Source: Bacteroidaceae bacterium (GTDB lineage Bacteria; Bacteroidota; Bacteroidia; Bacteroidales; Bacteroidaceae). From it: a stretch of 59,723 nucleotides of DNA. The stretch covers positions 1-59,723 of the forward strand of contig JAGAQH010000004.1 of NCBI GenBank assembly GCA_017622815.1. The letters are read 5' to 3'. The notes below the pieces were generated by a model. It saw nothing but the letters and a program-made list of their open reading frames with translations, searched no databases and had not been told where the DNA came from. Positions 1 through 59,723 of this stretch are shown here, one piece after another (the first letter of the stretch is position 1; each line of letters begins with the position of its first letter). Position numbers and translations under genes: made by a program.

Positions 1-222
1 CAAGTTTCAAGTTTCAGGTTTCAGAGTTTCAAGTGTCCACCAACCTTATTCCTCCAAGTAGGGACACGGCATGCCGTGTCCGAAACACCCACTACGTCAT
101 CCTTTGCATTGGCGGACACGGCATGCCGTGTCCCTACAAGTTGATGTTGCCCTCTGTAATCCGTCATCTGTACTCTGTACTCTGTACTCTGTACTCTGTC
201 ATCTGTACTCTGTACTCTGCCC
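1..222. repeat. Intergenic repeat mosaic at window edge
   Basis: This gene-free stretch starts with TTTCAAG/TTTCAGG heptamer repeats (1-33). A flank found again at other copies (CCAACCTTATTCCTCCAAG) follows, then an 80-bp paired-palindrome element (58-137), then a microsatellite-like run of TCTGTACTC/TCATCTGTACTC units (about 148-229). The run stops only at the 3' end of the minus-strand gene ending at 223. The same three modules recur in the same kind of spacer at 10.2, 15.4, 20.9 and 25.4 kb. Confidence 0.85.
58..137. repeat. 80-bp paired-palindrome element, copy 1
   Basis: Two copies of the perfect 20-bp palindrome GGACACGGCATGCCGTGTCC (62-81 and 114-133) start exactly 52 bp apart. They are bounded outside by GTAG and CTAC, so the whole element is itself inverted. 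The 32-bp spacer reads GAAACACCC...TTGGC, and the same spacer ends are seen at the other copies in either orientation. There is no T-run, so it is not a standard terminator. Its function is unknown. Confidence 0.9.
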
Positions 223-762
223 TCACCAGTTAACGACATAGTGCTGCCTATTCAGGTCCTTCCGTGCAAAGGCGATACCCACATCATAGAGGTCGAAGGT
301 AACGGTGACACGCTCGTCCTCCTTTATCCGTTTCCAGAACCCACGGCACTTGTCCTTGTCTTTCAGCACCAGCATTGTCCCCTCGCCCACATGAGAGAGG
401 GCCTCTTCGTCTTTGCCGTCCACGAAGACCATATCCGCCACGTCCTTAGTACCACGGGGCAGTATTCTCACGCCATTGTTCCCGTATTGGCAGGCCTCCC
501 GCAATGCTTTGTCAAGTCCTTCACAATACATTGTTTGCGGGCGATGATAGTTGGACAACCTGAAAGCCAGATGTCTCAGGCTCCTCACCCTCCACTTCTG
601 CCACCAGTGCAAGTCCTTGTCCATCTCCGTGTAGGCATAATATTCCTCCTTGTTGTACAGCACATTCGTCACAAGGTCAAAGGCAAACGGCGAGTGTACT
701 CCGTAGCCCTTTCTCTTGCGGACGCGCATCAACCACACTATGGGACTTTGAAACAACATCAT
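223..762 (-). CDS. Conserved hypothetical, truncated methyltransferase-like family
   Basis: A 179-residue protein. It contains a GYGVHSPFAF motif near the N-terminus and ends with a DVGIAFARKDLNRQHYV segment. From memory, both are features of a Bacteroidetes family sometimes annotated as SAM-dependent methyltransferase. I do not see a complete SAM-binding glycine-rich loop, so it is probably a shortened and perhaps non-catalytic relative. The start is uncertain: ATG at 762 (followed by a second ATG at 759) lies only a few bases below a TATCTTTG box (771-778), so the transcript would be nearly leaderless. ATG at 726 would leave a more usual leader and still keep the HSPF motif. Repeats begin straight after the stop. 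Function not assigned. Confidence 0.7.
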   Translation of the reverse strand: MMLFQSPIVWLMRVRKRKGYGVHSPFAFDLVTNVLYNKEEYYAYTEMDKDLHWWQKWRVRSLRHLAFRLSNYHRPQTMYCEGLDKALREACQYGNNGVRILPRGTKDVADMVFVDGKDEEALSHVGEGTMLVLKDKDKCRGFWKRIKEDERVTVTFDLYDVGIAFARKDLNRQHYVVNW

Positions 763-770
763 ATCTCTCA

Positions 771-778
771 CAAAGATA
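771..778 (-). promoter_or_regulatory. Bacteroidetes -7 box, TATCTTTG
   Basis: TATCTTTG on the minus strand, directly upstream of the gene ending at 223. The distance to ATG 762 is so short that either the message is nearly leaderless or translation starts at 726. Confidence 0.6.
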
Positions 779-894
779 CACAAAAAGAGGAAGCGGAGAA
801 AGAAACAGGGCGACTTTTGTTTTCCAATATGTTAATCTCTGTTAAAAGGACAGCAAATCTAACGCGCGTATATAATAATGTGCGCATAATTCCC

Positions 895-902
895 TACCTT
901 TG
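895..902 (+). promoter_or_regulatory. -7 box TACCTTTG and long leader of giant paralog 1
   Basis: TACCTTTG lies about 150 nt upstream of the ATG at 1055. The resulting leader of roughly 147 nt ends in an AT-rich stretch (TTAACTAACCTAATTATTA then CCAAACAACAAAACATTT) that is nearly identical before paralog 2 and recognisable before paralog 3. The 784-1054 spacer contains nothing else I recognise. Confidence 0.6.
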
Positions 903-1054
903 TCCCTCAAAGGGTGCTTTGTATCCGCAAAGGATTGGTGGCAAGGATGCCGCCGCACACACCCAGGAGAGAGAGTGGAACACATTATTTATTATTAAAA
1001 GACATCAACAACATTATTAACTAACCTAATTATTAACCAAACAACAAAACATTT

Positions 1055-4000
1055 ATGAAAAAGATTACTTCTTTTTTGATGATGGTTGTATTGTGCTGTG
1101 TTGGCGCGTTTGCTCAGGAGTCAGTAGGTACTGAACTCCCCACAGACAAGCTGATTACCATTGGTACAGCACAGGGCGAGATGGTGCCTGGCAAGTGGTA
1201 CTTCCTGCACAATCCCCGCAACCCCAACCAGAACGCAGAAGCATTCGCAGAGGTTGGCGGAACCATCACCACCGCAGGTGGCTTGGTAACAGACATGGGC
1301 CTTGGCTCACATGTAAAGCTGACTGCATCATCAGTAATTGACGAGGTTACAAACCCCGAAGGCGTAAACGCCAACAATTACATGGCAAACCTTGTTCGCT
1401 TCGTTGCCGTTGAAGGCGAGGAGGGCGCTTACAACATCCAGTTCGGTACTGGCAACTGGTTGGCAGACGCCCCCGGCAGCGGTACCGTGAACAACAACAA
1501 CTACATTGCAGGCAACGCAGGTAAGTACAATTTCTACCTCGTAACCATCGGTGGTGTTCCCAACACCGCTGGTCGCTTCGCATGGAACAAGTACAACATG
1601 GCTAACCGTGTGGACAACAACGGTGCCGGCGGTACTGTTGTATTCTGGGCTGAAGGTGAGACTACCGGCGAGGACGGTGGCTGGACTACCGACGCCGACA
1701 TCAAGGGTAACAAGATCTGGCAGATCTACGACATTCTCGTTGTAGGTGAGACCGACGTTTACATGGAGGCCATCAATGCCCTGATCGAGGACTACACCAC
1801 CATCACCGGATTCCAGGAGGGTGCTTTCATCGACAACCTGCTGGCTGGCCAGAACGTAGGTGAAAAGCCCGGCAACTATCGTCCCGAGGACGTTAACGCA
1901 TTCATGGAAGTACACAACAAAATCGACGAGCTGATGTACACCATGGAGATGGAAGGCATCGAGGCAATCCAGGCTCTGTACCCCACCGTTGAAGACGTGG
2001 AGAAGCTGAACGAGGATTACGTTGGTGCTTACAACCACATGATTGAAAACCGTGTTCCCCTGGCTATGACAGGTGTTAAGCCCGGTTACTACACCTTCAA
2101 CAGCTGTCTGTTCTGGTATGTCAACAAGAACGACAGCACTTTCTACACTCAGGAAGAAGCTGACTCTGTAAATGCAGAAAGCGGCTTGGTAGAAGGCGAC
2201 GAGGGTTGGATCAACGCTGGCGACGTCAAGGAAGTTACCACACGTCAGGCTGCCGCTCCCATCAAGTCTCTGTACTCTGCTCCTGCTCAGGGCAACGATG
2301 GCGCTATGGCAGATTGGATGGCATGGGGTACCCAGCAGCCCAAGGCTGAGTTCCTGTGGAAGGTTGAGGCCGTAGAGGGCAAGCCCTATGAGTACCGCAT
2401 GCTCAACGTGGCAAACGGCAAGACCCACGTCAGCATTGGCCAGAGCAGCAATTCAAAACTGGCGCTCAACGACACTGCTACCGTATGCTTCGACTGGAGA
2501 AGCAATGAGGAGGCTGTCAAGTATGCCGATGCAGAGGGCAACGAGGTAAACGACACCGTTGTTTCATTCAATATCCGTAGCTCTAACCAGCCCGAGAGCA
2601 ACTACAACTATCTGCACTGTGGTGGCCACAGCGGTGGTGCCGGCACAGGTGCTTGGATTGTAGGTTGGTCAGACGGCGGTGCCACACGCTGGTACATGGT
2701 TCCCGTGGACGAGGCAACTGTTGAAAATTGGATTAACGGTCCCGAGGCTCAGCTCCGCAAGAAGATCGAGAAGGGTGACAGCATCGCTGCAGTATCTCCC
2801 TCTCAGATTGAGATTGCCAAGGATATCGAGACTACCATCTACGACACCGACTCTGTTGTAGTAACTGCCGACCAGTTCTACAGCCAGTACACCACTGAGG
2901 ATGCTCAGACCATTCCCGAGGGCCAGACCGTTTACGACTTCATGCTCGACGGCAAGCAGAGCACATACTGGCACAGTAAGTGGGAGAATGGTGCTGTAAA
3001 CGCTAAGGTTCACTACCTGCAGATCCACGCTACCGAGACCATGGATGGTCTGTATGCCGTTAAGTTGCAGCGTCGTCCCGTTTCTGGTGACCACATCACC
3101 GAGTTGATCGCTGTTGGTTTCGTAGACGAACCCACCGACGAGACAGTATTCGCTGACGGTAAGGAACTGGGTACTCTGAAGTTGCCTCTGACTGCAAATG
3201 ACGAGACCGTGGTTACCAACACCTTCGATGCTACCGGCATGAACTACGTACGCTTCTACTCTAACTCTACCGCAGCTGCTGCTTCTGGTGGCGGTGCAGG
3301 TCATGGCTACTGGCATGCTTCTGCATTCAACGTGTTCAAGGCAAGTGCCGCTCCTCGCTACGAGACCACTCAGTACGATGTCCGCAAGACCGAGGCCGAG
3401 GCTCTGGCTGCTGCCGTTGCTACTTGGAACGAGAAGGGCTTCACTGCTGACTCTCTCGATCTCATCGAGGATCCCACCTTCGCTGCTGCTTACGAGGCTC
3501 TCGTAGCTGCATACGAGGCTTGGAGCAAGGTTTACGTTGATCCCACAGAACTCCGTAACGTTATTGCTTCTGCTCCTGACAAGAACCTGTTCGTATATGG
3601 TAAGAACCCCGGCCAGTGGCCCGAGACACGTTCTGCAAGCAACACTCCCGAAGAGTACCTCGCAGTATTGGCAGAGGCTAATGCCTACAACGCTGCCGGT
3701 GCTTACACTCCCGCAGAATCTGAAGCTAAGGTTAACGCTCTTCAGGGCGCTATCGACGGTGTATTCGCTTCTGCCAACAAGATCGAGACTGGCAAGTGGT
3801 ACCGCTTCAGCTTCGCTACTGAGGAAATGTACGACAACTACGGTTGGAACAAGGATGGTTCTAAGGCTTCTGAAAATGCTGCCGGCATAACAATCTCTCC
3901 CGCACTGTGGGGCAAGACACTTGCTGTTGGTAAGACTCTGACATCATACGCTACCTTCGAAAACGAGGAGGGCGAGGTTGACACTGTTGCTACCTACTCT

Positions 4001-5107
4001 GTTGAGGCTACCGAGGAATGGTTCGAGGGCGACAACATCTGCTTCTTCGAGGACGCTGACTTCAGCGATGGCGAGGATCTGTTCCAGTTCATCCAGGCTA
4101 CCGATTCTTCTTACATAATCCAGAACAAGGCAAGCGGTCTGTTCGTACGTGCCGGTCATCCCATGACTCTGAGTGCTGTTCCCAGCTACTTCAGCGCCAA
4201 CCAGGCTATCGGTGCAGGTGCAAACCTGATTGCTTACACCGACGTACTGGGCAAGACCGACGGTGCACACGTTTACATGCACGGCGAGCGCTCTACCAAC
4301 AAACTGACCAAGTGGGAGGCTAACACCATTGGTTCTAACTCTATGATCTTCATCGAGGAGGTTGAGGCTGTTACTGAGGCTCCCACTACCGAGTACGCCA
4401 CCAAGCTGTGGCCCGGTAAGGTTTACACCTACACCTATCCCGTTGACGTAACCGTTACCGACGGTGGTACCGCTTACGGTGCTGAGTTGGTTCTCGCCGA
4501 GGAGGATACCACTATCGTTCTGAAGGCTATCGAGGCTGAGGTTATCAGCGCAGGTACTCCCTTCATCCTGATTGCTAACCTCGATGGTGAATACATCACC
4601 ACCGCAGACCGTCTGAAGCAGATTGCATCTGAGATCCTCAACGAGAAGGGCCAGTATGGTCTGAACGAGAAGCTGGATGCCAACACCAAGCTGAGCGACG
4701 AGTATGTTCCCGTTTACATGGAGCACGGCATGGAGGTTGACACTGTTGTTACCGAGCTGCTGAGCCTGCGTGGTACTCTGAAGAGCACTACTGTTGAGGC
4801 TGGTAAGGGTATCGTTGCAAGCGAGAACGGCTTCAAGCACACTCTCGTTAATACTAATGTAGGTGCTTATGGTGCATGGATTGCTTCTGAATTCGATCCC
4901 GAGAGCGCAGACGTTCTGAGCGGTCTGGTTATTGAAGTTGAGGGCAGCATCGACACCGGCATCAGCGAGGTTCTCGACAAGGTTGCCAAGTCTGGTAACA
5001 TCTACAACGCTGCCGGTCAGCTCGTAGGTAAGGGTAACATCAACACCGTGAACAGCCTGCCCGCAGGTATCTACATCGTAAACGGTGTTAAGGTTACTAA
5101 GAAGTAA
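1055..5107 (+). CDS. Giant secreted multidomain protein, paralog 1 of 3
   Basis: 1350 residues. A Sec signal peptide occupies about residues 1-20 (ending AFA-Q). A beta-rich lectin-like N-terminal part (25-225) follows, then a helical stretch (230-330) and a second beta-rich domain (345-560). An F5/8 type C (discoidin)-like domain spans about 605-765 (DGKQSTYWHSKW). Another helical stretch, a third trefoil-like part (910-1100) and a beta domain (1115-1300) precede a C-terminal segment of about 40 residues (IYNAAGQLV...LPAGIYIVNG) that resembles a type IX secretion sorting domain. No catalytic motif was recognised. Codon choice (GCT, GGT, CGT, AAC, AAG) resembles rplS in this window, which suggests very high expression. 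Surface display or glycan binding is inference from the modules. Confidence 0.85.
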   Translation: MKKITSFLMMVVLCCVGAFAQESVGTELPTDKLITIGTAQGEMVPGKWYFLHNPRNPNQNAEAFAEVGGTITTAGGLVTDMGLGSHVKLTASSVIDEVTNPEGVNANNYMANLVRFVAVEGEEGAYNIQFGTGNWLADAPGSGTVNNNNYIAGNAGKYNFYLVTIGGVPNTAGRFAWNKYNMANRVDNNGAGGTVVFWAEGETTGEDGGWTTDADIKGNKIWQIYDILVVGETDVYMEAINALIEDYTTITGFQEGAFIDNLLAGQNVGEKPGNYRPEDVNAFMEVHNKIDELMYTMEMEGIEAIQALYPTVEDVEKLNEDYVGAYNHMIENRVPLAMTGVKPGYYTFNSCLFWYVNKNDSTFYTQEEADSVNAESGLVEGDEGWINAGDVKEVTTRQAAAPIKSLYSAPAQGNDGAMADWMAWGTQQPKAEFLWKVEAVEGKPYEYRMLNVANGKTHVSIGQSSNSKLALNDTATVCFDWRSNEEAVKYADAEGNEVNDTVVSFNIRSSNQPESNYNYLHCGGHSGGAGTGAWIVGWSDGGATRWYMVPVDEATVENWINGPEAQLRKKIEKGDSIAAVSPSQIEIAKDIETTIYDTDSVVVTADQFYSQYTTEDAQTIPEGQTVYDFMLDGKQSTYWHSKWENGAVNAKVHYLQIHATETMDGLYAVKLQRRPVSGDHITELIAVGFVDEPTDETVFADGKELGTLKLPLTANDETVVTNTFDATGMNYVRFYSNSTAAAASGGGAGHGYWHASAFNVFKASAAPRYETTQYDVRKTEAEALAAAVATWNEKGFTADSLDLIEDPTFAAAYEALVAAYEAWSKVYVDPTELRNVIASAPDKNLFVYGKNPGQWPETRSASNTPEEYLAVLAEANAYNAAGAYTPAESEAKVNALQGAIDGVFASANKIETGKWYRFSFATEEMYDNYGWNKDGSKASENAAGITISPALWGKTLAVGKTLTSYATFENEEGEVDTVATYSVEATEEWFEGDNICFFEDADFSDGEDLFQFIQATDSSYIIQNKASGLFVRAGHPMTLSAVPSYFSANQAIGAGANLIAYTDVLGKTDGAHVYMHGERSTNKLTKWEANTIGSNSMIFIEEVEAVTEAPTTEYATKLWPGKVYTYTYPVDVTVTDGGTAYGAELVLAEEDTTIVLKAIEAEVISAGTPFILIANLDGEYITTADRLKQIASEILNEKGQYGLNEKLDANTKLSDEYVPVYMEHGMEVDTVVTELLSLRGTLKSTTVEAGKGIVASENGFKHTLVNTNVGAYGAWIASEFDPESADVLSGLVIEVEGSIDTGISEVLDKVAKSGNIYNAAGQLVGKGNINTVNSLPAGIYIVNGVKVTKK

Positions 5108-5117
5108 TTACTGATAC

Positions 5118-5135
5118 ATAAGGTCTATACCTTAT
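5118..5135 (+). other. Conserved 3' UTR hairpin, paralog 1
   Basis: A perfect 7-bp inverted repeat (ATAAGGT-CTAT-ACCTTAT) sits 10 nt after the stop. The same hairpin occurs at the same distance after paralogs 2 and 3 (10101-10118, 25169-25186). It is unchanged in all three copies, so it may be an mRNA processing or stability element. Confidence 0.6.
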
Positions 5136-5145
5136 ATTATAACGA

Positions 5146-5177
5146 CCGCCCTGCCCCACAAAGGCAGGGCGGTTTTT
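5146..5177 (+). terminator. Rho-independent terminator of paralog 1
   Basis: A 10-bp GC-rich stem (CCGCCCTGCC / GGCAGGGCGG) with a 7-nt loop followed by TTTTT. It is sequence-identical after all three giant paralogs. Confidence 0.9.
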
Positions 5178-5650
5178 GTGTGGTATAAGAGGGCAGGCTT
5201 AAGGTTTCAAGTTTCAGGTTTCACGTATTAGGTGTCCGCTTACTTTCTCCCCCTGAGACAGGGGGAGTACCCGCAGGGGGAGGGGGTATGATATAAACGG
5301 AAAACGGAAAGTGAAATGTGAAATGTGAAATGTGAAATGTGAAAGATACATCATACCCCCTCCCCACTTCGTGGTACTCCCCCTGTCTCAGGGGGGAGAA
5401 AGTGGACGGAATATAGATGACAGATAACAGATAACAGAGTACAGATGATAGCTTGTAGGGACACGGCATGCCGTGTCCGCCAAAATAAAATATGGCATCG
5501 TGGATGTTTCGGACACGGCATGCCGTGTCCCTACTTGGAGGAATAAGGTTGGTGGACACTTGAAACTCTGAAACTTGAAACTTGAAACCTGAAACCTGAA
5601 ACCGGGCTCCCAGCCCTCTGAAACCTGAAACCTGAAACTTGAAACCACCT
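5178..5650. repeat. Intergenic repeat mosaic between giant paralogs 1 and 2
   Basis: Gene-free. In order: TTTCAAG/TTTCAGG units (5207-5224); the CCCCCTGAGACAGGGGG hairpin module with its GGAGGGGGTATG tail (about 5243-5290); GGAAAAC and GAAATGTGAAA short repeats (5298-5345); the hairpin module again in reverse (about 5349-5402); ACAGATAACAG microsatellite (5415-5450); an 80-bp paired palindrome (5455-5534); and a run of GAAACTTGAAACC units (5561-5645). From 5651 to 5824 I see only an 8-bp inverted repeat (5701-5708 / 5749-5756). Confidence 0.85.
5455..5534. repeat. 80-bp paired-palindrome element, copy 2 (reverse)
   Basis: The 20-bp palindrome occurs at 5459-5478 and 5511-5530, 52 bp apart, with GTAG and CTAC outer ends. 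The 32-bp spacer runs GCCAA...GTTTC, the reverse orientation of copy 1. The outer flank CTTGGAGGAATAAGGTTGG is the reverse complement of the flank before copy 1. Confidence 0.9.
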
Positions 5651-5824
5651 CAAATCCAACAAGCGAGAGAATGACTTACAGAAGCCCTGTTAAGGCTACT
5701 GGATAACGCTATCTTTTACGTTTTGGCCTTATGCAATAAGTTTCAAGCCGTTATCCGCATTATAAAATGTGTAAATTAGCAGAAAAAAATGGAAAGAATT
5801 TCATTAGGTTTTCCTCAAAATTCA

Positions 5825-5832
5825 TATCTTTA
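5825..5832 (+). promoter_or_regulatory. Probable -7 box TATCTTTA and leader of giant paralog 2
   Basis: TATCTTTA, one base from the TATCTTTG consensus, lies 157 nt before the ATG at 5990. It predicts a leader of about 150 nt, similar to that of paralog 1. The last 45 nt before the ATG are nearly identical to those of paralog 1. Confidence 0.5.
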
Positions 5833-5989
5833 CACCGCAAAATGCGTATTGTGTCTATAAAATACACACGAAAACATACGGCACGATTGTCCTGCGGAGG
5901 CATATACCTTATATATAATATATATAGGAAACAACATAAGAACATAACTATTAACTAACCTAATTATTAACCAAAACATCAAAACATTT

Positions 5990-8900
5990 ATGAGAAAGAT
6001 TACATCTTTTCTGATGATGGCCGCGATGTGCTGCGCCAGTGCTTTCGCACAGGAAGTAGGACAAGCCGTTGACACTCAGTTACCTGAGAACAAGCTCGTC
6101 CAGATTGGTACAGCACAGGCAGAGATGGTACCCGGCAAGTGGTACTTCCTGCAGAACCCCAGAAACGGCCAGAACGACAGCTACGAGTATTTCGCTGTTC
6201 CCGGCGAGAAGCCCAAGAGAGGCGGTCTTGCTGAGGACAGAGGAACTGGCGTAGGCCTTAGCACGCAGACCGACATGGACGCTGCTACCAGCGACGAGGG
6301 TGTTTCATCCGAGACATACAAGAGCCGCATGGTACGCTTCGTTGAAGTTGAGGGTGTAGAAGGCGCCTATAACATCCAGTTCGGTACCGGCAGATGGTTC
6401 GGCGACGGCGATCCCCTGAACACTGCCACCATCAACCAGAACCAGTACATCGGTGGTCTGGCAGGTAAGTGGAACTTCTACCTCATCCTGAACGCCGAGG
6501 GCCAGCCCAACACCGCCGGTCGTTTCGCATGGAACTACTATAACATGCAGAACCGTGTGGACAACAACGGCCAGGGCAACAGCGTTAACTTCTGGAACTC
6601 AGGCGAGCTTACTCTGGAAAGTCTCGACTGGAACCAGGTAGACGAGCAAGGCGATGCAGGTATCATCGGTAACAACGTATGGCAGATTTACGACATCATC
6701 GTTGTTGGCGAATTGGATGTTTATGAAGAGGCATTCAACGCCATGATCGAGGACTACACCACCATCACCGGATTCCAGGAGGGTGCTTTCATCGACAACC
6801 TGTTGGCTGGTCAGAACGTTGGTCTCAAGCCCGGCAACTATCGTCAGGAAGATGTCGATGCATTCATGGAAATCCACAATGTCATTGACGAGCTGATGTA
6901 CACCATGGAGATGGAAGGTCTCGAGGCAGTACAGGCTCAGTACCCCACCGCTGAAGACGTGAAGGAGTTGAACCAGAAATACGTTGATGCATACAACCAC
7001 ATGATCAACAACCGCGTTCCTCTGGCTATGTCAGGCATCCAGCCCGGCTACTACACCTTCAACAGCAGCCTGTTCTGGTATGTCAACAAGAACGACAGTA
7101 CTTTCTACACTCAGGAAGAAGCAGACTCTGTAAATAACGAAAGCGGTCTGGTAGAAGGCGACGAGGGTTGGATCAACGCAGGCGACGTCAAGGAAGTTAC
7201 CACACGTCAGGTTCCCGCTCCCATCAGAGCTCTCTGTGCTGAAGCTTCAACTGCCAGCGATGGCACTACAGGCGAGTGGTTGGCTCACATTCCTCTCAAG
7301 CCTGAAGCAAAGTTCCTGTGGAAGATTGAAACAGTTGAAGGCAAGCCCACAGAGTACCGCATGATCAACATGCTGAAGGGCGAAACATTCACCGGCATCA
7401 GCCAGAGCACAGCAAACGGCCAGCTGTCAAAGAACGACACCGCTACCGTATGCTTCGACTGGAGAAACGATGCAGAGCCCGTCAAGTATGAAGACCTGGA
7501 AGGCAACGTGGTAACTGATACAGTCGTTTCATTCAACATCCGCAGTTCAAGCCAGCCCGCAGACGGTTACAACTATCTGCACTGTAATGGCCACAGCAAT
7601 GGTGGCGGCGGCCAGAACTGGATTGTAGGTTGGGCCGACGGCGGTGCCACACGTTGGTACATGTCTCCCATTGACGAGGCTACAGCAGAGGAGTGGATCA
7701 ATGGTCCCGAGGCTCAGCTCCGCAAGAAGATCCAGAAGGGCGACAGCATCGCTGCTGCATTCCCCGCTCAGCTGGAGGTTGCCAAGGATCTGGTTGCCGA
7801 CATGGACACCACTACAAACGTGGCTAACATCAACACATTCAGCAGCCCCTACCACTGCCCCGCAGAAGGTAACATGGAGCAGCTCTTCGACGGCACCTAC
7901 AACAATGCCAACAACTTCTGGCATTCTAACTGGCAGAACGGCAATGACTATGCCTACAGCACTACCAACGGTACAAACTACTTCGTGGTAGAGGACGTTG
8001 ACGGTCTCATTGATGGCGGTCTGGCCGTTATGGTTGCACGCCGTCCCGTGGCTAACGACCACCTGACTCAGCTTACCGTTTACGGTACCAACGATGCTTA
8101 CAGCCACGATGACGACCTGGCCAACATCAAGGCAGGCGGCGAGGCTCTCTACACATGGACCGAACTCGGCGTCCTGAAGACTCCTTATGGTACAGGCAGT
8201 GAGTTCATCGCTTCTAACGCTATCGCATTTGACGGCAAGTACCAGTACTACAAGTTCGTGGCTACAGGTACCACCAACAACCGCGGTTACTTCCACATGG
8301 GCGAGTTCGCTCTCTATCCCGCCAAGATCAGCAAGCGTTACGAGACCACTCAGTACGATGTCCGCAAGACCGAGGCCGAGGCTCTGGCTGCTGCCGTTGC
8401 CGTTTGGAACGAGAAGGGATTTGCTGCTGACTCTCTCGAACTGCTCGAGGATCCCACCTTCGATGCCGCTTACGAGACACTCGTAGCTGCTGCCGAGGCA
8501 TGGGGCAAGGTATTCGTTAATCCCACCGCACTCCGCGACGAACTCTCTGCAGCTCCTGCCAAGAACCTGTTCGTATATGGCAAGAACCCCGGCCAGTGGA
8601 CCGAGACACGTTCTGCAGGCAACACTCCCGATGAGTACCTCGCAGTATTGGACAAGGCTAACGCCTACAACGCTGCCGGTGCTTACACTCCCGCAGAATC
8701 AGAGGCTCACATCAAGGCCCTCCAGGAGGCTATCGACGGTGTATTCGCTGCTGCCAACAAGATCGAGACTGGCAAGTGGTACCGCTTCAGCTTCGCTTCT
8801 GAGGAAATGTACGAGAACTACGGTTGGGACAAGGCTGGTGCCAAGGCTTCTGAGAACGCTGCAGGCGTCGTAACTTCTCCCGCACTGTTCGGCAAGACCA

Positions 8901-10090
8901 TTGCAGTTGGTAAGGGTCTGGTTACATACGAGACTTACGATAACGCCGAGGCTGCACGTGTTGACACAGCTACCGTACGTTCTATCGAAGCTACCGATGA
9001 ATGGTACGAGGGCGACAACCTCTGCTTCTTCGAGGACGCTGACTTCAGCGAAGGCGAGGATCTGTTCCGCTTCATCCAGGCTACCGACACTTCTTACATG
9101 ATCCAGAACAAGGCTACCGGTCTGTTCGTACATGCCGGTCACCCCGTAACTCTGAGTGCTGTTCCCAGCTACTTCAGCGCCAACCAGGCTATCGGTGCAG
9201 GTGCAAACCTGATTACTTACACCGACGTTCTTGGTAAGACCGACGGCCAGCACATTTACCTGCACGGCGAGCGTTCTACCAACTACCTGACCAAGTGGAA
9301 TGCCAGCACTATCGGTTCTAACTCTATGATGTTCATCGAGGAGGTTGAGGCCGTTGCCGAGGCTCCCGCTACCGCATACGACGCCAAGTTGTGGCCCGGT
9401 AAGGTTTACACCTACACAATGCCCGTTGACGTAACCGTTAATGAAGGTGCTACCGCTTACGGTGCTGAGTTGGTTGTTACCGAGGAGGACACCACTGTCG
9501 TTCTGAAGGCTATCGAGGCTGAGGTTATCAGCGCAGGTACTCCCTTCATCCTGATTACCGACTTCGAGGGTGAATACATCACCACCGCAGACCGTCTGAA
9601 GCAGATTGCATCTGAGATCCTCGCCGATAAAGGCCAGTATGGTCTGAACGAGAAGCAGGATGCTAACACCAGACTGAACGACGAGTATGCTATCGTTTCT
9701 CTGAACCACGGCATGGAGGTTGACACTGTTGTTACAGAGTTGCTGGCTCTGCGTGGTACTCTGGAGAGCAAGACCGTTGAGGCTGGTAAGGCTATTCTCG
9801 CTAAGGAGAACGGCTTCGAGCACACTCTCGTTAACAAGAGCGTTGGCGCTAACACCGCATGGATTGTTTCCGACTTCGATCCTGAGAGCGCAGAGGTTCT
9901 GAGCGGTCTCGTTGTTGAGATTGATGGCAGCATCGACACCGGCATCAGCGAGGTTCTCGACAAGGTTGCCAAGTCTGGTAACATCTACAACGCTGCCGGT
10001 CAGCTCGTAGGTAAGGGTAACATCAACACCGTGAACAGCCTGCCTGCAGGTGTTTACATCGTAAACGGCGTTAAGGTTACTAAGAAGTAA
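5990..10090 (+). CDS. Giant secreted multidomain protein, paralog 2 of 3
   Basis: 1366 residues with the same plan as paralog 1: signal peptide (1-20, AFA-Q), lectin-like N-terminal domain (motif GKWYFLQNPRN), helical linker, second beta domain, F5/8-like domain (about 616-780, LFDGTYNNANNFWHSNW), helical linker, third trefoil-like region and a sorting-like C-terminus (IYNAAGQLV...VYIVNGVKV). Its F5/8-like domain is almost the same as that of paralog 3 and unlike paralog 1. Just after that domain its DNA is identical to paralog 1 over about 60 nt (8341-8400) and differs from paralog 3. Alternating similarity of this kind points to recombination among the copies. No enzymatic motif was recognised. 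High-expression codon usage. Confidence 0.85.
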   Translation: MRKITSFLMMAAMCCASAFAQEVGQAVDTQLPENKLVQIGTAQAEMVPGKWYFLQNPRNGQNDSYEYFAVPGEKPKRGGLAEDRGTGVGLSTQTDMDAATSDEGVSSETYKSRMVRFVEVEGVEGAYNIQFGTGRWFGDGDPLNTATINQNQYIGGLAGKWNFYLILNAEGQPNTAGRFAWNYYNMQNRVDNNGQGNSVNFWNSGELTLESLDWNQVDEQGDAGIIGNNVWQIYDIIVVGELDVYEEAFNAMIEDYTTITGFQEGAFIDNLLAGQNVGLKPGNYRQEDVDAFMEIHNVIDELMYTMEMEGLEAVQAQYPTAEDVKELNQKYVDAYNHMINNRVPLAMSGIQPGYYTFNSSLFWYVNKNDSTFYTQEEADSVNNESGLVEGDEGWINAGDVKEVTTRQVPAPIRALCAEASTASDGTTGEWLAHIPLKPEAKFLWKIETVEGKPTEYRMINMLKGETFTGISQSTANGQLSKNDTATVCFDWRNDAEPVKYEDLEGNVVTDTVVSFNIRSSSQPADGYNYLHCNGHSNGGGGQNWIVGWADGGATRWYMSPIDEATAEEWINGPEAQLRKKIQKGDSIAAAFPAQLEVAKDLVADMDTTTNVANINTFSSPYHCPAEGNMEQLFDGTYNNANNFWHSNWQNGNDYAYSTTNGTNYFVVEDVDGLIDGGLAVMVARRPVANDHLTQLTVYGTNDAYSHDDDLANIKAGGEALYTWTELGVLKTPYGTGSEFIASNAIAFDGKYQYYKFVATGTTNNRGYFHMGEFALYPAKISKRYETTQYDVRKTEAEALAAAVAVWNEKGFAADSLELLEDPTFDAAYETLVAAAEAWGKVFVNPTALRDELSAAPAKNLFVYGKNPGQWTETRSAGNTPDEYLAVLDKANAYNAAGAYTPAESEAHIKALQEAIDGVFAAANKIETGKWYRFSFASEEMYENYGWDKAGAKASENAAGVVTSPALFGKTIAVGKGLVTYETYDNAEAARVDTATVRSIEATDEWYEGDNLCFFEDADFSEGEDLFRFIQATDTSYMIQNKATGLFVHAGHPVTLSAVPSYFSANQAIGAGANLITYTDVLGKTDGQHIYLHGERSTNYLTKWNASTIGSNSMMFIEEVEAVAEAPATAYDAKLWPGKVYTYTMPVDVTVNEGATAYGAELVVTEEDTTVVLKAIEAEVISAGTPFILITDFEGEYITTADRLKQIASEILADKGQYGLNEKQDANTRLNDEYAIVSLNHGMEVDTVVTELLALRGTLESKTVEAGKAILAKENGFEHTLVNKSVGANTAWIVSDFDPESAEVLSGLVVEIDGSIDTGISEVLDKVAKSGNIYNAAGQLVGKGNINTVNSLPAGVYIVNGVKVTKK

Positions 10091-10100
10091 TTACTGATAC

Positions 10101-10118
10101 ATAAGGTCTATACCTTAT
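10101..10118 (+). other. Conserved 3' UTR hairpin, paralog 2
   Basis: The ATAAGGT-CTAT-ACCTTAT inverted repeat, identical to the one after paralog 1 and at the same distance from the stop. Confidence 0.6.
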
Positions 10119-10128
10119 ATTATAACGA

Positions 10129-10160
10129 CCGCCCTGCCCCACAAAGGCAGGGCGGTTTTT
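10129..10160 (+). terminator. Rho-independent terminator of paralog 2
   Basis: The same 10-bp CCGCCCTGCC stem, 7-nt loop and TTTTT as after paralogs 1 and 3. Confidence 0.9.
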
Positions 10161-10241
10161 GTGGGGTATAAGGGGGGGGGAGTTTCAGGTTTCAAGTTTC
10201 AGGTTTCAAGTTTCAGGTGTCCACCAACCTTATTCCTCCAA

Positions 10242-10321
10242 GTAGGGACACGGCATGCCGTGTCCGAAACATCCACGATGCCATATTTTGCTTTGGCGGA
10301 CACGGCATGCCGTGTCCCTAC
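10242..10321. repeat. 80-bp paired-palindrome element, copy 3
   Basis: Palindromes at 10246-10265 and 10298-10317 (52 bp apart). The spacer is GAAACATCC...TTGGC, in the orientation of copy 1. Its upstream flank (ACCTTATTCCTCCAAGTAG) is also shared with copy 1. Confidence 0.9.
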
Positions 10322-10603
10322 AAGTTGATGTTGCCCTCTGTAATCCGTCATCTGTACTCTGTACTCTGTCATCTGTTATCTGTCATCTGTATTTCGTCCA
10401 CTTTCTCCCCCTGAGACAGGGGGAGTACCACGAAGTGGGGAGGGGGTATGATATAAACGGAAAGCGGAAAACTCATCGCTCACCTTTCACCTTTCATAGT
10501 TCTTTACATACCCCCTCCGCCCTGCGGGCTCGTCCCCCTGACTCAGAGGGACAAAGTTGGCTGGGGGAGGGGTATGACACAAGGTCAGGTTAAAGTGTTG
10601 GCA

Positions 10604-10682
10604 GTAGGGACACGGCAAGCCGTGTCCGAACACCCATGGTATCATCTTTTGCATTGGCGGACACGGCATGCCGTGTCCCTAC
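10604..10682. repeat. 79-bp paired-palindrome element, copy 4 (imperfect left arm)
   Basis: Palindromes at 10608-10627 and 10659-10678, 51 bp apart. The left arm carries one change (CAAG in place of the central CATG). The spacer has lost one base but keeps the GAACACCC...TTGGC ends. Confidence 0.85.
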
Positions 10683-10777
10683 AAGTTGATGTTACCCTCT
10701 GTACTCTGTCATCTGTACTCTGTCATCTGTACTCTGTCATATGTACTCTGTCATCTGTACTCCCGACAACCCACTTT

Positions 10778-10886
10778 TGTTGTCCTTGAGAACAGAGGCG
10801 AGTCACCGAGGGTGACAGGGACGAGTCACCGAGGGTGACAAGGGCGAGTCACCAAGGGTGACAAGGACGAGTCGTCGGGGACAACA
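10778..10886. repeat. 23-bp tandem array of small palindromes
   Basis: GTCACC-N3-GGTGAC units start at 10802, 10825 and 10848, exactly 23 bp apart. A decayed fourth unit is at 10871. The array is enclosed by TGTTG (10778-10782) and CAACA (10882-10886). Each unit could form a 6-bp hairpin in RNA. The layout recalls the 22-bp arrays at 40446 and 51368. Function unknown. Confidence 0.8.
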
Positions 10887-11259
10887 TTTCGACCCCTCAT
10901 CCCGTACTTCTTTCATACACGCTACGAGAGTTAATAGCTATGGAGAAGCCCCATCCAAAAGAGCACGAGTGTTACACCTGAAAGTAACCCCCACCCAACT
11001 TTCCTCCCCTAAGTTAGGGCGAGGTGGCGCGAAGCGACGGAGGGGTCTGTAAAAAAGAGCGGTGAGCGCTAAGTTTTCCGTTTTCCGTTTTCACCTTTCC
11101 GTTTTAACATCCTCCCCCTCCTGCCTTACCCAACGCAAACACGACGGGAGCACGACACGCCTGACCGGCAGGAAAAACGATTCTCTGCGCTTCACGACAT
11201 CAATGCGACGGCTTTGCGACGGCAATACGAAAAGACTTCTTTTCGGCCTTTTCCTGCTG

Positions 11260-11267
11260 TATCTTTG
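11260..11267 (+). promoter_or_regulatory. -7 box TATCTTTG for the HU-like gene
   Basis: TATCTTTG followed by a leader of about 130 nt before the ATG at 11404. The leader contains the hairpin at 11329-11369. Confidence 0.75.
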
Positions 11268-11328
11268 CACTCGGAAACGAAAAACAATGAACGTTCACCA
11301 ACAGTCGCTTTCCAAAAATGTCTGACTC

Positions 11329-11369
11329 CTGCCGGAGTAAATCTCGGTTCCACTCCTCACCTCCGGCAG
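11329..11369 (+). other. Leader hairpin upstream of the HU-like gene
   Basis: A perfect 9-bp inverted repeat CTGCCGGAG (11329-11337) / CTCCGGCAG (11361-11369) lies in the 5' leader, ending 34 nt before the start codon. No T-run follows, so a terminator is unlikely. A leader control element is possible. Confidence 0.5.
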
Positions 11370-11403
11370 ACACAACACACCAGAGGAGCGGAACATATAC
11401 ATT

Positions 11404-11919
11404 ATGGCAATACCTTATTCTCTTACCCTGCGCCACATCCATCCCGGTGAACCCGAAATGGGCAACAAGACCTATGCCACTGCACAGTATGCCGAGATGA
11501 TGAACCTTGAAGACCTGGCAGAACACATGAGCTCCCACGGAAGCAAGTACGACAAGGGCGACATCATGGCCGTGGCAACGCAACTTACCAGCTGCATCCG
11601 CGAACAGCTGCTCCTGGGCAACAAGATAGCTGTGGGCGACCTCGGTTCCTTCTATGTGTGCCTGGTCTGCGATGCCGCCGACAATGCGGAGTCCTTCAGC
11701 GCGTCCCTCATCAAGAACGTGAAGGTGCGTTGGGCACCAAGCACTCTGTTCAAGGACCTGATCAACGATGCATCCTTCACCTTCGTGGGGTCCAGAAAGT
11801 CGCAAGTCGCCGCACGCAAGGCTGAGCGCGAACGCATCAATGCCATGGCCACCATACAGCCCGGAATGGAAGATGATACCGACCAGGATGGCGGCGAAGG
11901 CGAGGGAAGCCTGGGATAA
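11404..11919 (+). CDS. HU-family (HU-related) DNA-binding protein
   Basis: 171 residues, longer than classical HU (about 90). It matches the Bacteroidales HU-related type: an HU-like fold in the first about 125 residues (motif LLLGNKIAVGDLGSFYV, the beta-arm entry) plus an acidic, glycine-rich tail (DDTDQDGGEGEGS). It probably binds and bends DNA in the nucleoid. It is followed by a 33-residue smalltalk protein and a T7-lysozyme-type amidase, a trio that I recall being conserved in Bacteroidales genomes. It has its own TATCTTTG promoter and a leader hairpin. Confidence 0.85.
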   Translation: MAIPYSLTLRHIHPGEPEMGNKTYATAQYAEMMNLEDLAEHMSSHGSKYDKGDIMAVATQLTSCIREQLLLGNKIAVGDLGSFYVCLVCDAADNAESFSASLIKNVKVRWAPSTLFKDLINDASFTFVGSRKSQVAARKAERERINAMATIQPGMEDDTDQDGGEGEGSLG

Positions 11920-11983
11920 GACAGGCGCATGCGTCAATAGAGTTGAAAAAAAATGAATGTCACATCAGTTTAACAAGACAATT

Positions 11984-12085
11984 ATGAAAAAGACCATTTG
12001 GAAAAAGCTCCTCCAGCTTGCAATCACCGTACTCACCTCCATAGCCACCGTCTTCGGTGTCTCCTCCTGTATGGGAGCGGTATAG
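11984..12085 (+). CDS. Smalltalk protein
   Basis: A 33-residue peptide: MKKTIWKKLLQLA, then a hydrophobic stretch (ITVLTSIATVFGV) and SSCMGAV. The basic start, hydrophobic core and terminal Cys resemble a very short lipoprotein, and match the Bacteroidales smalltalk family as I remember it. It lies between the HU-like gene (65 nt upstream) and the amidase (20 nt downstream), the position usual for this family. Its molecular role is unknown. Confidence 0.75.
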   Translation: MKKTIWKKLLQLAITVLTSIATVFGVSSCMGAV

Positions 12086-12105
12086 CACTTCTCTCTCTCT
12101 CCGTT

Positions 12106-12525
12106 ATGCGTAGAATATCCCTGATTATCATCCACTGCTCCGGTGTCAGGCCGGAGCAGTCTTCCTCCTCCGCCCGGATACGCGGCTGGCATCGCAGCCT
12201 TGGCTGGTCCGACATAGGCTATCACTATGTCATACTTCGTGACGGCACCATAGAACGCGGCCGCCCCGAGGCTGTCCCAGGAGCACATTGCCGTGGGCAC
12301 AACAGCCATTCCATAGGCATCTGCTACGAAGGCGGACTGGACTCCGACGGACGTCCGGCCGACACGCGCACCGAGGCACAGAAGCGCTCCATGCTTGCAC
12401 TGGTTGCCGAGTTGAAGCAGCGTTATCCCAAGGCTCTCATCCTCGGCCACAACCACTTCAACCGCAACAAGGCCTGCCCCTGCTTTGACGTCCGTGGCGA
12501 CGAACTTGCCAGAGTTGGCACATAG
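12106..12525 (+). CDS. N-acetylmuramoyl-L-alanine amidase (T7 lysozyme type)
   Basis: 139 residues, an Amidase_2/PGRP fold. The likely zinc ligands are His10 (IIIHCSG), His115 or His117 (GHNHFN) and a Cys in KACPCFDV (124-126). The family motif AHCRGHNSHSIGICYEGG is present. It would cut the bond between MurNAc and L-Ala in peptidoglycan. No signal peptide is visible, so it may be cytoplasmic or phage-derived in origin, like T7 lysozyme. The ATG at 12106 was chosen because the family starts right before the first zinc His; the frame is open further upstream over the smalltalk gene but that part has no family similarity. Confidence 0.9.
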   Translation: MRRISLIIIHCSGVRPEQSSSSARIRGWHRSLGWSDIGYHYVILRDGTIERGRPEAVPGAHCRGHNSHSIGICYEGGLDSDGRPADTRTEAQKRSMLALVAELKQRYPKALILGHNHFNRNKACPCFDVRGDELARVGT

Positions 12526-12551
12526 GCCCGCAGGCTTGACTACGACAGAGG

Positions 12552-12595
12552 GCGCAGGAAGGACACAGAAAAGTCCCTTCCTGCGCTATTTCTAT
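12552..12595 (+). terminator. Terminator after the amidase
   Basis: An 11-bp stem GCGCAGGAAGG (12552-12562) / CCTTCCTGCGC (12576-12586) followed by TATTTCTAT. It closes the HU-smalltalk-amidase unit. Confidence 0.75.
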
Positions 12596-12613
12596 ATGAT
12601 TTCACGCATAACG

Positions 12614-12644
12614 TTTGGTATATACGGAAATTGTATTACCTTTG
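12614..12644 (+). promoter_or_regulatory. Promoter of the phosphoethanolamine transferase
   Basis: TTTG (12614-12617) and TACCTTTG (12637-12644), 19 bp apart, match the -33/-7 layout known for Bacteroides promoters. A leader of about 105 nt follows. Confidence 0.7.
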
Positions 12645-12754
12645 CATCGCCTTTCCGGGAGCGGATGCCCTTGACATTTCCAGAGCCTCTGTGCCAACGG
12701 CAAGACCATAAACATGAAAATAACAGAAATAAGACAAGGAGTTCACAGCAAGAC

Positions 12755-14413
12755 ATGAAGCAAAAGTTGATTTTCTTCCTGTACCTTATAGTACTTATAC
12801 TGCCCAACCTTATCCTTTGCATCACGGAAGCCATGCCTCTCATAGGCAAGATGGCCCTTGTGCTGTTGCCTCTGGGCGTGTACTGGACAGTGCTCGGCAT
12901 GTTTCCGCGTGTGTCAAGGACCATGTGGTGGATGTTCCCCATTCTGTTTCTCGGTGCCTTCAACATAGTGTTGAGTTACCTTTTCGGCAAGGGAGTGATT
13001 GCCGTGGACATGTGGCTGAACCTCACCACCAGCAGTCCCGCCGAGATGGGGGAAATGCTATCCCAGATATACCCCGCAGTGGTGGCAGTGGTGGTGATAT
13101 ACCTTCCCACCCTTGCCTATGCCGCATACGATGTGTACCGCAAGACAACCTATGCCGTCAAGTTCCTGAAACGGCAGATGTGTGCCGGACTGGCAATACT
13201 GCTGCTCTCACTGCCCGTCACCTTCATGGCGGCAAGAGAGGGACGGTGGACGGTGCTGGACGACCTTTTCCCCGTCAACGTATGCTATAACCTGCACCTG
13301 GCCATAGAACGCCAGTCGCTCAGCCAGGAGTATCTGGAACGCAGCCGCGACTTTGTATTCAATGCCGTGCATACAGACACGGACACCGTGCCCAAGGTGG
13401 TGATGCTGGTCATAGGCGAGACAAGCCGTGCCGCCAACTGGCAACTGAACGGATACGGGCGCGAAACCACACCGTTGCTGATGCAGACACCCAACCTGAC
13501 GGTATTCACCGACTGCATGTCGCAAAGCAACACCACACACAAGAGCATACCCATACTGCTCTCCCCTGCCACGGCAGACAACTACGATGTGCTGTACCAC
13601 TCCAAAGGACTGCTCGCCGCCTTCAACGAGGCCGGTTTCCATACGGCCTTCATCAGCAACGAACCGCGCAACAAGTCGTTCAACGACCATCTTGCGGAAC
13701 AGGCTCACGAGGTCCTCTTCCTGCGCGACAGAATGTCGGGGACGCCCATGGACTCGCTCCTGCTGCCGGAAATACAGAAGACTCTGGAGCGCAACCGCGG
13801 CAACCTGCTCGTTGTGGTACACACCTACGGAAGCCATAGCACCTACTCCGACCGCTATGAGCGCAACCAGGCACACTTCACTCCCGACGTGGCACTGAAG
13901 GCCACAAAGGAGAACCGCGACATACTGATGAATGCCTACGACAACACCATCCGCTATACGGACCGCATGCTGCACTCCATCATAGGATTGCTACAGGCCC
14001 AGGACCGCCCGGCAGCCATGCTCTTTGCCAGCGACCACGGAGAAGACATATACGACGACAGCCGCAACCTGTACCTGCACGCATCACCTTGGCCCAGCTA
14101 CTACCAGTTGCATGTGCCCTTCCTGGTGTGGACGTGCGACATGTACAGAGAACACTATCCCGAACGTGTCTCCATGGTGGAGTCGCGCAAGGACGAACCC
14201 ATACAGACCGACTGCATATTCCCCACCATCCTCGGGCTGGGAGGCGTAAGCACTCCGTACGGACAGGATTCGCTGGCACTGACCTCAGCCGCCTATATCA
14301 CCAAGGAAAAACGTACATACCTCAGCGACCACAACGAACCGCTGACCTTAGACCGCTGTCTGGAAGAAGAGGATTTCCAGGCAATGGAGAAAAGGGGACT
14401 GCGTACATACTGA
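12755..14413 (+). CDS. Phosphoethanolamine transferase (EptA/MCR-like)
   Basis: 552 residues. Four to five membrane segments lie within residues 5-165, followed by a periplasmic sulfatase-fold domain (about 210-550). Expected active-site parts are present: Glu221 in LVIGETSRAANW, the Thr260/261 nucleophile in SNTTHKSIP, His356 in VVHTYGSH, and Asp427-His428 in ASDHGED. It moves phosphoethanolamine from phosphatidylethanolamine to lipid A or another glycan at the periplasmic face, changing surface charge. The start at 12755 (MKQKLIFFLY) was chosen because it begins the first membrane helix. It has its own promoter, and the next gene follows 20 nt after the stop. Confidence 0.85.
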   Translation: MKQKLIFFLYLIVLILPNLILCITEAMPLIGKMALVLLPLGVYWTVLGMFPRVSRTMWWMFPILFLGAFNIVLSYLFGKGVIAVDMWLNLTTSSPAEMGEMLSQIYPAVVAVVVIYLPTLAYAAYDVYRKTTYAVKFLKRQMCAGLAILLLSLPVTFMAAREGRWTVLDDLFPVNVCYNLHLAIERQSLSQEYLERSRDFVFNAVHTDTDTVPKVVMLVIGETSRAANWQLNGYGRETTPLLMQTPNLTVFTDCMSQSNTTHKSIPILLSPATADNYDVLYHSKGLLAAFNEAGFHTAFISNEPRNKSFNDHLAEQAHEVLFLRDRMSGTPMDSLLLPEIQKTLERNRGNLLVVVHTYGSHSTYSDRYERNQAHFTPDVALKATKENRDILMNAYDNTIRYTDRMLHSIIGLLQAQDRPAAMLFASDHGEDIYDDSRNLYLHASPWPSYYQLHVPFLVWTCDMYREHYPERVSMVESRKDEPIQTDCIFPTILGLGGVSTPYGQDSLALTSAAYITKEKRTYLSDHNEPLTLDRCLEEEDFQAMEKRGLRTY

Positions 14414-14433
14414 GCAAGAAACAACATCTAAAC

Positions 14434-15150
14434 ATGAACATACAGGACAGAATAGTCAAAACCATCATCGTCATCCAAGAAGCAGGCCAGGGCCTGACAC
14501 GCGAACAACTTCAGGCCATTCTCCTCGGCAACGAGACAGAGGAACTGCAGGCTCTGGAACTGGACCAGCTGGAGTCCTTCGGTATCGCCGAAGGCATGGA
14601 CGAGGAGGACTGGAACTCCATCTTCGACCGCGCCATAGAAGAGGGACTGCTGAAGATAAAGAACCAGAAACAGCATACACTCACATACACCCCTGAGGGA
14701 AAGAAGTTCCGCAAGAAACCCAAAGCCATCATCCTTGGCGACGGTACCGATGAGGATGATTACGTGGGCGTTGGCGACGACGAACTGGACGCCGTCATGC
14801 GCAACGCACTCAACGAGAAACGCGAAGAGGCGGCAGGACATCTTACCAGCGAACGAAGCAAGAGACAGATAAAACTCATCCGTGCCATAGACCGCAAAAT
14901 AGCGTTGGACGACTTCGCCGAGAACGAGAATGTGGACCTGAACGACGTTCTGGACGAACTGGAAACCATGCTCCAGCATGGCAAGCGTATGGACATAACA
15001 TATTTCACCGACGAAGTCCTTGGAAAAGAGGATGTAGAGGACGTGCGCATGAGCATGGGGCCCAATCCCGACATGAATGCACTGCGCCAGGAATGGGGCG
15101 ACGTTTACAACGAAGAGGAACTCCGCCTACTGCACTACATTTTGTCTTAG
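14434..15150 (+). CDS. RecQ C-terminal-like helix-turn-helix protein
   Basis: 238 residues, very acidic, no signal peptide. The N-terminal part (1-95) looks like a winged-helix region ending in TYTPEGKKF. The C-terminal part (about 145-200: IKLIRAIDRKIALDDFAE, DLNDVLDELETMLQHG, ITYFTDEVL) resembles the helix-turn-helix tail I know from Bacteroidetes RecQ helicases (IDRK.PL.DIA, LLDEIEAIV.SG). There is no helicase domain here, so this is a free-standing version. A role in DNA or RNA binding or helicase partnering is inference. It follows the transferase by 20 nt and is probably cotranscribed. Confidence 0.6.
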   Translation: MNIQDRIVKTIIVIQEAGQGLTREQLQAILLGNETEELQALELDQLESFGIAEGMDEEDWNSIFDRAIEEGLLKIKNQKQHTLTYTPEGKKFRKKPKAIILGDGTDEDDYVGVGDDELDAVMRNALNEKREEAAGHLTSERSKRQIKLIRAIDRKIALDDFAENENVDLNDVLDELETMLQHGKRMDITYFTDEVLGKEDVEDVRMSMGPNPDMNALRQEWGDVYNEEELRLLHYILS

Positions 15151-15945
15151 ATTACAGATTACAGATTACAGAGTACAGAGAATAGAGTATAGAGTATAGA
15201 GAAGGTGAAAGGTGAAAGGGGGAGTTCCCGTTTTCACCTTTCACCTTTCCGTTTGTAAAATATCCCCTCCGCTTCGCTCGTCCCAACGTCGCAATGGGGA
15301 TAACCGTAGGGACACGGCATGCCGTGTCCGCCAAGGCAAAGGATGATACCATGGGGGTTCGGACACGGCATGCCGTGTCCCTACAAGTTAATGTTATCAT
15401 CTGTCATCTGTACTCTGTACTCTGTTATCTGTACTCCATCCACTTTCTCCCCCTGAGACAGGGGGAGTACCACGAAGTGGGGAGGGGGTATGTAAAAAAA
15501 CTATGAACGGTGAGCAGTGAGCGGTGAGTTTTCCGTTTACATCATACCCCCTCCCCCTGCAGGTACTCCCCCTGTCTCAGGGGGAGAAAGCAAGCGGACA
15601 CTTGAAACCAGAAACTTGAAACCAGAAAGCATCCCCCACCAACTTTGTCCCTCTGAGTCAGGGGGCAAAGAGGGTCTTTAGAGGAATGACTGAATGTCAT
15701 TCTGTGCCCTCTGAGGGTCGCACTCCCCAGTGCGACGTTGGGTAAGGCGAAGCGCGGAGGGGGTATGTAAAGAACTATGAAAGGTGAATGGTGAGCGATG
15801 AGTTTTCAGTTTTCCGCTTTCCGTTTATATCATACCCCCTCCCCCTACGGGTACTCCCCCTGTCTCAGGGGGAGAAAGCAAGCGGACACTTGAAACATGA
15901 AACCTGAAACCAAATTGCCCCCCAGGAACATCAAGTTCTTACCTC
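15151..15945. repeat. Intergenic repeat mosaic before the M60 gene
   Basis: Straight after the stop at 15150: ACAGATTACAG/AGAGTATAGAG microsatellite (15151-15205), GGTGAAAGG and TTTTCACC units (15205-15255), a CCCTCCGCTTCGCTCG block shared with 20.36 and 25.57 kb, paired palindrome copy 5 (15306-15384), microsatellite (15390-15440), hairpin module (about 15438-15491), reversed hairpin modules (about 15541-15592 and 15832-15880), and a longer divergent module (15650-15770) carrying an ATGACTGAATGTCAT small palindrome that recurs near 20.83 kb. No gene. 15946-16058 is plain AT-rich sequence. Confidence 0.85.
15306..15384. repeat. 79-bp paired-palindrome element, copy 5 (reverse)
   Basis: Palindromes at 15310-15329 and 15361-15380, 51 bp apart. 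The 31-bp spacer is GCCAAG...GGTTC, the reverse orientation. GTAG and CTAC ends are present. Confidence 0.9.
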
Positions 15946-16058
15946 CGGGAAGGAAAGAAAAGGCATCCTCAAAGCAATGAAAAACAGACATAATAACAAT
16001 AAATGCTAAAACATGAAACAAAAAGAAAAAAAAACGCAATTATTAGAGATATTATCAA

Positions 16059-16066
16059 TATCTTTG
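16059..16066 (+). promoter_or_regulatory. -7 box TATCTTTG for the M60 peptidase
   Basis: TATCTTTG 33 nt before the start codon region, predicting a leader of about 28 nt, much shorter than those of giant paralogs 1 and 2. Confidence 0.75.
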
Positions 16067-16099
16067 CCTCGGCAATAGTATACACAAACGAACAAAACC

Positions 16100-19000
16100 A
16101 TGCCTATGAAAAAGAAACTTTTACTTTCCCTGACGGGACTATTGGTGTGTTTGGTTGCATTGGCACAAACACCCACGAGAAACAAGTATTACCGTATCGT
16201 GAATGCGAGTTACGGTTCTGTAATCAATGAGAACTGGGGCGAAGGAACCGTATCCTGTATTGCCAAGAACGAGGCAGAACTCAGCCAGGTATGGCAGTAC
16301 ACAGCAGCAGGTGCACTGAAAAACGTGTACACCGGCAAGTACCTGCAGGACCAGCCCAACATGTCTACAACCTTCGTTACGGGAACTGCAGCACAGCCTG
16401 TAACCTTCACAAAAAAGAGTGACGGACATCTGACCATCGCCACACTGAACACCCACTACCTGCACTGCGACGGTGCAAGAAACGTGGTATACTGGTGGGA
16501 TGCAGAAACCGAACCCAGCCACTGGACTGTGGAGGAAGTTTCCCTGACAGCCGACGAGATTGCTGCTGCACAGGAAGAGTATGAGACTCTGACAAGCCTG
16601 ACAAAGAACGCAAGCAAGTACACTGAGGCCTTGACTATCTTCTTCACCAACGAACTTTGCACAGAACTGAAGGCTGAATATGCTGCAATGGCCGACGATG
16701 CTCTGAAGGCAGCCATGGCCGAAGCCGGTCTGCCCACTATGCTGCAGGACATTGCCGTAAAGGTGAAGAACCAGTGGTGGAACGATACCGACAAGAGCAA
16801 GTATGCTGACGAGAACATATATGCCAAGGACTTCCGTGTGGCTTCTTACCAGCCCTACTCTGATGCCAACAACTGGCGCGACAAGATGAACACATACGCC
16901 CCCAACTTCATGGGTAACCCCACAGGTATCTATGCAGCAAACGGCAAGGAGATTATCCATGTGTTCGTGGGCAGCGATATCCCTGAGGGTTCTACCCTGT
17001 ATCTGACCCCCGTACGCAACCATGGCCGCATAGGCTCACGCAGCGAGGGCACAGAGTTGAAAAAGGGTTACAATGCCGTTATCGGCACACGTGACAGCCT
17101 GGTATACTTTGTAAACTATGTAGTAAATACAATACCTACAACGGATGTCAATGCAAAGACCGAAACTATAGCCAAGATCAGCGACTTCCCTAACCTGGAC
17201 ATCCACATCGAAGGCGGTCAGTGCGTAGGTTACTATCAGAAGCCTGCCGAGAACACTCTCGAGGAGGACGAGAAGTACAAGTACCTCATAAACAACGCCA
17301 ACGACGGAATGTACTTCATGGTAAAGGGTGCCACTTCACTGTTCTACTTCAAGAAGTACACTTACACCAAGCATTTCTCAAAGACAATCTGGAACAGCAT
17401 CAACTGGTTTGACCGTTTGCACTTCTGGGAGTTCAGCATTATCGGTGTATTGGACGATGTGGCCAACGGCAAGTGCGAGAACGGTACAGAATTCTCCAAG
17501 GCCGCATATCCATTGAACATAAAGGGTGGTGACGCATGGTATCCCACATACTGCAACAACCCCACCATGGCAATGGAAGGTCCTAACGGACAGAACCCCC
17601 ACGCTACCACATTCTATACCAGCTATCCCGGTGATGGCGGTGTGGAGAGTTCTTTCAATGCCGAGCGTGCCAACTTTGACAACTGGTGTGCTGGCCACGA
17701 GCACGGACACCAGATCCAGGGTGCATACAACCTGGAGTCTTGCTCCGAGTCATCTGTAAACCTGCCCTCAAACATCATCACCTACCTGACTGGTTTCCGT
17801 CTGGGACGTGGTTGGAACTTTGAGCAGAACTATGCATACGTGGCTGAAAACAAGGTATTTGGTCTACGCGATATCAGCATCACCATGCGTATGTACTACA
17901 ATCTGTTCCTCTACTACCACATCGGTGGCAAGAAGAAGGACTTCTACCCCACTTTCGTAAAGAGCCTGCGCGAGGATCCCATGGACTTCTCAAGAGACGG
18001 CGTACAGTACGAACATCCCGAGTGGGGCGCACCCAGCGGAGGTCATCACCGTGCTGTCAACACATGGATTAAGTTCTACAAGAAGGCATGTGACGCTGCT
18101 CAGGAAGACCTGACTGAATACTTCCGTATGTGGGGTTTCTTCGTTCCTTGCGACAAGGAATACTTCGGAGACTATACCAGCTATGCCGTTTCACTGACTC
18201 AAAAAGAAATTGACGCTGCTATCGCTGAGGTAAAGGCAAAGGGTTATCCCGAAAACCTGCAGATAATGTTCGTAGAGGACCGTCAGATTCCTCGTGAGCG
18301 TACTGATATCTGGGCACACACTGCTACAGGCAGTCAGAAATATAAGCCCACAAACTGGGAAGCATGGTACACAGAAGAACAGTTAAGAGCAGAATATGGC
18401 GACGTAGGTGACATCCTTACGTATATTGACGGTAGCGCAAACACCAGTCAGTACACATACATCCTTAGCGGAAACAAGGTTTCTCTGAGCGGTAAAGGCG
18501 GTGTTGGCTTCATCGTTTACGACAAGGATGGCAACAACGTGTACATGAGCAATAGATACAAATTTGAGATACCTGCAGAAGTAGCGGCAAACGGCTTTAC
18601 CATCAAGTGTATCAATGCCGACGGTACAAGTTCTGTAGTAGCCAACGGTGCTGATTCTGCTACCGACGAAGAGAAGCTGGCTATCCTAAAGGCTGCCATT
18701 GAGGCTTCAAAGGCTTTCACAAGCCTGGAAGATGCCACAGGCAAGAAGGTTGGTTTCTACAGCAGCGAGGACCTCGCTGTACTGAAGGGCTATGTGACCG
18801 ATGCCAACACTGCAATAGCAGATAAAAACGTTGACGCATACATTGCACTGGCAGACAACATCAACAAAGAAATCCTGAGACTGCAGAGCGAAAACTGCAT
18901 GAAGCAGATAATTCCAAATGGCATATATCATATTGCATGCGTACGTAAGGTAAGTGGCGCAACACGTTATCTGTCTGCAACAACAGCTGACGGCTTTGAA

Positions 19001-20194
19001 ACCAAGACCTCAAACAACAACATCAGCCGCTGGGCATTCGTTCCCACCGGAGAGGAGAACGTCTACTACCTGCAGAACAGACAGGCTGGCAAGATGATGG
19101 GTGCTATTCTGAATGAGAAGGGTGGCGTTGACAACGTAAAGATGGTAGAGGCAGACCCTGAAGTAGCTTGCACCGTGAAAGTGGAATCGCTGGGTGGCGG
19201 TAAGTTTGGCATCAGACCCAAGGACAACACATACCTGAACATGCACAATCAGGGCTACATCACAGTATGGGGAAGCGCCGACGAGGGTTCGCAGTGGTAC
19301 ATCCATGAATACGAGACCTTCGAGGAACTTACCGACGAGAAGATGAACGGACTCGTTGGCATGACAGAGGATCTGATAAACGACGTCTGCGACTACAGCA
19401 TCACCACTAACAAGTACAACTTGCAGTGTACCGATGCATCACAGCCCGCATACATCTCAACAAACCAGCCCGATAGCGAAAGACCCACCAACCAGATAGA
19501 GAAGGCCATAGACGGCAACAGAACAACATTCTTCATGAGCAACCGAAGCAACAACAATGCAACGGAGCCTCACCATCTGAAGGTTGACCTGGGCAGTGGA
19601 GTCTCTACACAGTGCCTGAACTTCTACATGTACGGCAACAGCACATGGAACTATGCTACCGCCGTCGACGTATATGCAAGCAACACCAACACTTCTTGGA
19701 CAAAGGTTGCATCCATCCAGGGAATGAAGGTTGCATATACCAGCGACATGCTCAAGGCAAGCACAAAATACCGTTACTGGAGATTTGACGTTGTTGCCAC
19801 AACCGGCCAATACACTGACAATTCGGACTATCCCTGGTTTACTGTAAAGGAATTCGAACTCTACGAGAACATCGAGAACATCGAGATGAAGCCCGGCTTC
19901 GAGAGCATCACAAAGACGATGATCACAAACTGCAAAAACGGTATCTCCGGTGTAAAGAGCGAGATGGGCAAAACCTTCAGAACCATGCTCGGCGACTACA
20001 TCGTATGGACAAAGTTGAACAGTTACTACAACAACCTGTACAACAGGGCTTCTGTTATCGATCCCACAGTGGACATCAACGACATAGAGGCTGACGGCAA
20101 CGCCGACGGCACTATCTACGACCTCTCTGGCCGCAGAGTGAAGAAGACCGACAACGGCATCTACATCATCAACGGCAAGAAAGTTGTAAAGTAG
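16100..20194 (+). CDS. M60-family (enhancin/mucinase-type) metallopeptidase, secreted
   Basis: 1364 residues. Signal peptide (about 1-22, ending ALA-Q); an N-terminal beta-trefoil (ricin-like) region (about 22-150); a linker helix; then the M60-like peptidase (about 240-740) with the zinc motif HEHGH at His533, Glu534, His537. Next come a low-complexity Asp/Ala region, a second ricin-like region (about 935-1080), an F5/8 type C domain (about 1110-1255, QIEKAIDGNRTTFFMS) and a sorting-like C-terminus (IYDLSGRRVKK...GIYIINGKKV). M60 enzymes from gut Bacteroides cut mucin-type glycoproteins. The flanking lectin-like modules would hold it on glycans. Either ATG 16100 or ATG 16106 could be the start. 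It is unrelated over most of its length to the giant paralogs on both sides but shares their module style. Confidence 0.88.
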   Translation: MPMKKKLLLSLTGLLVCLVALAQTPTRNKYYRIVNASYGSVINENWGEGTVSCIAKNEAELSQVWQYTAAGALKNVYTGKYLQDQPNMSTTFVTGTAAQPVTFTKKSDGHLTIATLNTHYLHCDGARNVVYWWDAETEPSHWTVEEVSLTADEIAAAQEEYETLTSLTKNASKYTEALTIFFTNELCTELKAEYAAMADDALKAAMAEAGLPTMLQDIAVKVKNQWWNDTDKSKYADENIYAKDFRVASYQPYSDANNWRDKMNTYAPNFMGNPTGIYAANGKEIIHVFVGSDIPEGSTLYLTPVRNHGRIGSRSEGTELKKGYNAVIGTRDSLVYFVNYVVNTIPTTDVNAKTETIAKISDFPNLDIHIEGGQCVGYYQKPAENTLEEDEKYKYLINNANDGMYFMVKGATSLFYFKKYTYTKHFSKTIWNSINWFDRLHFWEFSIIGVLDDVANGKCENGTEFSKAAYPLNIKGGDAWYPTYCNNPTMAMEGPNGQNPHATTFYTSYPGDGGVESSFNAERANFDNWCAGHEHGHQIQGAYNLESCSESSVNLPSNIITYLTGFRLGRGWNFEQNYAYVAENKVFGLRDISITMRMYYNLFLYYHIGGKKKDFYPTFVKSLREDPMDFSRDGVQYEHPEWGAPSGGHHRAVNTWIKFYKKACDAAQEDLTEYFRMWGFFVPCDKEYFGDYTSYAVSLTQKEIDAAIAEVKAKGYPENLQIMFVEDRQIPRERTDIWAHTATGSQKYKPTNWEAWYTEEQLRAEYGDVGDILTYIDGSANTSQYTYILSGNKVSLSGKGGVGFIVYDKDGNNVYMSNRYKFEIPAEVAANGFTIKCINADGTSSVVANGADSATDEEKLAILKAAIEASKAFTSLEDATGKKVGFYSSEDLAVLKGYVTDANTAIADKNVDAYIALADNINKEILRLQSENCMKQIIPNGIYHIACVRKVSGATRYLSATTADGFETKTSNNNISRWAFVPTGEENVYYLQNRQAGKMMGAILNEKGGVDNVKMVEADPEVACTVKVESLGGGKFGIRPKDNTYLNMHNQGYITVWGSADEGSQWYIHEYETFEELTDEKMNGLVGMTEDLINDVCDYSITTNKYNLQCTDASQPAYISTNQPDSERPTNQIEKAIDGNRTTFFMSNRSNNNATEPHHLKVDLGSGVSTQCLNFYMYGNSTWNYATAVDVYASNTNTSWTKVASIQGMKVAYTSDMLKASTKYRYWRFDVVATTGQYTDNSDYPWFTVKEFELYENIENIEMKPGFESITKTMITNCKNGISGVKSEMGKTFRTMLGDYIVWTKLNSYYNNLYNRASVIDPTVDINDIEADGNADGTIYDLSGRRVKKTDNGIYIINGKKVVK

Positions 20195-21075
20195 TGAGGA
20201 CAGAGGACAGAGGACAGATAACAGAGTACAGAGTACAGATAATAGAGTACAGAGTACAGAGTACAGAGTACAGATAATAGAGTACAGATAATAAGATAAG
20301 GTGAAAGGTGAAAGGGGGAGTTCCCGTTTTCACCTTTCACTTTTCCGTTTTAACATACCCCCTCCGCTTCGCTCGTCCCAACGTCGCAATGGGGATAACC
20401 GTAGGGACACGGCATGCCGTGTCCCTACTTGGAGGAATAAGGTCCGCGGACACTTGAAACGTGAAACGTGAAACCTGAAAGCCCCCCACCACCAACTTTG
20501 TCCCTCTGAGTCAGGGGGCAAAGTAGATGGACACCTGAAACCTGAAACCCCCAAGCAAGCCCCCAGCCCACTTTCCTCCCCTAAGTTAGGGGCGAACTGG
20601 ACCGAAGAGGAAGCGCTAAATGCGCTTCTGTGTCCAAGTGAGGGGAGCACTCTCCAGTGCGACGCGAGGACATTGGCCCGAAGGGCGGAGGGGTCTGTAA
20701 AAGATAGAACGGTGAGAGGCGAGAAGTGGCGCTAAGTTTTCCGCTTTCCGTTTACATCATACCCCCTCCGCCCTGCGGGCTCGTCCAACGTCGCACTGGG
20801 GAGTGCTCCCCTCAGAGGGCACAGAATGACATTCAGTCATTCCTCTAAAGACCCTCTTCGCCCCCTATCTTAGAGGGACAAAGTGGATGGACACCTGAAA
20901 CCAGAAACTTGAAACACAAAATCTGCCCCACCTCCCACCCCCTCTGCCATCTGTACTCTGCCATCTGTACTCTGCCATCTGTACTCTGTCATCTGTACTC
21001 TGTTATCTGTACTCTGTTATCTGTACTCTGTTATCTGTACTCTGTCATCTGTACTCTATCATCTGTACTCTATCT
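20195..21075. repeat. Intergenic repeat mosaic after the M60 gene
   Basis: GAGGACAGAGGACAG and AGAGTACAG microsatellite directly after the stop (20196-20295), with no terminator in between. Then: the CCCTCCGCTTCGCTCG block and a solitary palindrome (20401-20428), TTTGTCCCTCTGAGTCAGGG modules (20500-20525), an ACTTTCCTCCCCTAAGTTAG module (20570-20600), a reversed copy of the 15.65-kb module (about 20755-20890), and about 130 nt of TCTGTACTC/TTATCTG/TCATCTG units (20948-21075), the longest microsatellite in the window. 21076-21155 is AT-rich and featureless. Confidence 0.85.
20401..20428. repeat. Solitary 28-bp perfect palindrome (collapsed pair)
   Basis: GTAG + the 20-bp palindrome + CTAC forms a single 28-bp perfect palindrome. 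It equals the left outer end of a pair joined to the right outer end. That is the expected product if the two 20-bp direct copies of a pair recombine and lose the 52 bp between them. Confidence 0.85.
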
Positions 21076-21155
21076 CCTTCATCTTTAGCATTTCATATGC
21101 ATGTTGTAAAACATTATATCACAAGAGGAATGCTGTAGTATTCATCCTTTTTTCT

Positions 21156-21163
21156 TATCTTTA
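21156..21163 (+). promoter_or_regulatory. Probable -7 box TATCTTTA of giant paralog 3
   Basis: TATCTTTA, the same one-base variant as before paralog 2. Leader of about 84 nt, ending in the shared AACAACAAAACA-TTTATG-type start region. Confidence 0.5.
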
Positions 21164-21252
21164 CCATGCGTAGTACGCGAATTACACGCGCATTGCGCCC
21201 AATAGAGAATACCTAACCATAACCAATTTTTAACCAAAACAACAAAACACTT

Positions 21253-24200
21253 ATGAAAAAGATTACATCTTTTCTTGTAATGATGGTGTTATGCTGTGTC
21301 AGCGCCTTCGCCCAATTCGACGAAGCGTTAACTCCAGTTACTGATCTCGAGCAACTGAGTGACGATGCAGTTTACACTATCCACAGTGAAAGAACCTTCC
21401 TGTTTTACAGCCCAGCCGTGCCCGGCCAGATTGCATCCGGTAACGGTAAAGTTGTTGGTAATGTAAGTTGGAATCCCTTCGATGCCAACCAGCAGTTCAG
21501 CATCAAAAAGATTGAGGACAAGTACTACCTCTACAGCCTTGGTGCAAAGATGTATGTCAACGATGGTGGCGCCTATGGCGAGAATCCTGTGACAGAATTC
21601 AAGATTATGACCTCCCTGAGCGAGGAATACCCCTGGTTCCTTGGTCTGGGTAACAATTTCCTGAACTCTCAGGGTGCCGGTCAGACAGACGCCGGTATCG
21701 TGATAAACACCTGGGGTGCTAATCAGGCTGCTCAGGAAGATGCCGGTAACCACTACAACATCTATGCAGTGGACATGAGCCAGTTCGACCCCTATCAGAT
21801 GGCATTTGACGCCCTTATCGAGGACTACAACACAATTACCTCCTACTCGGAAGGTGCTTTCATCGACGAGTTGAGAGAAGGCAAGAATGTTGGCACAAAG
21901 CATGGCAACTACCTTCCTGAGAACGTGGAGGCATTCCTGACCATCCACGATAATATCGACAACCTGATGTACCAGATGGAAATGGAGGGCATAGAGGCCA
22001 TCCAGGCTCAGTATCCCACCGTTGCCGACATTGAAAAGTTGAACGAGGACTACGTGAACGCCTACAACACCATGGTGCAGAACACTGTTCCTCTGGCAAT
22101 AAGCGGCATCCAGCCCGGTTACTACACCTTCAACAACTGTTTGTTCTGGTACACCACCAAGAAAGATACCGTTCGCTACACTCAGGTAGAGGCTGATTCT
22201 ATCAATACAGAAAGCGGCCTGGTAGAGGGCGACGAGGGTTGGATCAATGCAGGTGACGTCAAGGAAGTCAACTCTTCTCAGGTTCCTGCCCCCATCAAAT
22301 CTCTCTACTCCGCTAGCGCTCAGGGCAACGATGGCGCGACGGCAGATTGGATGGCATGGGGTACCCAGCAGCCCAAAGCCGAGTTCCTGTGGAAGGTTGA
22401 GGCCGTAGAGGGCAAACCCTATGAGTACCGCATGATCAACGTTGCCAACGGCAAGACACATGTCAGCATTGGCCAGAGTGCAAACTCTAAACTGGCACTC
22501 AACGACACTGCTACCGTATGCTTCGACTGGAGAAGCGATGCCGAAGCTGTCAAGTATGCCGATGCCGAGGGCAACGAGGTGAACGACACCGTTGTTTCAT
22601 TCAACATCCGCAGTTCAAGCCAGGCTGAAAACGGTTACAACTATCTGCACTGCGGCAGCCACAGCAGTGGTGCCGGCACAGGTTCCTGGATTGTAGGTTG
22701 GTCTGACGGCGGTGCCACACGTTGGTACATGGTTCCCGTTGACGAGGCTACAGCAGAGGAGTGGATCAATGGTCCCGAGGCTCAGCTCCGCAAAATGATA
22801 GAGAAGGGCGACAGCATTGCTGAGGCATTCCCCGCTCAGCTGGAGGTTGCCAAGGATCTGGTCGCTAATCTGGACACAACCGTCAATGTTGCCAATATCG
22901 AAACATTCAGCAGCCCCTACCACTGCCCCGCAGAAGGCAACATGGAGCAGCTCTTCGACGGCACCTACAACAACACCGGCAATTTCTGGCATTCTAACTG
23001 GCAGAACGGCAATGACTATGCCTACAGCACTACCAACGGCACAAACTACTTCGTGGTAGAAGACGTTGACAAAGCAATCAATGGCGGTCTGGCCGTTATG
23101 GTTGCACGCCGTCCCGTGGCTAACGACCACCTGACTCAGCTGACCGTTTACGGTACCAACGACGCTTACAGTCCCGAGGACGATCTGGCCAACATCAAGG
23201 CCGGTGGCGAGGCCCTTTACACATGGACTGAGCTTGGTGTCCTGAATACTCCTTACGGAACAGGCAGTGAGTTCATCACTTCTAATGCCATCGAGTTTGA
23301 AGGTCAGTACCAGTACTACAAGTTCGTGGCTACAGGTACCACCAACAACCGCGGTTACTTCCACATGGGCGAGTTCGCTCTCTATCCCGCCAAGATCACC
23401 AAGCGTTACGCAACCACTCAGTACGATGCCCGCAAGGCACAGGCTGATGATCTGGAGGCTGCTGTCGCTGTTTGGGAAGAGAAGGAATTTGCTGCCGACT
23501 CTCTCGCACTGCTCGAGGATCCCACCTTCACTGCCGCTTACGAAGCACTCGTAGCTGCTGCCGATGCATGGGGTAAGGTATTCGTTAATCCCACCGCACT
23601 CCGCGACGAACTCTCTGCAGCTCCTGCCAAGAACCTCTTCGTATATGGCAAGAACCCCGGCCAGTGGCCCGAGACACGTTCTGCAAGCAGCACTCCCGAA
23701 GAGTACCTCGCAGTATTGGACAAGGCTAACGCCTACAACGCTGCCGGTGCTTACACTCCCGCAGAATCAGAGGCTCACATCAAGGCCCTCCAGGAGGCTA
23801 TCGACGGTGTATTCGCTTCTGCCAACAAGATTGAAACTGGCAAGTGGTACCGCTTCAGCTTCGCTACTGAGGAAATGTACGACAACTACGGTTGGGACAA
23901 GACCGGTTCTAAGGCTTCTGTGAACGCTGCCGACATCGTAACATCTCCCGCACTGTTCGGCAAGACCATTGCAGTTGGTAAGAGTCTGGTTACATACGAG
24001 ACCTACGATAACGCCGAGGCAGCACGTGTTGATACTGCTACCGTACGTTCTATCGAAGCTACCGAGGAATGGTACGAGGGCGACAACCTCTGCTTCTTCG
24101 AGGATGCTGACTTCAGCGAGGGCGAGGATCTGTTCCAGTTCATCCAGGCTACCGATTCTTCTTACATAATCCAGAACAAGGCTACCGGCCTGTTCGTACG

Positions 24201-25158
24201 TGCCGGTCACCCCGTAACTCTGAGTGCCGTTCCCAGCTACTTCAGCGCCAATAAGGCTATCGGTGCAGGTGCAAACCTGATTGCTTACACCGACGTTCTT
24301 GGTAAGACCGACGGCCAGCACATTTACCTGCACGGTGAGCGTTCTACCAACTACCTGACCAAGTGGAATGCCAGCACTATCGGTTCTAACTCTATGATCT
24401 TCATCGAGGAGGTTGAGGCTGTTACCGAGGCTCCCACTACCGAGTACGCTGCCAAGTTGTGGCCCGGTAAGGTTTACACCTACACAATGCCCGTTGACGT
24501 AACTGTTACCGATGGTGCTACCGCTTACGGTGCTGAGTTGGTTATCGCCGAGGAGGATACCGCTATCGTTCTGAAGGCTATCGAGGCTGAGACTATCAGC
24601 GCAGGTACTCCCTTCATCCTGATTGCTAACCTCGAAGGTGAATACAAGACCACCAGCGACCGCCTGAAGGAAATTGCCGCTGAGGTTCTCGCCGATAAGG
24701 GCCAGTACGGTCTGAACGAGAAGCAGGAGGCTAACACCAAACTGAACGACGAGTATGCTATCGTTAATATGGAGCACGGCATGGAGGTTGACACTGTTGT
24801 TACCGAGCTGCTGAGCCTGCGTGGTACTATGAACGGCATTACCGTTCAGCGCGGTAAGGGTATCGTTGCAAACGAAAACACCTTCAAGTATGCTCGTCTC
24901 GATGCCAACGTAAGCAGTTACAGCGCATGGATTGCCTTTGACTTCGAGCCCGATAGCGAGAGCGTAATATCTGGTCTGACTATCAACATCGAGGGTAGCA
25001 TCGACACAGGTATCAACGAGGTTCTCGACAAGGTTGCCAAGTCTGGTAACATCTACAACGCTGCCGGTCAGCTCGTAGGTAAGGGTAACATCAACACCGT
25101 AAACAGCCTGCCCGCAGGTATCTACATCGTAAACGGCGTTAAGGTTACAAAGAAGTAA
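21253..25158 (+). CDS. Giant secreted multidomain protein, paralog 3 of 3
   Basis: 1301 residues. The signal peptide (1-20) is like the other two, but residues 21-180 are a different lectin-like domain (FLFYSPAVPGQ, YYLYSLGAKMYV) unrelated to the N-terminal domains of paralogs 1 and 2. From about residue 185 on it aligns with them throughout. Residues about 345-450 (GNDGATADWMAWGTQQPKAE) follow paralog 1. The F5/8-like domain (about 551-716) follows paralog 2 with long identical DNA runs. Residues about 1190-1255 follow neither. The last about 50 codons and the terminator match both. No catalytic motif. This is a mosaic relative whose N-terminal binding domain has been replaced. Confidence 0.85.
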   Translation: MKKITSFLVMMVLCCVSAFAQFDEALTPVTDLEQLSDDAVYTIHSERTFLFYSPAVPGQIASGNGKVVGNVSWNPFDANQQFSIKKIEDKYYLYSLGAKMYVNDGGAYGENPVTEFKIMTSLSEEYPWFLGLGNNFLNSQGAGQTDAGIVINTWGANQAAQEDAGNHYNIYAVDMSQFDPYQMAFDALIEDYNTITSYSEGAFIDELREGKNVGTKHGNYLPENVEAFLTIHDNIDNLMYQMEMEGIEAIQAQYPTVADIEKLNEDYVNAYNTMVQNTVPLAISGIQPGYYTFNNCLFWYTTKKDTVRYTQVEADSINTESGLVEGDEGWINAGDVKEVNSSQVPAPIKSLYSASAQGNDGATADWMAWGTQQPKAEFLWKVEAVEGKPYEYRMINVANGKTHVSIGQSANSKLALNDTATVCFDWRSDAEAVKYADAEGNEVNDTVVSFNIRSSSQAENGYNYLHCGSHSSGAGTGSWIVGWSDGGATRWYMVPVDEATAEEWINGPEAQLRKMIEKGDSIAEAFPAQLEVAKDLVANLDTTVNVANIETFSSPYHCPAEGNMEQLFDGTYNNTGNFWHSNWQNGNDYAYSTTNGTNYFVVEDVDKAINGGLAVMVARRPVANDHLTQLTVYGTNDAYSPEDDLANIKAGGEALYTWTELGVLNTPYGTGSEFITSNAIEFEGQYQYYKFVATGTTNNRGYFHMGEFALYPAKITKRYATTQYDARKAQADDLEAAVAVWEEKEFAADSLALLEDPTFTAAYEALVAAADAWGKVFVNPTALRDELSAAPAKNLFVYGKNPGQWPETRSASSTPEEYLAVLDKANAYNAAGAYTPAESEAHIKALQEAIDGVFASANKIETGKWYRFSFATEEMYDNYGWDKTGSKASVNAADIVTSPALFGKTIAVGKSLVTYETYDNAEAARVDTATVRSIEATEEWYEGDNLCFFEDADFSEGEDLFQFIQATDSSYIIQNKATGLFVRAGHPVTLSAVPSYFSANKAIGAGANLIAYTDVLGKTDGQHIYLHGERSTNYLTKWNASTIGSNSMIFIEEVEAVTEAPTTEYAAKLWPGKVYTYTMPVDVTVTDGATAYGAELVIAEEDTAIVLKAIEAETISAGTPFILIANLEGEYKTTSDRLKEIAAEVLADKGQYGLNEKQEANTKLNDEYAIVNMEHGMEVDTVVTELLSLRGTMNGITVQRGKGIVANENTFKYARLDANVSSYSAWIAFDFEPDSESVISGLTINIEGSIDTGINEVLDKVAKSGNIYNAAGQLVGKGNINTVNSLPAGIYIVNGVKVTKK

Positions 25159-25168
25159 TTACTGACAC

Positions 25169-25186
25169 ATAAGGTCTATACCTTAT
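25169..25186 (+). other. Conserved 3' UTR hairpin, paralog 3
   Basis: The ATAAGGT-CTAT-ACCTTAT inverted repeat, as after paralogs 1 and 2, with only one base changed just upstream (GACACAT for GATACAT). Confidence 0.6.
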
Positions 25187-25196
25187 ATTATAACGA

Positions 25197-25228
25197 CCGC
25201 CCTGCCCCACAAAGGCAGGGCGGTTTTT
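25197..25228 (+). terminator. Rho-independent terminator of paralog 3
   Basis: The same CCGCCCTGCC stem, 7-nt loop and TTTTT as after paralogs 1 and 2. Confidence 0.9.
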
Positions 25229-25318
25229 ATTGTGGTATAAGGTTTCAGGTTTAAGGTTTCAGGGAGCAGGTTTCAAGTTTCAGGTTTCAGGTTTCATGCT
25301 TCACGTTTCTGGGAGCCA

Positions 25319-25385
25319 CTGCCGTGTCCGCCAATGCGAAAGATGACGTCGTGGATGTTTCGGACACGGCATGCCGTGTCCCTAC
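25319..25385. repeat. Paired-palindrome element, copy 6 (left arm eroded)
   Basis: Only the right half of the left palindrome remains (GCCGTGTCC, up to 25329). The 32-bp spacer and the right palindrome (25362-25381) with CTAC end are intact. Confidence 0.8.
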
Positions 25386-25610
25386 CGCCAACACTTCGCC
25401 TTTGAGCTTTCTATTTTCACCTCCTCTGCCCTCCGTACTCTGTCATCTGTACTCTGTACTCTGTTTCTGTACTCCACCCTCTTTCTCCCCCTGAGACAGG
25501 GGGAGTACCACGAAGTGGGGAGGGGGTATGATGTATCTTTCACTTTCCGTTTTCCGTTTATATCATACCCCCTCCGCCTCGCTCGTCCCAACGTCGCAAT
25601 GGGGATAACC

Positions 25611-25690
25611 GTAGGGACACGGCATGCCGTGTCCGCCAATGAAAAGGATGATACCATGGGTGTTTCGGACACGGCATGCCGTGTCCCTAC
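25611..25690. repeat. 80-bp paired-palindrome element, copy 7 (reverse)
   Basis: Palindromes at 25615-25634 and 25667-25686, 52 bp apart. Spacer GCCAATG...GTTTC. The upstream flank (CAATGGGGATAACCGTAG) is shared with copy 5 and the solitary palindrome at 20401. Confidence 0.9.
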
Positions 25691-25975
25691 TGCCAACACT
25701 TTAACCTGACCTTGTGTCATACCCCCTCCCCCTGCGGGTACTCCCCCTGTCTCAGGGGGAGAAAGTAAGCGGAGATCTGAAACTTGAAACACTAAATCTG
25801 CCCCACTTCTCACCCCCTCTGCCCTCCGTACTCTCTCATCCGCACTCTGTTATCTGCCCTCCGTACTCTGTCATCTGTACTCTGTACTCTGTACTCTATC
25901 ATCTGTACTCTCCCCCTTTTAACCTCCCCACCTCCCTTTTCCGCATTCACATTTTCGTTTCTCGATTATTTTTAT

Positions 25976-25983
25976 TATCTTTG
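25976..25983 (+). promoter_or_regulatory. -7 box TATCTTTG of the 25992 gene
   Basis: TATCTTTG ends 8 nt before the ATG at 25992, so the message would be leaderless or nearly so. A GTG at 25986 in the same frame would lie within the expected start-site region and is therefore less likely. Confidence 0.65.
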
Positions 25984-25991
25984 CCGTGATT

Positions 25992-27584
25992 ATGAAGCAA
26001 AAAAACACTCCAAAGATAAACAAGGCTCCACAAACGACAACAAAAGAGAAGAAACAACCTCTGCTGTTGCCCGTATTGCCATTATTGTTCATAGCCACAT
26101 ACCTGTGGGCGGCATGGTACTTCGGTGATGTACTACGCATGGCACGAGAACGAAGTTTCTGGGTCGCCAGCACAGAGCAGATGGAATTCCTGCTAAGCCA
26201 GGAATTCGGTGGACTATGGTACGTGGGCAGACTGATGCTCTCCCTATTCCGCTACCCCTGGATAGGCGCACTGCTCCCTGCAACAATGATAACATGGGGC
26301 ACTTGGTGCTTAGGCTACGGTATGAGACTGACTGCACGATGGAGATGGATTCAGTATCTGCCGGCTGGAGCATATTTGCTATGGATGGCCTACGAGGGTG
26401 TAAATCTTTTCTTTGAACATGAGTCGGGCAAGATACTGGGAATACCCCTCTGTGCAACCATAATCCTGACGATATGGGCAATAATGATTGCCAGTTTCTC
26501 CAGGAAGAAGTCACCTGCAATAATAACCATCCCCAAGGATGAGACTGCACAGCAGAACAGGCTGCAACTGCTGATGATCGTGGCAGTCTTCGCCACACAT
26601 GTAGTTGTAGACAAGGTATGGCGCCCATACACCAGAGTTATAGCAAGCATGAACGTGAGCATGCTGAATAGCGACTGGCAGGGAATGATGGAAACTGCAC
26701 GCGAGAATGCAGACCTATCCTATCGTCCCATAGCGGCAAACTATGCCATAGCCCTGGTGAACACGAACCAGATTTGCGAACGTCTGTACGACATCCGCAT
26801 GGACTACGATGCAATGTTCATACACAACCGTAGCAGCGAAGGAATAGTCCAGGAGTTGTCACTATACCAAGAGGACTGCGACTATTATGCCGGTTTCATA
26901 CAGACCTGCATACATCATGCAATGGAGAGGATAACCATGATAGGCCCTAACATACATTCCATGGAATTGCTGACGAAATGTGCCCTGATGACAGGAGAAT
27001 GGGAGGTGGCGAAGAAATACCTGCGCATACTAAAGGACGTGCCTTTTGAAAAGGAGTTCGTGGAGAAATACAGCGCATACGTAGGAAAAACAGAGACCGT
27101 GAATGCCGACAAGGAGATGGCTTTCATACGCCAGTTAGAGCCAATACACGATTCCTTTGAGAACGAATACCAGCAACCTGTTTTCCTTGGATACAATGCA
27201 GCACTGACAGAAGGACGCAGCAAGAATGCACTCATGAACTCGCTGGCGGTGTGCATGTACTCCAAGTCTATGCCTGCCTTCATGATGCGCACTCAGCCGC
27301 TGGAGGGCACAATGCCTCCGGAGAACGTGGCAGATGCCCTCTGTCTGATGACATCCAAAGATCCCGACATAATGAGGCGGTTCCCCAACCTGCAGTACAG
27401 GCATCAGAAACTAACTACCACACTTGGTGAGATGAAGCCATACATGAAGGACCGCCCCGGCTTCGCACGCGAACTGTTCCCGAAATACAAGGGATATTAC
27501 CCATACTACTACTTCTTCGGTAACCTGAAAGCAACACGCAAATCCCAGAAGAACGAGGGTTCAAGCACTGCGGGAGTGAATTAA
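25992..27584 (+). CDS. Membrane protein with large soluble C-terminus (DUF6057-like)
   Basis: 530 residues. A basic N-terminus, then four or five membrane segments between about residues 25 and 205 (LLLPVLPLLFIATYLWAAWY; LMIVAVFATHVVVDKVW last), then about 320 residues of soluble, mostly helical sequence with TPR-like character (YRPIAANYAIALVN; WEVAKKYLRIL). I associate this layout with the Bacteroidetes family DUF6057, with moderate certainty and from memory. Its neighbour 148 nt downstream is a beta-propeller lipoprotein with a heme-c motif. The two may work together at the cell envelope, which is inference. A palindrome and ACGGAAA repeats lie in the gap between them. Confidence 0.6.
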   Translation: MKQKNTPKINKAPQTTTKEKKQPLLLPVLPLLFIATYLWAAWYFGDVLRMARERSFWVASTEQMEFLLSQEFGGLWYVGRLMLSLFRYPWIGALLPATMITWGTWCLGYGMRLTARWRWIQYLPAGAYLLWMAYEGVNLFFEHESGKILGIPLCATIILTIWAIMIASFSRKKSPAIITIPKDETAQQNRLQLLMIVAVFATHVVVDKVWRPYTRVIASMNVSMLNSDWQGMMETARENADLSYRPIAANYAIALVNTNQICERLYDIRMDYDAMFIHNRSSEGIVQELSLYQEDCDYYAGFIQTCIHHAMERITMIGPNIHSMELLTKCALMTGEWEVAKKYLRILKDVPFEKEFVEKYSAYVGKTETVNADKEMAFIRQLEPIHDSFENEYQQPVFLGYNAALTEGRSKNALMNSLAVCMYSKSMPAFMMRTQPLEGTMPPENVADALCLMTSKDPDIMRRFPNLQYRHQKLTTTLGEMKPYMKDRPGFARELFPKYKGYYPYYYFFGNLKATRKSQKNEGSSTAGVN

Positions 27585-27638
27585 AACGGAAATGTGAAAA
27601 CGGAAAACGGAAAACAATCAACCTACACAGGAAGCATG

Positions 27639-27662
27639 GTAGGGACACGGCATGCCGTGTCC
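27639..27662. repeat. Solitary left arm of the paired-palindrome element
   Basis: GTAG plus the intact 20-bp palindrome (27643-27662) followed by GAAAAAC. The right arm is missing. ACGGAAA units (27589-27615) precede it. It lies between two genes that could otherwise form an operon. Confidence 0.8.
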
Positions 27663-27732
27663 GAAAAACAAGAGCAAAGCGGGATAAAAACCAAGAACTA
27701 CCTTAAGGACCCCAAAGACCCCAAGAACTTCA

Positions 27733-29298
27733 ATGAAAAATATACACTATATATACCTTATTATATTATTAGCCTCGGGCATAATGGTTGGCTGCGGCAA
27801 GCAGACCAAATACGATGTCCCCACATCATTTGAGACACGGGAAACGCAGGCTGACATCTACCCCGACTACAAGGACATTGTCATACCCGAGAACATTGCA
27901 CCGCTGAACTTCATGATGGAAGGTGCCATGGGAATGGTGGTGACTATGGAGACAGAAGGCGGCAAGGCCATGACCGTATCAGGAGCCGACCGCATAGACA
28001 TGGACACCACTGAGTGGAGAAGTCTGTTGAAAGAAAACATTGGAAAGGATATTAAGGTGACGGTGTACACTATGGAGGGAGAACAATGGTTCCGTCATGC
28101 CCCACACACCCTCACCGTGGCGGAAGCCATAGACCCCTACCTGTCCTACCGCCTGATTGAACCTGGTTACGAACTGTACCGCCAGTTGGGTATATACCAG
28201 CGCTGTCTGGAAAACTTCACGCAGAAGGTAATCTACGAGAACAACAGAACCTACGAGGAAAAGAACAATCACTGTATCAACTGCCACAATTTCCAGAACT
28301 ACAGTACAGACCGCATGCTGTTCCATGTACGTTCCAATCATGGAGGCACCATAATGATAGACGGAGACAAGGCAAAAAAAATACAGATCAAGAACCCCAA
28401 CATACTGGCAGCCGGCGTGTATCCGTCATGGCATCCCAAGAAGAACCTGGTGTGCTTCTCCACAAACCAGACGGGACAGACCTTCCACATGTATCATAAG
28501 GAGAAGATAGAGGTGGTGGATACTAACAGCGACCTGATCCTGTACGATGCCGACAAAAATGAGGTGAGGAACCTGCTGAGCACGGAATACTTCGAGACAT
28601 TCCCCTGCTGGACACCGGAAGGCGACCGTCTGTACTTCTGTGCCGCCAACATCCCTCCTGTGGTAGGCCTGCCGGACAGTATGCGTGCAGAAGTCATCAC
28701 AAAGAACTACGACAAGATACACTACAATCTGATGTGCATGGACTACGACGAGAAGACCGACAGTTTCGGCACTCCCAAGGTAGTTGTTGACGCTGATGCC
28801 GCCGGTAGAAGCATAACCTTCCCCCGTGTGAGTCCCGACGGTCGATATGTGCTGTATGCCGAGGGCGACTACGGACAGTTCCACATCTGGCACAAGAGTA
28901 GCGACCTGTGGGTGAAGGACCTGCAGAACGATACCTGCTATGCGCTGACCGACGCCAATAGCGACGACGTGGACTCGTACCACACATGGAGCAGCAACGG
29001 CAGATGGATAGTGTTCTCTACACGTCGCATGGACGGTAACTACACACGTCCCTTCATTGCCTACTTTGACAAGCAGGGCAAGGCACACAAAGCGTTCTGC
29101 CTGCCACAACGCGACCCAGAGCACAACATTCTGCTGATGAAGAGTTACAACGTGCCCGAACTGAGCAAGAATGCAGTACAGGTGTCGGAGCAGACTCTGC
29201 GAGAGGTCATCTACCACACAGACGGAGATACCGCCACCTATGTGGGTGAACCAAGAACAGACGCCATGACGGGCGCAACTAGGAAAACGGAAAAGTGA
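27733..29298 (+). CDS. PD40/TolB-like beta-propeller lipoprotein with CxxCH heme-c motif
   Basis: 521 residues. Lipoprotein signal with lipobox near residues 17-21 (MVGCGKQ). The segment NNHCINCHNFQNY carries a CxxCH c-type heme attachment motif at about residue 185. Residues about 220-480 hold WD/PD40-like blades (YPSWHPKKNLVCFSTN, FPRVSPDGRYVLYAEG, HTWSSNGRWIVFSTRR). The protein is expected on the periplasmic side of a membrane. The heme motif suggests redox or electron-transfer work, but only one CxxCH is seen and the reaction is unknown. It ends in ACGGAAAA-type repeats. Confidence 0.75.
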   Translation: MKNIHYIYLIILLASGIMVGCGKQTKYDVPTSFETRETQADIYPDYKDIVIPENIAPLNFMMEGAMGMVVTMETEGGKAMTVSGADRIDMDTTEWRSLLKENIGKDIKVTVYTMEGEQWFRHAPHTLTVAEAIDPYLSYRLIEPGYELYRQLGIYQRCLENFTQKVIYENNRTYEEKNNHCINCHNFQNYSTDRMLFHVRSNHGGTIMIDGDKAKKIQIKNPNILAAGVYPSWHPKKNLVCFSTNQTGQTFHMYHKEKIEVVDTNSDLILYDADKNEVRNLLSTEYFETFPCWTPEGDRLYFCAANIPPVVGLPDSMRAEVITKNYDKIHYNLMCMDYDEKTDSFGTPKVVVDADAAGRSITFPRVSPDGRYVLYAEGDYGQFHIWHKSSDLWVKDLQNDTCYALTDANSDDVDSYHTWSSNGRWIVFSTRRMDGNYTRPFIAYFDKQGKAHKAFCLPQRDPEHNILLMKSYNVPELSKNAVQVSEQTLREVIYHTDGDTATYVGEPRTDAMTGATRKTEK

Positions 29299-29490
29299 AG
29301 GCTGCGAGTAAGCGAGAGCAATGAAGTTTACTTCAATGCCGAGCGGGAGCAGGCTCGACAAAGTCAAAACGGAAAACGGAAAACTGTTAGGACTTACCCC
29401 CGCTTTCCTCCCCTGAGACAGGGGAGGTGTCCGCAGGGCAGAGGGGTATGACAAACGGAAAACGGAAAACGAGAAACAGAAAACAAATAA
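29299..29490. repeat. Repeat cluster between the propeller gene and nagB
   Basis: CTGCGAGTAAGCGAGAGCA followed by GCCGAGCGGGAGCAGG (29302-29355), a module seen again only at about 54966-55020; ACGGAAAAC units (29375-29390); a CCCCTGAGACAGGGG hairpin module (about 29398-29450); and ACGGAAAACG units (29455-29485). No gene and no clear promoter for nagB. Confidence 0.75.
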
Positions 29491-29523
29491 CCCGAAATAT
29501 TAACCCTATAAACAATTACAACT

Positions 29524-30315
29524 ATGCGAGTAATTATCGAACCTAATTACACTGAGTTGAGCCGTTGGGCTGCCGAGTATGTTGCCGCACGCATCAACGC
29601 TGCTAACCCCACCCCCGAGAAGCCCTTCAAGTTGGGTTGCCCCACTGGTGGTTCTCCCCTGGGCCTGTACAAGAACCTGATCGAGATGTACAAGGCTGGT
29701 AAGGTAAGCTTCGAGAACGTAGTTACCTTCAACATGGACGAGTATGTGGGCCTGCCCGAGGAGCATCCCGAGAGCTACCACAGCTTCATGTGGAACAACT
29801 TCTTCAGCCACATCAACATCAAGAAGGAGAACGTTCACATCCTGAACGGCAACGCTGAGGATCTGGAAGCAGAATGTGCTGCTTACGAGGCTGCCATTGA
29901 GGCTGCAGGTGGCATTGACCTGTTCATGGGCGGTATCGGCCCCGACGGTCACCTGGCCTTCAACGAGCCTTTCTCTTCTCTGACCAGCCGCACCCGTATC
30001 AAGAGCCTGACCACCGACACCATCATCGCCAACAGCCGTTTCTTCGACAACGACGTGAACAAGGTGCCCAAGACTGCTCTGACCGTAGGTATCGGTACCG
30101 TTATGGATGCCAAGGAGGTTCTGATTGTATGTAACGGCCACAACAAGGCACGTGCCCTGCAGCATGCCATTGAGGCTGGTGTAAGCCAGGAATGGACTAT
30201 CTCTGCCCTGCAGATGCACCCCCACGCAATCATCGTTTGTGACGAGGCTGCTACCGCTGAACTGAAGCACGGTACATACCTGTACTTCAAGGACATCGAG
30301 AAGGACAACCTGTAA
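29524..30315 (+). CDS. nagB: Glucosamine-6-phosphate deaminase
   Basis: 263 residues, the standard length. It converts glucosamine-6-phosphate to fructose-6-phosphate and ammonia, the step that feeds amino sugars into glycolysis. The phosphate loop is [10 protein letters not shown] (38-47). Catalytic residues fall at the same numbers as in the E. coli enzyme: Asp72 (NMDEYVGL), Asp141 and His143 ([10 protein letters not shown]) and Glu148. Codon choice is that of a highly expressed gene. With nagA and two GH20 enzymes nearby, it forms the amino-sugar route of this region. Confidence 0.97.
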
Positions 30316-30390
30316 TAAAGACCCACCCTAACCCTCCCTATAGGGAGGGGACACAGGTGCTACGTCAGATATGACAATATGATAAAAAGC

Positions 30391-30422
30391 GAGGCAGTGC
30401 GTTGGCACTGCCTCATTTATTT
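30391..30422 (+). terminator. Terminator after nagB
   Basis: A 10-bp stem GAGGCAGTGC / GCACTGCCTC with a 4-nt loop (GTTG), followed by ATTTATTTT. A small CCCTCCCTATAGGGAGGG palindrome lies before it (30334-30351). Confidence 0.9.
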
Positions 30423-30469
30423 TATATGCACCATCCTCAGAAGGAGAGTTAGGCGAGGCGGGACGTAAC

Positions 30470-30770
30470 AAAGGGTTTATTACATTGCATAAAACAAGCA
30501 CCCACTTTCTCCCCCTGAGACAGGGGGAGTACCCGCAGGGGGAGGGGGTATGATGTTTTCTCCATACCCCCCCCGTCCTTACTACAACAGAAGCCGATTG
30601 TGCCTGCCACTTTAGTCATACCCCCTCCCCACTTCGCGGTACTCCCCCTGTCTCAGTGGGAGAGTTGCTGCGCGGTGGGGCGTAGCAAAGGATTCATTAC
30701 ATTACAAAAACATCCACTCTCTCCCCCTGAGACAGGGGGAGAGTTGGGCGCGGTGGGACGAACATTAAAA
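30470..30770. repeat. Left repeat modules flanking the DUF559 gene
   Basis: A module starts TTTATTACATTGCATAAAAC (30477) and runs through CCCCCTGAGACAGGGGG, GGAGGGGGTATGATGTTTTC, CCGTCCTTACTACAACAG and a reversed hairpin module to about 30668. It matches 31420-31612 base for base apart from a few changes. A second partial module begins near 30690 (AAGGATTCATTACATTAC) and runs to the CCCCCTGAGACAGGGGG at about 30723-30739. Confidence 0.85.
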
Positions 30771-30815
30771 CGCTACTCTATCGCAATAAACAGGCTACCA
30801 TTGCGTTATACTTAT

Positions 30816-31220
30816 ATGGAAAAGAGCAACCAAGATAATAGTCCGCGGATTTTCAACAGTGCAGAAAATAAGCAACTGCGTCAGACACTGCGGACACATG
30901 GCACATCAGCAGAAGCCACAATGTGGAGAATGTTGAAATCAGAACAAATATGTGGAGTAAAATTCAGACGGCAATTCAGCGTTGGACCATACATCTTAGA
31001 CTTCTATTGCCCCAGACTGAAGATATGTATAGAATTAGATGGTGACCATCACTATAGCAGACAGGGATACGAACATGACCTAACTCGCAATACATATCTG
31101 TCCCATGAGCATGGCATAACAATACTTAGGTATGAAAATAAAGACGTATTCAAGTTTCCTGAAATGATACGCGCAGAAATCACCAACCTCGTAAAAGAAA
31201 AACTGGATGGCTTGAAGTAG
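30816..31220 (+). CDS. DUF559 / Vsr-like endonuclease domain protein
   Basis: 134 residues. The fold is that of the very-short-patch-repair-like DUF559 family: LRTHGTSAEATMWRMLK at the N-terminus, then GVKFRRQFSVGPYILDFYCP and ICIELDGDHHYS, which supply the acidic and His residues expected of a PD-(D/E)XK-like nuclease site, then YLSHEHGITILRYEN. The ATG at 30816 begins the domain. The frame stays open upstream to 30600, but that extension is translated repeat DNA. The gene sits between copies of the same long repeat modules. No target is known. It could be a nuclease that lives with these repeats, or a repeat-flanked passenger. Confidence 0.8.
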   Translation: MEKSNQDNSPRIFNSAENKQLRQTLRTHGTSAEATMWRMLKSEQICGVKFRRQFSVGPYILDFYCPRLKICIELDGDHHYSRQGYEHDLTRNTYLSHEHGITILRYENKDVFKFPEMIRAEITNLVKEKLDGLK

Positions 31221-31242
31221 TTTCGTTTGGTTGTAGTTACTA

Positions 31243-31352
31243 TGTGTCATACCCCGTCCTTACTATAGCAGAAGGTGATTGGGAGTGCTACTTTGTGTCA
31301 TACCCGCTCCTTACTATAACAGAAGTCGATTGTGGATGCTACTTTGTGCCAT
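31243..31352. repeat. 51-bp tandem repeat after the DUF559 gene
   Basis: Two full units and the start of a third. Each begins TGTGTCATACCC (31243, 31294, 31344) and carries a TCCTTACTATA...CAGAAG segment and GCTACTTTG. A related single unit occurs inside the left module (near 30580-30620) and the right module (near 31520-31565). Confidence 0.8.
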
Positions 31353-31640
31353 ACCCCCTCCCCACTTCGTGGTACTCCCCCTGTCTCAGGGGGAGAGTTG
31401 CTGCGCGGTGGGACATAGCAAAGGATTTATTACATTACATTAAACAAGCACCCACTCTCTCCCCCTGAGACAGGGGGAGTACCCGCAGGGGGAGGGGGTA
31501 TGATGTTTTCTCCATACCCCCGTCCTTACTACAACAGAAGCCGATTGTGCCTGCCACTTTAGTCATACCCCCTCCCCACTTCGTGGTACCCTCCTGTCTC
31601 AGGGGGAGAGTTGAGGGTGGTGGACTTAGCAAAATATTTA
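31340..31640. repeat. Right repeat modules flanking the DUF559 gene
   Basis: 31345-31440 repeats the second half of the left module. 31420-31612 repeats its full length, including TTTATTACATTACATTAAAC, GGTATGATGTTTTCTCC and GCCGATTGTGCCTGCCAC. The DUF559 gene is thus bracketed by direct copies of about 190-200 bp lying about 950 bp apart. Confidence 0.85.
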
Positions 31641-31650
31641 TTGGTGTCCG

Positions 31651-31695
31651 CGAAAACAAATGTGGAGCACGGAAATTGGTTCCGTGCTCCACATT
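31651..31695 (-). terminator. Terminator of the minus-strand GH20 gene
   Basis: A perfect 16-bp stem (left arm 31659-31674, right arm 31680-31695), 5-nt loop, and TTGTTTT on the minus strand after the hairpin. It is among the strongest terminators in the window and marks the border between the repeat-rich half and the rest. Confidence 0.9.
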
Positions 31696-31717
31696 CACAT
31701 TACTTGTGTTTAGTTCC

Positions 31718-33751
31718 TTACTTCACGTAGTTCCAGATCTTCAGGTCCTTGACGGTGCTCTTGAAGTCACCAGCCTTGCGGAGAGGGAACACGAGGGTGC
31801 GCTGGTAGAATATCTTGGCACCATCGGTGTTGTAAAGTTCTACATTCTTCATGTTGGGGTCGGAGATGTAGTTTGCCTTGTTGCTCTCGTTGATGGAGTA
31901 CAGCATCTTCACACCGAGTTCCTCACGCTGCTTGCCGTTAACAAGGAGTCGGGTCATCTTGTTGTTACCCTGGATGGTAATCTCTACGGTCTGACCCTCG
32001 GGCACACGGTAGTTGAAGGTGTTCAGGTAACCGTCGCGCTCGAAGCCCAGTTTGCCCTCTCTCGGGTCTGAGAGATAGAAGTTGGTATGCTTGGAACTGA
32101 AGAGTTTTGTTCCCTTCTGCTCCTTGGCGCCTGTAACCTTGAATGAAACGGTATAGTCATAACCGATCTCCTCATATGGAAGTGTTGCACCAGCCTTAAC
32201 CTCTGCTATCTCTGCAACGAGAGACTGCTTCTTGTCGCCCTGACGGCCCAACCAGTTAACACCGGGAGCCTCGCTCAAGTCCCAACGCTTTGCATCCCAC
32301 TCGGCATAAGGCAGAGAAGTCTTGCTTGCAGACCAGCACTTCACGGCAATAGTCTGGAGGGCGGGATATGTACGGTGGTGCACATCGTAGGTGGAGATAC
32401 CGTTACCGTGGTGGTCGTTCCACACGGCAAACATACCGCCAAGGATGTCGGGATCGGCCTCCTCGAACTGAACGCCGCCAATGTTGGCAGGAGTCCAACT
32501 GTTGTAGAGATACTGGCAGTTCAGGTAGTCGTAGTAGTAACCGGCTGCAGGAACAATGTAAACGAGACCGTCAGGAATAGACACCAGTTTGTAGCCCTGC
32601 TCCTTCATGTCCTTGGGCTGGGCATAAGGGTTGTGCCAGATGTTCATGATTACGTTCTCGCTCTTTACGGGTGTCTCGCCATTGGCATGTGTCAGGGCAC
32701 CCCACACCATAGCCTGCTTGCCGAAACTCTCCACAAAACGGATGTAGTGGTCGGTGAACTCGCGGAACTTCTCCACAACCTTCTTGTCGCGGTTGCTGTA
32801 CTCGTCGGTACCGATGTTCACGCGCTTGCTGCGGAATACGGGGTTCTTGCCCTCGAGGTATTCACGGAATACGCTATCAATGAAAGGATAGGTTTCGGGA
32901 TGGAACATGTCCAAGTGGTCCATGCCATACTCTTTGCTGCCCAACTGAGGCTTGTAGTGCACGAATGCCAGGCTGTGAGCAGGAACGTCAATTTCGGGGA
33001 TAACCTCCACGTAGTTGTTCTCACCCAAAATCTGGAGGTCAATGAACTCCTGCTTGGTATAGTGGCCATCCTTGGAGGTAAGACCGGGGTGCAGGGTGCT
33101 TTCCAGACGGAAGGCAGATGGGGTCTTGTCCCAGTCATTGCCGAAGAACTGGCGGAAGCCGTTATCATTGAGGTGTACCTGCAGTGCATTCATCTTGTAG
33201 TAGGCCATCACCTTCACCAGGTCGTTCAGGTAATCAATGGGCATGAACTTACGTGCCACATCGACCATGAAACCACGCAACTCATAAACGGGGACATCCA
33301 CAGTCTCACCCTTAGGCAGGGCTGTGTGCTGTTCGGACAACTGCAACAGGGTACGTGTTGCCCAGAAAGCGCCCTGTGTGGTAGCGGCAGTTACGGTGAC
33401 GTAGTTGCCGATGTTCATGCGGTAACCCTCCTTGCCAAGGGCCTTGTCATTCTTCTTGAGTACAAACAGGATATCGCCTGCCTTGGGGCTGCCTGTAGTA
33501 ACTGTAAGGCTCTTGCCAAACATTGTCTCATAATCGGCAGCATAAGCCTTGGCTACGCGCATCAGTTCCTTGTTGCCACCTTTCACACGCACCACACCGG
33601 AGAGTGCCACTTCGCCCTCTGCTCCAGTCCATGTCTGCAATTCCGGAATGACAAAAGGCTTGGGATTGACATCAGCATGGGCAATGCCCGACACGAGCAA
33701 CATACATGCACAGACGAGCATGCGTCCAATCTGCTTTAAGTTTCTCTTCAT
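31718..33751 (-). CDS. GH20 beta-N-acetylhexosaminidase or lacto-N-biosidase, secreted
   Basis: 677 residues. Signal peptide (1-26, AHA-D), GH20 N-terminal alpha/beta domain (about 30-155), GH20 barrel from LRGFMVDVARKFMP (158 on), and the catalytic Asp316-Glu317 pair in VNIGTDEYSN (substrate-assisted mechanism). The last about 140 residues look like a LamG/concanavalin-like domain (FSSKHTNFYLSD, QTVEITIQGNNKMTRLLVNG). The IGTDEYS form, instead of the usual IGGDE, recalls lacto-N-biosidase-type GH20 enzymes, so the product may be lacto-N-biose from milk or mucin glycans instead of single GlcNAc. It is followed on the same strand, upstream, by nagA and a GlmM-type gene with separate terminators. 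Confidence 0.88.
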   Translation of the reverse strand: MKRNLKQIGRMLVCACMLLVSGIAHADVNPKPFVIPELQTWTGAEGEVALSGVVRVKGGNKELMRVAKAYAADYETMFGKSLTVTTGSPKAGDILFVLKKNDKALGKEGYRMNIGNYVTVTAATTQGAFWATRTLLQLSEQHTALPKGETVDVPVYELRGFMVDVARKFMPIDYLNDLVKVMAYYKMNALQVHLNDNGFRQFFGNDWDKTPSAFRLESTLHPGLTSKDGHYTKQEFIDLQILGENNYVEVIPEIDVPAHSLAFVHYKPQLGSKEYGMDHLDMFHPETYPFIDSVFREYLEGKNPVFRSKRVNIGTDEYSNRDKKVVEKFREFTDHYIRFVESFGKQAMVWGALTHANGETPVKSENVIMNIWHNPYAQPKDMKEQGYKLVSIPDGLVYIVPAAGYYYDYLNCQYLYNSWTPANIGGVQFEEADPDILGGMFAVWNDHHGNGISTYDVHHRTYPALQTIAVKCWSASKTSLPYAEWDAKRWDLSEAPGVNWLGRQGDKKQSLVAEIAEVKAGATLPYEEIGYDYTVSFKVTGAKEQKGTKLFSSKHTNFYLSDPREGKLGFERDGYLNTFNYRVPEGQTVEITIQGNNKMTRLLVNGKQREELGVKMLYSINESNKANYISDPNMKNVELYNTDGAKIFYQRTLVFPLRKAGDFKSTVKDLKIWNYVK

Positions 33752-33813
33752 AAATTAGGTGTTTTAATTAATAATATATAATGTATTGTTCGCATCTCAG
33801 GGATATCAGTGTA

Positions 33814-33821
33814 CAAATATA
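33814..33821 (-). promoter_or_regulatory. -7 box TATATTTG of the GH20 gene
   Basis: TATATTTG on the minus strand, giving a leader of about 55 nt before ATG 33751. Confidence 0.65.
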
Positions 33822-33852
33822 GTAATTTATTTCCACTTCACATAACTGCGAG

Positions 33853-33887
33853 CAAAATAAAAAGCCGTTGCCTCAAGGACAACGACT
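33853..33887 (-). terminator. Terminator of nagA
   Basis: An 8-bp stem AGTCGTTG / CAACGGCT (one G-T pair) on the minus strand followed by TTTTTATTTTG. Confidence 0.8.
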
Positions 33888-33929
33888 TCTATATAATAAA
33901 GTGCAAAGTTTATGTACCTGCAAATGCGC

Positions 33930-35093
33930 TTAGAACAGGGTGTTCTCGATAATCTTACCCATCTGCCATACGCAACGAACATTGATATCGTCGTCGAGGA
34001 TAAGAATGTCGGCATCCTTGCCACGAGAGAGAGAACCCTTGCGGTCGTAAACACCCATGATGTGGGCAGGAGTCTCGCTGACCATGCGGCAAGCATCCTC
34101 CAGAGGAATCTCTGCCTGCTGTACGGCGGTGCGGATAAGGCGGTCCATTGTGGCAACAGAACCTGCGAGAGCAGAACGGTCGGCCAGTTTGCAGACACCG
34201 TCCTCAATGATTACACGGGGATCGAATGCCTGAGCATTATCGCCGGCAGCTGCAACTGCCAAAGCATCGGTGATAAGAGCCATACGCTCCACGCCCTTGA
34301 TCTTGTAGCACATGCGCATGATGGTGGGAGGAACGTGGATACCGTCGGCAACAACCTCCACAGTCATATCGTCCATCAGGTAAACGCTCTCCACGGTACC
34401 CTCGTACTTGTACTCACCCTTGTTGTGGAAACCAGGCATGGCATTGTAGAAGTGGGTAACGTGGGTAAAGCCTGACTCGAAAGCAGCCTTCACGTCCTTG
34501 TACTCGGCAGCAGTGTGGGCTATAGAGGGCAGAACACCTTTCTCGGCACAATACTTACCGAACTGAATGGCGCCGGGCATTTCGGGAGCGGCATCCCAAC
34601 GTGCCAGACAACGGCTGTTCTCCACGATGGGGATGTACTCGTTGGGATCGGGATTCTTGATGCACTCGGGCATCTGCGCACCGGCCTTGTTGGGGTTCAG
34701 GTAGTGACCCTCGAGGTGCAGACCCAGAATGGGGCTGTCGGGCTCTGCCATCAACTTGTCGCAAGTAGCAACAGCCTTCTCAATCATGGGAATGGTGCTG
34801 GAACTGAGTGTGGGATAGATACTGGTTGTACCATACTTGGCATGAGCGGCACAGGCTACGCGGAATGCCTCTTCCTCGCCCTCCTGGAAGTCGCGGCCAC
34901 CACCGCCGTGGATGTGCATTTCAATACCGCCGGGAACAACGTTCATGCCCTTGGCATCAATGACTTTGGCTCCGATAACTGCGAGGTCGCAGTTGGTAAC
35001 CTCAAGAATCTTGTTATCTCGCAAGATGACGCTGCCATCCTTCAACCAACCCTGAGGGGTGAGGATGCGTGCGTTGATAATCTGTGTTAACAT
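33930..35093 (-). CDS. nagA: N-acetylglucosamine-6-phosphate deacetylase
   Basis: 387 residues. It removes the acetyl group from GlcNAc-6-phosphate, giving GlcN-6-phosphate for NagB. Amidohydrolase features: His60 and His62 (IEMHIHGGGG), Glu128 (LHLEGHYLNP), His193 (AHTAAEY), His214 (HVTHFYNAMP) and the catalytic Asp276 (LITDAL). The ATG at 35093 (MLTQIINARI) was chosen because it fits the family; the open frame upstream covers the terminator hairpin of the next gene. The minus-strand order is GlmM-type mutase, terminator, nagA, terminator, GH20, so each may be transcribed separately. I do not see a clear promoter box for nagA. Confidence 0.95.
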   Translation of the reverse strand: MLTQIINARILTPQGWLKDGSVILRDNKILEVTNCDLAVIGAKVIDAKGMNVVPGGIEMHIHGGGGRDFQEGEEEAFRVACAAHAKYGTTSIYPTLSSSTIPMIEKAVATCDKLMAEPDSPILGLHLEGHYLNPNKAGAQMPECIKNPDPNEYIPIVENSRCLARWDAAPEMPGAIQFGKYCAEKGVLPSIAHTAAEYKDVKAAFESGFTHVTHFYNAMPGFHNKGEYKYEGTVESVYLMDDMTVEVVADGIHVPPTIMRMCYKIKGVERMALITDALAVAAAGDNAQAFDPRVIIEDGVCKLADRSALAGSVATMDRLIRTAVQQAEIPLEDACRMVSETPAHIMGVYDRKGSLSRGKDADILILDDDINVRCVWQMGKIIENTLF

Positions 35094-35107
35094 AATAGTG
35101 AGTTTGT

Positions 35108-35141
35108 TTAAAATTAAAAGCCCGGGAGGTGGTCCCGGGCT
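35108..35141 (-). terminator. Terminator between the GlmM-type gene and nagA
   Basis: A 9-bp stem AGCCCGGGA / TCCCGGGCT with a 5-nt loop and TTTAATTTT on the minus strand. A second small hairpin (ACGGGA-TAGTG-TCCCGT) lies just before it. Confidence 0.88.
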
Positions 35142-35177
35142 GACAGCCACGGGACACTATCCCGTTATCTGTTGGAT

Positions 35178-36569
35178 TTACTTTACCATTGAATAGACAA
35201 CATCCATGATGTCCTTGCCCAACTGGTCGGCAGCCTCCATGGTGCTTGCCTCGGAGTAGACGCGGATGATGGGTTCGGTGTTGGACTTGCGCAGGTGTAC
35301 CCACTTGTCGGGGAAGTCGATCTTAACACCGTCGATGTCGTTGACCTCCTGGTCCTTGTACAGTTCCTTAACCTTCTCCAGGATAGAGTCCACATCGGTA
35401 CCTGCGGTGAGGTCGATACGGTTCTTGGCAATCTGGTAGGGAGGATATGTTGCACGCAGTTCGCTGGTCTTCATGCCCTTCTTGGCCAGATATGTAAGAA
35501 TAAGGGCGATACCTACGAGGGCGTCGCGACCGCTGTGGGCTGCAGGATAGATGACACCGCCATTGCCCTCACCGCCGATAACGGCGTTAACCTCGCGCAT
35601 CTTGGTAACCACGTTCACCTCGCCAACGGCAGCGGCGCTGTACTGGCAACCTGCGTACTTGTTGGTAACGTCGCGCAGGGCACGGGTAGAACTGAGGTTG
35701 CTGACGGTATTGCCGGGAGTGTGCTGCAGGATATAGTCGGCAACGGTAACGAGAGTGTACTCCTCGCCATACATGGTGCCGTCCTCGCAGAAGAGAGCCA
35801 GACGGTCCACGTCGGGGTCTACAACGAAAGCGATGTCGTGCTCGCCCTTCTGCATGAGTTCCTTAATCTCCACAAGGTTCTTCTCCAGAGGTTCGGGGTT
35901 GTGCTGGAAGTCACCGGTAGGCTCTGTGAACAGGCCGGTAATCTTCTCCACACCCAACTGCTCGAGCAACTTGGGCAGGATAACGCCACCCACACTGTTT
36001 ACTGCATCGAAAGCAACCTTGAAGTGTGCATTGCGCACTGCCTCTACGTCCACGAGGTCGAGATTCAGCACCATGTCAATGTGCTTCTGGTCGTATGAGT
36101 CGTCCTCGGTGTACTTGCCCAGATGATCAACATCTGCATATTCGAAATCCTCTGCCTCGGCAATACGGAGAACCTCCTCGCCCTGCTCCTTATTGAAGAA
36201 CTCGCCCTTCTCGTTGAGCAACTTCAAAGCGTTCCACATACGGGGATTGTGGCTTGCAGTAAGGATGATACCGCCGTCTGCACCTTCCATGGTAACGGCT
36301 ACCTCGGTGGTGGGAGTGCTGGCCAGGCCGATGTTAACAACATCAAAGCCCATACCCATGAGGGTACCGCATACTACGTTCTTTACCATCTCGCCAGAGA
36401 TACGTGCATCGCGGCCGACAACGATCTTGTTGGAACCGACAGGAGAGGTCTTGCGGATTACGGTTGCATAAGCACTTACAAACTTGACAATGTCAAGAGG
36501 ATTGAGGGTGTCACCGGCCTTACCGCCGATGGTACCGCGAATACCGGAAATGGATTTAATCAGTGTCAT
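35178..36569 (-). CDS. glmM: Phosphoglucosamine mutase / phosphohexomutase
   Basis: 463 residues, a four-domain alpha-D-phosphohexomutase. Catalytic phosphoserine Ser106 (TASHNP), metal-binding loop Asp251/253/255 (DPDVDR), sugar loop GGEGNGG (332-338) and phosphate loop RKSNTEPIIR (427-436). The glutamate-containing GGEGNG loop fits phosphoglucosamine mutase (GlcN-6-P to GlcN-1-P, toward UDP-GlcNAc). The position next to nagA supports that. A phosphomannomutase role cannot be ruled out, so the symbol is provisional. Confidence 0.85.
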   Translation of the reverse strand: MTLIKSISGIRGTIGGKAGDTLNPLDIVKFVSAYATVIRKTSPVGSNKIVVGRDARISGEMVKNVVCGTLMGMGFDVVNIGLASTPTTEVAVTMEGADGGIILTASHNPRMWNALKLLNEKGEFFNKEQGEEVLRIAEAEDFEYADVDHLGKYTEDDSYDQKHIDMVLNLDLVDVEAVRNAHFKVAFDAVNSVGGVILPKLLEQLGVEKITGLFTEPTGDFQHNPEPLEKNLVEIKELMQKGEHDIAFVVDPDVDRLALFCEDGTMYGEEYTLVTVADYILQHTPGNTVSNLSSTRALRDVTNKYAGCQYSAAAVGEVNVVTKMREVNAVIGGEGNGGVIYPAAHSGRDALVGIALILTYLAKKGMKTSELRATYPPYQIAKNRIDLTAGTDVDSILEKVKELYKDQEVNDIDGVKIDFPDKWVHLRKSNTEPIIRVYSEASTMEAADQLGKDIMDVVYSMVK

Positions 36570-36609
36570 AGGTATTGTTGTTTATTAGGTTAGTGTTATT
36601 TTTCCCATA

Positions 36610-36617
36610 CAAATATA
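36610..36617 (-). promoter_or_regulatory. -7 box TATATTTG of the GlmM-type gene
   Basis: TATATTTG on the minus strand about 40 nt before ATG 36569. It belongs to a divergent promoter region shared with metF. Confidence 0.65.
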
Positions 36618-36725
36618 CACATTTTTATTTAGATGCCGTTGTTCATGTTCTGTATTTCTTACAATTATACCCACTATTTGTTAGTATTTTTATGCCAATG
36701 TCTTTGTGCTGTACCATATTTTGCG

Positions 36726-36733
36726 TACCTTTA
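36726..36733 (+). promoter_or_regulatory. Probable -7 box TACCTTTA of metF
   Basis: TACCTTTA lies 43 nt upstream of the metF ATG. The leader is short and has no room for a SAM-type riboswitch. Confidence 0.5.
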
Positions 36734-36776
36734 CACGCATTTTAACCCCAAGAGCGCGCAAACAGCGATACCAGAC

Positions 36777-37730
36777 ATGAAGGTAATCGACCTTATACAC
36801 GACAAGAACAGCAGACCGTTTTCCTTTGAGGTGCTACCACCTTTGAAAGGCAACGGAACGGCACAACTGTTCAACACGATTGACCGTTTGAAAGTCTTCG
36901 AACCTCGGTACATAAACATAACCACTCACAGGAGCGAGTTCGTTTACAAAGACCTTGGCGGAGGCCTGATGCAAAGGCAGAGAGTGAGACGCCGCCCAGG
37001 CACAATAGCCATAGCCGCCGCCATACAGCAGAGGTACGGCATACCTGTGGTGCCGCACATCGTGTGCAGCGGACACACCAGGGAAGACCTGGAGTACATG
37101 CTTCTGGACCTCCAGTTTCTGGGCATCAGCGACCTGCTAGTGCTGAGAGGCGACAAGGCCAAGGAAGACCACATGTTCCAACCCACTGGCGACGGTCCTT
37201 CGCACGCCATAGAACTGATAGAGCAGATAAACAGATTCAACAACGGGCAGTTCTTTGACGGTACAGAAATAAAGTGTCCAGGCGAGCATTTCCGCTATGG
37301 CGTGGCATGCTATCCCGAGAAGCACGAGGAGGCGGCAAACATGGAAAGCGACATGGCCGTGCTGAAGAAGAAGGTGGAACTGGGTGCCGAATATGCCGTG
37401 ACACAGTTGTTCTACGACAACGAGAAGTACTTTGCCTTCGTGGAACGTGCCCGCAAGGAGGGCATCAGCATACCCATCATACCGGGCATAAAGCCTCTGG
37501 CAAAACTGAACCAACTGAGCATAGTGCCCAAGATATTCCACTGCGACCTGCCGGAACCTCTCTATAAGGAGGCGGTGAAATGCCGTACGGACGAGGAGAT
37601 AAAGCAGGTGGGCATAGAATGGGCGGTGGAACAATGCCGCGAACTTCTGGACAAGGGTGCGCCGAACCTGCACTTCTACACAGTGAGTGCCGTGGACAGT
37701 ATTTGTGAAATAGCAAAGAGAATATATTGA
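36777..37730 (+). CDS. metF: Methylenetetrahydrofolate reductase
   Basis: 317 residues. It reduces 5,10-methylene-THF to 5-methyl-THF for methionine synthesis, with FAD. Family features: the active-site Glu in FSFEVLPP, INITTHR, VPHIVCSGHTREDLE, LLVLRGD, FRYGVACYPEKH, AVTQLFYDN and IIPGIKPL. The ATG at 36777 (MKVIDLIHDK) fits the family start. First gene of a tight four-gene operon: its stop overlaps the TTG start of the next gene (TTGA). A link of one-carbon metabolism with replication and regulation genes is positional only. Confidence 0.95.
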   Translation: MKVIDLIHDKNSRPFSFEVLPPLKGNGTAQLFNTIDRLKVFEPRYINITTHRSEFVYKDLGGGLMQRQRVRRRPGTIAIAAAIQQRYGIPVVPHIVCSGHTREDLEYMLLDLQFLGISDLLVLRGDKAKEDHMFQPTGDGPSHAIELIEQINRFNNGQFFDGTEIKCPGEHFRYGVACYPEKHEEAANMESDMAVLKKKVELGAEYAVTQLFYDNEKYFAFVERARKEGISIPIIPGIKPLAKLNQLSIVPKIFHCDLPEPLYKEAVKCRTDEEIKQVGIEWAVEQCRELLDKGAPNLHFYTVSAVDSICEIAKRIY

Positions 37731-38824
37731 ACTTTGACAATATCATAGGCCAGGAAGAAACAAAGGCCAGACTGGCAGAAATGCTGAGCACCGGCAGGAT
37801 ACCGCATGCTCTGATGTTCTGCGGCCCCAAAGGGAACGGCAAGTTGCCCTTAGCCCTGGCTTTTGCCAAGATGCTTGTATGCAAGGACAGCAGCGACGAG
37901 GCAATGCTGAGGGACTGGGCACACCCCGACCTGCACTTCTCCCTGCCGGTTTACAAGAAGAAGAGCACCGACCATCCCGTTTCGGACGATTTCCTGCCGC
38001 AATGGAGGGAACTGCTATCCGAGAAACTGTACTTCGACGTGGAGGACTGGCTCATTGCCATAAAGGCCGAGAACCAGCAGATAGTGCACTATGTGAACGA
38101 GAGCGACGCACTGCAGCAGAAACTCCAGCTGAAGGCAAGCCGCGGCGGACGACGCGTGGTGGTGGTGTGGCTGCCCGAAAGGATGATGGTGCAGGCCGCC
38201 AACAAACTGCTGAAACTTATAGAGGAGCCGCCCACGGAAACATACTTCCTGCTGGTAAGCGAGGACCCGGAAAAGGTACTGGGCACAATACAGAGCCGCA
38301 CACAAAGGCTCAACATACCGCCACTCTCCAAAGAGGAGATTGCACTGGCACTGGCCGAAGAATACAACCTCGCGACAGACAAGGCCATGGTGATGGCACA
38401 CGTGGCACAGGGCAGTTATACTGCCGCCCTAAAGCGCATGGACGCAGAAAACGAGGAGAAAATGTTCTTTGACCTGTTCGTACAACTGATGCGACTGAGT
38501 TACATGAGACGCATCAAGGACATGAGGGCATGGAGCGAGCAGGTGAGCGATCTGGGACGCGAAAGCCAGAAAAGGCTGTTGGAGTACTGCCAGCGCCTCA
38601 TCAGGGAGAACTTCATGTACAACTTCAAACGTGAGGAACTGGTCTACGAGACAGAAGAAGAGGCGGCTTTCAGCACCAACTTCGCCCGTTTCGTGAACGA
38701 AAAGAACGTAATACCGATCATGGAAGAACTGTCCGCGTGCCAGCGCGACATAGAGCAGAACGTGAACCCGAGGATGGTCTTCTTTGACTTTGCATTGAAA
38801 ATGATAGTACTACTAATACAATAA
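37727..38824 (+). CDS. holB: DNA polymerase III delta' subunit, clamp loader
   Basis: 365 residues starting at a TTG that overlaps the metF stop (TTGA). The next in-frame ATG would remove the conserved start NFDNIIGQEETKARL, so TTG is preferred. AAA+ fold: GPKGNGKL P-loop (33-40), LKLIEEPP and the IQSRTQ sensor (Thr in place of the usual Cys of SRC). The four-Cys zinc module found in many delta' and gamma/tau proteins is missing; only one Cys and the following HPDLH remain. It loads the sliding clamp together with the other clamp-loader subunits. Confidence 0.85.
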   Translation: MNFDNIIGQEETKARLAEMLSTGRIPHALMFCGPKGNGKLPLALAFAKMLVCKDSSDEAMLRDWAHPDLHFSLPVYKKKSTDHPVSDDFLPQWRELLSEKLYFDVEDWLIAIKAENQQIVHYVNESDALQQKLQLKASRGGRRVVVVWLPERMMVQAANKLLKLIEEPPTETYFLLVSEDPEKVLGTIQSRTQRLNIPPLSKEEIALALAEEYNLATDKAMVMAHVAQGSYTAALKRMDAENEEKMFFDLFVQLMRLSYMRRIKDMRAWSEQVSDLGRESQKRLLEYCQRLIRENFMYNFKREELVYETEEEAAFSTNFARFVNEKNVIPIMEELSACQRDIEQNVNPRMVFFDFALKMIVLLIQ

Positions 38825-39990
38825 TGGAACATAAATATATATCAGGCGGCGGACGCGGTCTTTGCAGCAAGGGGTGGCATACCAACCACTACACGCAACT
38901 GAACGTGTGCGACTACATGGCCGACATCCCCAACAACACAGAGGTGACAGACCTGGTGGAGGTACAGTTCAAGAACACCCGCAAGGGATACTACCACAAC
39001 TCCAACGGACTGGAACTGAAAAAAGGCGACATAGTGGCCGTGGAGGGCAATCCCGGTCACGACATAGGCATCGTAACCCTGACCGGCACACTGGCCGCAC
39101 TGCAGGTGAAGAAGGCCAATCTGAAGAGCGAGGAGGAAATAAAGCGCGTGTATCGCCTGGCAAAGGAGGGAGACATGGAAAAGTACGAGCAGGCAAAGGC
39201 ACGCGAGCACCAGACTATGATAGAGTCGCGCCAGATTGCCAAGGACCTCGGGTTGGAGATGAAGATAGGCGACGTGGAGTATCAGGGCGACGGCAACAAG
39301 GCCATCTTCTACTACATAGCAGACGGACGCGTGGACTTCCGCCAACTCATCAAGGTGCTGGCAGAGGTATTCCACGTAAGGATAGAGATGAAACAGATAG
39401 GCGCACGCCAAGAGGCCGGACGCATAGGCGGTTTCGGTCCCTGTGGCAGAGAACTATGCTGCTCCACATGGATAAAGAACTTTACCAGTGTAGGTACAGC
39501 AGCGGCACGTTTCCAGAACTTGTCGCTCAATCCACAGAAACTGGCAGGCCAATGCGCAAAACTGAAGTGCTGCATGAACTACGAAGTGGACCAGTACATG
39601 GAGGCCGGGCGCAAACTGCCACACAGAGACATAGTGCTAAGCACCCAGGAAGGCGAGTGGTTCTTCTTCAAGGCAGACATACTGGCTGGATTGGTGTCAT
39701 ATTCCTCTGACAAGCACCTTGCGGCAAACATAACCACCATCACGGCCGAACGTGCCATGGACATCATAGCACAGAACAAGAGAGGCGAGAACCCCGTTGC
39801 CCTGGCCAAAAACACCAACAAGGAGAAGGCCCGCCCCATTGACCTTGCCACACAGGAGGATCTGGGACGCTTTGATGCCCAACTGGCAAGCAAGAAAAAG
39901 AAGAAAAAGAAGAAGAACAAGCGCAATGACAATCAAGGCAGCACTGCAAAGGACAATAGCGGCAGCAATTCTGACAATTCTGCTCAGTAG
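38824..39990 (+). CDS. ricT: PSP1 / RicT-like protein
   Basis: 388 residues. PSP1 domain in the middle with the Cys clusters CGRELCCSTW and CAKLKCCMNYE. RicT-type proteins take part in the RicAFT iron-sulfur complex that affects RNA maturation in Bacillus; the Bacteroidetes role is not established. The C-terminus is an unusual tail with a run of nine lysines (KKKKKKKKKN) followed by a Ser/Asn/Asp-rich end. Start and holB stop overlap (TAATG). The tail region overlaps the gldH start by 65 nt in another frame, which may explain its odd composition. Confidence 0.85.
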   Translation: MEHKYISGGGRGLCSKGWHTNHYTQLNVCDYMADIPNNTEVTDLVEVQFKNTRKGYYHNSNGLELKKGDIVAVEGNPGHDIGIVTLTGTLAALQVKKANLKSEEEIKRVYRLAKEGDMEKYEQAKAREHQTMIESRQIAKDLGLEMKIGDVEYQGDGNKAIFYYIADGRVDFRQLIKVLAEVFHVRIEMKQIGARQEAGRIGGFGPCGRELCCSTWIKNFTSVGTAAARFQNLSLNPQKLAGQCAKLKCCMNYEVDQYMEAGRKLPHRDIVLSTQEGEWFFFKADILAGLVSYSSDKHLAANITTITAERAMDIIAQNKRGENPVALAKNTNKEKARPIDLATQEDLGRFDAQLASKKKKKKKKNKRNDNQGSTAKDNSGSNSDNSAQ

Positions 39991-40402
39991 TTGCATCGGC
40001 AACACCGTCCAGCACCGCTACAGGCACATCAGCAAGGACGGATGGAGCAGAAACGACACCATTGCCTTTGAACTTCCTCCGGCAAACATGGAAGGACGCT
40101 ATGCCGTAGACACGGAAATACGTACCGCACACCAGTTCCCCTACCAGAGGGTGTACCTTATCAGGGAACTGTCGCTACAATCCCCGATAAAGATACACAA
40201 GGATACAGTCTGCATAGAAATGGGAAGCAGCGAGGCCTACTCCAAGGGGAAAGGCGTGACCATGAAAGCCTACAGCCACAGCGACACCACCCTGGTGCTG
40301 AAGGAAGGACAGGAAGGAAACATAAAACTATACCATATAATGTCGCGCGAAGTGCTTCCGCACATCACAGACATAGGAATAAGAGTGAGGGCCATCCGAT
40401 GA
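39926..40402 (+). CDS. gldH: GldH-like lipoprotein
   Basis: 158 residues. Lipoprotein signal with lipobox LLSSC near residue 23, then a small beta domain (WSRNDTIAFELPP; YQRVYLIRELSLQ). GldH is a gliding-motility lipoprotein of Flavobacterium with homologs in non-gliding Bacteroidales, where its place after ricT is common as far as I recall. The ATG at 39926 lies inside the ricT coding region. Its stop codon lies inside the terminator hairpin. Confidence 0.8.
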   Translation: MTIKAALQRTIAAAILTILLSSCIGNTVQHRYRHISKDGWSRNDTIAFELPPANMEGRYAVDTEIRTAHQFPYQRVYLIRELSLQSPIKIHKDTVCIEMGSSEAYSKGKGVTMKAYSHSDTTLVLKEGQEGNIKLYHIMSREVLPHITDIGIRVRAIR

Positions 40403-40420
40403 TGGTCCTCACTTTGTTTA
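40385..40420 (+). terminator. Terminator of the metF-holB-ricT-gldH operon, overlapping the gldH stop
   Basis: A 12-bp stem GTGAGGGCCATC / GATGGTCCTCAC with a 4-nt loop (CGAT), followed by TTTGTTTA. The stem covers the last five gldH codons and the stop (TGA at 40400-40402). Confidence 0.85.
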
Positions 40421-40445
40421 TAGCATGTACTGGTGAAGCAAACTT

Positions 40446-40507
40446 TTTGTTGCACCGACAACAAAGGTCTGTTGATACGACAACACTGTACTGTTGATAG
40501 TACAACA
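40446..40507. repeat. Three-unit 22-bp array of TGTTG-N6-CAACA
   Basis: TGTTG starts at 40448, 40470 and 40492, so the period is exactly 22 bp. Each has a 6-nt spacer and CAACA. The three spacers differ (caccga, atacga, atagta). The array lies between the convergent genes gldH (+) and rodA (-). An identical layout occurs at 51368-51427. Confidence 0.9.
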
Positions 40508-40541
40508 AAGGGCGAGCCGCCACGACAAAGGAGGGAGGCCC

Positions 40542-42023
40542 TTAGTGCTGCATACGGTTGCGGGCGGCATCTATCCTCAGGAAAACGAAGAGGAGGATGG
40601 TGAAGCCCCACAGGGAGGAACCGCCGTAACTGAAGAACGGCAACGGGATGCCGATGACGGGGGTGAGACCCAGTACCATACCCACGTTGATGAAGACGTG
40701 GAACAGGAAGATGCTCATGACGCAATACCCGTAGACACGCCCGAAGCGGAGGGGTTGGCGCTCAGCCAGATGTATGAGACGGAGGATGAAGACCAGAAAG
40801 AGAACCAGTACTAAGGCACTGCCTACAAAACCCTGCTCCTCGCCCACGGTACAGAAGATGAAGTCGGTATCCTGTTCGGGGACATATTTCAGTTTGGTCT
40901 GCGTGCCGTTCAGGAATCCCTTGCCATGCAGTCCTCCAGAACCAATGGCTATCTTTGCCTGAATGACATTGTAACCGGCCCCCTTGGGGTCGTCCTCCAA
41001 GCCAAGAAGCACTCGGATGCGCGTCTGCTGGTGAGGCTGGAGCACATCACTGAGCACATAGTTCACCGAGTAGAAGAAGCCCGTACTGCCTATGGCGAAA
41101 AGCGCTATCAAGGCATAGGACCACAACTGCTCGCGTACGGAAAGATAAATAAGGTAGCCCGACATGGCTGCAAGAACAATCCACTGAACCCAACAGGCAT
41201 TGAACGGGATAAGGTATTTGGCATACAGGATAGCAAGCACGTAGGCCATGGTTCCGAATATCAGAGTTTGCAGAAATGGTTTCCTCAGGGAGGTGTACAC
41301 CCACATCATACCAGCAGAGAACAGATGTATGCCGCCCAGAACAAGGAACTCGCCCATACTGATCTGCGGAATCTCCCACATGGGGACATCGGCATAGCGC
41401 ACGCCGACCACGAAATAGAACACGGCCGCCGCTCCTGCAAAGAGGATGCTGCCTATCATTCCCTCGCGATAGAACATCAGGAAGAAGGCAAGGTAGACCA
41501 AAGCAGAACCCGTCTCCTTCTGCATGATGATAAGTCCCATGGGCAGGACAACAAGTATGGCACTTATAATGAGGTCGCGCCAACGGGAAAGGTCGAAATT
41601 GAAGGAACTTATTACCTTGGCCACACAAAGCGCCGTGGCAAACTTGGCAAACTCTGCCGGCTGGAGGCTGAACGAGCCTATCTTTATCCACGACAAACTA
41701 CCCTTGATGTCGTGGGCCAGCATGGGCGTGACAAACAACAGGACTATGAAACCTATATATATAATATAGGATAGGCTCTCCACAAGACGGTCGTCTACAC
41801 ACAGGATGATACTGCCCAGCACCAGGGAGGTGAGAATCCACACCATCTGCATGCCGCTTCGGGATGAAAAGTCCAGCAACTGGGTTCCCTGGTCGAAGTC
41901 GTAACTGGCACCGCACACGCTCATCCACCCCATAGCCACGAGGACCACGAAGATGAACAACGTGAACCAATCCAAATTACGGATAATACTCTGCTCCTTA
42001 TCTCTCTTGCTTGCCGAAGCCAT
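40542..42023 (-). CDS. rodA: RodA, SEDS peptidoglycan glycosyltransferase
   Basis: 493 residues with about ten or more membrane segments. SEDS signatures: FAKFATALCVAK, IIMQKETGSALVY (family motif around the catalytic Asp region), FIFCTVGEEQGFVGS and GIPLPFFSYGGSS. It polymerises glycan strands during elongation together with PBP2. It is last in the operon, and its start overlaps the mrdA 3' end by 26 nt, which fits translational coupling. A long hydrophobic insert (about residues 240-320) makes it longer than the E. coli protein (370). Confidence 0.95.
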   Translation of the reverse strand: MASASKRDKEQSIIRNLDWFTLFIFVVLVAMGWMSVCGASYDFDQGTQLLDFSSRSGMQMVWILTSLVLGSIILCVDDRLVESLSYIIYIGFIVLLFVTPMLAHDIKGSLSWIKIGSFSLQPAEFAKFATALCVAKVISSFNFDLSRWRDLIISAILVVLPMGLIIMQKETGSALVYLAFFLMFYREGMIGSILFAGAAAVFYFVVGVRYADVPMWEIPQISMGEFLVLGGIHLFSAGMMWVYTSLRKPFLQTLIFGTMAYVLAILYAKYLIPFNACWVQWIVLAAMSGYLIYLSVREQLWSYALIALFAIGSTGFFYSVNYVLSDVLQPHQQTRIRVLLGLEDDPKGAGYNVIQAKIAIGSGGLHGKGFLNGTQTKLKYVPEQDTDFIFCTVGEEQGFVGSALVLVLFLVFILRLIHLAERQPLRFGRVYGYCVMSIFLFHVFINVGMVLGLTPVIGIPLPFFSYGGSSLWGFTILLFVFLRIDAARNRMQH

Positions 42024-43869
42024 TGTCTACGGATATTAGATGTCGTTCCTCAAAAGTCTTTGCCTTCTCTTCACTCTCCGAGGACAAACCGCCGGTCAGA
42101 TACTGCTCCATCATCAGGGAACCTATCGGCACACCGAACGTGGCTCCCCAAATGCCGTTCTCCACATATACGCAGATGGCTATCTTGGGGTCGTTCATCG
42201 GAGCAAAGCCCATGAAGGCCGAATGGTCCTGACCGTGAGGATTCTGTGCCGTGCCCGTCTTGCCGCAAACCTCGTAGTGCGGAGAATTGGCAGCACGGCA
42301 AGTACCGGCAAGCACTGCCTGACGCATGCCCTGCACCACATATTCATAATTGGAGCGTTCGGCCATAGTGTAGCGACGGGTAGTGTACAACGTATCCAAC
42401 TCCTCGTCCTGAATGTCCTTAACCACATGGGGAGTGATGAACCATCCCCGGTTGGCTATGGTGGCGCCAAGGTTGGCAATCTGCAAGGGTGTGGCATTCA
42501 CCTCGCCCTGCCCTATGGAAATGGAAATGACGGTAAGGCCGTTCCACGACCCGCGGTATGCCTTGTCGTAATACGGAGCGTTGGGAATCATGCCACGTTT
42601 CTCGCCCGGAAGGTCCACGCCGAGGGCATAGCCGAAGCCCATGGATACCATATAGTCCTTCCATCTGGTCATGGCATCCTGCACGGTGGCATACTTCTTG
42701 CGGTTGGAGAACATCTGGAAGAGTCCCCAGCAGTAGTAACTGTTGCACGAAGTGGCCAAGGACGGCACCAGGGGAATGGGAGCGCCATGAGCATGGCATC
42801 CCACGGTAAGCCCCTTGAAACGGAAGCCCATGCTACACGGGAAGAGCGTCTGCGGCGTGATGATGCCTTCCTGCAGGAAGGTTAGTGCCTGAGTGGTCTT
42901 GAAGGTAGAGCCTGGAGGATACTGTCCCATGATGGCACGGTTAAGCAAGGGTTTGTGGGGATTGCGTGAAAGGATGTTGTTGTTGGCACCACGCTGACGT
43001 CCCACCATCATACGGGGATCGTAGGTGGGGCTGCTGACCATACAAAGTATCTCGCCTGTGGAGGGTTCTATGGCCACGATGCCGCCCTTCTTGCCCGTCA
43101 TCAGGCGTTCGCCAAGAGCCTGCAAGTCCACGTCTATGGACAGGGTGAGGTTCTTGCCGGGAACAGGAGGCTCGTCGAACTTGCCATCCTGATAGCGTCC
43201 CTTGATACGTCCGCGGGAGTCGCGCAGAAGGATCTCCACGCCCTTTTCGCCACGCAACTGTTCCTCGTACTGGCGTTCTATACCAAGTTTGCCGATATAG
43301 TCACCGCTACGGTAATAGTCGTCACGCTCGATATCCTTTGGCCCCACCTCGCCTACGTCTCCCAGAACGTGTGCAGCATAGGGGAAGGAGTACTGGCGAA
43401 TACTTCGCTTCTGTATGTAGAAGCCGGGATAACAGAAGAGTTTCTCGCGGAAGGTACTGAACTCCTCGGCCGACAACTGGCTCATGAACAACTGCTGCGT
43501 GTAGCGGCTATAGCCCGGATTGCGTCTCGGGTCGCGGATTTCATCCATGCGGCGTCTGTACCACTCAGGTGTGATGCCCAGAGTATTGCACAAGTCCACC
43601 GTATCAACGCCCTCCTGCTCCTTCATCACCACCATTATGTCATAGGCAGGCTGGTTGTACACCAGCAGTTTGCCGTTGCGGTCGATTATGGCACCACGGG
43701 CCGGGAAAAGGATATGTTTGAGGAAAGCATTGCTATCGGCATTCTTCTTGAAATCCTCGCTAAGCAGTTGCAAGGTGAAGAGCCTGAGGATATATGTGAA
43801 TATGATTACGCAGGCGATGCCCCCCAGCACATACTTGCGTTTGCCCAGTTCATACTTCTTCTTCTCCAT
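41998..43869 (-). CDS. mrdA: Penicillin-binding protein 2 (transpeptidase)
   Basis: 623 residues. One N-terminal membrane segment (about 13-35), a PBP dimerisation domain (about 50-230) and a transpeptidase domain with Ser321-x-x-Lys324 (GSTFKTT), Ser374-Cys-Asn376 and Lys537-Thr-Gly (CGKTGTAQ). It cross-links peptidoglycan made by RodA during side-wall growth. Eight bases after mreD. Confidence 0.95.
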   Translation of the reverse strand: MEKKKYELGKRKYVLGGIACVIIFTYILRLFTLQLLSEDFKKNADSNAFLKHILFPARGAIIDRNGKLLVYNQPAYDIMVVMKEQEGVDTVDLCNTLGITPEWYRRRMDEIRDPRRNPGYSRYTQQLFMSQLSAEEFSTFREKLFCYPGFYIQKRSIRQYSFPYAAHVLGDVGEVGPKDIERDDYYRSGDYIGKLGIERQYEEQLRGEKGVEILLRDSRGRIKGRYQDGKFDEPPVPGKNLTLSIDVDLQALGERLMTGKKGGIVAIEPSTGEILCMVSSPTYDPRMMVGRQRGANNNILSRNPHKPLLNRAIMGQYPPGSTFKTTQALTFLQEGIITPQTLFPCSMGFRFKGLTVGCHAHGAPIPLVPSLATSCNSYYCWGLFQMFSNRKKYATVQDAMTRWKDYMVSMGFGYALGVDLPGEKRGMIPNAPYYDKAYRGSWNGLTVISISIGQGEVNATPLQIANLGATIANRGWFITPHVVKDIQDEELDTLYTTRRYTMAERSNYEYVVQGMRQAVLAGTCRAANSPHYEVCGKTGTAQNPHGQDHSAFMGFAPMNDPKIAICVYVENGIWGATFGVPIGSLMMEQYLTGGLSSESEEKAKTFEERHLISVDNGFGKQER

Positions 43870-43877
43870 TCATTCTG

Positions 43878-44387
43878 TCATTTTTCCTTGGATGAAAGCA
43901 GCAGTTCTATGGATATGGCCAGCAGCATGGACAAGACGTAACTGCCAAGGAAGCGCAAGAGCAGGTCCATGGCGTTGAAGAATGTGAACGCCTCCAAAGT
44001 GAAATATACCACATGATGTACGGCCATCAGTATGGCGATATAGGCAAAATACGTGTACTTGCCCATCAGGCCGATACCGGGGATGGCATCCTCCACGGCA
44101 TCCTTGGGTGCCATAGCATGCAGGAGGGGATATTGTACAAAGGCTGCAAGAGTCATGGCACCGGCAGCCACACCGGGCGAATTGCTAAAAGCATCAAGCA
44201 CAAGACCGGTAAAGAAGGCCATGAACATGTTTCCGATACGACCTGCATTCAGGGGCACATGAAACAGCACCATGACACCAAGCAAGGGCACGGCATAGCC
44301 CCACAGGTTTACATGGTTGAGCACCATAACCTGCAAAAGCACAACCAGGAACATAATTCCCAGCCTATGGAACAAGGTTTGTATCAT
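43878..44387 (-). CDS. mreD: Rod shape-determining protein MreD
   Basis: 169 residues with five or six membrane segments (LGIMFLVVLLQVMVLNHVN; MFMAFFTGLVLDAFSN). MreD links MreC to the elongation complex. It overlaps the mreC 3' end by 23 nt. Identification rests on the hydrophobic pattern, the FFTGLVLDAF motif and the fixed operon position. Confidence 0.92.
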   Translation of the reverse strand: MIQTLFHRLGIMFLVVLLQVMVLNHVNLWGYAVPLLGVMVLFHVPLNAGRIGNMFMAFFTGLVLDAFSNSPGVAAGAMTLAAFVQYPLLHAMAPKDAVEDAIPGIGLMGKYTYFAYIAILMAVHHVVYFTLEAFTFFNAMDLLLRFLGSYVLSMLLAISIELLLSSKEK

Positions 44388-45186
44388 GGTCGTTCAGTAT
44401 TACTGCCACATCACGTACGTTGGCAAGGTCTGACGAAAGTTGTACCGTCAACTGATAACTGAGTCCATCCCTGCTGTCGCGGATCTGTATTATCCTACCC
44501 ACAAAAATACCTGGAGGGAAGACATTGCTGAAACCGCTTGTCTCAACGGCATCACCTACCTTGAAGTTGGCATGACGCGGGATATCGTCGAGGGTGGCGC
44601 ACAAGACATTTCCTCCATGCCAATGCAAATAGCCGAAGTAACGGCTTCCACGAAGACGGCAGGAGATACTTGACTTGCTGTTGAGCACAGACATGACAAC
44701 GGCATAATTGTCCGTTACCTGCGACACTATTCCCACAATGCCCGTTCCGCAGACCACACCCATTCTGGGCTTGACACCATCCTTGGCACCCTTGTCTATG
44801 GTAATATAATTGTCGCGCATGGTAATGCTGTTTCCCACCACATGTGCCGACAACACAGGCAATTCCTGCAACTTGGCGGCCAAGGTACGTTCCGTGTAGG
44901 AACTGTCGCGTTTCAGTTCGTTGACTTCATTGCGGAGCACCTCCAATTCGCGTTCCAACTGAAGGTTCCTGATCGTAAGTTCAGAATTCAGTTTGCCAAG
45001 ACTGAAATACGCCAGGCACTCCTGCTGCCATTCCTGAACCTGCCCCACCAGACGATTGGCGCCAGTAAACCACACGCTTCCCTGATAGCCGTTGAACGAC
45101 ACCAGCAAAGCAAGGCTGATACCCTCGAGAAGGAGAAGTACCAACCAGTGCGTGTATCTGCGTATCCAATCTATGATGCCTTGCAT
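44365..45186 (-). CDS. mreC: Rod shape-determining protein MreC
   Basis: 273 residues. An N-terminal membrane segment (13-31), a coiled coil (about 65-105, LNSELTIRNLQLERELEVLR) and a periplasmic beta domain (110-265, VVGNSITMRDNYITIDKG, GVVCGTGIVGIVSQV). It scaffolds PBP2 and RodA. 49 nt after mreB; the gap holds a 10-bp hairpin. Confidence 0.95.
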   Translation of the reverse strand: MQGIIDWIRRYTHWLVLLLLEGISLALLVSFNGYQGSVWFTGANRLVGQVQEWQQECLAYFSLGKLNSELTIRNLQLERELEVLRNEVNELKRDSSYTERTLAAKLQELPVLSAHVVGNSITMRDNYITIDKGAKDGVKPRMGVVCGTGIVGIVSQVTDNYAVVMSVLNSKSSISCRLRGSRYFGYLHWHGGNVLCATLDDIPRHANFKVGDAVETSGFSNVFPPGIFVGRIIQIRDSRDGLSYQLTVQLSSDLANVRDVAVILNDHDTNLVP

Positions 45187-45196
45187 ATTGACGGAA

Positions 45197-45222
45197 GCCT
45201 CATCCGTTTGTTCGGATGAGGC
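45197..45222. other. Intercistronic hairpin between mreB and mreC
   Basis: A perfect 10-bp stem GCCTCATCCG / CGGATGAGGC with a 6-nt loop. In the direction of the genes (minus) it is followed by TTCCGTC, not a T-run, so it is unlikely to stop transcription fully. It may set different mreB and mreC levels through mRNA stability. On the plus strand it is followed by CTTTGTTTT, but no plus-strand gene ends here. Confidence 0.6.
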
Positions 45223-45235
45223 CTTTGTTTTGCTG

Positions 45236-46255
45236 TTACATCAGGAAAGAGAACTCCTGTATGTGCTTCAATGCGATGCCTGTACCCTTTGCCACACAAT
45301 GCAGAGGATCCTCGGCCACGTGGAAGGGGATGTTTATCTTGTCTGTCAGTCGGCGTGCCAAACCCTTCAGCAATGCACCGCCACCGGCCAGGTAGATGCC
45401 GTTGTGCACGATGTCGGCATACAGTTCGGGGGGAGTCTCCTCCAATGCCTGCAGAATGGCGGTTTCAATCTTTGCAACCGTCTTCTCCAGACAACGCGCT
45501 ATCTCCTGGTAACATACGGGAACCTCCATGGGCAGGGCCGTAATACGGTTAGGGCCATGCACGATATAGTCCTCTGGGGCCTCGTCGCCAAGGTCGGTAA
45601 GGGCTGCACCTACATTTATCTTGATACGCTCGGCCATACGTTCGCTGACCTTCACGTTGTGCTGGCGAGACATATACTCCTGAATGTCGGCGGTGAGTTC
45701 GTCACCTGCCACACGAAGACTCTTGTCGGCCACGATACCACCCAAACTGATAACGGCAATCTCTGTGCTACCGCCACCTATGTCTACTATCATATTGCCC
45801 TCAGGTGCCAGGACATCCAAACCGATGCCTATGGCTGCGGCCATGGGTTCGTAGATGAGATACACCTCACGTCCGCCGGCATGCTCAGCACTGTCGCGCA
45901 CGGCACGCAACTCCACCTCGGTAGAACCACTGGGCACGCCAATGACCATCTTCAGGGAGGGGGTAAACAGGTGAGTACCTGTGTGTATCTTCTTGATAAG
46001 TCCACGCATCATCTGCTCGCAGGCATTGAAGTCTGCAATCACACCGTCGCGTAAGGGACGGATAGTGCGGATGTCGGGGTTAGTCTTCTCGTACATCATC
46101 TTGGCCTTTCCGCCTACGGCTATCATTTTCTCCGTACGACGGTCCAAGGCTACCACGCTGGGTTCATCCACCAAAACCTTGCCATCACTGATGATGATGG
46201 TGTTGGCGGTTCCCAAGTCCATGGCTATTTCTTTGGTAAAACTAAAGAATCCCAT
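45236..46255 (-). CDS. mreB: Rod shape-determining protein MreB (actin-like)
   Basis: 339 residues, the usual size. Actin-fold ATP-binding motifs: MDLGTANT (phosphate 1), VDIGGGSTEIAV (phosphate 2) and YLAGGGALLKG (adenosine). It forms filaments under the inner membrane that guide the elongation machinery. It lies 27 nt after purH and probably uses the purH promoter. Confidence 0.97.
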   Translation of the reverse strand: MGFFSFTKEIAMDLGTANTIIISDGKVLVDEPSVVALDRRTEKMIAVGGKAKMMYEKTNPDIRTIRPLRDGVIADFNACEQMMRGLIKKIHTGTHLFTPSLKMVIGVPSGSTEVELRAVRDSAEHAGGREVYLIYEPMAAAIGIGLDVLAPEGNMIVDIGGGSTEIAVISLGGIVADKSLRVAGDELTADIQEYMSRQHNVKVSERMAERIKINVGAALTDLGDEAPEDYIVHGPNRITALPMEVPVCYQEIARCLEKTVAKIETAILQALEETPPELYADIVHNGIYLAGGGALLKGLARRLTDKINIPFHVAEDPLHCVAKGTGIALKHIQEFSFLM

Positions 46256-46282
46256 TTACTCTGTTCCTGTTGTTGATGATGC

Positions 46283-46876
46283 TTACTTTACGAAATACTC
46301 GTGAATGGCTGTATCGTAGTGGCTGCTCACGCCGAATGCCTGTGCGGCGAACCACTTGCGGTCCTCTATGTCGCTCTCGCCGCCCTTCTTCTGGAGAAGT
46401 TCCAACAGGGGCTGGTACTCTGCCTTGCTGGGAACGATGATGACATCCTTGAAATTCTTTGCTCCGGCACGGATGAGGCTGATGCCGCCTATATCGATCT
46501 TCTCGATGATGTCTGCCTCGCTTGCACCGCTGGCCACGGTCTGCTCGAAGGGATAGAGGTCAACGATAACCAGGTCTATTGCAGGAATCTCGTACTTTTC
46601 CATCTGCTGAAGGTCGTCTTCCAACTCCCTGCGTCCCAGGATACCGCCGAACACCTTGGGATGAAGTGTCTTCACACGTCCGCCGAGGATACTGGGGTAA
46701 GAAGTGACGTCCTCCACCTTAACACATGGAATACCGAGACCCTCAATGAAGGACTGTGTGCCGCCTGTACTCAACAGTTCCACGCCCTGAGCGTGCAAAG
46801 TGCGGAGAATCTCATCGAGACCGTCCTTGTGGAATACGCTTACCAAAGCGCGCTTGATCTTTCTTGTCTGTGACAT
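46283..46876 (-). CDS. purH: Single-domain IMP cyclohydrolase (PurH N-terminal domain only)
   Basis: 197 residues, against about 510 for the usual two-domain PurH. The whole MGS-like IMP cyclohydrolase domain is present (LLSTGGTQSFIE, VTSYPSILGGRVKTLHPK, IDLVIVDLYPFEQTV, EKIDIGGISLIRAGAKN) and it ends cleanly at YDTAIHEYFVK. The AICAR formyltransferase domain is absent, and mreB begins only 27 nt later, so there is no broken remainder. It closes FAICAR to IMP; the transformylase must be encoded elsewhere. First gene of the elongation operon, with a TATCTTTG promoter. Confidence 0.9.
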   Translation of the reverse strand: MSQTRKIKRALVSVFHKDGLDEILRTLHAQGVELLSTGGTQSFIEGLGIPCVKVEDVTSYPSILGGRVKTLHPKVFGGILGRRELEDDLQQMEKYEIPAIDLVIVDLYPFEQTVASGASEADIIEKIDIGGISLIRAGAKNFKDVIIVPSKAEYQPLLELLQKKGGESDIEDRKWFAAQAFGVSSHYDTAIHEYFVK

Positions 46877-46923
46877 GTCGCTATTTATTTTATTGTTATT
46901 TTCCCTTATATTAAAGATGTGTG

Positions 46924-46931
46924 CAAAGATA
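46924..46931 (-). promoter_or_regulatory. -7 box TATCTTTG of the purH-mre-rod operon
   Basis: TATCTTTG on the minus strand, leader about 41 nt. It is the only box of this kind seen for the six-gene operon. Confidence 0.75.
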
Positions 46932-46974
46932 CATCTTTTTTGTCAAATTATGGTCAAGTCTACACTTTAATTTA

Positions 46975-46982
46975 TATCTTTG
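46975..46982 (+). promoter_or_regulatory. -7 box TATCTTTG of the LRR-GH20 gene
   Basis: TATCTTTG with a leader of about 21 nt. Divergent from the purH promoter 44 bp away. Confidence 0.75.
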
Positions 46983-47009
46983 CATCAACAATAACCAATA
47001 AAGACAGAA

Positions 47010-49085
47010 ATGAAGAAGTGCATGACACTGCTCATTGCCATGCTCGCCCTTGCAGGCACGCTGGCACAGGCACAGATTGTGAAAAAGGAAGGCGCCTTCC
47101 GTTGTGGAGGTTGGAACGATGATTTCCGCCAGTTGCGCGACCTACACTGGGACATGGAGGAACTGGACATGAGTCTGGCCGATTGCGACAGCATCAGGCA
47201 AAATGCCCTGCACTCACGCCATAGGCTAAAGAAGATTGTCTTTCCCGACAAACTCCGCATCATAGGGAGCCAGGCTCTGTTTGCCTGCGACAGCATTGAG
47301 AGCCTCATCCTGCCTGCCGGCACCGAAAGGATAGAGAGCCGTGCTTTCGGTAATTGCACAGGCCTGAAGACTCTCACCGTCCTCGCCCCCACCCCACCCC
47401 TATTGGCAGAGGACGCCTTCAGCGGAGTGGACGTCAGCAAGATAAGGCTCGTCGTGCCAAAGGGAGCCAAGAAGGCTTACAAGAGCGCCCCCAACTGGGA
47501 GCGTTTCTTCAAGAAACCCAGAACCGTGGCCGAACAATGCCCCGACGAGTATGCCATCATCCCAGTGCCCAACCGTATCTTCTACCACTCTGGCAAGACG
47601 CTCAGCACCAAGTCTTTGGGAAAGATAATTGCACCGGCATCCCTGGCCAACGAGCAGGAGCGCCTCAGGGAGGTTCTGAGCCATAGGCTCGGCATCAAGA
47701 ACTTCAACAAGGGCAAGCGCCCCATCACCCTCGGCATTGACAACAAGATTGGCGGCAAGGAGGCCTACAGGCTTGTCATTGACGAAAAGGGAATCAGCAT
47801 CACGGGTGCCGATGCCACGGGTGTGTTCTATGGTATAATGACCCTCGACCAGATGCTTGTCCCCGAGCAGGAGGGTGGAAGGCTGGCATACCTCAATGCC
47901 GTGACCGTAGAGGACAGCCCACGTACCGGGATGCGCGAACTGATGGTCGACCCCTGCCGCATATTCATCCCCTCCGAGGACCTGAAGGGCATGGTGGTGG
48001 AGATGGCCAGATACAAGATGAATGCCCTGCACCTGCACCTTACCGACGACCAGGCATGGCGCATAGAGATAAAGAAGTATCCCCGTCTGACGGAACTGGG
48101 AAGTTTCCGCGTTGGCATGGACGACATGCAGATGCCCATAGGCGGTTTCTACACCCAGGAGCAGATGAAGGAACTGGTTGCCTTCGCCTCGCAATACCAT
48201 GTGGAGATAATCCCCGAAATAGAGATGCCCGGCCATCAGGTGGCGGCCATACACTGCTACCCCGAACTGACGTGCGGAGCCGTACAGTTGCCCATACGCA
48301 CCACCTGCGGAGTATCCGACAACCTGCTTTGTCCCAGCAACGAGTTCACCTACGAGTTCCTGGAGAACGTCTTCACGGAACTATCTTCCGTCTTCACCTC
48401 AAAGTACGTACACCTTGGGGGCGACGAGGCTGGCAACCCTCCGCTTGAGTGCTGGTCGGGGTGCGAGAGTTGCCAGGCATTGCTGAAGGACATAATGTCC
48501 TCTCCCGACACCAAACCCCAACCGGGTTCCAGAAACGACAACTGGAGGTTGCAGAAGTACATGTTCGACCGTGTCATCGACTTCCTGCACAGGAAGTTGG
48601 ACAAGACGCCCATGTTCTGGTACGAAACCGATTTCCACGAGATACAGCCCGGCTGCATCGTCTTCGCATGGCGCCACGGACTTACCGCCACGGCCATCGA
48701 TGCGGCCATACGCTGCAACGCCAAAATCATGCTTTGCCCCGGCGAGCATTGCTATCTTGACTACCCTGCCGCCAAGGGCGACATGCCGGAGGTGAACTGG
48801 GGCATGCCCGTAACCTCACTGGCACAGACCTACAGACTTGACCCTGCATGGGGATACGGCAAGGACTTCGAGACCAACAACCTCTTCGGAGTGGCAGGCA
48901 CCCTGTGGAGCGAGTGCATCAACTCCACCGAGCGCCTCTACTACATGGCCTTCCCCCGTGCCCTGGCACTCAGCGAGGCAGGATGGAGCCAACAGAAGAA
49001 CCGCGACTATCAGGACTTCCTGAAGCGTCTTGCCCGCATCAGCCGCGACATGCACCGCCGTGGCATCTGCACGGCAAACCCGTAA
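47010..49085 (+). CDS. GH20 hexosaminidase with N-terminal BspA-like leucine-rich repeats, secreted
   Basis: 691 residues. Signal peptide (1-21, AQA-Q). Residues about 40-165 are leucine-rich repeats of the BspA/LRR_5 type (LKKIVFPDKLRIIGSQALFA, SIESLILPAGTERIESRAFG). A GH20 N-terminal domain follows (about 180-300), then the GH20 barrel from MRELMVDPCRIFIP (about 310 on), with the catalytic Asp472-Glu473 pair in VHLGGDEAGN. It releases terminal GlcNAc or GalNAc. BspA-type LRRs usually bind host or bacterial surface partners, so the fusion could anchor the enzyme to its target. Monocistronic, with its own promoter and terminator. Confidence 0.9.
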   Translation: MKKCMTLLIAMLALAGTLAQAQIVKKEGAFRCGGWNDDFRQLRDLHWDMEELDMSLADCDSIRQNALHSRHRLKKIVFPDKLRIIGSQALFACDSIESLILPAGTERIESRAFGNCTGLKTLTVLAPTPPLLAEDAFSGVDVSKIRLVVPKGAKKAYKSAPNWERFFKKPRTVAEQCPDEYAIIPVPNRIFYHSGKTLSTKSLGKIIAPASLANEQERLREVLSHRLGIKNFNKGKRPITLGIDNKIGGKEAYRLVIDEKGISITGADATGVFYGIMTLDQMLVPEQEGGRLAYLNAVTVEDSPRTGMRELMVDPCRIFIPSEDLKGMVVEMARYKMNALHLHLTDDQAWRIEIKKYPRLTELGSFRVGMDDMQMPIGGFYTQEQMKELVAFASQYHVEIIPEIEMPGHQVAAIHCYPELTCGAVQLPIRTTCGVSDNLLCPSNEFTYEFLENVFTELSSVFTSKYVHLGGDEAGNPPLECWSGCESCQALLKDIMSSPDTKPQPGSRNDNWRLQKYMFDRVIDFLHRKLDKTPMFWYETDFHEIQPGCIVFAWRHGLTATAIDAAIRCNAKIMLCPGEHCYLDYPAAKGDMPEVNWGMPVTSLAQTYRLDPAWGYGKDFETNNLFGVAGTLWSECINSTERLYYMAFPRALALSEAGWSQQKNRDYQDFLKRLARISRDMHRRGICTANP

Positions 49086-49103
49086 ACATAGAAGAATCAA
49101 AAG

Positions 49104-49141
49104 CAAAGGTCTTTACAACACAAGTAGAGACCTTTGTTTTT
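49104..49141 (+). terminator. Terminator of the LRR-GH20 gene
   Basis: A 9-bp stem CAAAGGTCT / AGACCTTTG followed by TTTTTG. The 49142-49374 spacer holds a short direct repeat (CATTAGCGT near 49154 and 49209, each followed by GCAACAGCCT) and no clear promoter box for the next operon. Confidence 0.85.
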
Positions 49142-49374
49142 GCCCAACCCGGCCATTAGCGTTACGATGGCAACAGCCTTTGTTTTTGAACAGGCGACAA
49201 AGACGGCATCATTAGCGTGCAACAGCCTAATGAGCGATTTGCGGTTATAACAACACACGACTTTTTTGAAAATTTTGTACGTTTCCTGTAACAGAGAGCG
49301 CTATATTCCCGTTTGCTTAGATAGAAGACGTAAATTTACGAGAACCTTTATTTAGCAAACCAAACACAGACAAC

Positions 49375-49905
49375 ATGAAGAAGATTATCCTATCACTGGC
49401 AATGCTCATAGTGGCATGCAGCGCCTTTGCACAAGATGCCGACCACCTCATGAAGCAATATCGGAAAGTAAAGGGGGCGGAGTACGAGAACATGACCAAA
49501 GTGTTCAAGAAGAAGGCAAAGAAAATGCAGTACATCGACCCGAAGGAGTTTGCCGTGGCACAGACACTGAAAAAGGTTGAAATACTACAAGTAAACCTGA
49601 ATGAGCGACAAAGAGAAGCCCTCACCGAAAACATCAAGAACATCGATGGCTACGAAAACCTGTACGAGAAGAAGAGCAACGTCACCGACTTTTTTAGTGA
49701 CACATGGACGCTTTTCCCTCTTGTCCAATATTATGGCATCGAGGAAAGCGGCACATTCAAGGATGTCATTATCCGCATAGACACAAGCAAGGACAACAAA
49801 TGCATCACCATCATTATACACATTGTGGGCGAAATGAGTGCCGAAGAGGTAATGCAGGCGGTAGAACTGAAAGAAGAAAAAAACATAACTATCAGTTCTG
49901 AGTAA
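49375..49905 (+). CDS. DUF4252-like secreted protein
   Basis: 176 residues. Signal peptide (1-20, AFA-Q), a DHLMKQYRKVKGAEYENMTK start, a conserved beta-helix pattern, and a variable Glu/Lys-rich end. It resembles the DUF4252 family, small periplasmic proteins of Bacteroidetes that are often coded beside an ECF sigma factor. First gene of a four-gene operon whose last gene is a second, diverged DUF4252 protein. Role unknown; envelope-stress sensing or response is inference from the sigma factor. Confidence 0.7.
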   Translation: MKKIILSLAMLIVACSAFAQDADHLMKQYRKVKGAEYENMTKVFKKKAKKMQYIDPKEFAVAQTLKKVEILQVNLNERQREALTENIKNIDGYENLYEKKSNVTDFFSDTWTLFPLVQYYGIEESGTFKDVIIRIDTSKDNKCITIIIHIVGEMSAEEVMQAVELKEEKNITISSE

Positions 49906-49929
49906 GGTACTGAAGAATCAAGTCCGACA

Positions 49930-50442
49930 ATGAGTCCGCAAGAGTTCAAGGAAAGGTTCATGCCCTACCACAGAATGCTATACCGGGTGGCATTCGGGTT
50001 CACCGGCAACGTGCAGGATGCAGAGGACCTGCTTCAGGACACCTTCATGCGGATGTGGCAAAAGCGCGACCTCCTTACGCATGAGACGACAAGCGAAGCC
50101 TACCTTATTATAATGATGAAGAACATCCATCTGGACAAGGTACGGCAGAAAGCGCCCGACACCTCCGCTCCCCTGGAGGATTGCAACGAACCCACGGAGC
50201 ATGGCCGTCCGGACACGAAAGCGGAAAGGAGGGACGAAGCCTTCCTGATGAAAAGCCTCATCGAACGCCTGCCACAAAAGGAGAGGGATGTAATGACAAT
50301 GTACGTGATTGAAGAACTTTCCTACGAAGAGATAGAATCGGCCACAGGCCTGAAACAGAACAACCTCAGACAGATAGTGATGCGAACACGAGAGAAACTT
50401 AAAGAACAATTCACCAAAATAGCACAATCATGGATGAAATGA
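49930..50442 (+). CDS. ECF-type RNA polymerase sigma factor
   Basis: 170 residues. Region 2 (about 1-75: LYRVAFGFTGNVQDAEDLLQDTFMRMW), a linker and region 4 (about 110-165: LPQKERDVMTMYVIEELSYEEIESATGL, the -35-binding helix-turn-helix). It would direct transcription of a stress or surface regulon, possibly its own operon. It lies 24 nt after the DUF4252-like gene and overlaps the next gene by 13 nt. Confidence 0.93.
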   Translation: MSPQEFKERFMPYHRMLYRVAFGFTGNVQDAEDLLQDTFMRMWQKRDLLTHETTSEAYLIIMMKNIHLDKVRQKAPDTSAPLEDCNEPTEHGRPDTKAERRDEAFLMKSLIERLPQKERDVMTMYVIEELSYEEIESATGLKQNNLRQIVMRTREKLKEQFTKIAQSWMK

Positions 50443-50858
50443 AATACCTGGATCTGGAAAGGACCGTTGAAGTCCACATTCCCGAAGGATTGGAAGAAAG
50501 GCTCTCCATGAAAATTGACCAATGGGCGAAAGACGAGGAGAGACACACCGTTCCGGCAACTGAAACGAAGACTCCCGCGAGAAGCATTTCCGCCAGATTC
50601 CGCCTTTACCGCAACATTGCCATAGCGGCATGTCTCTCGGCACTCATCTGCATAGCCGGCATCACAACCCTTGACGACAAGGTAGACATTGCCCACAGAG
50701 ACACATTCGATAACCCGGAACTGGCACGCATCGAGGCAGAAAAAGCACTCTATCTGCTTGCATACAATCTGGACAAGGGGATGAGGCATCTGGAAAAAGC
50801 CGAAGACATTACGGCCAAGACACGGCACACACTTAACAACACCCTAACATTAAAATGA
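50430..50858 (+). CDS. Putative membrane anti-sigma factor
   Basis: 142 residues. A cytoplasmic N-terminus of about 60 residues, one membrane segment (about 61-80, RNIAIAACLSALICIAGITT), then a short periplasmic part of about 60 residues. It has no CHCC zinc motif. The anti-sigma role is inferred from the single membrane segment and the 13-nt overlap with the sigma gene, which suggests matched synthesis of the two proteins. Confidence 0.65.
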   Translation: MDEMKYLDLERTVEVHIPEGLEERLSMKIDQWAKDEERHTVPATETKTPARSISARFRLYRNIAIAACLSALICIAGITTLDDKVDIAHRDTFDNPELARIEAEKALYLLAYNLDKGMRHLEKAEDITAKTRHTLNNTLTLK

Positions 50859-50859
50859 C

Positions 50860-51339
50860 ATGAAACAATTTATAGCCAAGGCGTTTGCCTTTCTTATCAT
50901 AGCACTTACCTGCATCAACGCAAATGCGCAAGACAATCCTTTTGACAAATTCGCCGACTCAAAGGACGTGACATATGTCTACATATCCGAAGCCATGCTG
51001 AAACTCTTCGGCACTGATGTCATGCCAAGCATCAACGGAGTGGACATCAGCGAGATAGGAAGCAAATTGAAAAGCATACAGGTTATCACATCGGAGAAAG
51101 CCACAAAGAAGTCCCTGAAGTCCGAAGCGATGGACATCATAAAAAAGCACTCCTACGAAAGGCTGATGCAGATAGCAGAGAAAGACAACAACGTAGACAT
51201 CTACCACAAGGGAGGCAAAGACAACTCGATAATAGTGATGGTGAACGAAAACAACGACGACACTGTACTGATAGTATTCTCCGGCACATTCAACGTTTCC
51301 AACATCCTGCAAATGTTCAAGTCCGCAAAACAAGAATAA
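50860..51339 (+). CDS. DUF4252 domain protein
   Basis: 159 residues. Signal peptide (1-23, ANA-Q), then the family pattern: FADSKDVTYVYISEAMLKL, a GxDISEIGSKLKSIQVI segment, and a C-terminal IIVMVNENNDD..VLIVFSGTF strand pair. It starts one base after the anti-sigma stop. Like the first operon gene it is a small exported protein, so the sigma/anti-sigma pair is enclosed by two DUF4252 genes. Confidence 0.8.
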   Translation: MKQFIAKAFAFLIIALTCINANAQDNPFDKFADSKDVTYVYISEAMLKLFGTDVMPSINGVDISEIGSKLKSIQVITSEKATKKSLKSEAMDIIKKHSYERLMQIAEKDNNVDIYHKGGKDNSIIVMVNENNDDTVLIVFSGTFNVSNILQMFKSAKQE

Positions 51340-51364
51340 GGAAGGGCATTTAGTGGCGGTGATA

Positions 51365-51430
51365 TTTTGTTGCCGTATCAACACTGTCCTGTTGCCGTAT
51401 CAACAGAGCCGTGTTGATACGGCAACAAAA
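51365..51430. repeat. Three-unit 22-bp array of TGTTG-N6-CAACA with 20-bp outer inverted repeat
   Basis: TGTTG starts at 51368, 51390 and 51412, exactly 22 bp apart, each followed by 6 nt and CAACA. Spacers are ccgtat, ccgtat and atacgg, so the outer units form a perfect 20-bp inverted repeat (51365-51384 / 51411-51430). It lies between the convergent DUF4252 gene (+) and tRNA (-). Confidence 0.92.
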
Positions 51431-51545
51431 CTTTATCATCGGTAGGCGTGCGGCACGATTGCACGACAAGACTTCCGTCCAAGCCCTGGAAAGAAGCAAC
51501 AGAACCCCATGGCTTCCAAGGAATGCTCGCGCCGGGCGCATAACG

Positions 51546-51574
51546 AAAAAAGGAAACCCTTAACGAGTTTCCTT
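51546..51574 (-). terminator. Terminator of the tRNA gene
   Basis: An 8-bp stem AAGGAAAC / GTTTCCTT followed by TTTTTTCG on the minus strand, 6 nt after the tRNA 3' end. Confidence 0.85.
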
Positions 51575-51580
51575 TTCCTG

Positions 51581-51654
51581 TAGCGGGAATGGGACTTGAA
51601 CCCATGACCTTCGGATTATGAATCCGACGCTCTAACCAGCTGAGCTATCCCGCC
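51581..51654 (-). tRNA. tRNA with CAT anticodon, elongator tRNA-Met (or tRNA-Ile2)
   Basis: 74 nt. Acceptor stem GGCGGGA / TCCCGCT with a G-U first pair and A as discriminator; D arm with AGCTCAGCTGGTTAGAGC; anticodon stem-loop TCGGA-TTCATAA-TCCGA, anticodon CAT; T arm with GGTTCAAGTCC. CCA is not encoded. The acceptor has no C1-A72 mismatch and the anticodon stem has no run of three G-C pairs, so it is not the initiator. Met versus lysidine-modified Ile2 cannot be settled by eye. Confidence 0.93.
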
Positions 51655-51696
51655 ATTACCACTCCGACGTGCGGAGGTCTTGCTGATTTGCGAGTG

Positions 51697-51704
51697 CAAA
51701 GGTA
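51697..51704 (-). promoter_or_regulatory. -7 box TACCTTTG of the tRNA gene
   Basis: TACCTTTG on the minus strand, about 43 nt before the mature tRNA 5' end. Confidence 0.7.
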
Positions 51705-51799
51705 TGACAATAATTTGAAACCACCAAGAAGTTGGCGCATTATTTTATCACAAATTTACAAAATAGCACGTGCCACACCCTACTATAATGCCTTTTTTG

Positions 51800-51807
51800 T
51801 ACCTTTG
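51800..51807 (+). promoter_or_regulatory. -7 box TACCTTTG of the lptF/G-ribBA operon
   Basis: TACCTTTG with a leader of about 14 nt before ATG 51827. Confidence 0.7.
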
Positions 51808-51826
51808 CGCGGATTAGTACGCGCGC

Positions 51827-53752
51827 ATGAGAATAATAAAGAAGTTGGACCTGTACATACTGAAGAACTACCTGCTCCTGTTTGCGGGCACCTTCTTCAT
51901 ATGCCTGTTCATCTTCATCATGCAGTTCATCTGGCAATACATAGATGACCTGGTGGGAAAGGGATTGAGTTGGGATGTTTTGCTGGAGTTCTTTTTCTAT
52001 GCAAGCCTGACCCTCGTGCCCATGTCCCTGCCCCTGGCCGTATTGCTGGCATCGCTGATTAGTTTCGGCAACATGGGAGAGAAACTGGAACTCCTCTCCA
52101 TGAAGGCGGCAGGCGTTCCTCTGGTGAGGATACTGCTCCCCATTTTCATAGTGGCACTGCTGGTGTGCGGAGCAAGTTTCGTTTTCCAGGACCGCATACA
52201 GCCCAAGGCCACACGCCAACTGGCCACATTGCTTTGGAGCATGAGGCAGAAATCGCCCGAACTGGACATACCCGAAGGCATCTTCTATAGCGACATACCC
52301 GGATACAGCATCTTCGTGCAGAAGAAGGACACTAAGACGGGCATGCTGCACGGGGTGATGATATACAGCACTCAGGGGGGATACGACAAGATGGAGATCG
52401 TGCTGGCCGACTCGGCACGCCTGCAGGGCACCGAGGACCAGAAGTTCCTGAGGCTGACGATGTACGAGGGCGAGAGGTTCAGGAACATGGATTCGCAAAC
52501 GGGAAACATGTTGAAGGCCAACATCCCCTACATGCGCGAGACATTCCACACGGAAGTGGCGATGATTCCATTCGACGCCAGTTTCAACATGATGGACGCA
52601 AACCTGTTCAACGGCGATGCCAAGACCAAGGAATTGACCAAGATACTGAGCGGCATTGACTCGCTCAACTCGGTGAGCGACAGCATAGGGCGCCATTACC
52701 GCAAGGTTGCGAAAAACCAATATTTGAAGGGAGCCTTCCCGAAGGAGGTGTCGGATTCCGCCGCACTGGTGGCCAAGGCACAGGAACAGGAACCGCTGGA
52801 CTCCACCTACCTGCGCCTGAGCCCCGACCAAAGGAAAACAGTGATAAAAAGCGCCCTGAGCAACGCGCAAAGCATACAGGCGGAGTTCGAGTTCCGAGGC
52901 ATGACCACGGAGAGCACCAACATGACCCTGCGCCGCCACCACATGGAGGCCAGGAAGAAATTTACCAACAGTTTGGCGTGCCTCATCTTCTTCTTCATCG
53001 GAGCGCCTCTGGGTGCCATCATCCGAAAGGGAGGCCTGGGCGTGCCCGTGGTGGTAAGCGTGCTGGTGTTCATCTTCTACTATATCGTGAACGCCGGCGG
53101 AGAGAAGATGGCCAAGAGCGGAGAATGGGCGGTATGGTTCGGCATCTGGCTGAGTACAATGGTGCTGACTCCCATAGGCCTGTTCCTGATAAACCGAGCC
53201 AACAAGGACAGCGTGGTGTTCAACATAGAGGGATACCAGAACTTCTTCAAGCGCCTGCTGGGCATACGAACCAAGCGCAAACTGAACAGGAAGGAAATCA
53301 TCATACACGAACCTGACTATCCGCAACTGACAAAGGACATTGAGGCACTGGCGGAGGATTGCAGACAGTACAGCAACCGCAAGAAACTGCTCAACATACC
53401 ATCATACTATGCTATCTTCTTCAAGTTCCACGAGGACCACACCGTAAGGGAACTGAAAGACAGGACGGAAGCCTTGGTGGAACAGTTGCACAACAGCAAG
53501 GACAACGCCATAATAGGCGCACTGAACGACATGCCCATCCTCTACACCGATGCGCACGCACGACCCTTCAACACGCGGAGGAAGAACCTGATTGCCGGCA
53601 TCTGCCTGCCCGTGGGCATACTGCTGTGGCTCAGGATATGGAAGTTCAGGCTCAGGTTGTATCAGGACATAAACCAGATACAGAAGTTAGGACAATTCAT
53701 CATTGAACGAATAAACAAACAAACAGATAATGGACAAGGAAATCATGCTTAG
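51827..53752 (+). CDS. LptF/LptG-family lipopolysaccharide export permease
   Basis: 641 residues. N-terminal membrane segments (about 15-40, 60-85, 100-125), a periplasmic beta-jellyroll (about 130-280), a variable helical insert (about 280-360) and C-terminal membrane segments (about 380-470), as in YjgP/YjgQ proteins. The last about 170 residues are an extra cytoplasmic extension ending in one more membrane segment ([18 protein letters not shown], near 590-607). It works with LptB to lift lipopolysaccharide out of the inner membrane. The single permease here is about 280 residues longer than E. coli LptF/LptG. Overlaps ribBA by 23 nt. Confidence 0.88.
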
Positions 53753-54935
53753 CACCATAGAAGATGCCTTGGTAGACTTCAAGGAAGGCAAATTCGTGAT
53801 TGTCGTAGACGACGAGGACCGCGAGAACGAAGGCGACTTCATCACCGCGGCAGAACTGATTACCGAGGAGAAGGTGAACTTCATGCTGAAGAACGGACGC
53901 GGTGTCCTCTGCGCCCCCATAACCATCACCCGTGCCGAGGAACTGGAACTGGAACGCCAGGTGCAGACAAACACCAGCATGCTGGGCACTCCGTTCACCG
54001 TCACCGTGGACTTGCTGGACGGTTGCACCACCGGTGTGAGCACACACGACCGTGCCGCCACCATACGCGCACTGGCCGACCCCACCAGGAAACCTACGGA
54101 TTTCGGTCGTCCCGGACACATCAACCCCCTCTATGCCCAAGACCGTGGCGTGCTGAAGAGGGCAGGACACACCGAGGCCGCCATCGACCTGGCCCGCCTC
54201 TGCGGACTCCAGCCTGCCGCCGCGCTCATAGAGATACTGAACGAGGACGGCACCATGGCACGCATGCCCCAACTGAAGGAAGTGGCACGCGAGCACGGCA
54301 TGAAGATAATCACCATCAAGGACCTGATAGCATACCGCCTGAAGCAGGAAAGCCTGGTGGAGAAGGGCGTAGAGGCCGACCTGCCTACGGAATACGGCCA
54401 CTTCCGCATAATCCCCTTCCGCCAGAAGAGCAACGGTCTGGAGCACATCGCCATCTTCAAGGGCGAATGGACACCCGAGGAACCCGTGCTGGTGCGCATG
54501 CACTCCAGTTGCATGACGGGCGACATCTTTGCAAGCAGACGTTGCGATTGCGGAGAGCAGTTGCACCAGGCCATGCAGATGATTGACAAGGAGGGCAAGG
54601 GTGTTGTCGTGTACCTGCAACAGGAGGGACGCGGCATAGGCCTGATGAACAAGATTGCCGCCTACAAACTACAGGAACAGGGCGACGACACCGTGGAGGC
54701 CAACCTGCACCTTGGTTTCAAGGCCGACGAACGCGACTACGGAGTGGGTGCACAGATCCTGCGCGAACTGGGCATAGGCAAGATACGCCTCATCAGCAAC
54801 AACCCCGTGAAGCGTGTGGGCCTGGAGGGTTACGGCTTAGACATAGTGGAGAACGTGCCCGTGGTAATCACCCCCAACGAATACAACCGCCGCTATCTGG
54901 AGACAAAGAAACTCCGCATGGGACACAAGCTGTAG
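53730..54935 (+). CDS. ribBA: Bifunctional 3,4-dihydroxy-2-butanone-4-phosphate synthase / GTP cyclohydrolase II
   Basis: 401 residues. The N-terminal RibB domain (about 1-200) has [18 protein letters not shown] and RAGHTEAA. The C-terminal RibA domain (about 205-401) has the zinc site [29 protein letters not shown] and ISNNPVKR. Together they supply both starting compounds of riboflavin. The start (ATG 53730, [14 protein letters not shown]) lies inside the 3' end of the lptF/G gene, leaving no room for an FMN riboswitch. ACGGAAAAC repeats begin straight after the stop. Confidence 0.97.
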
Positions 54936-55150
54936 AAACGGAAAACGGAAAACGGAAAACGGAAATCTGCGAGTAAGCGAGAGCAGAGGAAATGCATTTA
55001 CTCTGCCGAGCGGGAGCAGATTCAAGACGACAAAGTCGGATTAAAACGGAAATCGGAGAACTCAGAGTAATCGGAAAACTCAGAGTAATCGGAAAACTCA
55101 GACAACTCAGAGCACCCATAATACTTAGAATACCCAGATAACCGAAACTA
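54936..55150. repeat. Repeat cluster between ribBA and the aminotransferase
   Basis: Four ACGGAAA-type units (54939-54965), the CTGCGAGTAAGCGAGAGCAG / GCCGAGCGGGAGCAG module (54966-55020) shared with 29.3 kb, then AACTCAGAGTAATCGGAAA units in tandem (about 55058-55105). A CCCCCCTATAGGGGGACTG block follows at about 55163. This is the only clear representative of the left-half repeat families in the right half of the window. Confidence 0.8.
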
Positions 55151-55206
55151 TAAACCTCCTCCCCCCCTATAGGGGGACTGAGGGGGTCCTTAAAATACTA
55201 CAAAAT

Positions 55207-56403
55207 ATGAACAACATTCTTTCCGAAAGACTCGGACGTCTGTCAACGAGTGCCACACTGGCCATGAGCCAGAAGAGCAGTGAACTGAAGGCTCAGGGCA
55301 TAGACATCATCAACATGAGTGTGGGAGAGCCCGACTTCAACACCCCCGACCACATCAAGGCTGCCGGCATAAAGGCCATAGAGGAGAACTGGAGCCGCTA
55401 TAGTCCCGTGCCCGGTTACCCCGACCTGAAGGCGGCCATAGTAGAGAAGTTGCAAAGGGAGAACGGCCTGGAGTACAAGCCCAGCCAGATACTGTGCTCA
55501 AACGGCGCCAAGCAGAGCGTGTGCAACGTGATAATGGCCCTGGCAGGTGCAGGCGACGAGGTCATCATCCCCGCCCCCTACTGGGTAAGTTACCCCGACA
55601 TGGTGCTTCTGGCCGATGCCACACCCGTGTTCATCCCCTCAAGCATAGAACAGGACTTCAAGATAACACCCGAACAACTGGAGGCTGCCATCACCGAGAA
55701 GACTCGCGCCCTGATACTCTGCTCTCCCAGCAACCCCACCGGCTCAGTGTATAGCCGCGAGGAACTGGAAGGCCTGAAGGAGGTGCTGCTGCGCCACGAG
55801 CGCGTCATCGTCATTGCCGATGAAATCTACGAGCACATCAACTACGTGGGCGAACATGCCTCCATAGCACAGTTCCCCGAGATCAAGGACCGTGTGGTAA
55901 TCGTAAACGGCGTTTCCAAGGCATACGCCATGACCGGTTGGCGCATAGGCTTCATAGCCGCTCCCGAATGGATAGTGAAGGGTTGCAACAAACTCCAGGG
56001 CCAGTACACCAGCGGTCCCTGCTCCATCAGCCAGAAGGCTGCCGTTGCCGCCTTTGCCGGTGACCAGCAGTGTGTGGAGGATATGCGCGTGGCATTCGAG
56101 CGCCGTCGCGACCTGATAGTGAAACATGCCAAGGAGATACCCGGGCTGGAGGTCAACAATCCCCAGGGTGCCTTCTACCTGTTCCCCAAGTGCAGCAGTT
56201 TCTATGGCAAGAAGTATGGCGAGCAGACAATAAACAACAGCGACGACCTGGCCATGTACCTTCTGGAGGTCGGCCACGTTGCCACCGTGGGCGGTGCTTC
56301 CTTCGGTTCTCCCGAGTGCTTCCGCATGTCATACGCCACCAGCGACGAGAACATCATCGAGGCACTCAAGCGCATCAAGGATGCCTTGGCTCTGCTGAAA
56401 TAA
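55207..56403 (+). CDS. aspC: Pyridoxal-phosphate aspartate aminotransferase, class I
   Basis: 398 residues. Aminotransferase fold type I, subgroup I-gamma-like: SVGEPDFNTPDHI, RYSPVPGYPDLKAA, NPTG loop (SPSNPTGSVY), ADEIYEH (Asp205, Tyr208) and the PLP lysine Lys238 in GVSKAYAMTGWRIGF. It moves the amino group between aspartate and 2-oxoglutarate. The exact substrate (aspartate, or aspartate plus prephenate) is uncertain. No promoter box is clear; repeat DNA lies upstream. Confidence 0.9.
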   Translation: MNNILSERLGRLSTSATLAMSQKSSELKAQGIDIINMSVGEPDFNTPDHIKAAGIKAIEENWSRYSPVPGYPDLKAAIVEKLQRENGLEYKPSQILCSNGAKQSVCNVIMALAGAGDEVIIPAPYWVSYPDMVLLADATPVFIPSSIEQDFKITPEQLEAAITEKTRALILCSPSNPTGSVYSREELEGLKEVLLRHERVIVIADEIYEHINYVGEHASIAQFPEIKDRVVIVNGVSKAYAMTGWRIGFIAAPEWIVKGCNKLQGQYTSGPCSISQKAAVAAFAGDQQCVEDMRVAFERRRDLIVKHAKEIPGLEVNNPQGAFYLFPKCSSFYGKKYGEQTINNSDDLAMYLLEVGHVATVGGASFGSPECFRMSYATSDENIIEALKRIKDALALLK

Positions 56404-56473
56404 TACCGTATATATATATAAATAAGGTAGGCAACCACGCGTTCCTACCTTACCTCCCACATACAGGAAAACA

Positions 56474-56505
56474 AAAATCCCTTGCTTCTTACGGCAAGGG
56501 ATTTT
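56474..56505. terminator. Bidirectional terminator between aspC and the ferredoxin gene
   Basis: A perfect 12-bp stem AAAATCCCTTGC / GCAAGGGATTTT with an 8-nt loop. It ends in a T-run on both strands, so it can serve both convergent genes. Confidence 0.88.
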
Positions 56506-56536
56506 ATTCCTCCCATCAGGGAGACACTAATCTTTC

Positions 56537-56701
56537 TTAGAGAGTGATTGCTCCAGAAGGACATGCATCAGCGCAAGTACCGCACTCTGTGCACTCGTCG
56601 GGATTGATAGAATACTTCTCGCCCTCAGAAATTGCACCAACGGGACACTCGTCAATACATGTGCCGCAAGCAACACAATCGTCATTAATTACGTAAGCCA
56701 T
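56537..56701 (-). CDS. 2[4Fe-4S] ferredoxin
   Basis: 54 residues. Two cluster motifs, CVACGTCIDECP (9-20) and CTECGTCADACP (37-48), give the classical clostridial-type ferredoxin with two low-potential clusters. Acidic overall. It carries electrons for anaerobic metabolism, for example with pyruvate:ferredoxin oxidoreductase. It has its own TATCTTTG promoter and is convergent with aspC. Confidence 0.96.
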   Translation of the reverse strand: MAYVINDDCVACGTCIDECPVGAISEGEKYSINPDECTECGTCADACPSGAITL

Positions 56702-56765
56702 AACTGTTGTCGTTTAAATTAGTATATACTATTGTCTGTTGTCGAATCCAAACTCGATTGCAATG

Positions 56766-56773
56766 CAAAGATA
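56766..56773 (-). promoter_or_regulatory. -7 box TATCTTTG of the ferredoxin gene
   Basis: TATCTTTG on the minus strand, leader about 58 nt. Confidence 0.75.
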
Positions 56774-56880
56774 ATCATTTTTGATGATATGAACCGATGT
56801 TGGCAATAAAAATGTTGGTCTTTATCATTAAAAACGATGAATTGTACAATAAAACGGCACCTGCCCATGTTATTATGTAT

Positions 56881-57585
56881 ATGAAACGTACCATCGCCAT
56901 ATTGCTTCTCCTGTCCGCATGCCTGTGCACCTTCGCACAGAAGGAGACTATCATGAACAAGCCCTTCATAGACAACCGCCGTCTGCACTGGGGCTTCTTC
57001 TTCGGCATGAACTTCATGGACATGGAAATGAAGAACAACGGCCACATCGACCCCGCCACTGGCGAGCAATGGTTTGCCGACGTCAGCAAGTACGAACCCG
57101 GATTCAGCGTGGGTGTGCTGGGTGCGTTGCGCCTGAACAAATACATGGAACTGCGCCTCACCCCCACCATGCACTTCGGACAGAAGTTCATAAAGATGCG
57201 CGACAACGTGTCGGCACGCGACACTTCGCAGAACATGCGCACCAACTATATCTCCGTGCCGATTTCCGTAAAGTTTGCCGCACCGCGCTACAACAACTTC
57301 CGTCCCTACTTCACCCTGGGCCTCGCACCGACCTTCTGCCTGAACAACCACGACCAGGAAGCCTTCAAGGCAAAAACCTTCGACTGCTATCTGGAGGTCG
57401 GCATGGGATGCGACATCTATCTGCCCTACTTCAAACTCATACCGGAACTGAAATTCTGCTTCGGCCTGGCAGACATCATCAGCAAGAACCGCGACGACCT
57501 GCTGGACAAATCCATGATGAAATTCACCAACAGCATAGAAAGCAGTTCGGCCAACATGATAGTCCTTTCCCTCTATTTCGAGTGA
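56881..57585 (+). CDS. PorT-like outer-membrane beta-barrel protein
   Basis: 234 residues. Signal peptide (1-20, TFA-Q), then NKPFIDNRRLHWGFFFGMNFMD and alternating barrel strands, closing with SANMIVLSLYFE (aromatic last residue, as in barrels). The size and N-terminal motif fit the PorT family, a part of the type IX secretion machinery in Porphyromonas. The giant paralogs and the M60 enzyme carry sorting-like C-termini, which agrees with this. Identification is from memory of the family. A general PF13568-type barrel is the alternative. ATG 56875 (MYMKR) is a possible earlier start. Confidence 0.65.
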   Translation: MKRTIAILLLLSACLCTFAQKETIMNKPFIDNRRLHWGFFFGMNFMDMEMKNNGHIDPATGEQWFADVSKYEPGFSVGVLGALRLNKYMELRLTPTMHFGQKFIKMRDNVSARDTSQNMRTNYISVPISVKFAAPRYNNFRPYFTLGLAPTFCLNNHDQEAFKAKTFDCYLEVGMGCDIYLPYFKLIPELKFCFGLADIISKNRDDLLDKSMMKFTNSIESSSANMIVLSLYFE

Positions 57586-57651
57586 AAAAGCACCTCGTAA
57601 AGCGGACTTTCCACACACAAATCGCCACTTTACGGCATTTTTCCTCTTATA

Positions 57652-57685
57652 TTTGAGGCAGTTTCAACAAAAAGCCGTATCTTTG
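57652..57685 (+). promoter_or_regulatory. Promoter of rplS (TTTG and TATCTTTG)
   Basis: TTTG (57652-57655) and TATCTTTG (57678-57685) with a 22-bp gap, close to the -33/-7 spacing seen upstream of the transferase at 12755. Confidence 0.7.
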
Positions 57686-57697
57686 CACCCGCTTTAC

Positions 57698-57740
57698 CAT
57701 AGGTCGCTGGTGGGGAGAAGTGTGACCCGTTATGCCTATG
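57698..57740 (+). other. Structured rplS leader, candidate ribosomal-protein autoregulation site
   Basis: An outer inverted repeat CATAGG (57698-57703) / CCTATG (57735-57740) encloses GGTC...GACC (57702-57705 / 57724-57727), which could form an alternative stem. It lies in the leader of about 90 nt of the L19 gene. L19 leaders with structured motifs are known in other bacteria; a match to a named motif was not tested. Confidence 0.4.
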
Positions 57741-57779
57741 AGTGATGACAATACAACCTATTAAAAAGTCATAAGAGAA

Positions 57780-58145
57780 ATGGCAGATTTAATTAAGATT
57801 GCAGAAGAAGCATTTGCTACCGGCAAGCAGCACCCCTCATTCAAGGCTGGTGACACCGTAACCGTAGCTTACAAGATTGTCGAGGGCAACAAGGAGCGTA
57901 TCCAGCTGTACCGCGGTGTAGTTATCAAGATCGCCGGTCACGGTGACAAGAAGCGCTTCACCGTTCGCAAGATGTCAGGCACCGTTGGTGTGGAGCGTAT
58001 CTTCCCCATCGAGTCCCCCAACATCGACAGCATCGTTGTCAACAAGATTGGTAAGGTTCGTCGCGCCAAGTTGTACTACCTGCGCAACCTCACCGGTAAG
58101 AAGGCTCGCATCGCCGAGAAGCGCGTTGCCAGCAAGGAGGCTTAA
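57780..58145 (+). CDS. rplS: 50S ribosomal protein L19
   Basis: 121 residues. Typical L19: [60 protein letters not shown] and [23 protein letters not shown]. It sits at the 30S-50S interface. Monocistronic, with its own promoter, a structured leader and a terminator. Its codon bias (GTT, GGT, CGT, AAC, AAG) is the reference for high expression in this window. Confidence 0.98.
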
Positions 58146-58170
58146 TCCCCCCTTTTTACACAAGCAAAAG

Positions 58171-58208
58171 AAACGTACGGCAGCAATGTCGTACGTTTTC
58201 TCTTTATT
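58171..58208 (+). terminator. Terminator of rplS
   Basis: A 9-bp stem AAACGTACG / CGTACGTTT with a 10-nt loop, followed by TCTCTTTATTT. Confidence 0.8.
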
Positions 58209-58234
58209 TGTACATATTGTATCTATGTACACAC

Positions 58235-58266
58235 TTACGCAAGTTATTGCGCAATAATCTGCGTAA
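58235..58266. promoter_or_regulatory. 32-bp dyad, possible operator upstream of the TPR gene
   Basis: TTACGCA (58235-58241), then the perfect 14-bp palindrome TTATTGCGCAATAA (58244-58257), then TGCGTAA (58260-58266). The arms pair across the whole dyad apart from one mismatch. A further TTACGCA half-site lies at 58287-58293. It is well upstream of the promoter at 58412. The rest of the 323-bp spacer has no recognisable feature. Confidence 0.5.
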
Positions 58267-58411
58267 CTATATCCAAAATATACGACTTACGCACATTATC
58301 GCATCAACAACACAGTAATTGCATCTCAAATAAGGAGTCCTTATTCAGTCAAAGCGATTGAAGTTACAAAACCCCACTCTGACTATATCATGTTAGCACG
58401 GTGCTTTTGCA

Positions 58412-58443
58412 TTTGCAGAATTCAGGTAAAAATCCTATATTTG
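58412..58443 (+). promoter_or_regulatory. Promoter of the terminal TPR gene (TTTG and TATATTTG)
   Basis: TTTG (58412-58415) and TATATTTG (58436-58443), 20 bp apart, matching the Bacteroides -33/-7 arrangement. Leader about 20 nt. Confidence 0.75.
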
Positions 58444-58468
58444 CATGTCATTTCCATTATACGCCCCT

Positions 58469-59723
58469 ATGAAGAACAAGACTTCTGCTTTTTTGCTGAT
58501 ATACATAATAATTACTGCGTTAGTTAGCACTACTTCATGCCATCGTTCTGAGCACACAGAGCAGCAACTGTTTATGATGGACACGCTGTCGGATGAAAAT
58601 CCAGACACCGTTCTCACTATGCTGGATTGTATGGATTTAAGCACCATGAGCCGGTCGGAGCGCATGCATGCCGAACTTCTCAGGGGCAAGGCCATGAACA
58701 AAGCGTATGTGAACTTCACCACGGACTCCGTTATGTTTGAAGTCGTTGACTGGTACGAACGTCACGGCAATGCCAACCAAAAGATGCTTGCATACTATAT
58801 ATTGGGCTGTGCTTATCGCGATTTGGAAGATGCGCTTTCGGCACTGAAATACCTAAACCAAGCAGTAGATGCCGTTGATGAGAGCGATGAAGATTGCGAC
58901 CTACACACACTGATGCGTGTCTATAGCCAGATGGGAGGATTGTATCAGCGCGTCGCTGCGTTTGAAAACGAAAGAATAGCAGATATGCATGCCGAACGAT
59001 TGGCATGGCAGATTTGCGATACCTTATCGGCGCTTCGTTTGATGTGGGCGCAGGCATGTTGTTTATATGATTCTAGAAATCAATCACAAGCAATCATGAT
59101 TCTGGATAGCATTGATATGTTCACACGGAAGAATGGCATGAGAGAACAAACAAAGATTCTCTACCCTATGAGGATAGATTACCATCTGGACATCAAAGAT
59201 GTCAAAGGCGCCGATTCGTTGTTGCGCGAATATGAATACAAGATGGGGATTAGACCAGACAGTCCCGACGAAGAGATATATGACATAGCCCACTTCTACC
59301 GCAAAGGACGATATGATCTTCTCATACAAAGTCCTAATTCTGCTATACAAATGTTCCAGAGGTATTTGCGTCTCATTGAGAATCGTTCATTTTATAATGG
59401 TATCCAACATTCATTGCGAGAGGTTTGCTATCAAGGACTAACCGAAGCCTATTCACTCCAACATCAGCCTGATTCTGTTATTAAATATGCTAATTTATAT
59501 TGTCAATGGAATGATTCCAGCACTCGGGCAAAATCATCCGAGCATCTGCTAAGATATCAATCACTTTACAACTATACAAAGATTCAAGAGCAGGCCCTGA
59601 AAGCAGAGCAGAAGGCATCACGTCTTCGTGTAATAATAATTTTGTTGGTGGTTTTCGCCACTACTATTGTCATTGTTGCGTGGTTAATTTACCAGAAGCG
59701 ACTAAAAAAAGAACGACAAAAGC
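58469..59723 (+). CDS. TPR lipoprotein with C-terminal membrane segment (partial, runs off the window)
   Basis: 418 codons are open to the window edge. Lipoprotein-type signal (KNKTSAFLLIYIIITALVST then TSCH, Cys24). Helical TPR-like repeats span about residues 75-360 (MLAYYILGCAYRDLEDALSA, LMRVYSQMGGLYQRV, AIQMFQRYLRLIE). A coiled-coil stretch (about 375-392) and a membrane segment (about 394-411, VIIILLVVFATTIVIVAWLI) lead to KRLKKERQK at the edge. In Bacteroidales such proteins often continue into a coiled coil and a LuxR-type or histidine-kinase-like end, which cannot be seen here. Codon choice (ATA, TTA, AGA, CGA common) differs from the upstream genes. Confidence 0.8.
   Translation, partial: MKNKTSAFLLIYIIITALVSTTSCHRSEHTEQQLFMMDTLSDENPDTVLTMLDCMDLSTMSRSERMHAELLRGKAMNKAYVNFTTDSVMFEVVDWYERHGNANQKMLAYYILGCAYRDLEDALSALKYLNQAVDAVDESDEDCDLHTLMRVYSQMGGLYQRVAAFENERIADMHAERLAWQICDTLSALRLMWAQACCLYDSRNQSQAIMILDSIDMFTRKNGMREQTKILYPMRIDYHLDIKDVKGADSLLREYEYKMGIRPDSPDEEIYDIAHFYRKGRYDLLIQSPNSAIQMFQRYLRLIENRSFYNGIQHSLREVCYQGLTEAYSLQHQPDSVIKYANLYCQWNDSSTRAKSSEHLLRYQSLYNYTKIQEQALKAEQKASRLRVIIILLVVFATTIVIVAWLIYQKRLKKERQK

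Follow-up and report, generated by a model that had tools for sequence, protein, structure and literature searches.

Paired palindromes in the window

The window, by which we mean the whole 59,723-nt stretch of DNA that was analyzed, belongs to a 2.57-Mb MAG that is 88.22% complete. Its repeated elements sit between long ORFs, which were read as genes. Three of these genes are large (about 4 kb) and paralogous, as seen from direct repeats offset by about 4,970 and 15,070, and are adjoined by the elements; none of the three had a Pfam match at 1e-5. The large ORF at 16100-20194 carries M60 peptidase and F5/8C domains (Pfam), and an Rfam scan of the window at gathering scores returned only a tRNA. 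Two other kinds of repeats were observed. Arrays of 7- and 14-bp units (CTGTACT and AGAGTAC types) lie near the paired elements between the large genes, at positions 148-224, 5394-5460, 15135-15215, 20188-20310, 20883-21092, and 25758-25932, and a second repeated palindrome (CTCCCCCTGAGACAGGGGGAG) occurs in several intergenic regions, at 5233-5292, 10391-10450, 15433-15492, 25471-25530, 30495-30554, and 31445-31504.

A preliminary description of this DNA reported a 20-bp palindrome that recurs in pairs, and both the pairs and their coordinates proved to be correct. The 20-bp core was found 15 times in the window at up to 3 mismatches (14 exact copies and one with 1 mismatch), compared to a mean of 0.00 in 100 dinucleotide-preserving shuffles of the window. 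We refer to the paired elements as REPINs (REP doublets that form hairpins) and to their arms as REPs, in keeping with the interpretation developed below. Six pairs are complete, with core start-to-start distances of 52, 52, 52, 51, 51, and 52. The first, at 58..137, has its arms at 58-81 (+) and 114-137 (-), and one of these arms is eroded at the same site (L129) in a second genome, that of Bacteroidaceae bacterium RGIG4159 (G541). The second, at 5455..5534 (arms 5455-5478 and 5511-5534), carries its spacer in the orientation opposite to that of the element at 58. The remaining four lie at 10242..10321 (core distance, 52), 10604..10682 (core distance, 51), 15306..15384 (core distance, 51), and 25611..25690 (core distance, 52). 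An eroded pair had also been suspected near 25310/25362, and comparison of the repeat family within the window confirmed the eroded partner at about 25306-25325; this decayed REPIN spans 25306..25385 and retains an intact right arm at 25362-25385.

Two details required amendment. The palindrome had been called perfect in every pair, but the core at 10608, in the left arm of its REPIN, has one mismatch (GGACACGGCAAGCCGTGTCC). Similarly, the spacer end GAAACAYCC is present in the 52-bp pairs but is one base shorter in both 51-bp pairs (GAACACCC at 10604 and GAACCCCC at 15306). Two copies had been overlooked: a REP singlet at 27639..27662 (+) and a single palindrome with both GTAG and CTAC ends at 20401..20428. 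The latter has the "double foot" form of REP described in PMC6006769 (section 12) and is probably a collapsed REPIN; the only other double-foot copy in the DNA scanned from this genome is at L084:1528.

Arm anatomy and distribution of the family

The window's own assembly contains 73 exact cores and 102 oriented arms of the form GTAG-core-G at up to 2 mismatches (100 among the matches listed). We analyzed the window together with 52 stretches surrounding arms, and these together contain all 73 exact cores. The cores were picked without regard to the adjoining foot, and GTAG was located outward on 71 of the 73. Each arm consists of 5'-GTAG followed by a stem of 20 nt that is self-complementary, and in a doublet the GTAG of either arm faces out. 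Stem pair 5/16, which was left free in the search pattern, was Watson-Crick in 105 of 108 arms (A-T in 82, T-A in 17, and G-C in 6), and 1061 of 1080 stem cells overall were paired, a total that is partly built in by the search pattern. The stems thus vary in a compensatory manner, and one site (L050/L190) differs by a paired change between this genome and that of RGIG4159. When folded as single-stranded DNA, one 52-bp element (REPIN 5455..5534; -35.7 kcal/mol, z -11.68) and one 38-bp element each formed a single long hairpin.

Neighboring arms less than 70 bp apart were arranged head-out in 33 of 33 pairs; two further sets of neighbors within 150 bp, one "++" at 87 bp (L085) and one "-+" at 111 bp (L090), were not counted as pairs. 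Doublets accounted for 66 of the 107 arms and singlets for the other 41, and the singlets were barely less perfect than the doublet arms (33 of 41 perfect, versus 57 of 66). Many of the singlets have the appearance of doublets that decayed or collapsed. The search for arms started from the A-type core, and the counts for other arm families are therefore too low. Greedy ORFs of at least 150 aa, used in place of gene-caller predictions, made up 77% of the DNA examined, and 87 of the 107 arms fell outside them.

The family has a narrow distribution. With N allowed at the variable pair, the arm had no match in any of 150 other genomes sampled from the family, 8 of which were from the same genus, and within a sample of the phylum it was present in only 1 of 394 other genomes, as a single 28-bp double-foot copy (GTAGGGACACGGCATGCCGTGTCCCTAC) in a genome from another family (G228:C16:325452-325479; L099). 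A scan for paired elements was also conducted in genome_contigs, which is described as covering 84,980 species and from which records near the window's own genome may be left out. It yielded two further carriers: RGIG4159, from roe deer colon, with 61 arms at up to 1 mismatch, and RGIG7679 (G542), from water buffalo rectum, with 4 arms at up to 1 mismatch. The concern that the element might exist in this one assembly only was thereby removed, as the family is also present in two other MAGs. We infer that RGIG4159 belongs to the same genus as the organism from which the window derives, because a genome assigned to that genus (G651) has the RAYT gene described below at identical contig coordinates and with 100% identity. 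Among 72,556 plasmid records, none matched the one 81-base element that was compared (window 5455-5535), and one REP arm each was seen in two contigs of the IMG/VR viral collection (L150 and L151). No published description of this REP sequence was found in the literature searched, a search that covered text outside tables and supplements.

A RAYT gene linked to the arms

A weak match to the Pfam Y1_Tnp profile (E 0.023) in the RGIG4159 contigs corresponded to an ORF within a REP cluster, and it was this position that allowed the ORF to be recognized as a RAYT gene. The ORF (L117:5303-5911, - strand) encodes 202 aa, or 183 aa from the second ATG. As a protein it scored 26.3 bits against Pfam Y1_Tnp (cut-off, 23) and matched NCBIfam REP_Tyr_transpos NF047646 with an E value of 1.1e-15 and 57.7 bits, which is below the cut-off of 80. 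It contains the motifs PNHFH (HuH), WQPR, and YIDNN (Tyr), and the NF047646 domain is interrupted by an in-frame REP that encodes DTACRVPT and is located between the HuH and WQ motifs. The 8-kb locus holds eight GTAG hairpins, and the same REPs flank the gene. A single-sequence structure prediction for this protein was poor (pLDDT 44.6) and was kept out of the evidence.

Relatives of this RAYT were found in 28 of 399 family genomes at an E value of 1e-10 or better. These represented 30 distinct loci, of which 29 were analyzed (G736 C32 was left out), and 27 of the 29 had at least two related GTAG hairpins, the exceptions being L220 and L229. By the same rule, which permits loops of up to 8, none of 30 loci carrying other Y1 transposases (Y1_Tnp) had them; with loops of up to 10, GTAG hairpins were seen at two of these comparison loci (L021 and L038). 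None of the 30 matched the RAYT by tblastn at an E value of 1e-4. In the 28 RAYT loci other than L117, GTAG started a hairpin at 111 of its 633 occurrences, compared to at most 2.2% for seven other feet. The nearest RAYT (L207, 54%) is accompanied by GGACACGG stems, as is one of the six hairpins at L208 (56%), and the distant RAYT loci have GGGC or AGACGC stems. Distances between REP stems and between RAYT proteins were correlated over 27 loci (rho 0.53, with 0 of 2000 permutations as high), a value that is uncorrected for host phylogeny and leaves co-evolution and common ancestry of the hosts undistinguished. REPs also lay within the RAYT genes themselves. Of 28 scorable loci, 17 (L117, L207, L208, L210, L212, L216-L218, L221-L227, L231, and L232) had a REP positioned between the HuH and WQ motifs, some of these loci having inverted pairs there, and REPs between the HuH and Tyr motifs kept the reading frame in L117 and in 16 others of these 28.

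The preliminary description proposed looking for a transposase whose gene always accompanies the element. Such a gene lies amid the REPs of RGIG4159, but the Pfam and RAYT-protein searches, at their thresholds, found none in the MAG to which the window belongs (88.22% complete). One contig of this MAG, C39, matches RGIG4159 at 95% identity as far as the REPIN that adjoins the RAYT gene, and beyond the shared REPIN it continues for about 250 bp of other repeats before the contig ends. Because C39 ends beside the matching locus, the RAYT gene may be unassembled, moved, or lost. The gene next to RAYT was likewise not found in this assembly among the 40 of 215 candidates that were scored. The window's own organism presumably has, or formerly had, a RAYT.

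We consider it highly probable that the element is a REPIN, in which two GTAG-tagged REP hairpins form an inverted doublet of the BIME type, and that this non-autonomous miniature element is acted on, through its arms, by a RAYT (TnpA_REP, a domesticated HuH/Y1 transposase). The likeness to REP/BIME elements that was initially noted is borne out by the GTAG foot, the hairpin arms, the inverted doublets, and the many dispersed copies. The family is new and its kind is already known: it is a REPIN family with a RAYT in the Bacteroidaceae, the RAYT being that of RGIG4159. In the proposed mechanism, the arms would fold into hairpins as single-stranded DNA, the RAYT would read GTAG plus hairpin and cut near the foot, and it would then, on rare occasions, move or copy the doublet. 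Cleavage and copying of single-stranded DNA by the RAYT here are proposed by analogy, as TnpA_REP is reported to bind and cleave single-stranded DNA bearing GTAG hairpins (PMC8266576).

The comparisons with published systems that follow draw on portions of each cited paper. The REPINs of Pseudomonas fluorescens SBW25 (Bertels and Rainey 2011, PMC3116915) are like those described here in being inverted REP doublets with a linked RAYT, in having spacers less conserved than arms, and in having singlets that are viewed as remnants. Arm distance is lineage specific in both (71 bp for GI in SBW25 versus 37 to 63 bp here), whereas the arm sequence, the perfectly palindromic arms, and the Bacteroidaceae host differ, and REPIN excision has been reported in SBW25 but was not seen here (PMC3116915). 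The E. coli REP/BIME system and its TnpA_REP share the GTAG foot, the inverted REP pairs, and the same HuH/Y1 superfamily, but the E. coli REP stem is bulged and imperfect whereas the stem here is perfect (PMC8266576). The RGIG4159 RAYT is only remotely similar in sequence to the E. coli TnpA_REP, matching the structure 4er8 (TnpArep, PDB) weakly (E 0.0094). TnpA_REP subclass 2.4 comes close in several respects: Bacteroidetes are among its hosts, GTAG REPs flank the gene, and it has a WQ motif, frame-keeping REP insertions between the HuH and Tyr motifs, and double-foot REPs (PMC6006769). It differs in the stem bottom, which is GGA/TCC here (G-C, G-C, A-T) versus three G-C pairs in the subclass, and in the Tyr motif, which is YIDNNV here versus YIxNNP (PMC6006769). 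The Bacteroidaceae RAYT-REP loci thus appear to resemble subclass 2.4 in motif and REP layout, which is a likeness and not a placement in a tree.

The GTAG-tagged REP superfamily (Di Nocera et al. 2013, PMC3733652) likewise has an unpaired GTAG end, dimers in opposite orientation, and intergenic locations; its main text, with which we compared apart from the family tables, mentions Bacteroidetes solely in a list for the CGTC superfamily. Singlets have been described as decaying remnants and RAYTs as vertically inherited (PMC8049555), and by analogy the present family appears to fit published TnpA_REP/REPIN behavior. The family adds REPINs and a linked RAYT from gut Bacteroidaceae, to which the portions of the REP literature considered here give little coverage. 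Its stem subfamilies and spacing classes, and the two genomes that carry them, provide a usable system for the study of REP-RAYT co-evolution and of RAYT-internal REPs.

Spread, placement, and spacing of the copies

Sites in the window's own genome were compared to those of RGIG4159, where 37 of 72 could be tested. A script scored 20 of these with an arm and 17 without, and correction by alignment (adding L049 and L077) raised the shared sites to 22 of 37, a fraction that is not an unbiased rate because the RGIG4159 stretches were mostly picked for holding elements. Five sites that the script could not test were also shared in alignments (window 58, L047, L057, L085, and L094), and at L090 a single arm, but not the REPIN, is common to both genomes. 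An arm is shared by the two genomes at over half of the sites that could be tested, so that movement appears to be infrequent, and since the flanks are mostly more than 90% identical (90-99%), much of the inheritance appears to be vertical.

The two genomes also differ at individual sites. Elements are absent from aligned RGIG4159 sites, for example, at L052, L058, L062, L067, L080, and L093, and the REPIN at L048/L139 is represented in RGIG4159 by only a single arm. At one site (L089:1416-1481 versus L199 on contig C34 of G541), an ACTCGG/ACACGG REPIN in the window's own genome is matched by an RGIG4159 REPIN with GACGCTGCGTGCAGCGTC on both arms. At L080/L198 and L093/L200, a REPIN in one genome is matched by a non-REP hairpin in the other. 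The indels at L052 and L062 are clean, with about 117 and 159 bp gone, but they include flanking repeat, and none of the indels inspected was a REPIN-only empty site bounded exactly by GTAG and CTAC. The suggestion that the element is a mobile unit is supported by its anatomy, by its many dispersed copies, and by the cognate RAYT gene that these arms flank in RGIG4159, although the lack of a clean empty site weighs against it.

A larger dispersed repeat, R, was also observed, consisting of two halves (CTGCGAGTAAGCGAGAGC and GAGCGGGAGCAGATTCAAGACCGC) around a variable center. Copies occur at window position 54963 and at L052, L058, L062, L071, L072, L078, L080, L081, L090, and others. Both halves are present in 19 copies within the scanned DNA of the window's own genome, of which 9 have a REP or REPIN at the center and 10 do not; the non-REP centers of the latter (10 of 19 copies) are 16 to 27 nt in length, and many are hairpin-like.

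These features bear on whether duplication of genes or segments, along with recombination among larger dispersed repeats, was the only means by which the copies spread, without any transposase. The window elements adjoin the three paralogous genes, 9 of 19 R copies have a REP at the center, and the site differences between the two genomes include R flanks or swapped centers, all as this explanation would have it. We nevertheless regard it as unlikely, because in the sister genome REPs surround and even enter the RAYT gene, linkage recurs at 27 of 29 loci, REP stems track RAYT similarity, and REPs are also found in DNA that belongs neither to R nor to the gene cluster. Under the preferred interpretation of RAYT-dependent REPINs, duplication would still have a local part: within the window, the large paralogous genes and the 51- to 52-bp lineage adjoining them were probably amplified jointly, and recombination between inverted arms would flip the spacer. 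Duplication of gene plus element, combined with such recombination, could account for look-alike pairs carrying spacers in both orientations. There is also a slim chance that R serves as a docking site, at which hairpins are swapped in place by the RAYT or by R-templated recombination rather than inserted at random; if so, hairpin cassettes would be exchanged at fixed addresses in this clade.

Retention of the palindromes by selection on host genes, as transcription terminators or hairpins at mRNA ends, would agree with their mostly intergenic location and with the layout of adjacent genes. At the 48 sites with both neighbors known, 14 were convergent, 29 tandem, and only 5 divergent. Such a role nonetheless seems very improbable as the explanation of the family, given the paired architecture with GTAG outward, the copies inside RAYT genes at 17 of 28 scorable loci, the lack of elements at aligned sites of a near relative, and their presence in few genomes. 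A side role as an RNA hairpin is compatible with the elements being REPINs.

The preliminary description held the centers to be locked 51 to 52 bp apart, so that five turns of spacing would place both arms on one face of the DNA. Genome-wide, neither claim survived. The 33 pairs ranged from 37 to 63 bp: 17 had spacings of 37-39 bp (an ACACGG arm being paired with an ACTCGG arm in 15 of these), 5 of 44-49 bp, 9 of 51-52 bp, and 2 of 63 bp. As the 51- to 52-bp class comprises 9 of the 33 pairs, six of them in the window, five-turn phasing is unsupported. The 10.5-bp phase vector was 0.16 over the 11 distinct spacings and 0.44 over the 33 pairs, the higher value arising mainly because the 38-bp and 51- to 52-bp classes are large. 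Helical phasing was rejected on the basis of these genome-wide spacings. The idea that a double-stranded-DNA-binding protein contacts both palindromes on one helical face, with five turns selected, can be given hardly any credence: all six complete window pairs conform to it, the vector over all pairs is the higher one, and the arms show the perfect dyad symmetry that is common in sites bound by dimers, but the same arms also pair at the other distances, the vector falls over distinct spacings, 41 of 107 arms are single, arm subfamilies differ by paired changes that preserve the hairpin, one arm is eroded in RGIG4159 at the site matching 58-137, and a binder of dyads has no need of an outward GTAG.

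Random spacing across the genome had been put forward as evidence against a unit that is selected or mobilized, and the outcome was intermediate, with discrete spacings tied to spacer lineages. The 38-bp and 51- to 52-bp classes each have their own recurring spacers, and the spacing of 51 to 52 bp is a trait of one REPIN lineage with a conserved spacer, which illustrates how a conspicuously constant spacing within a single window can reflect lineage history and not mechanism.
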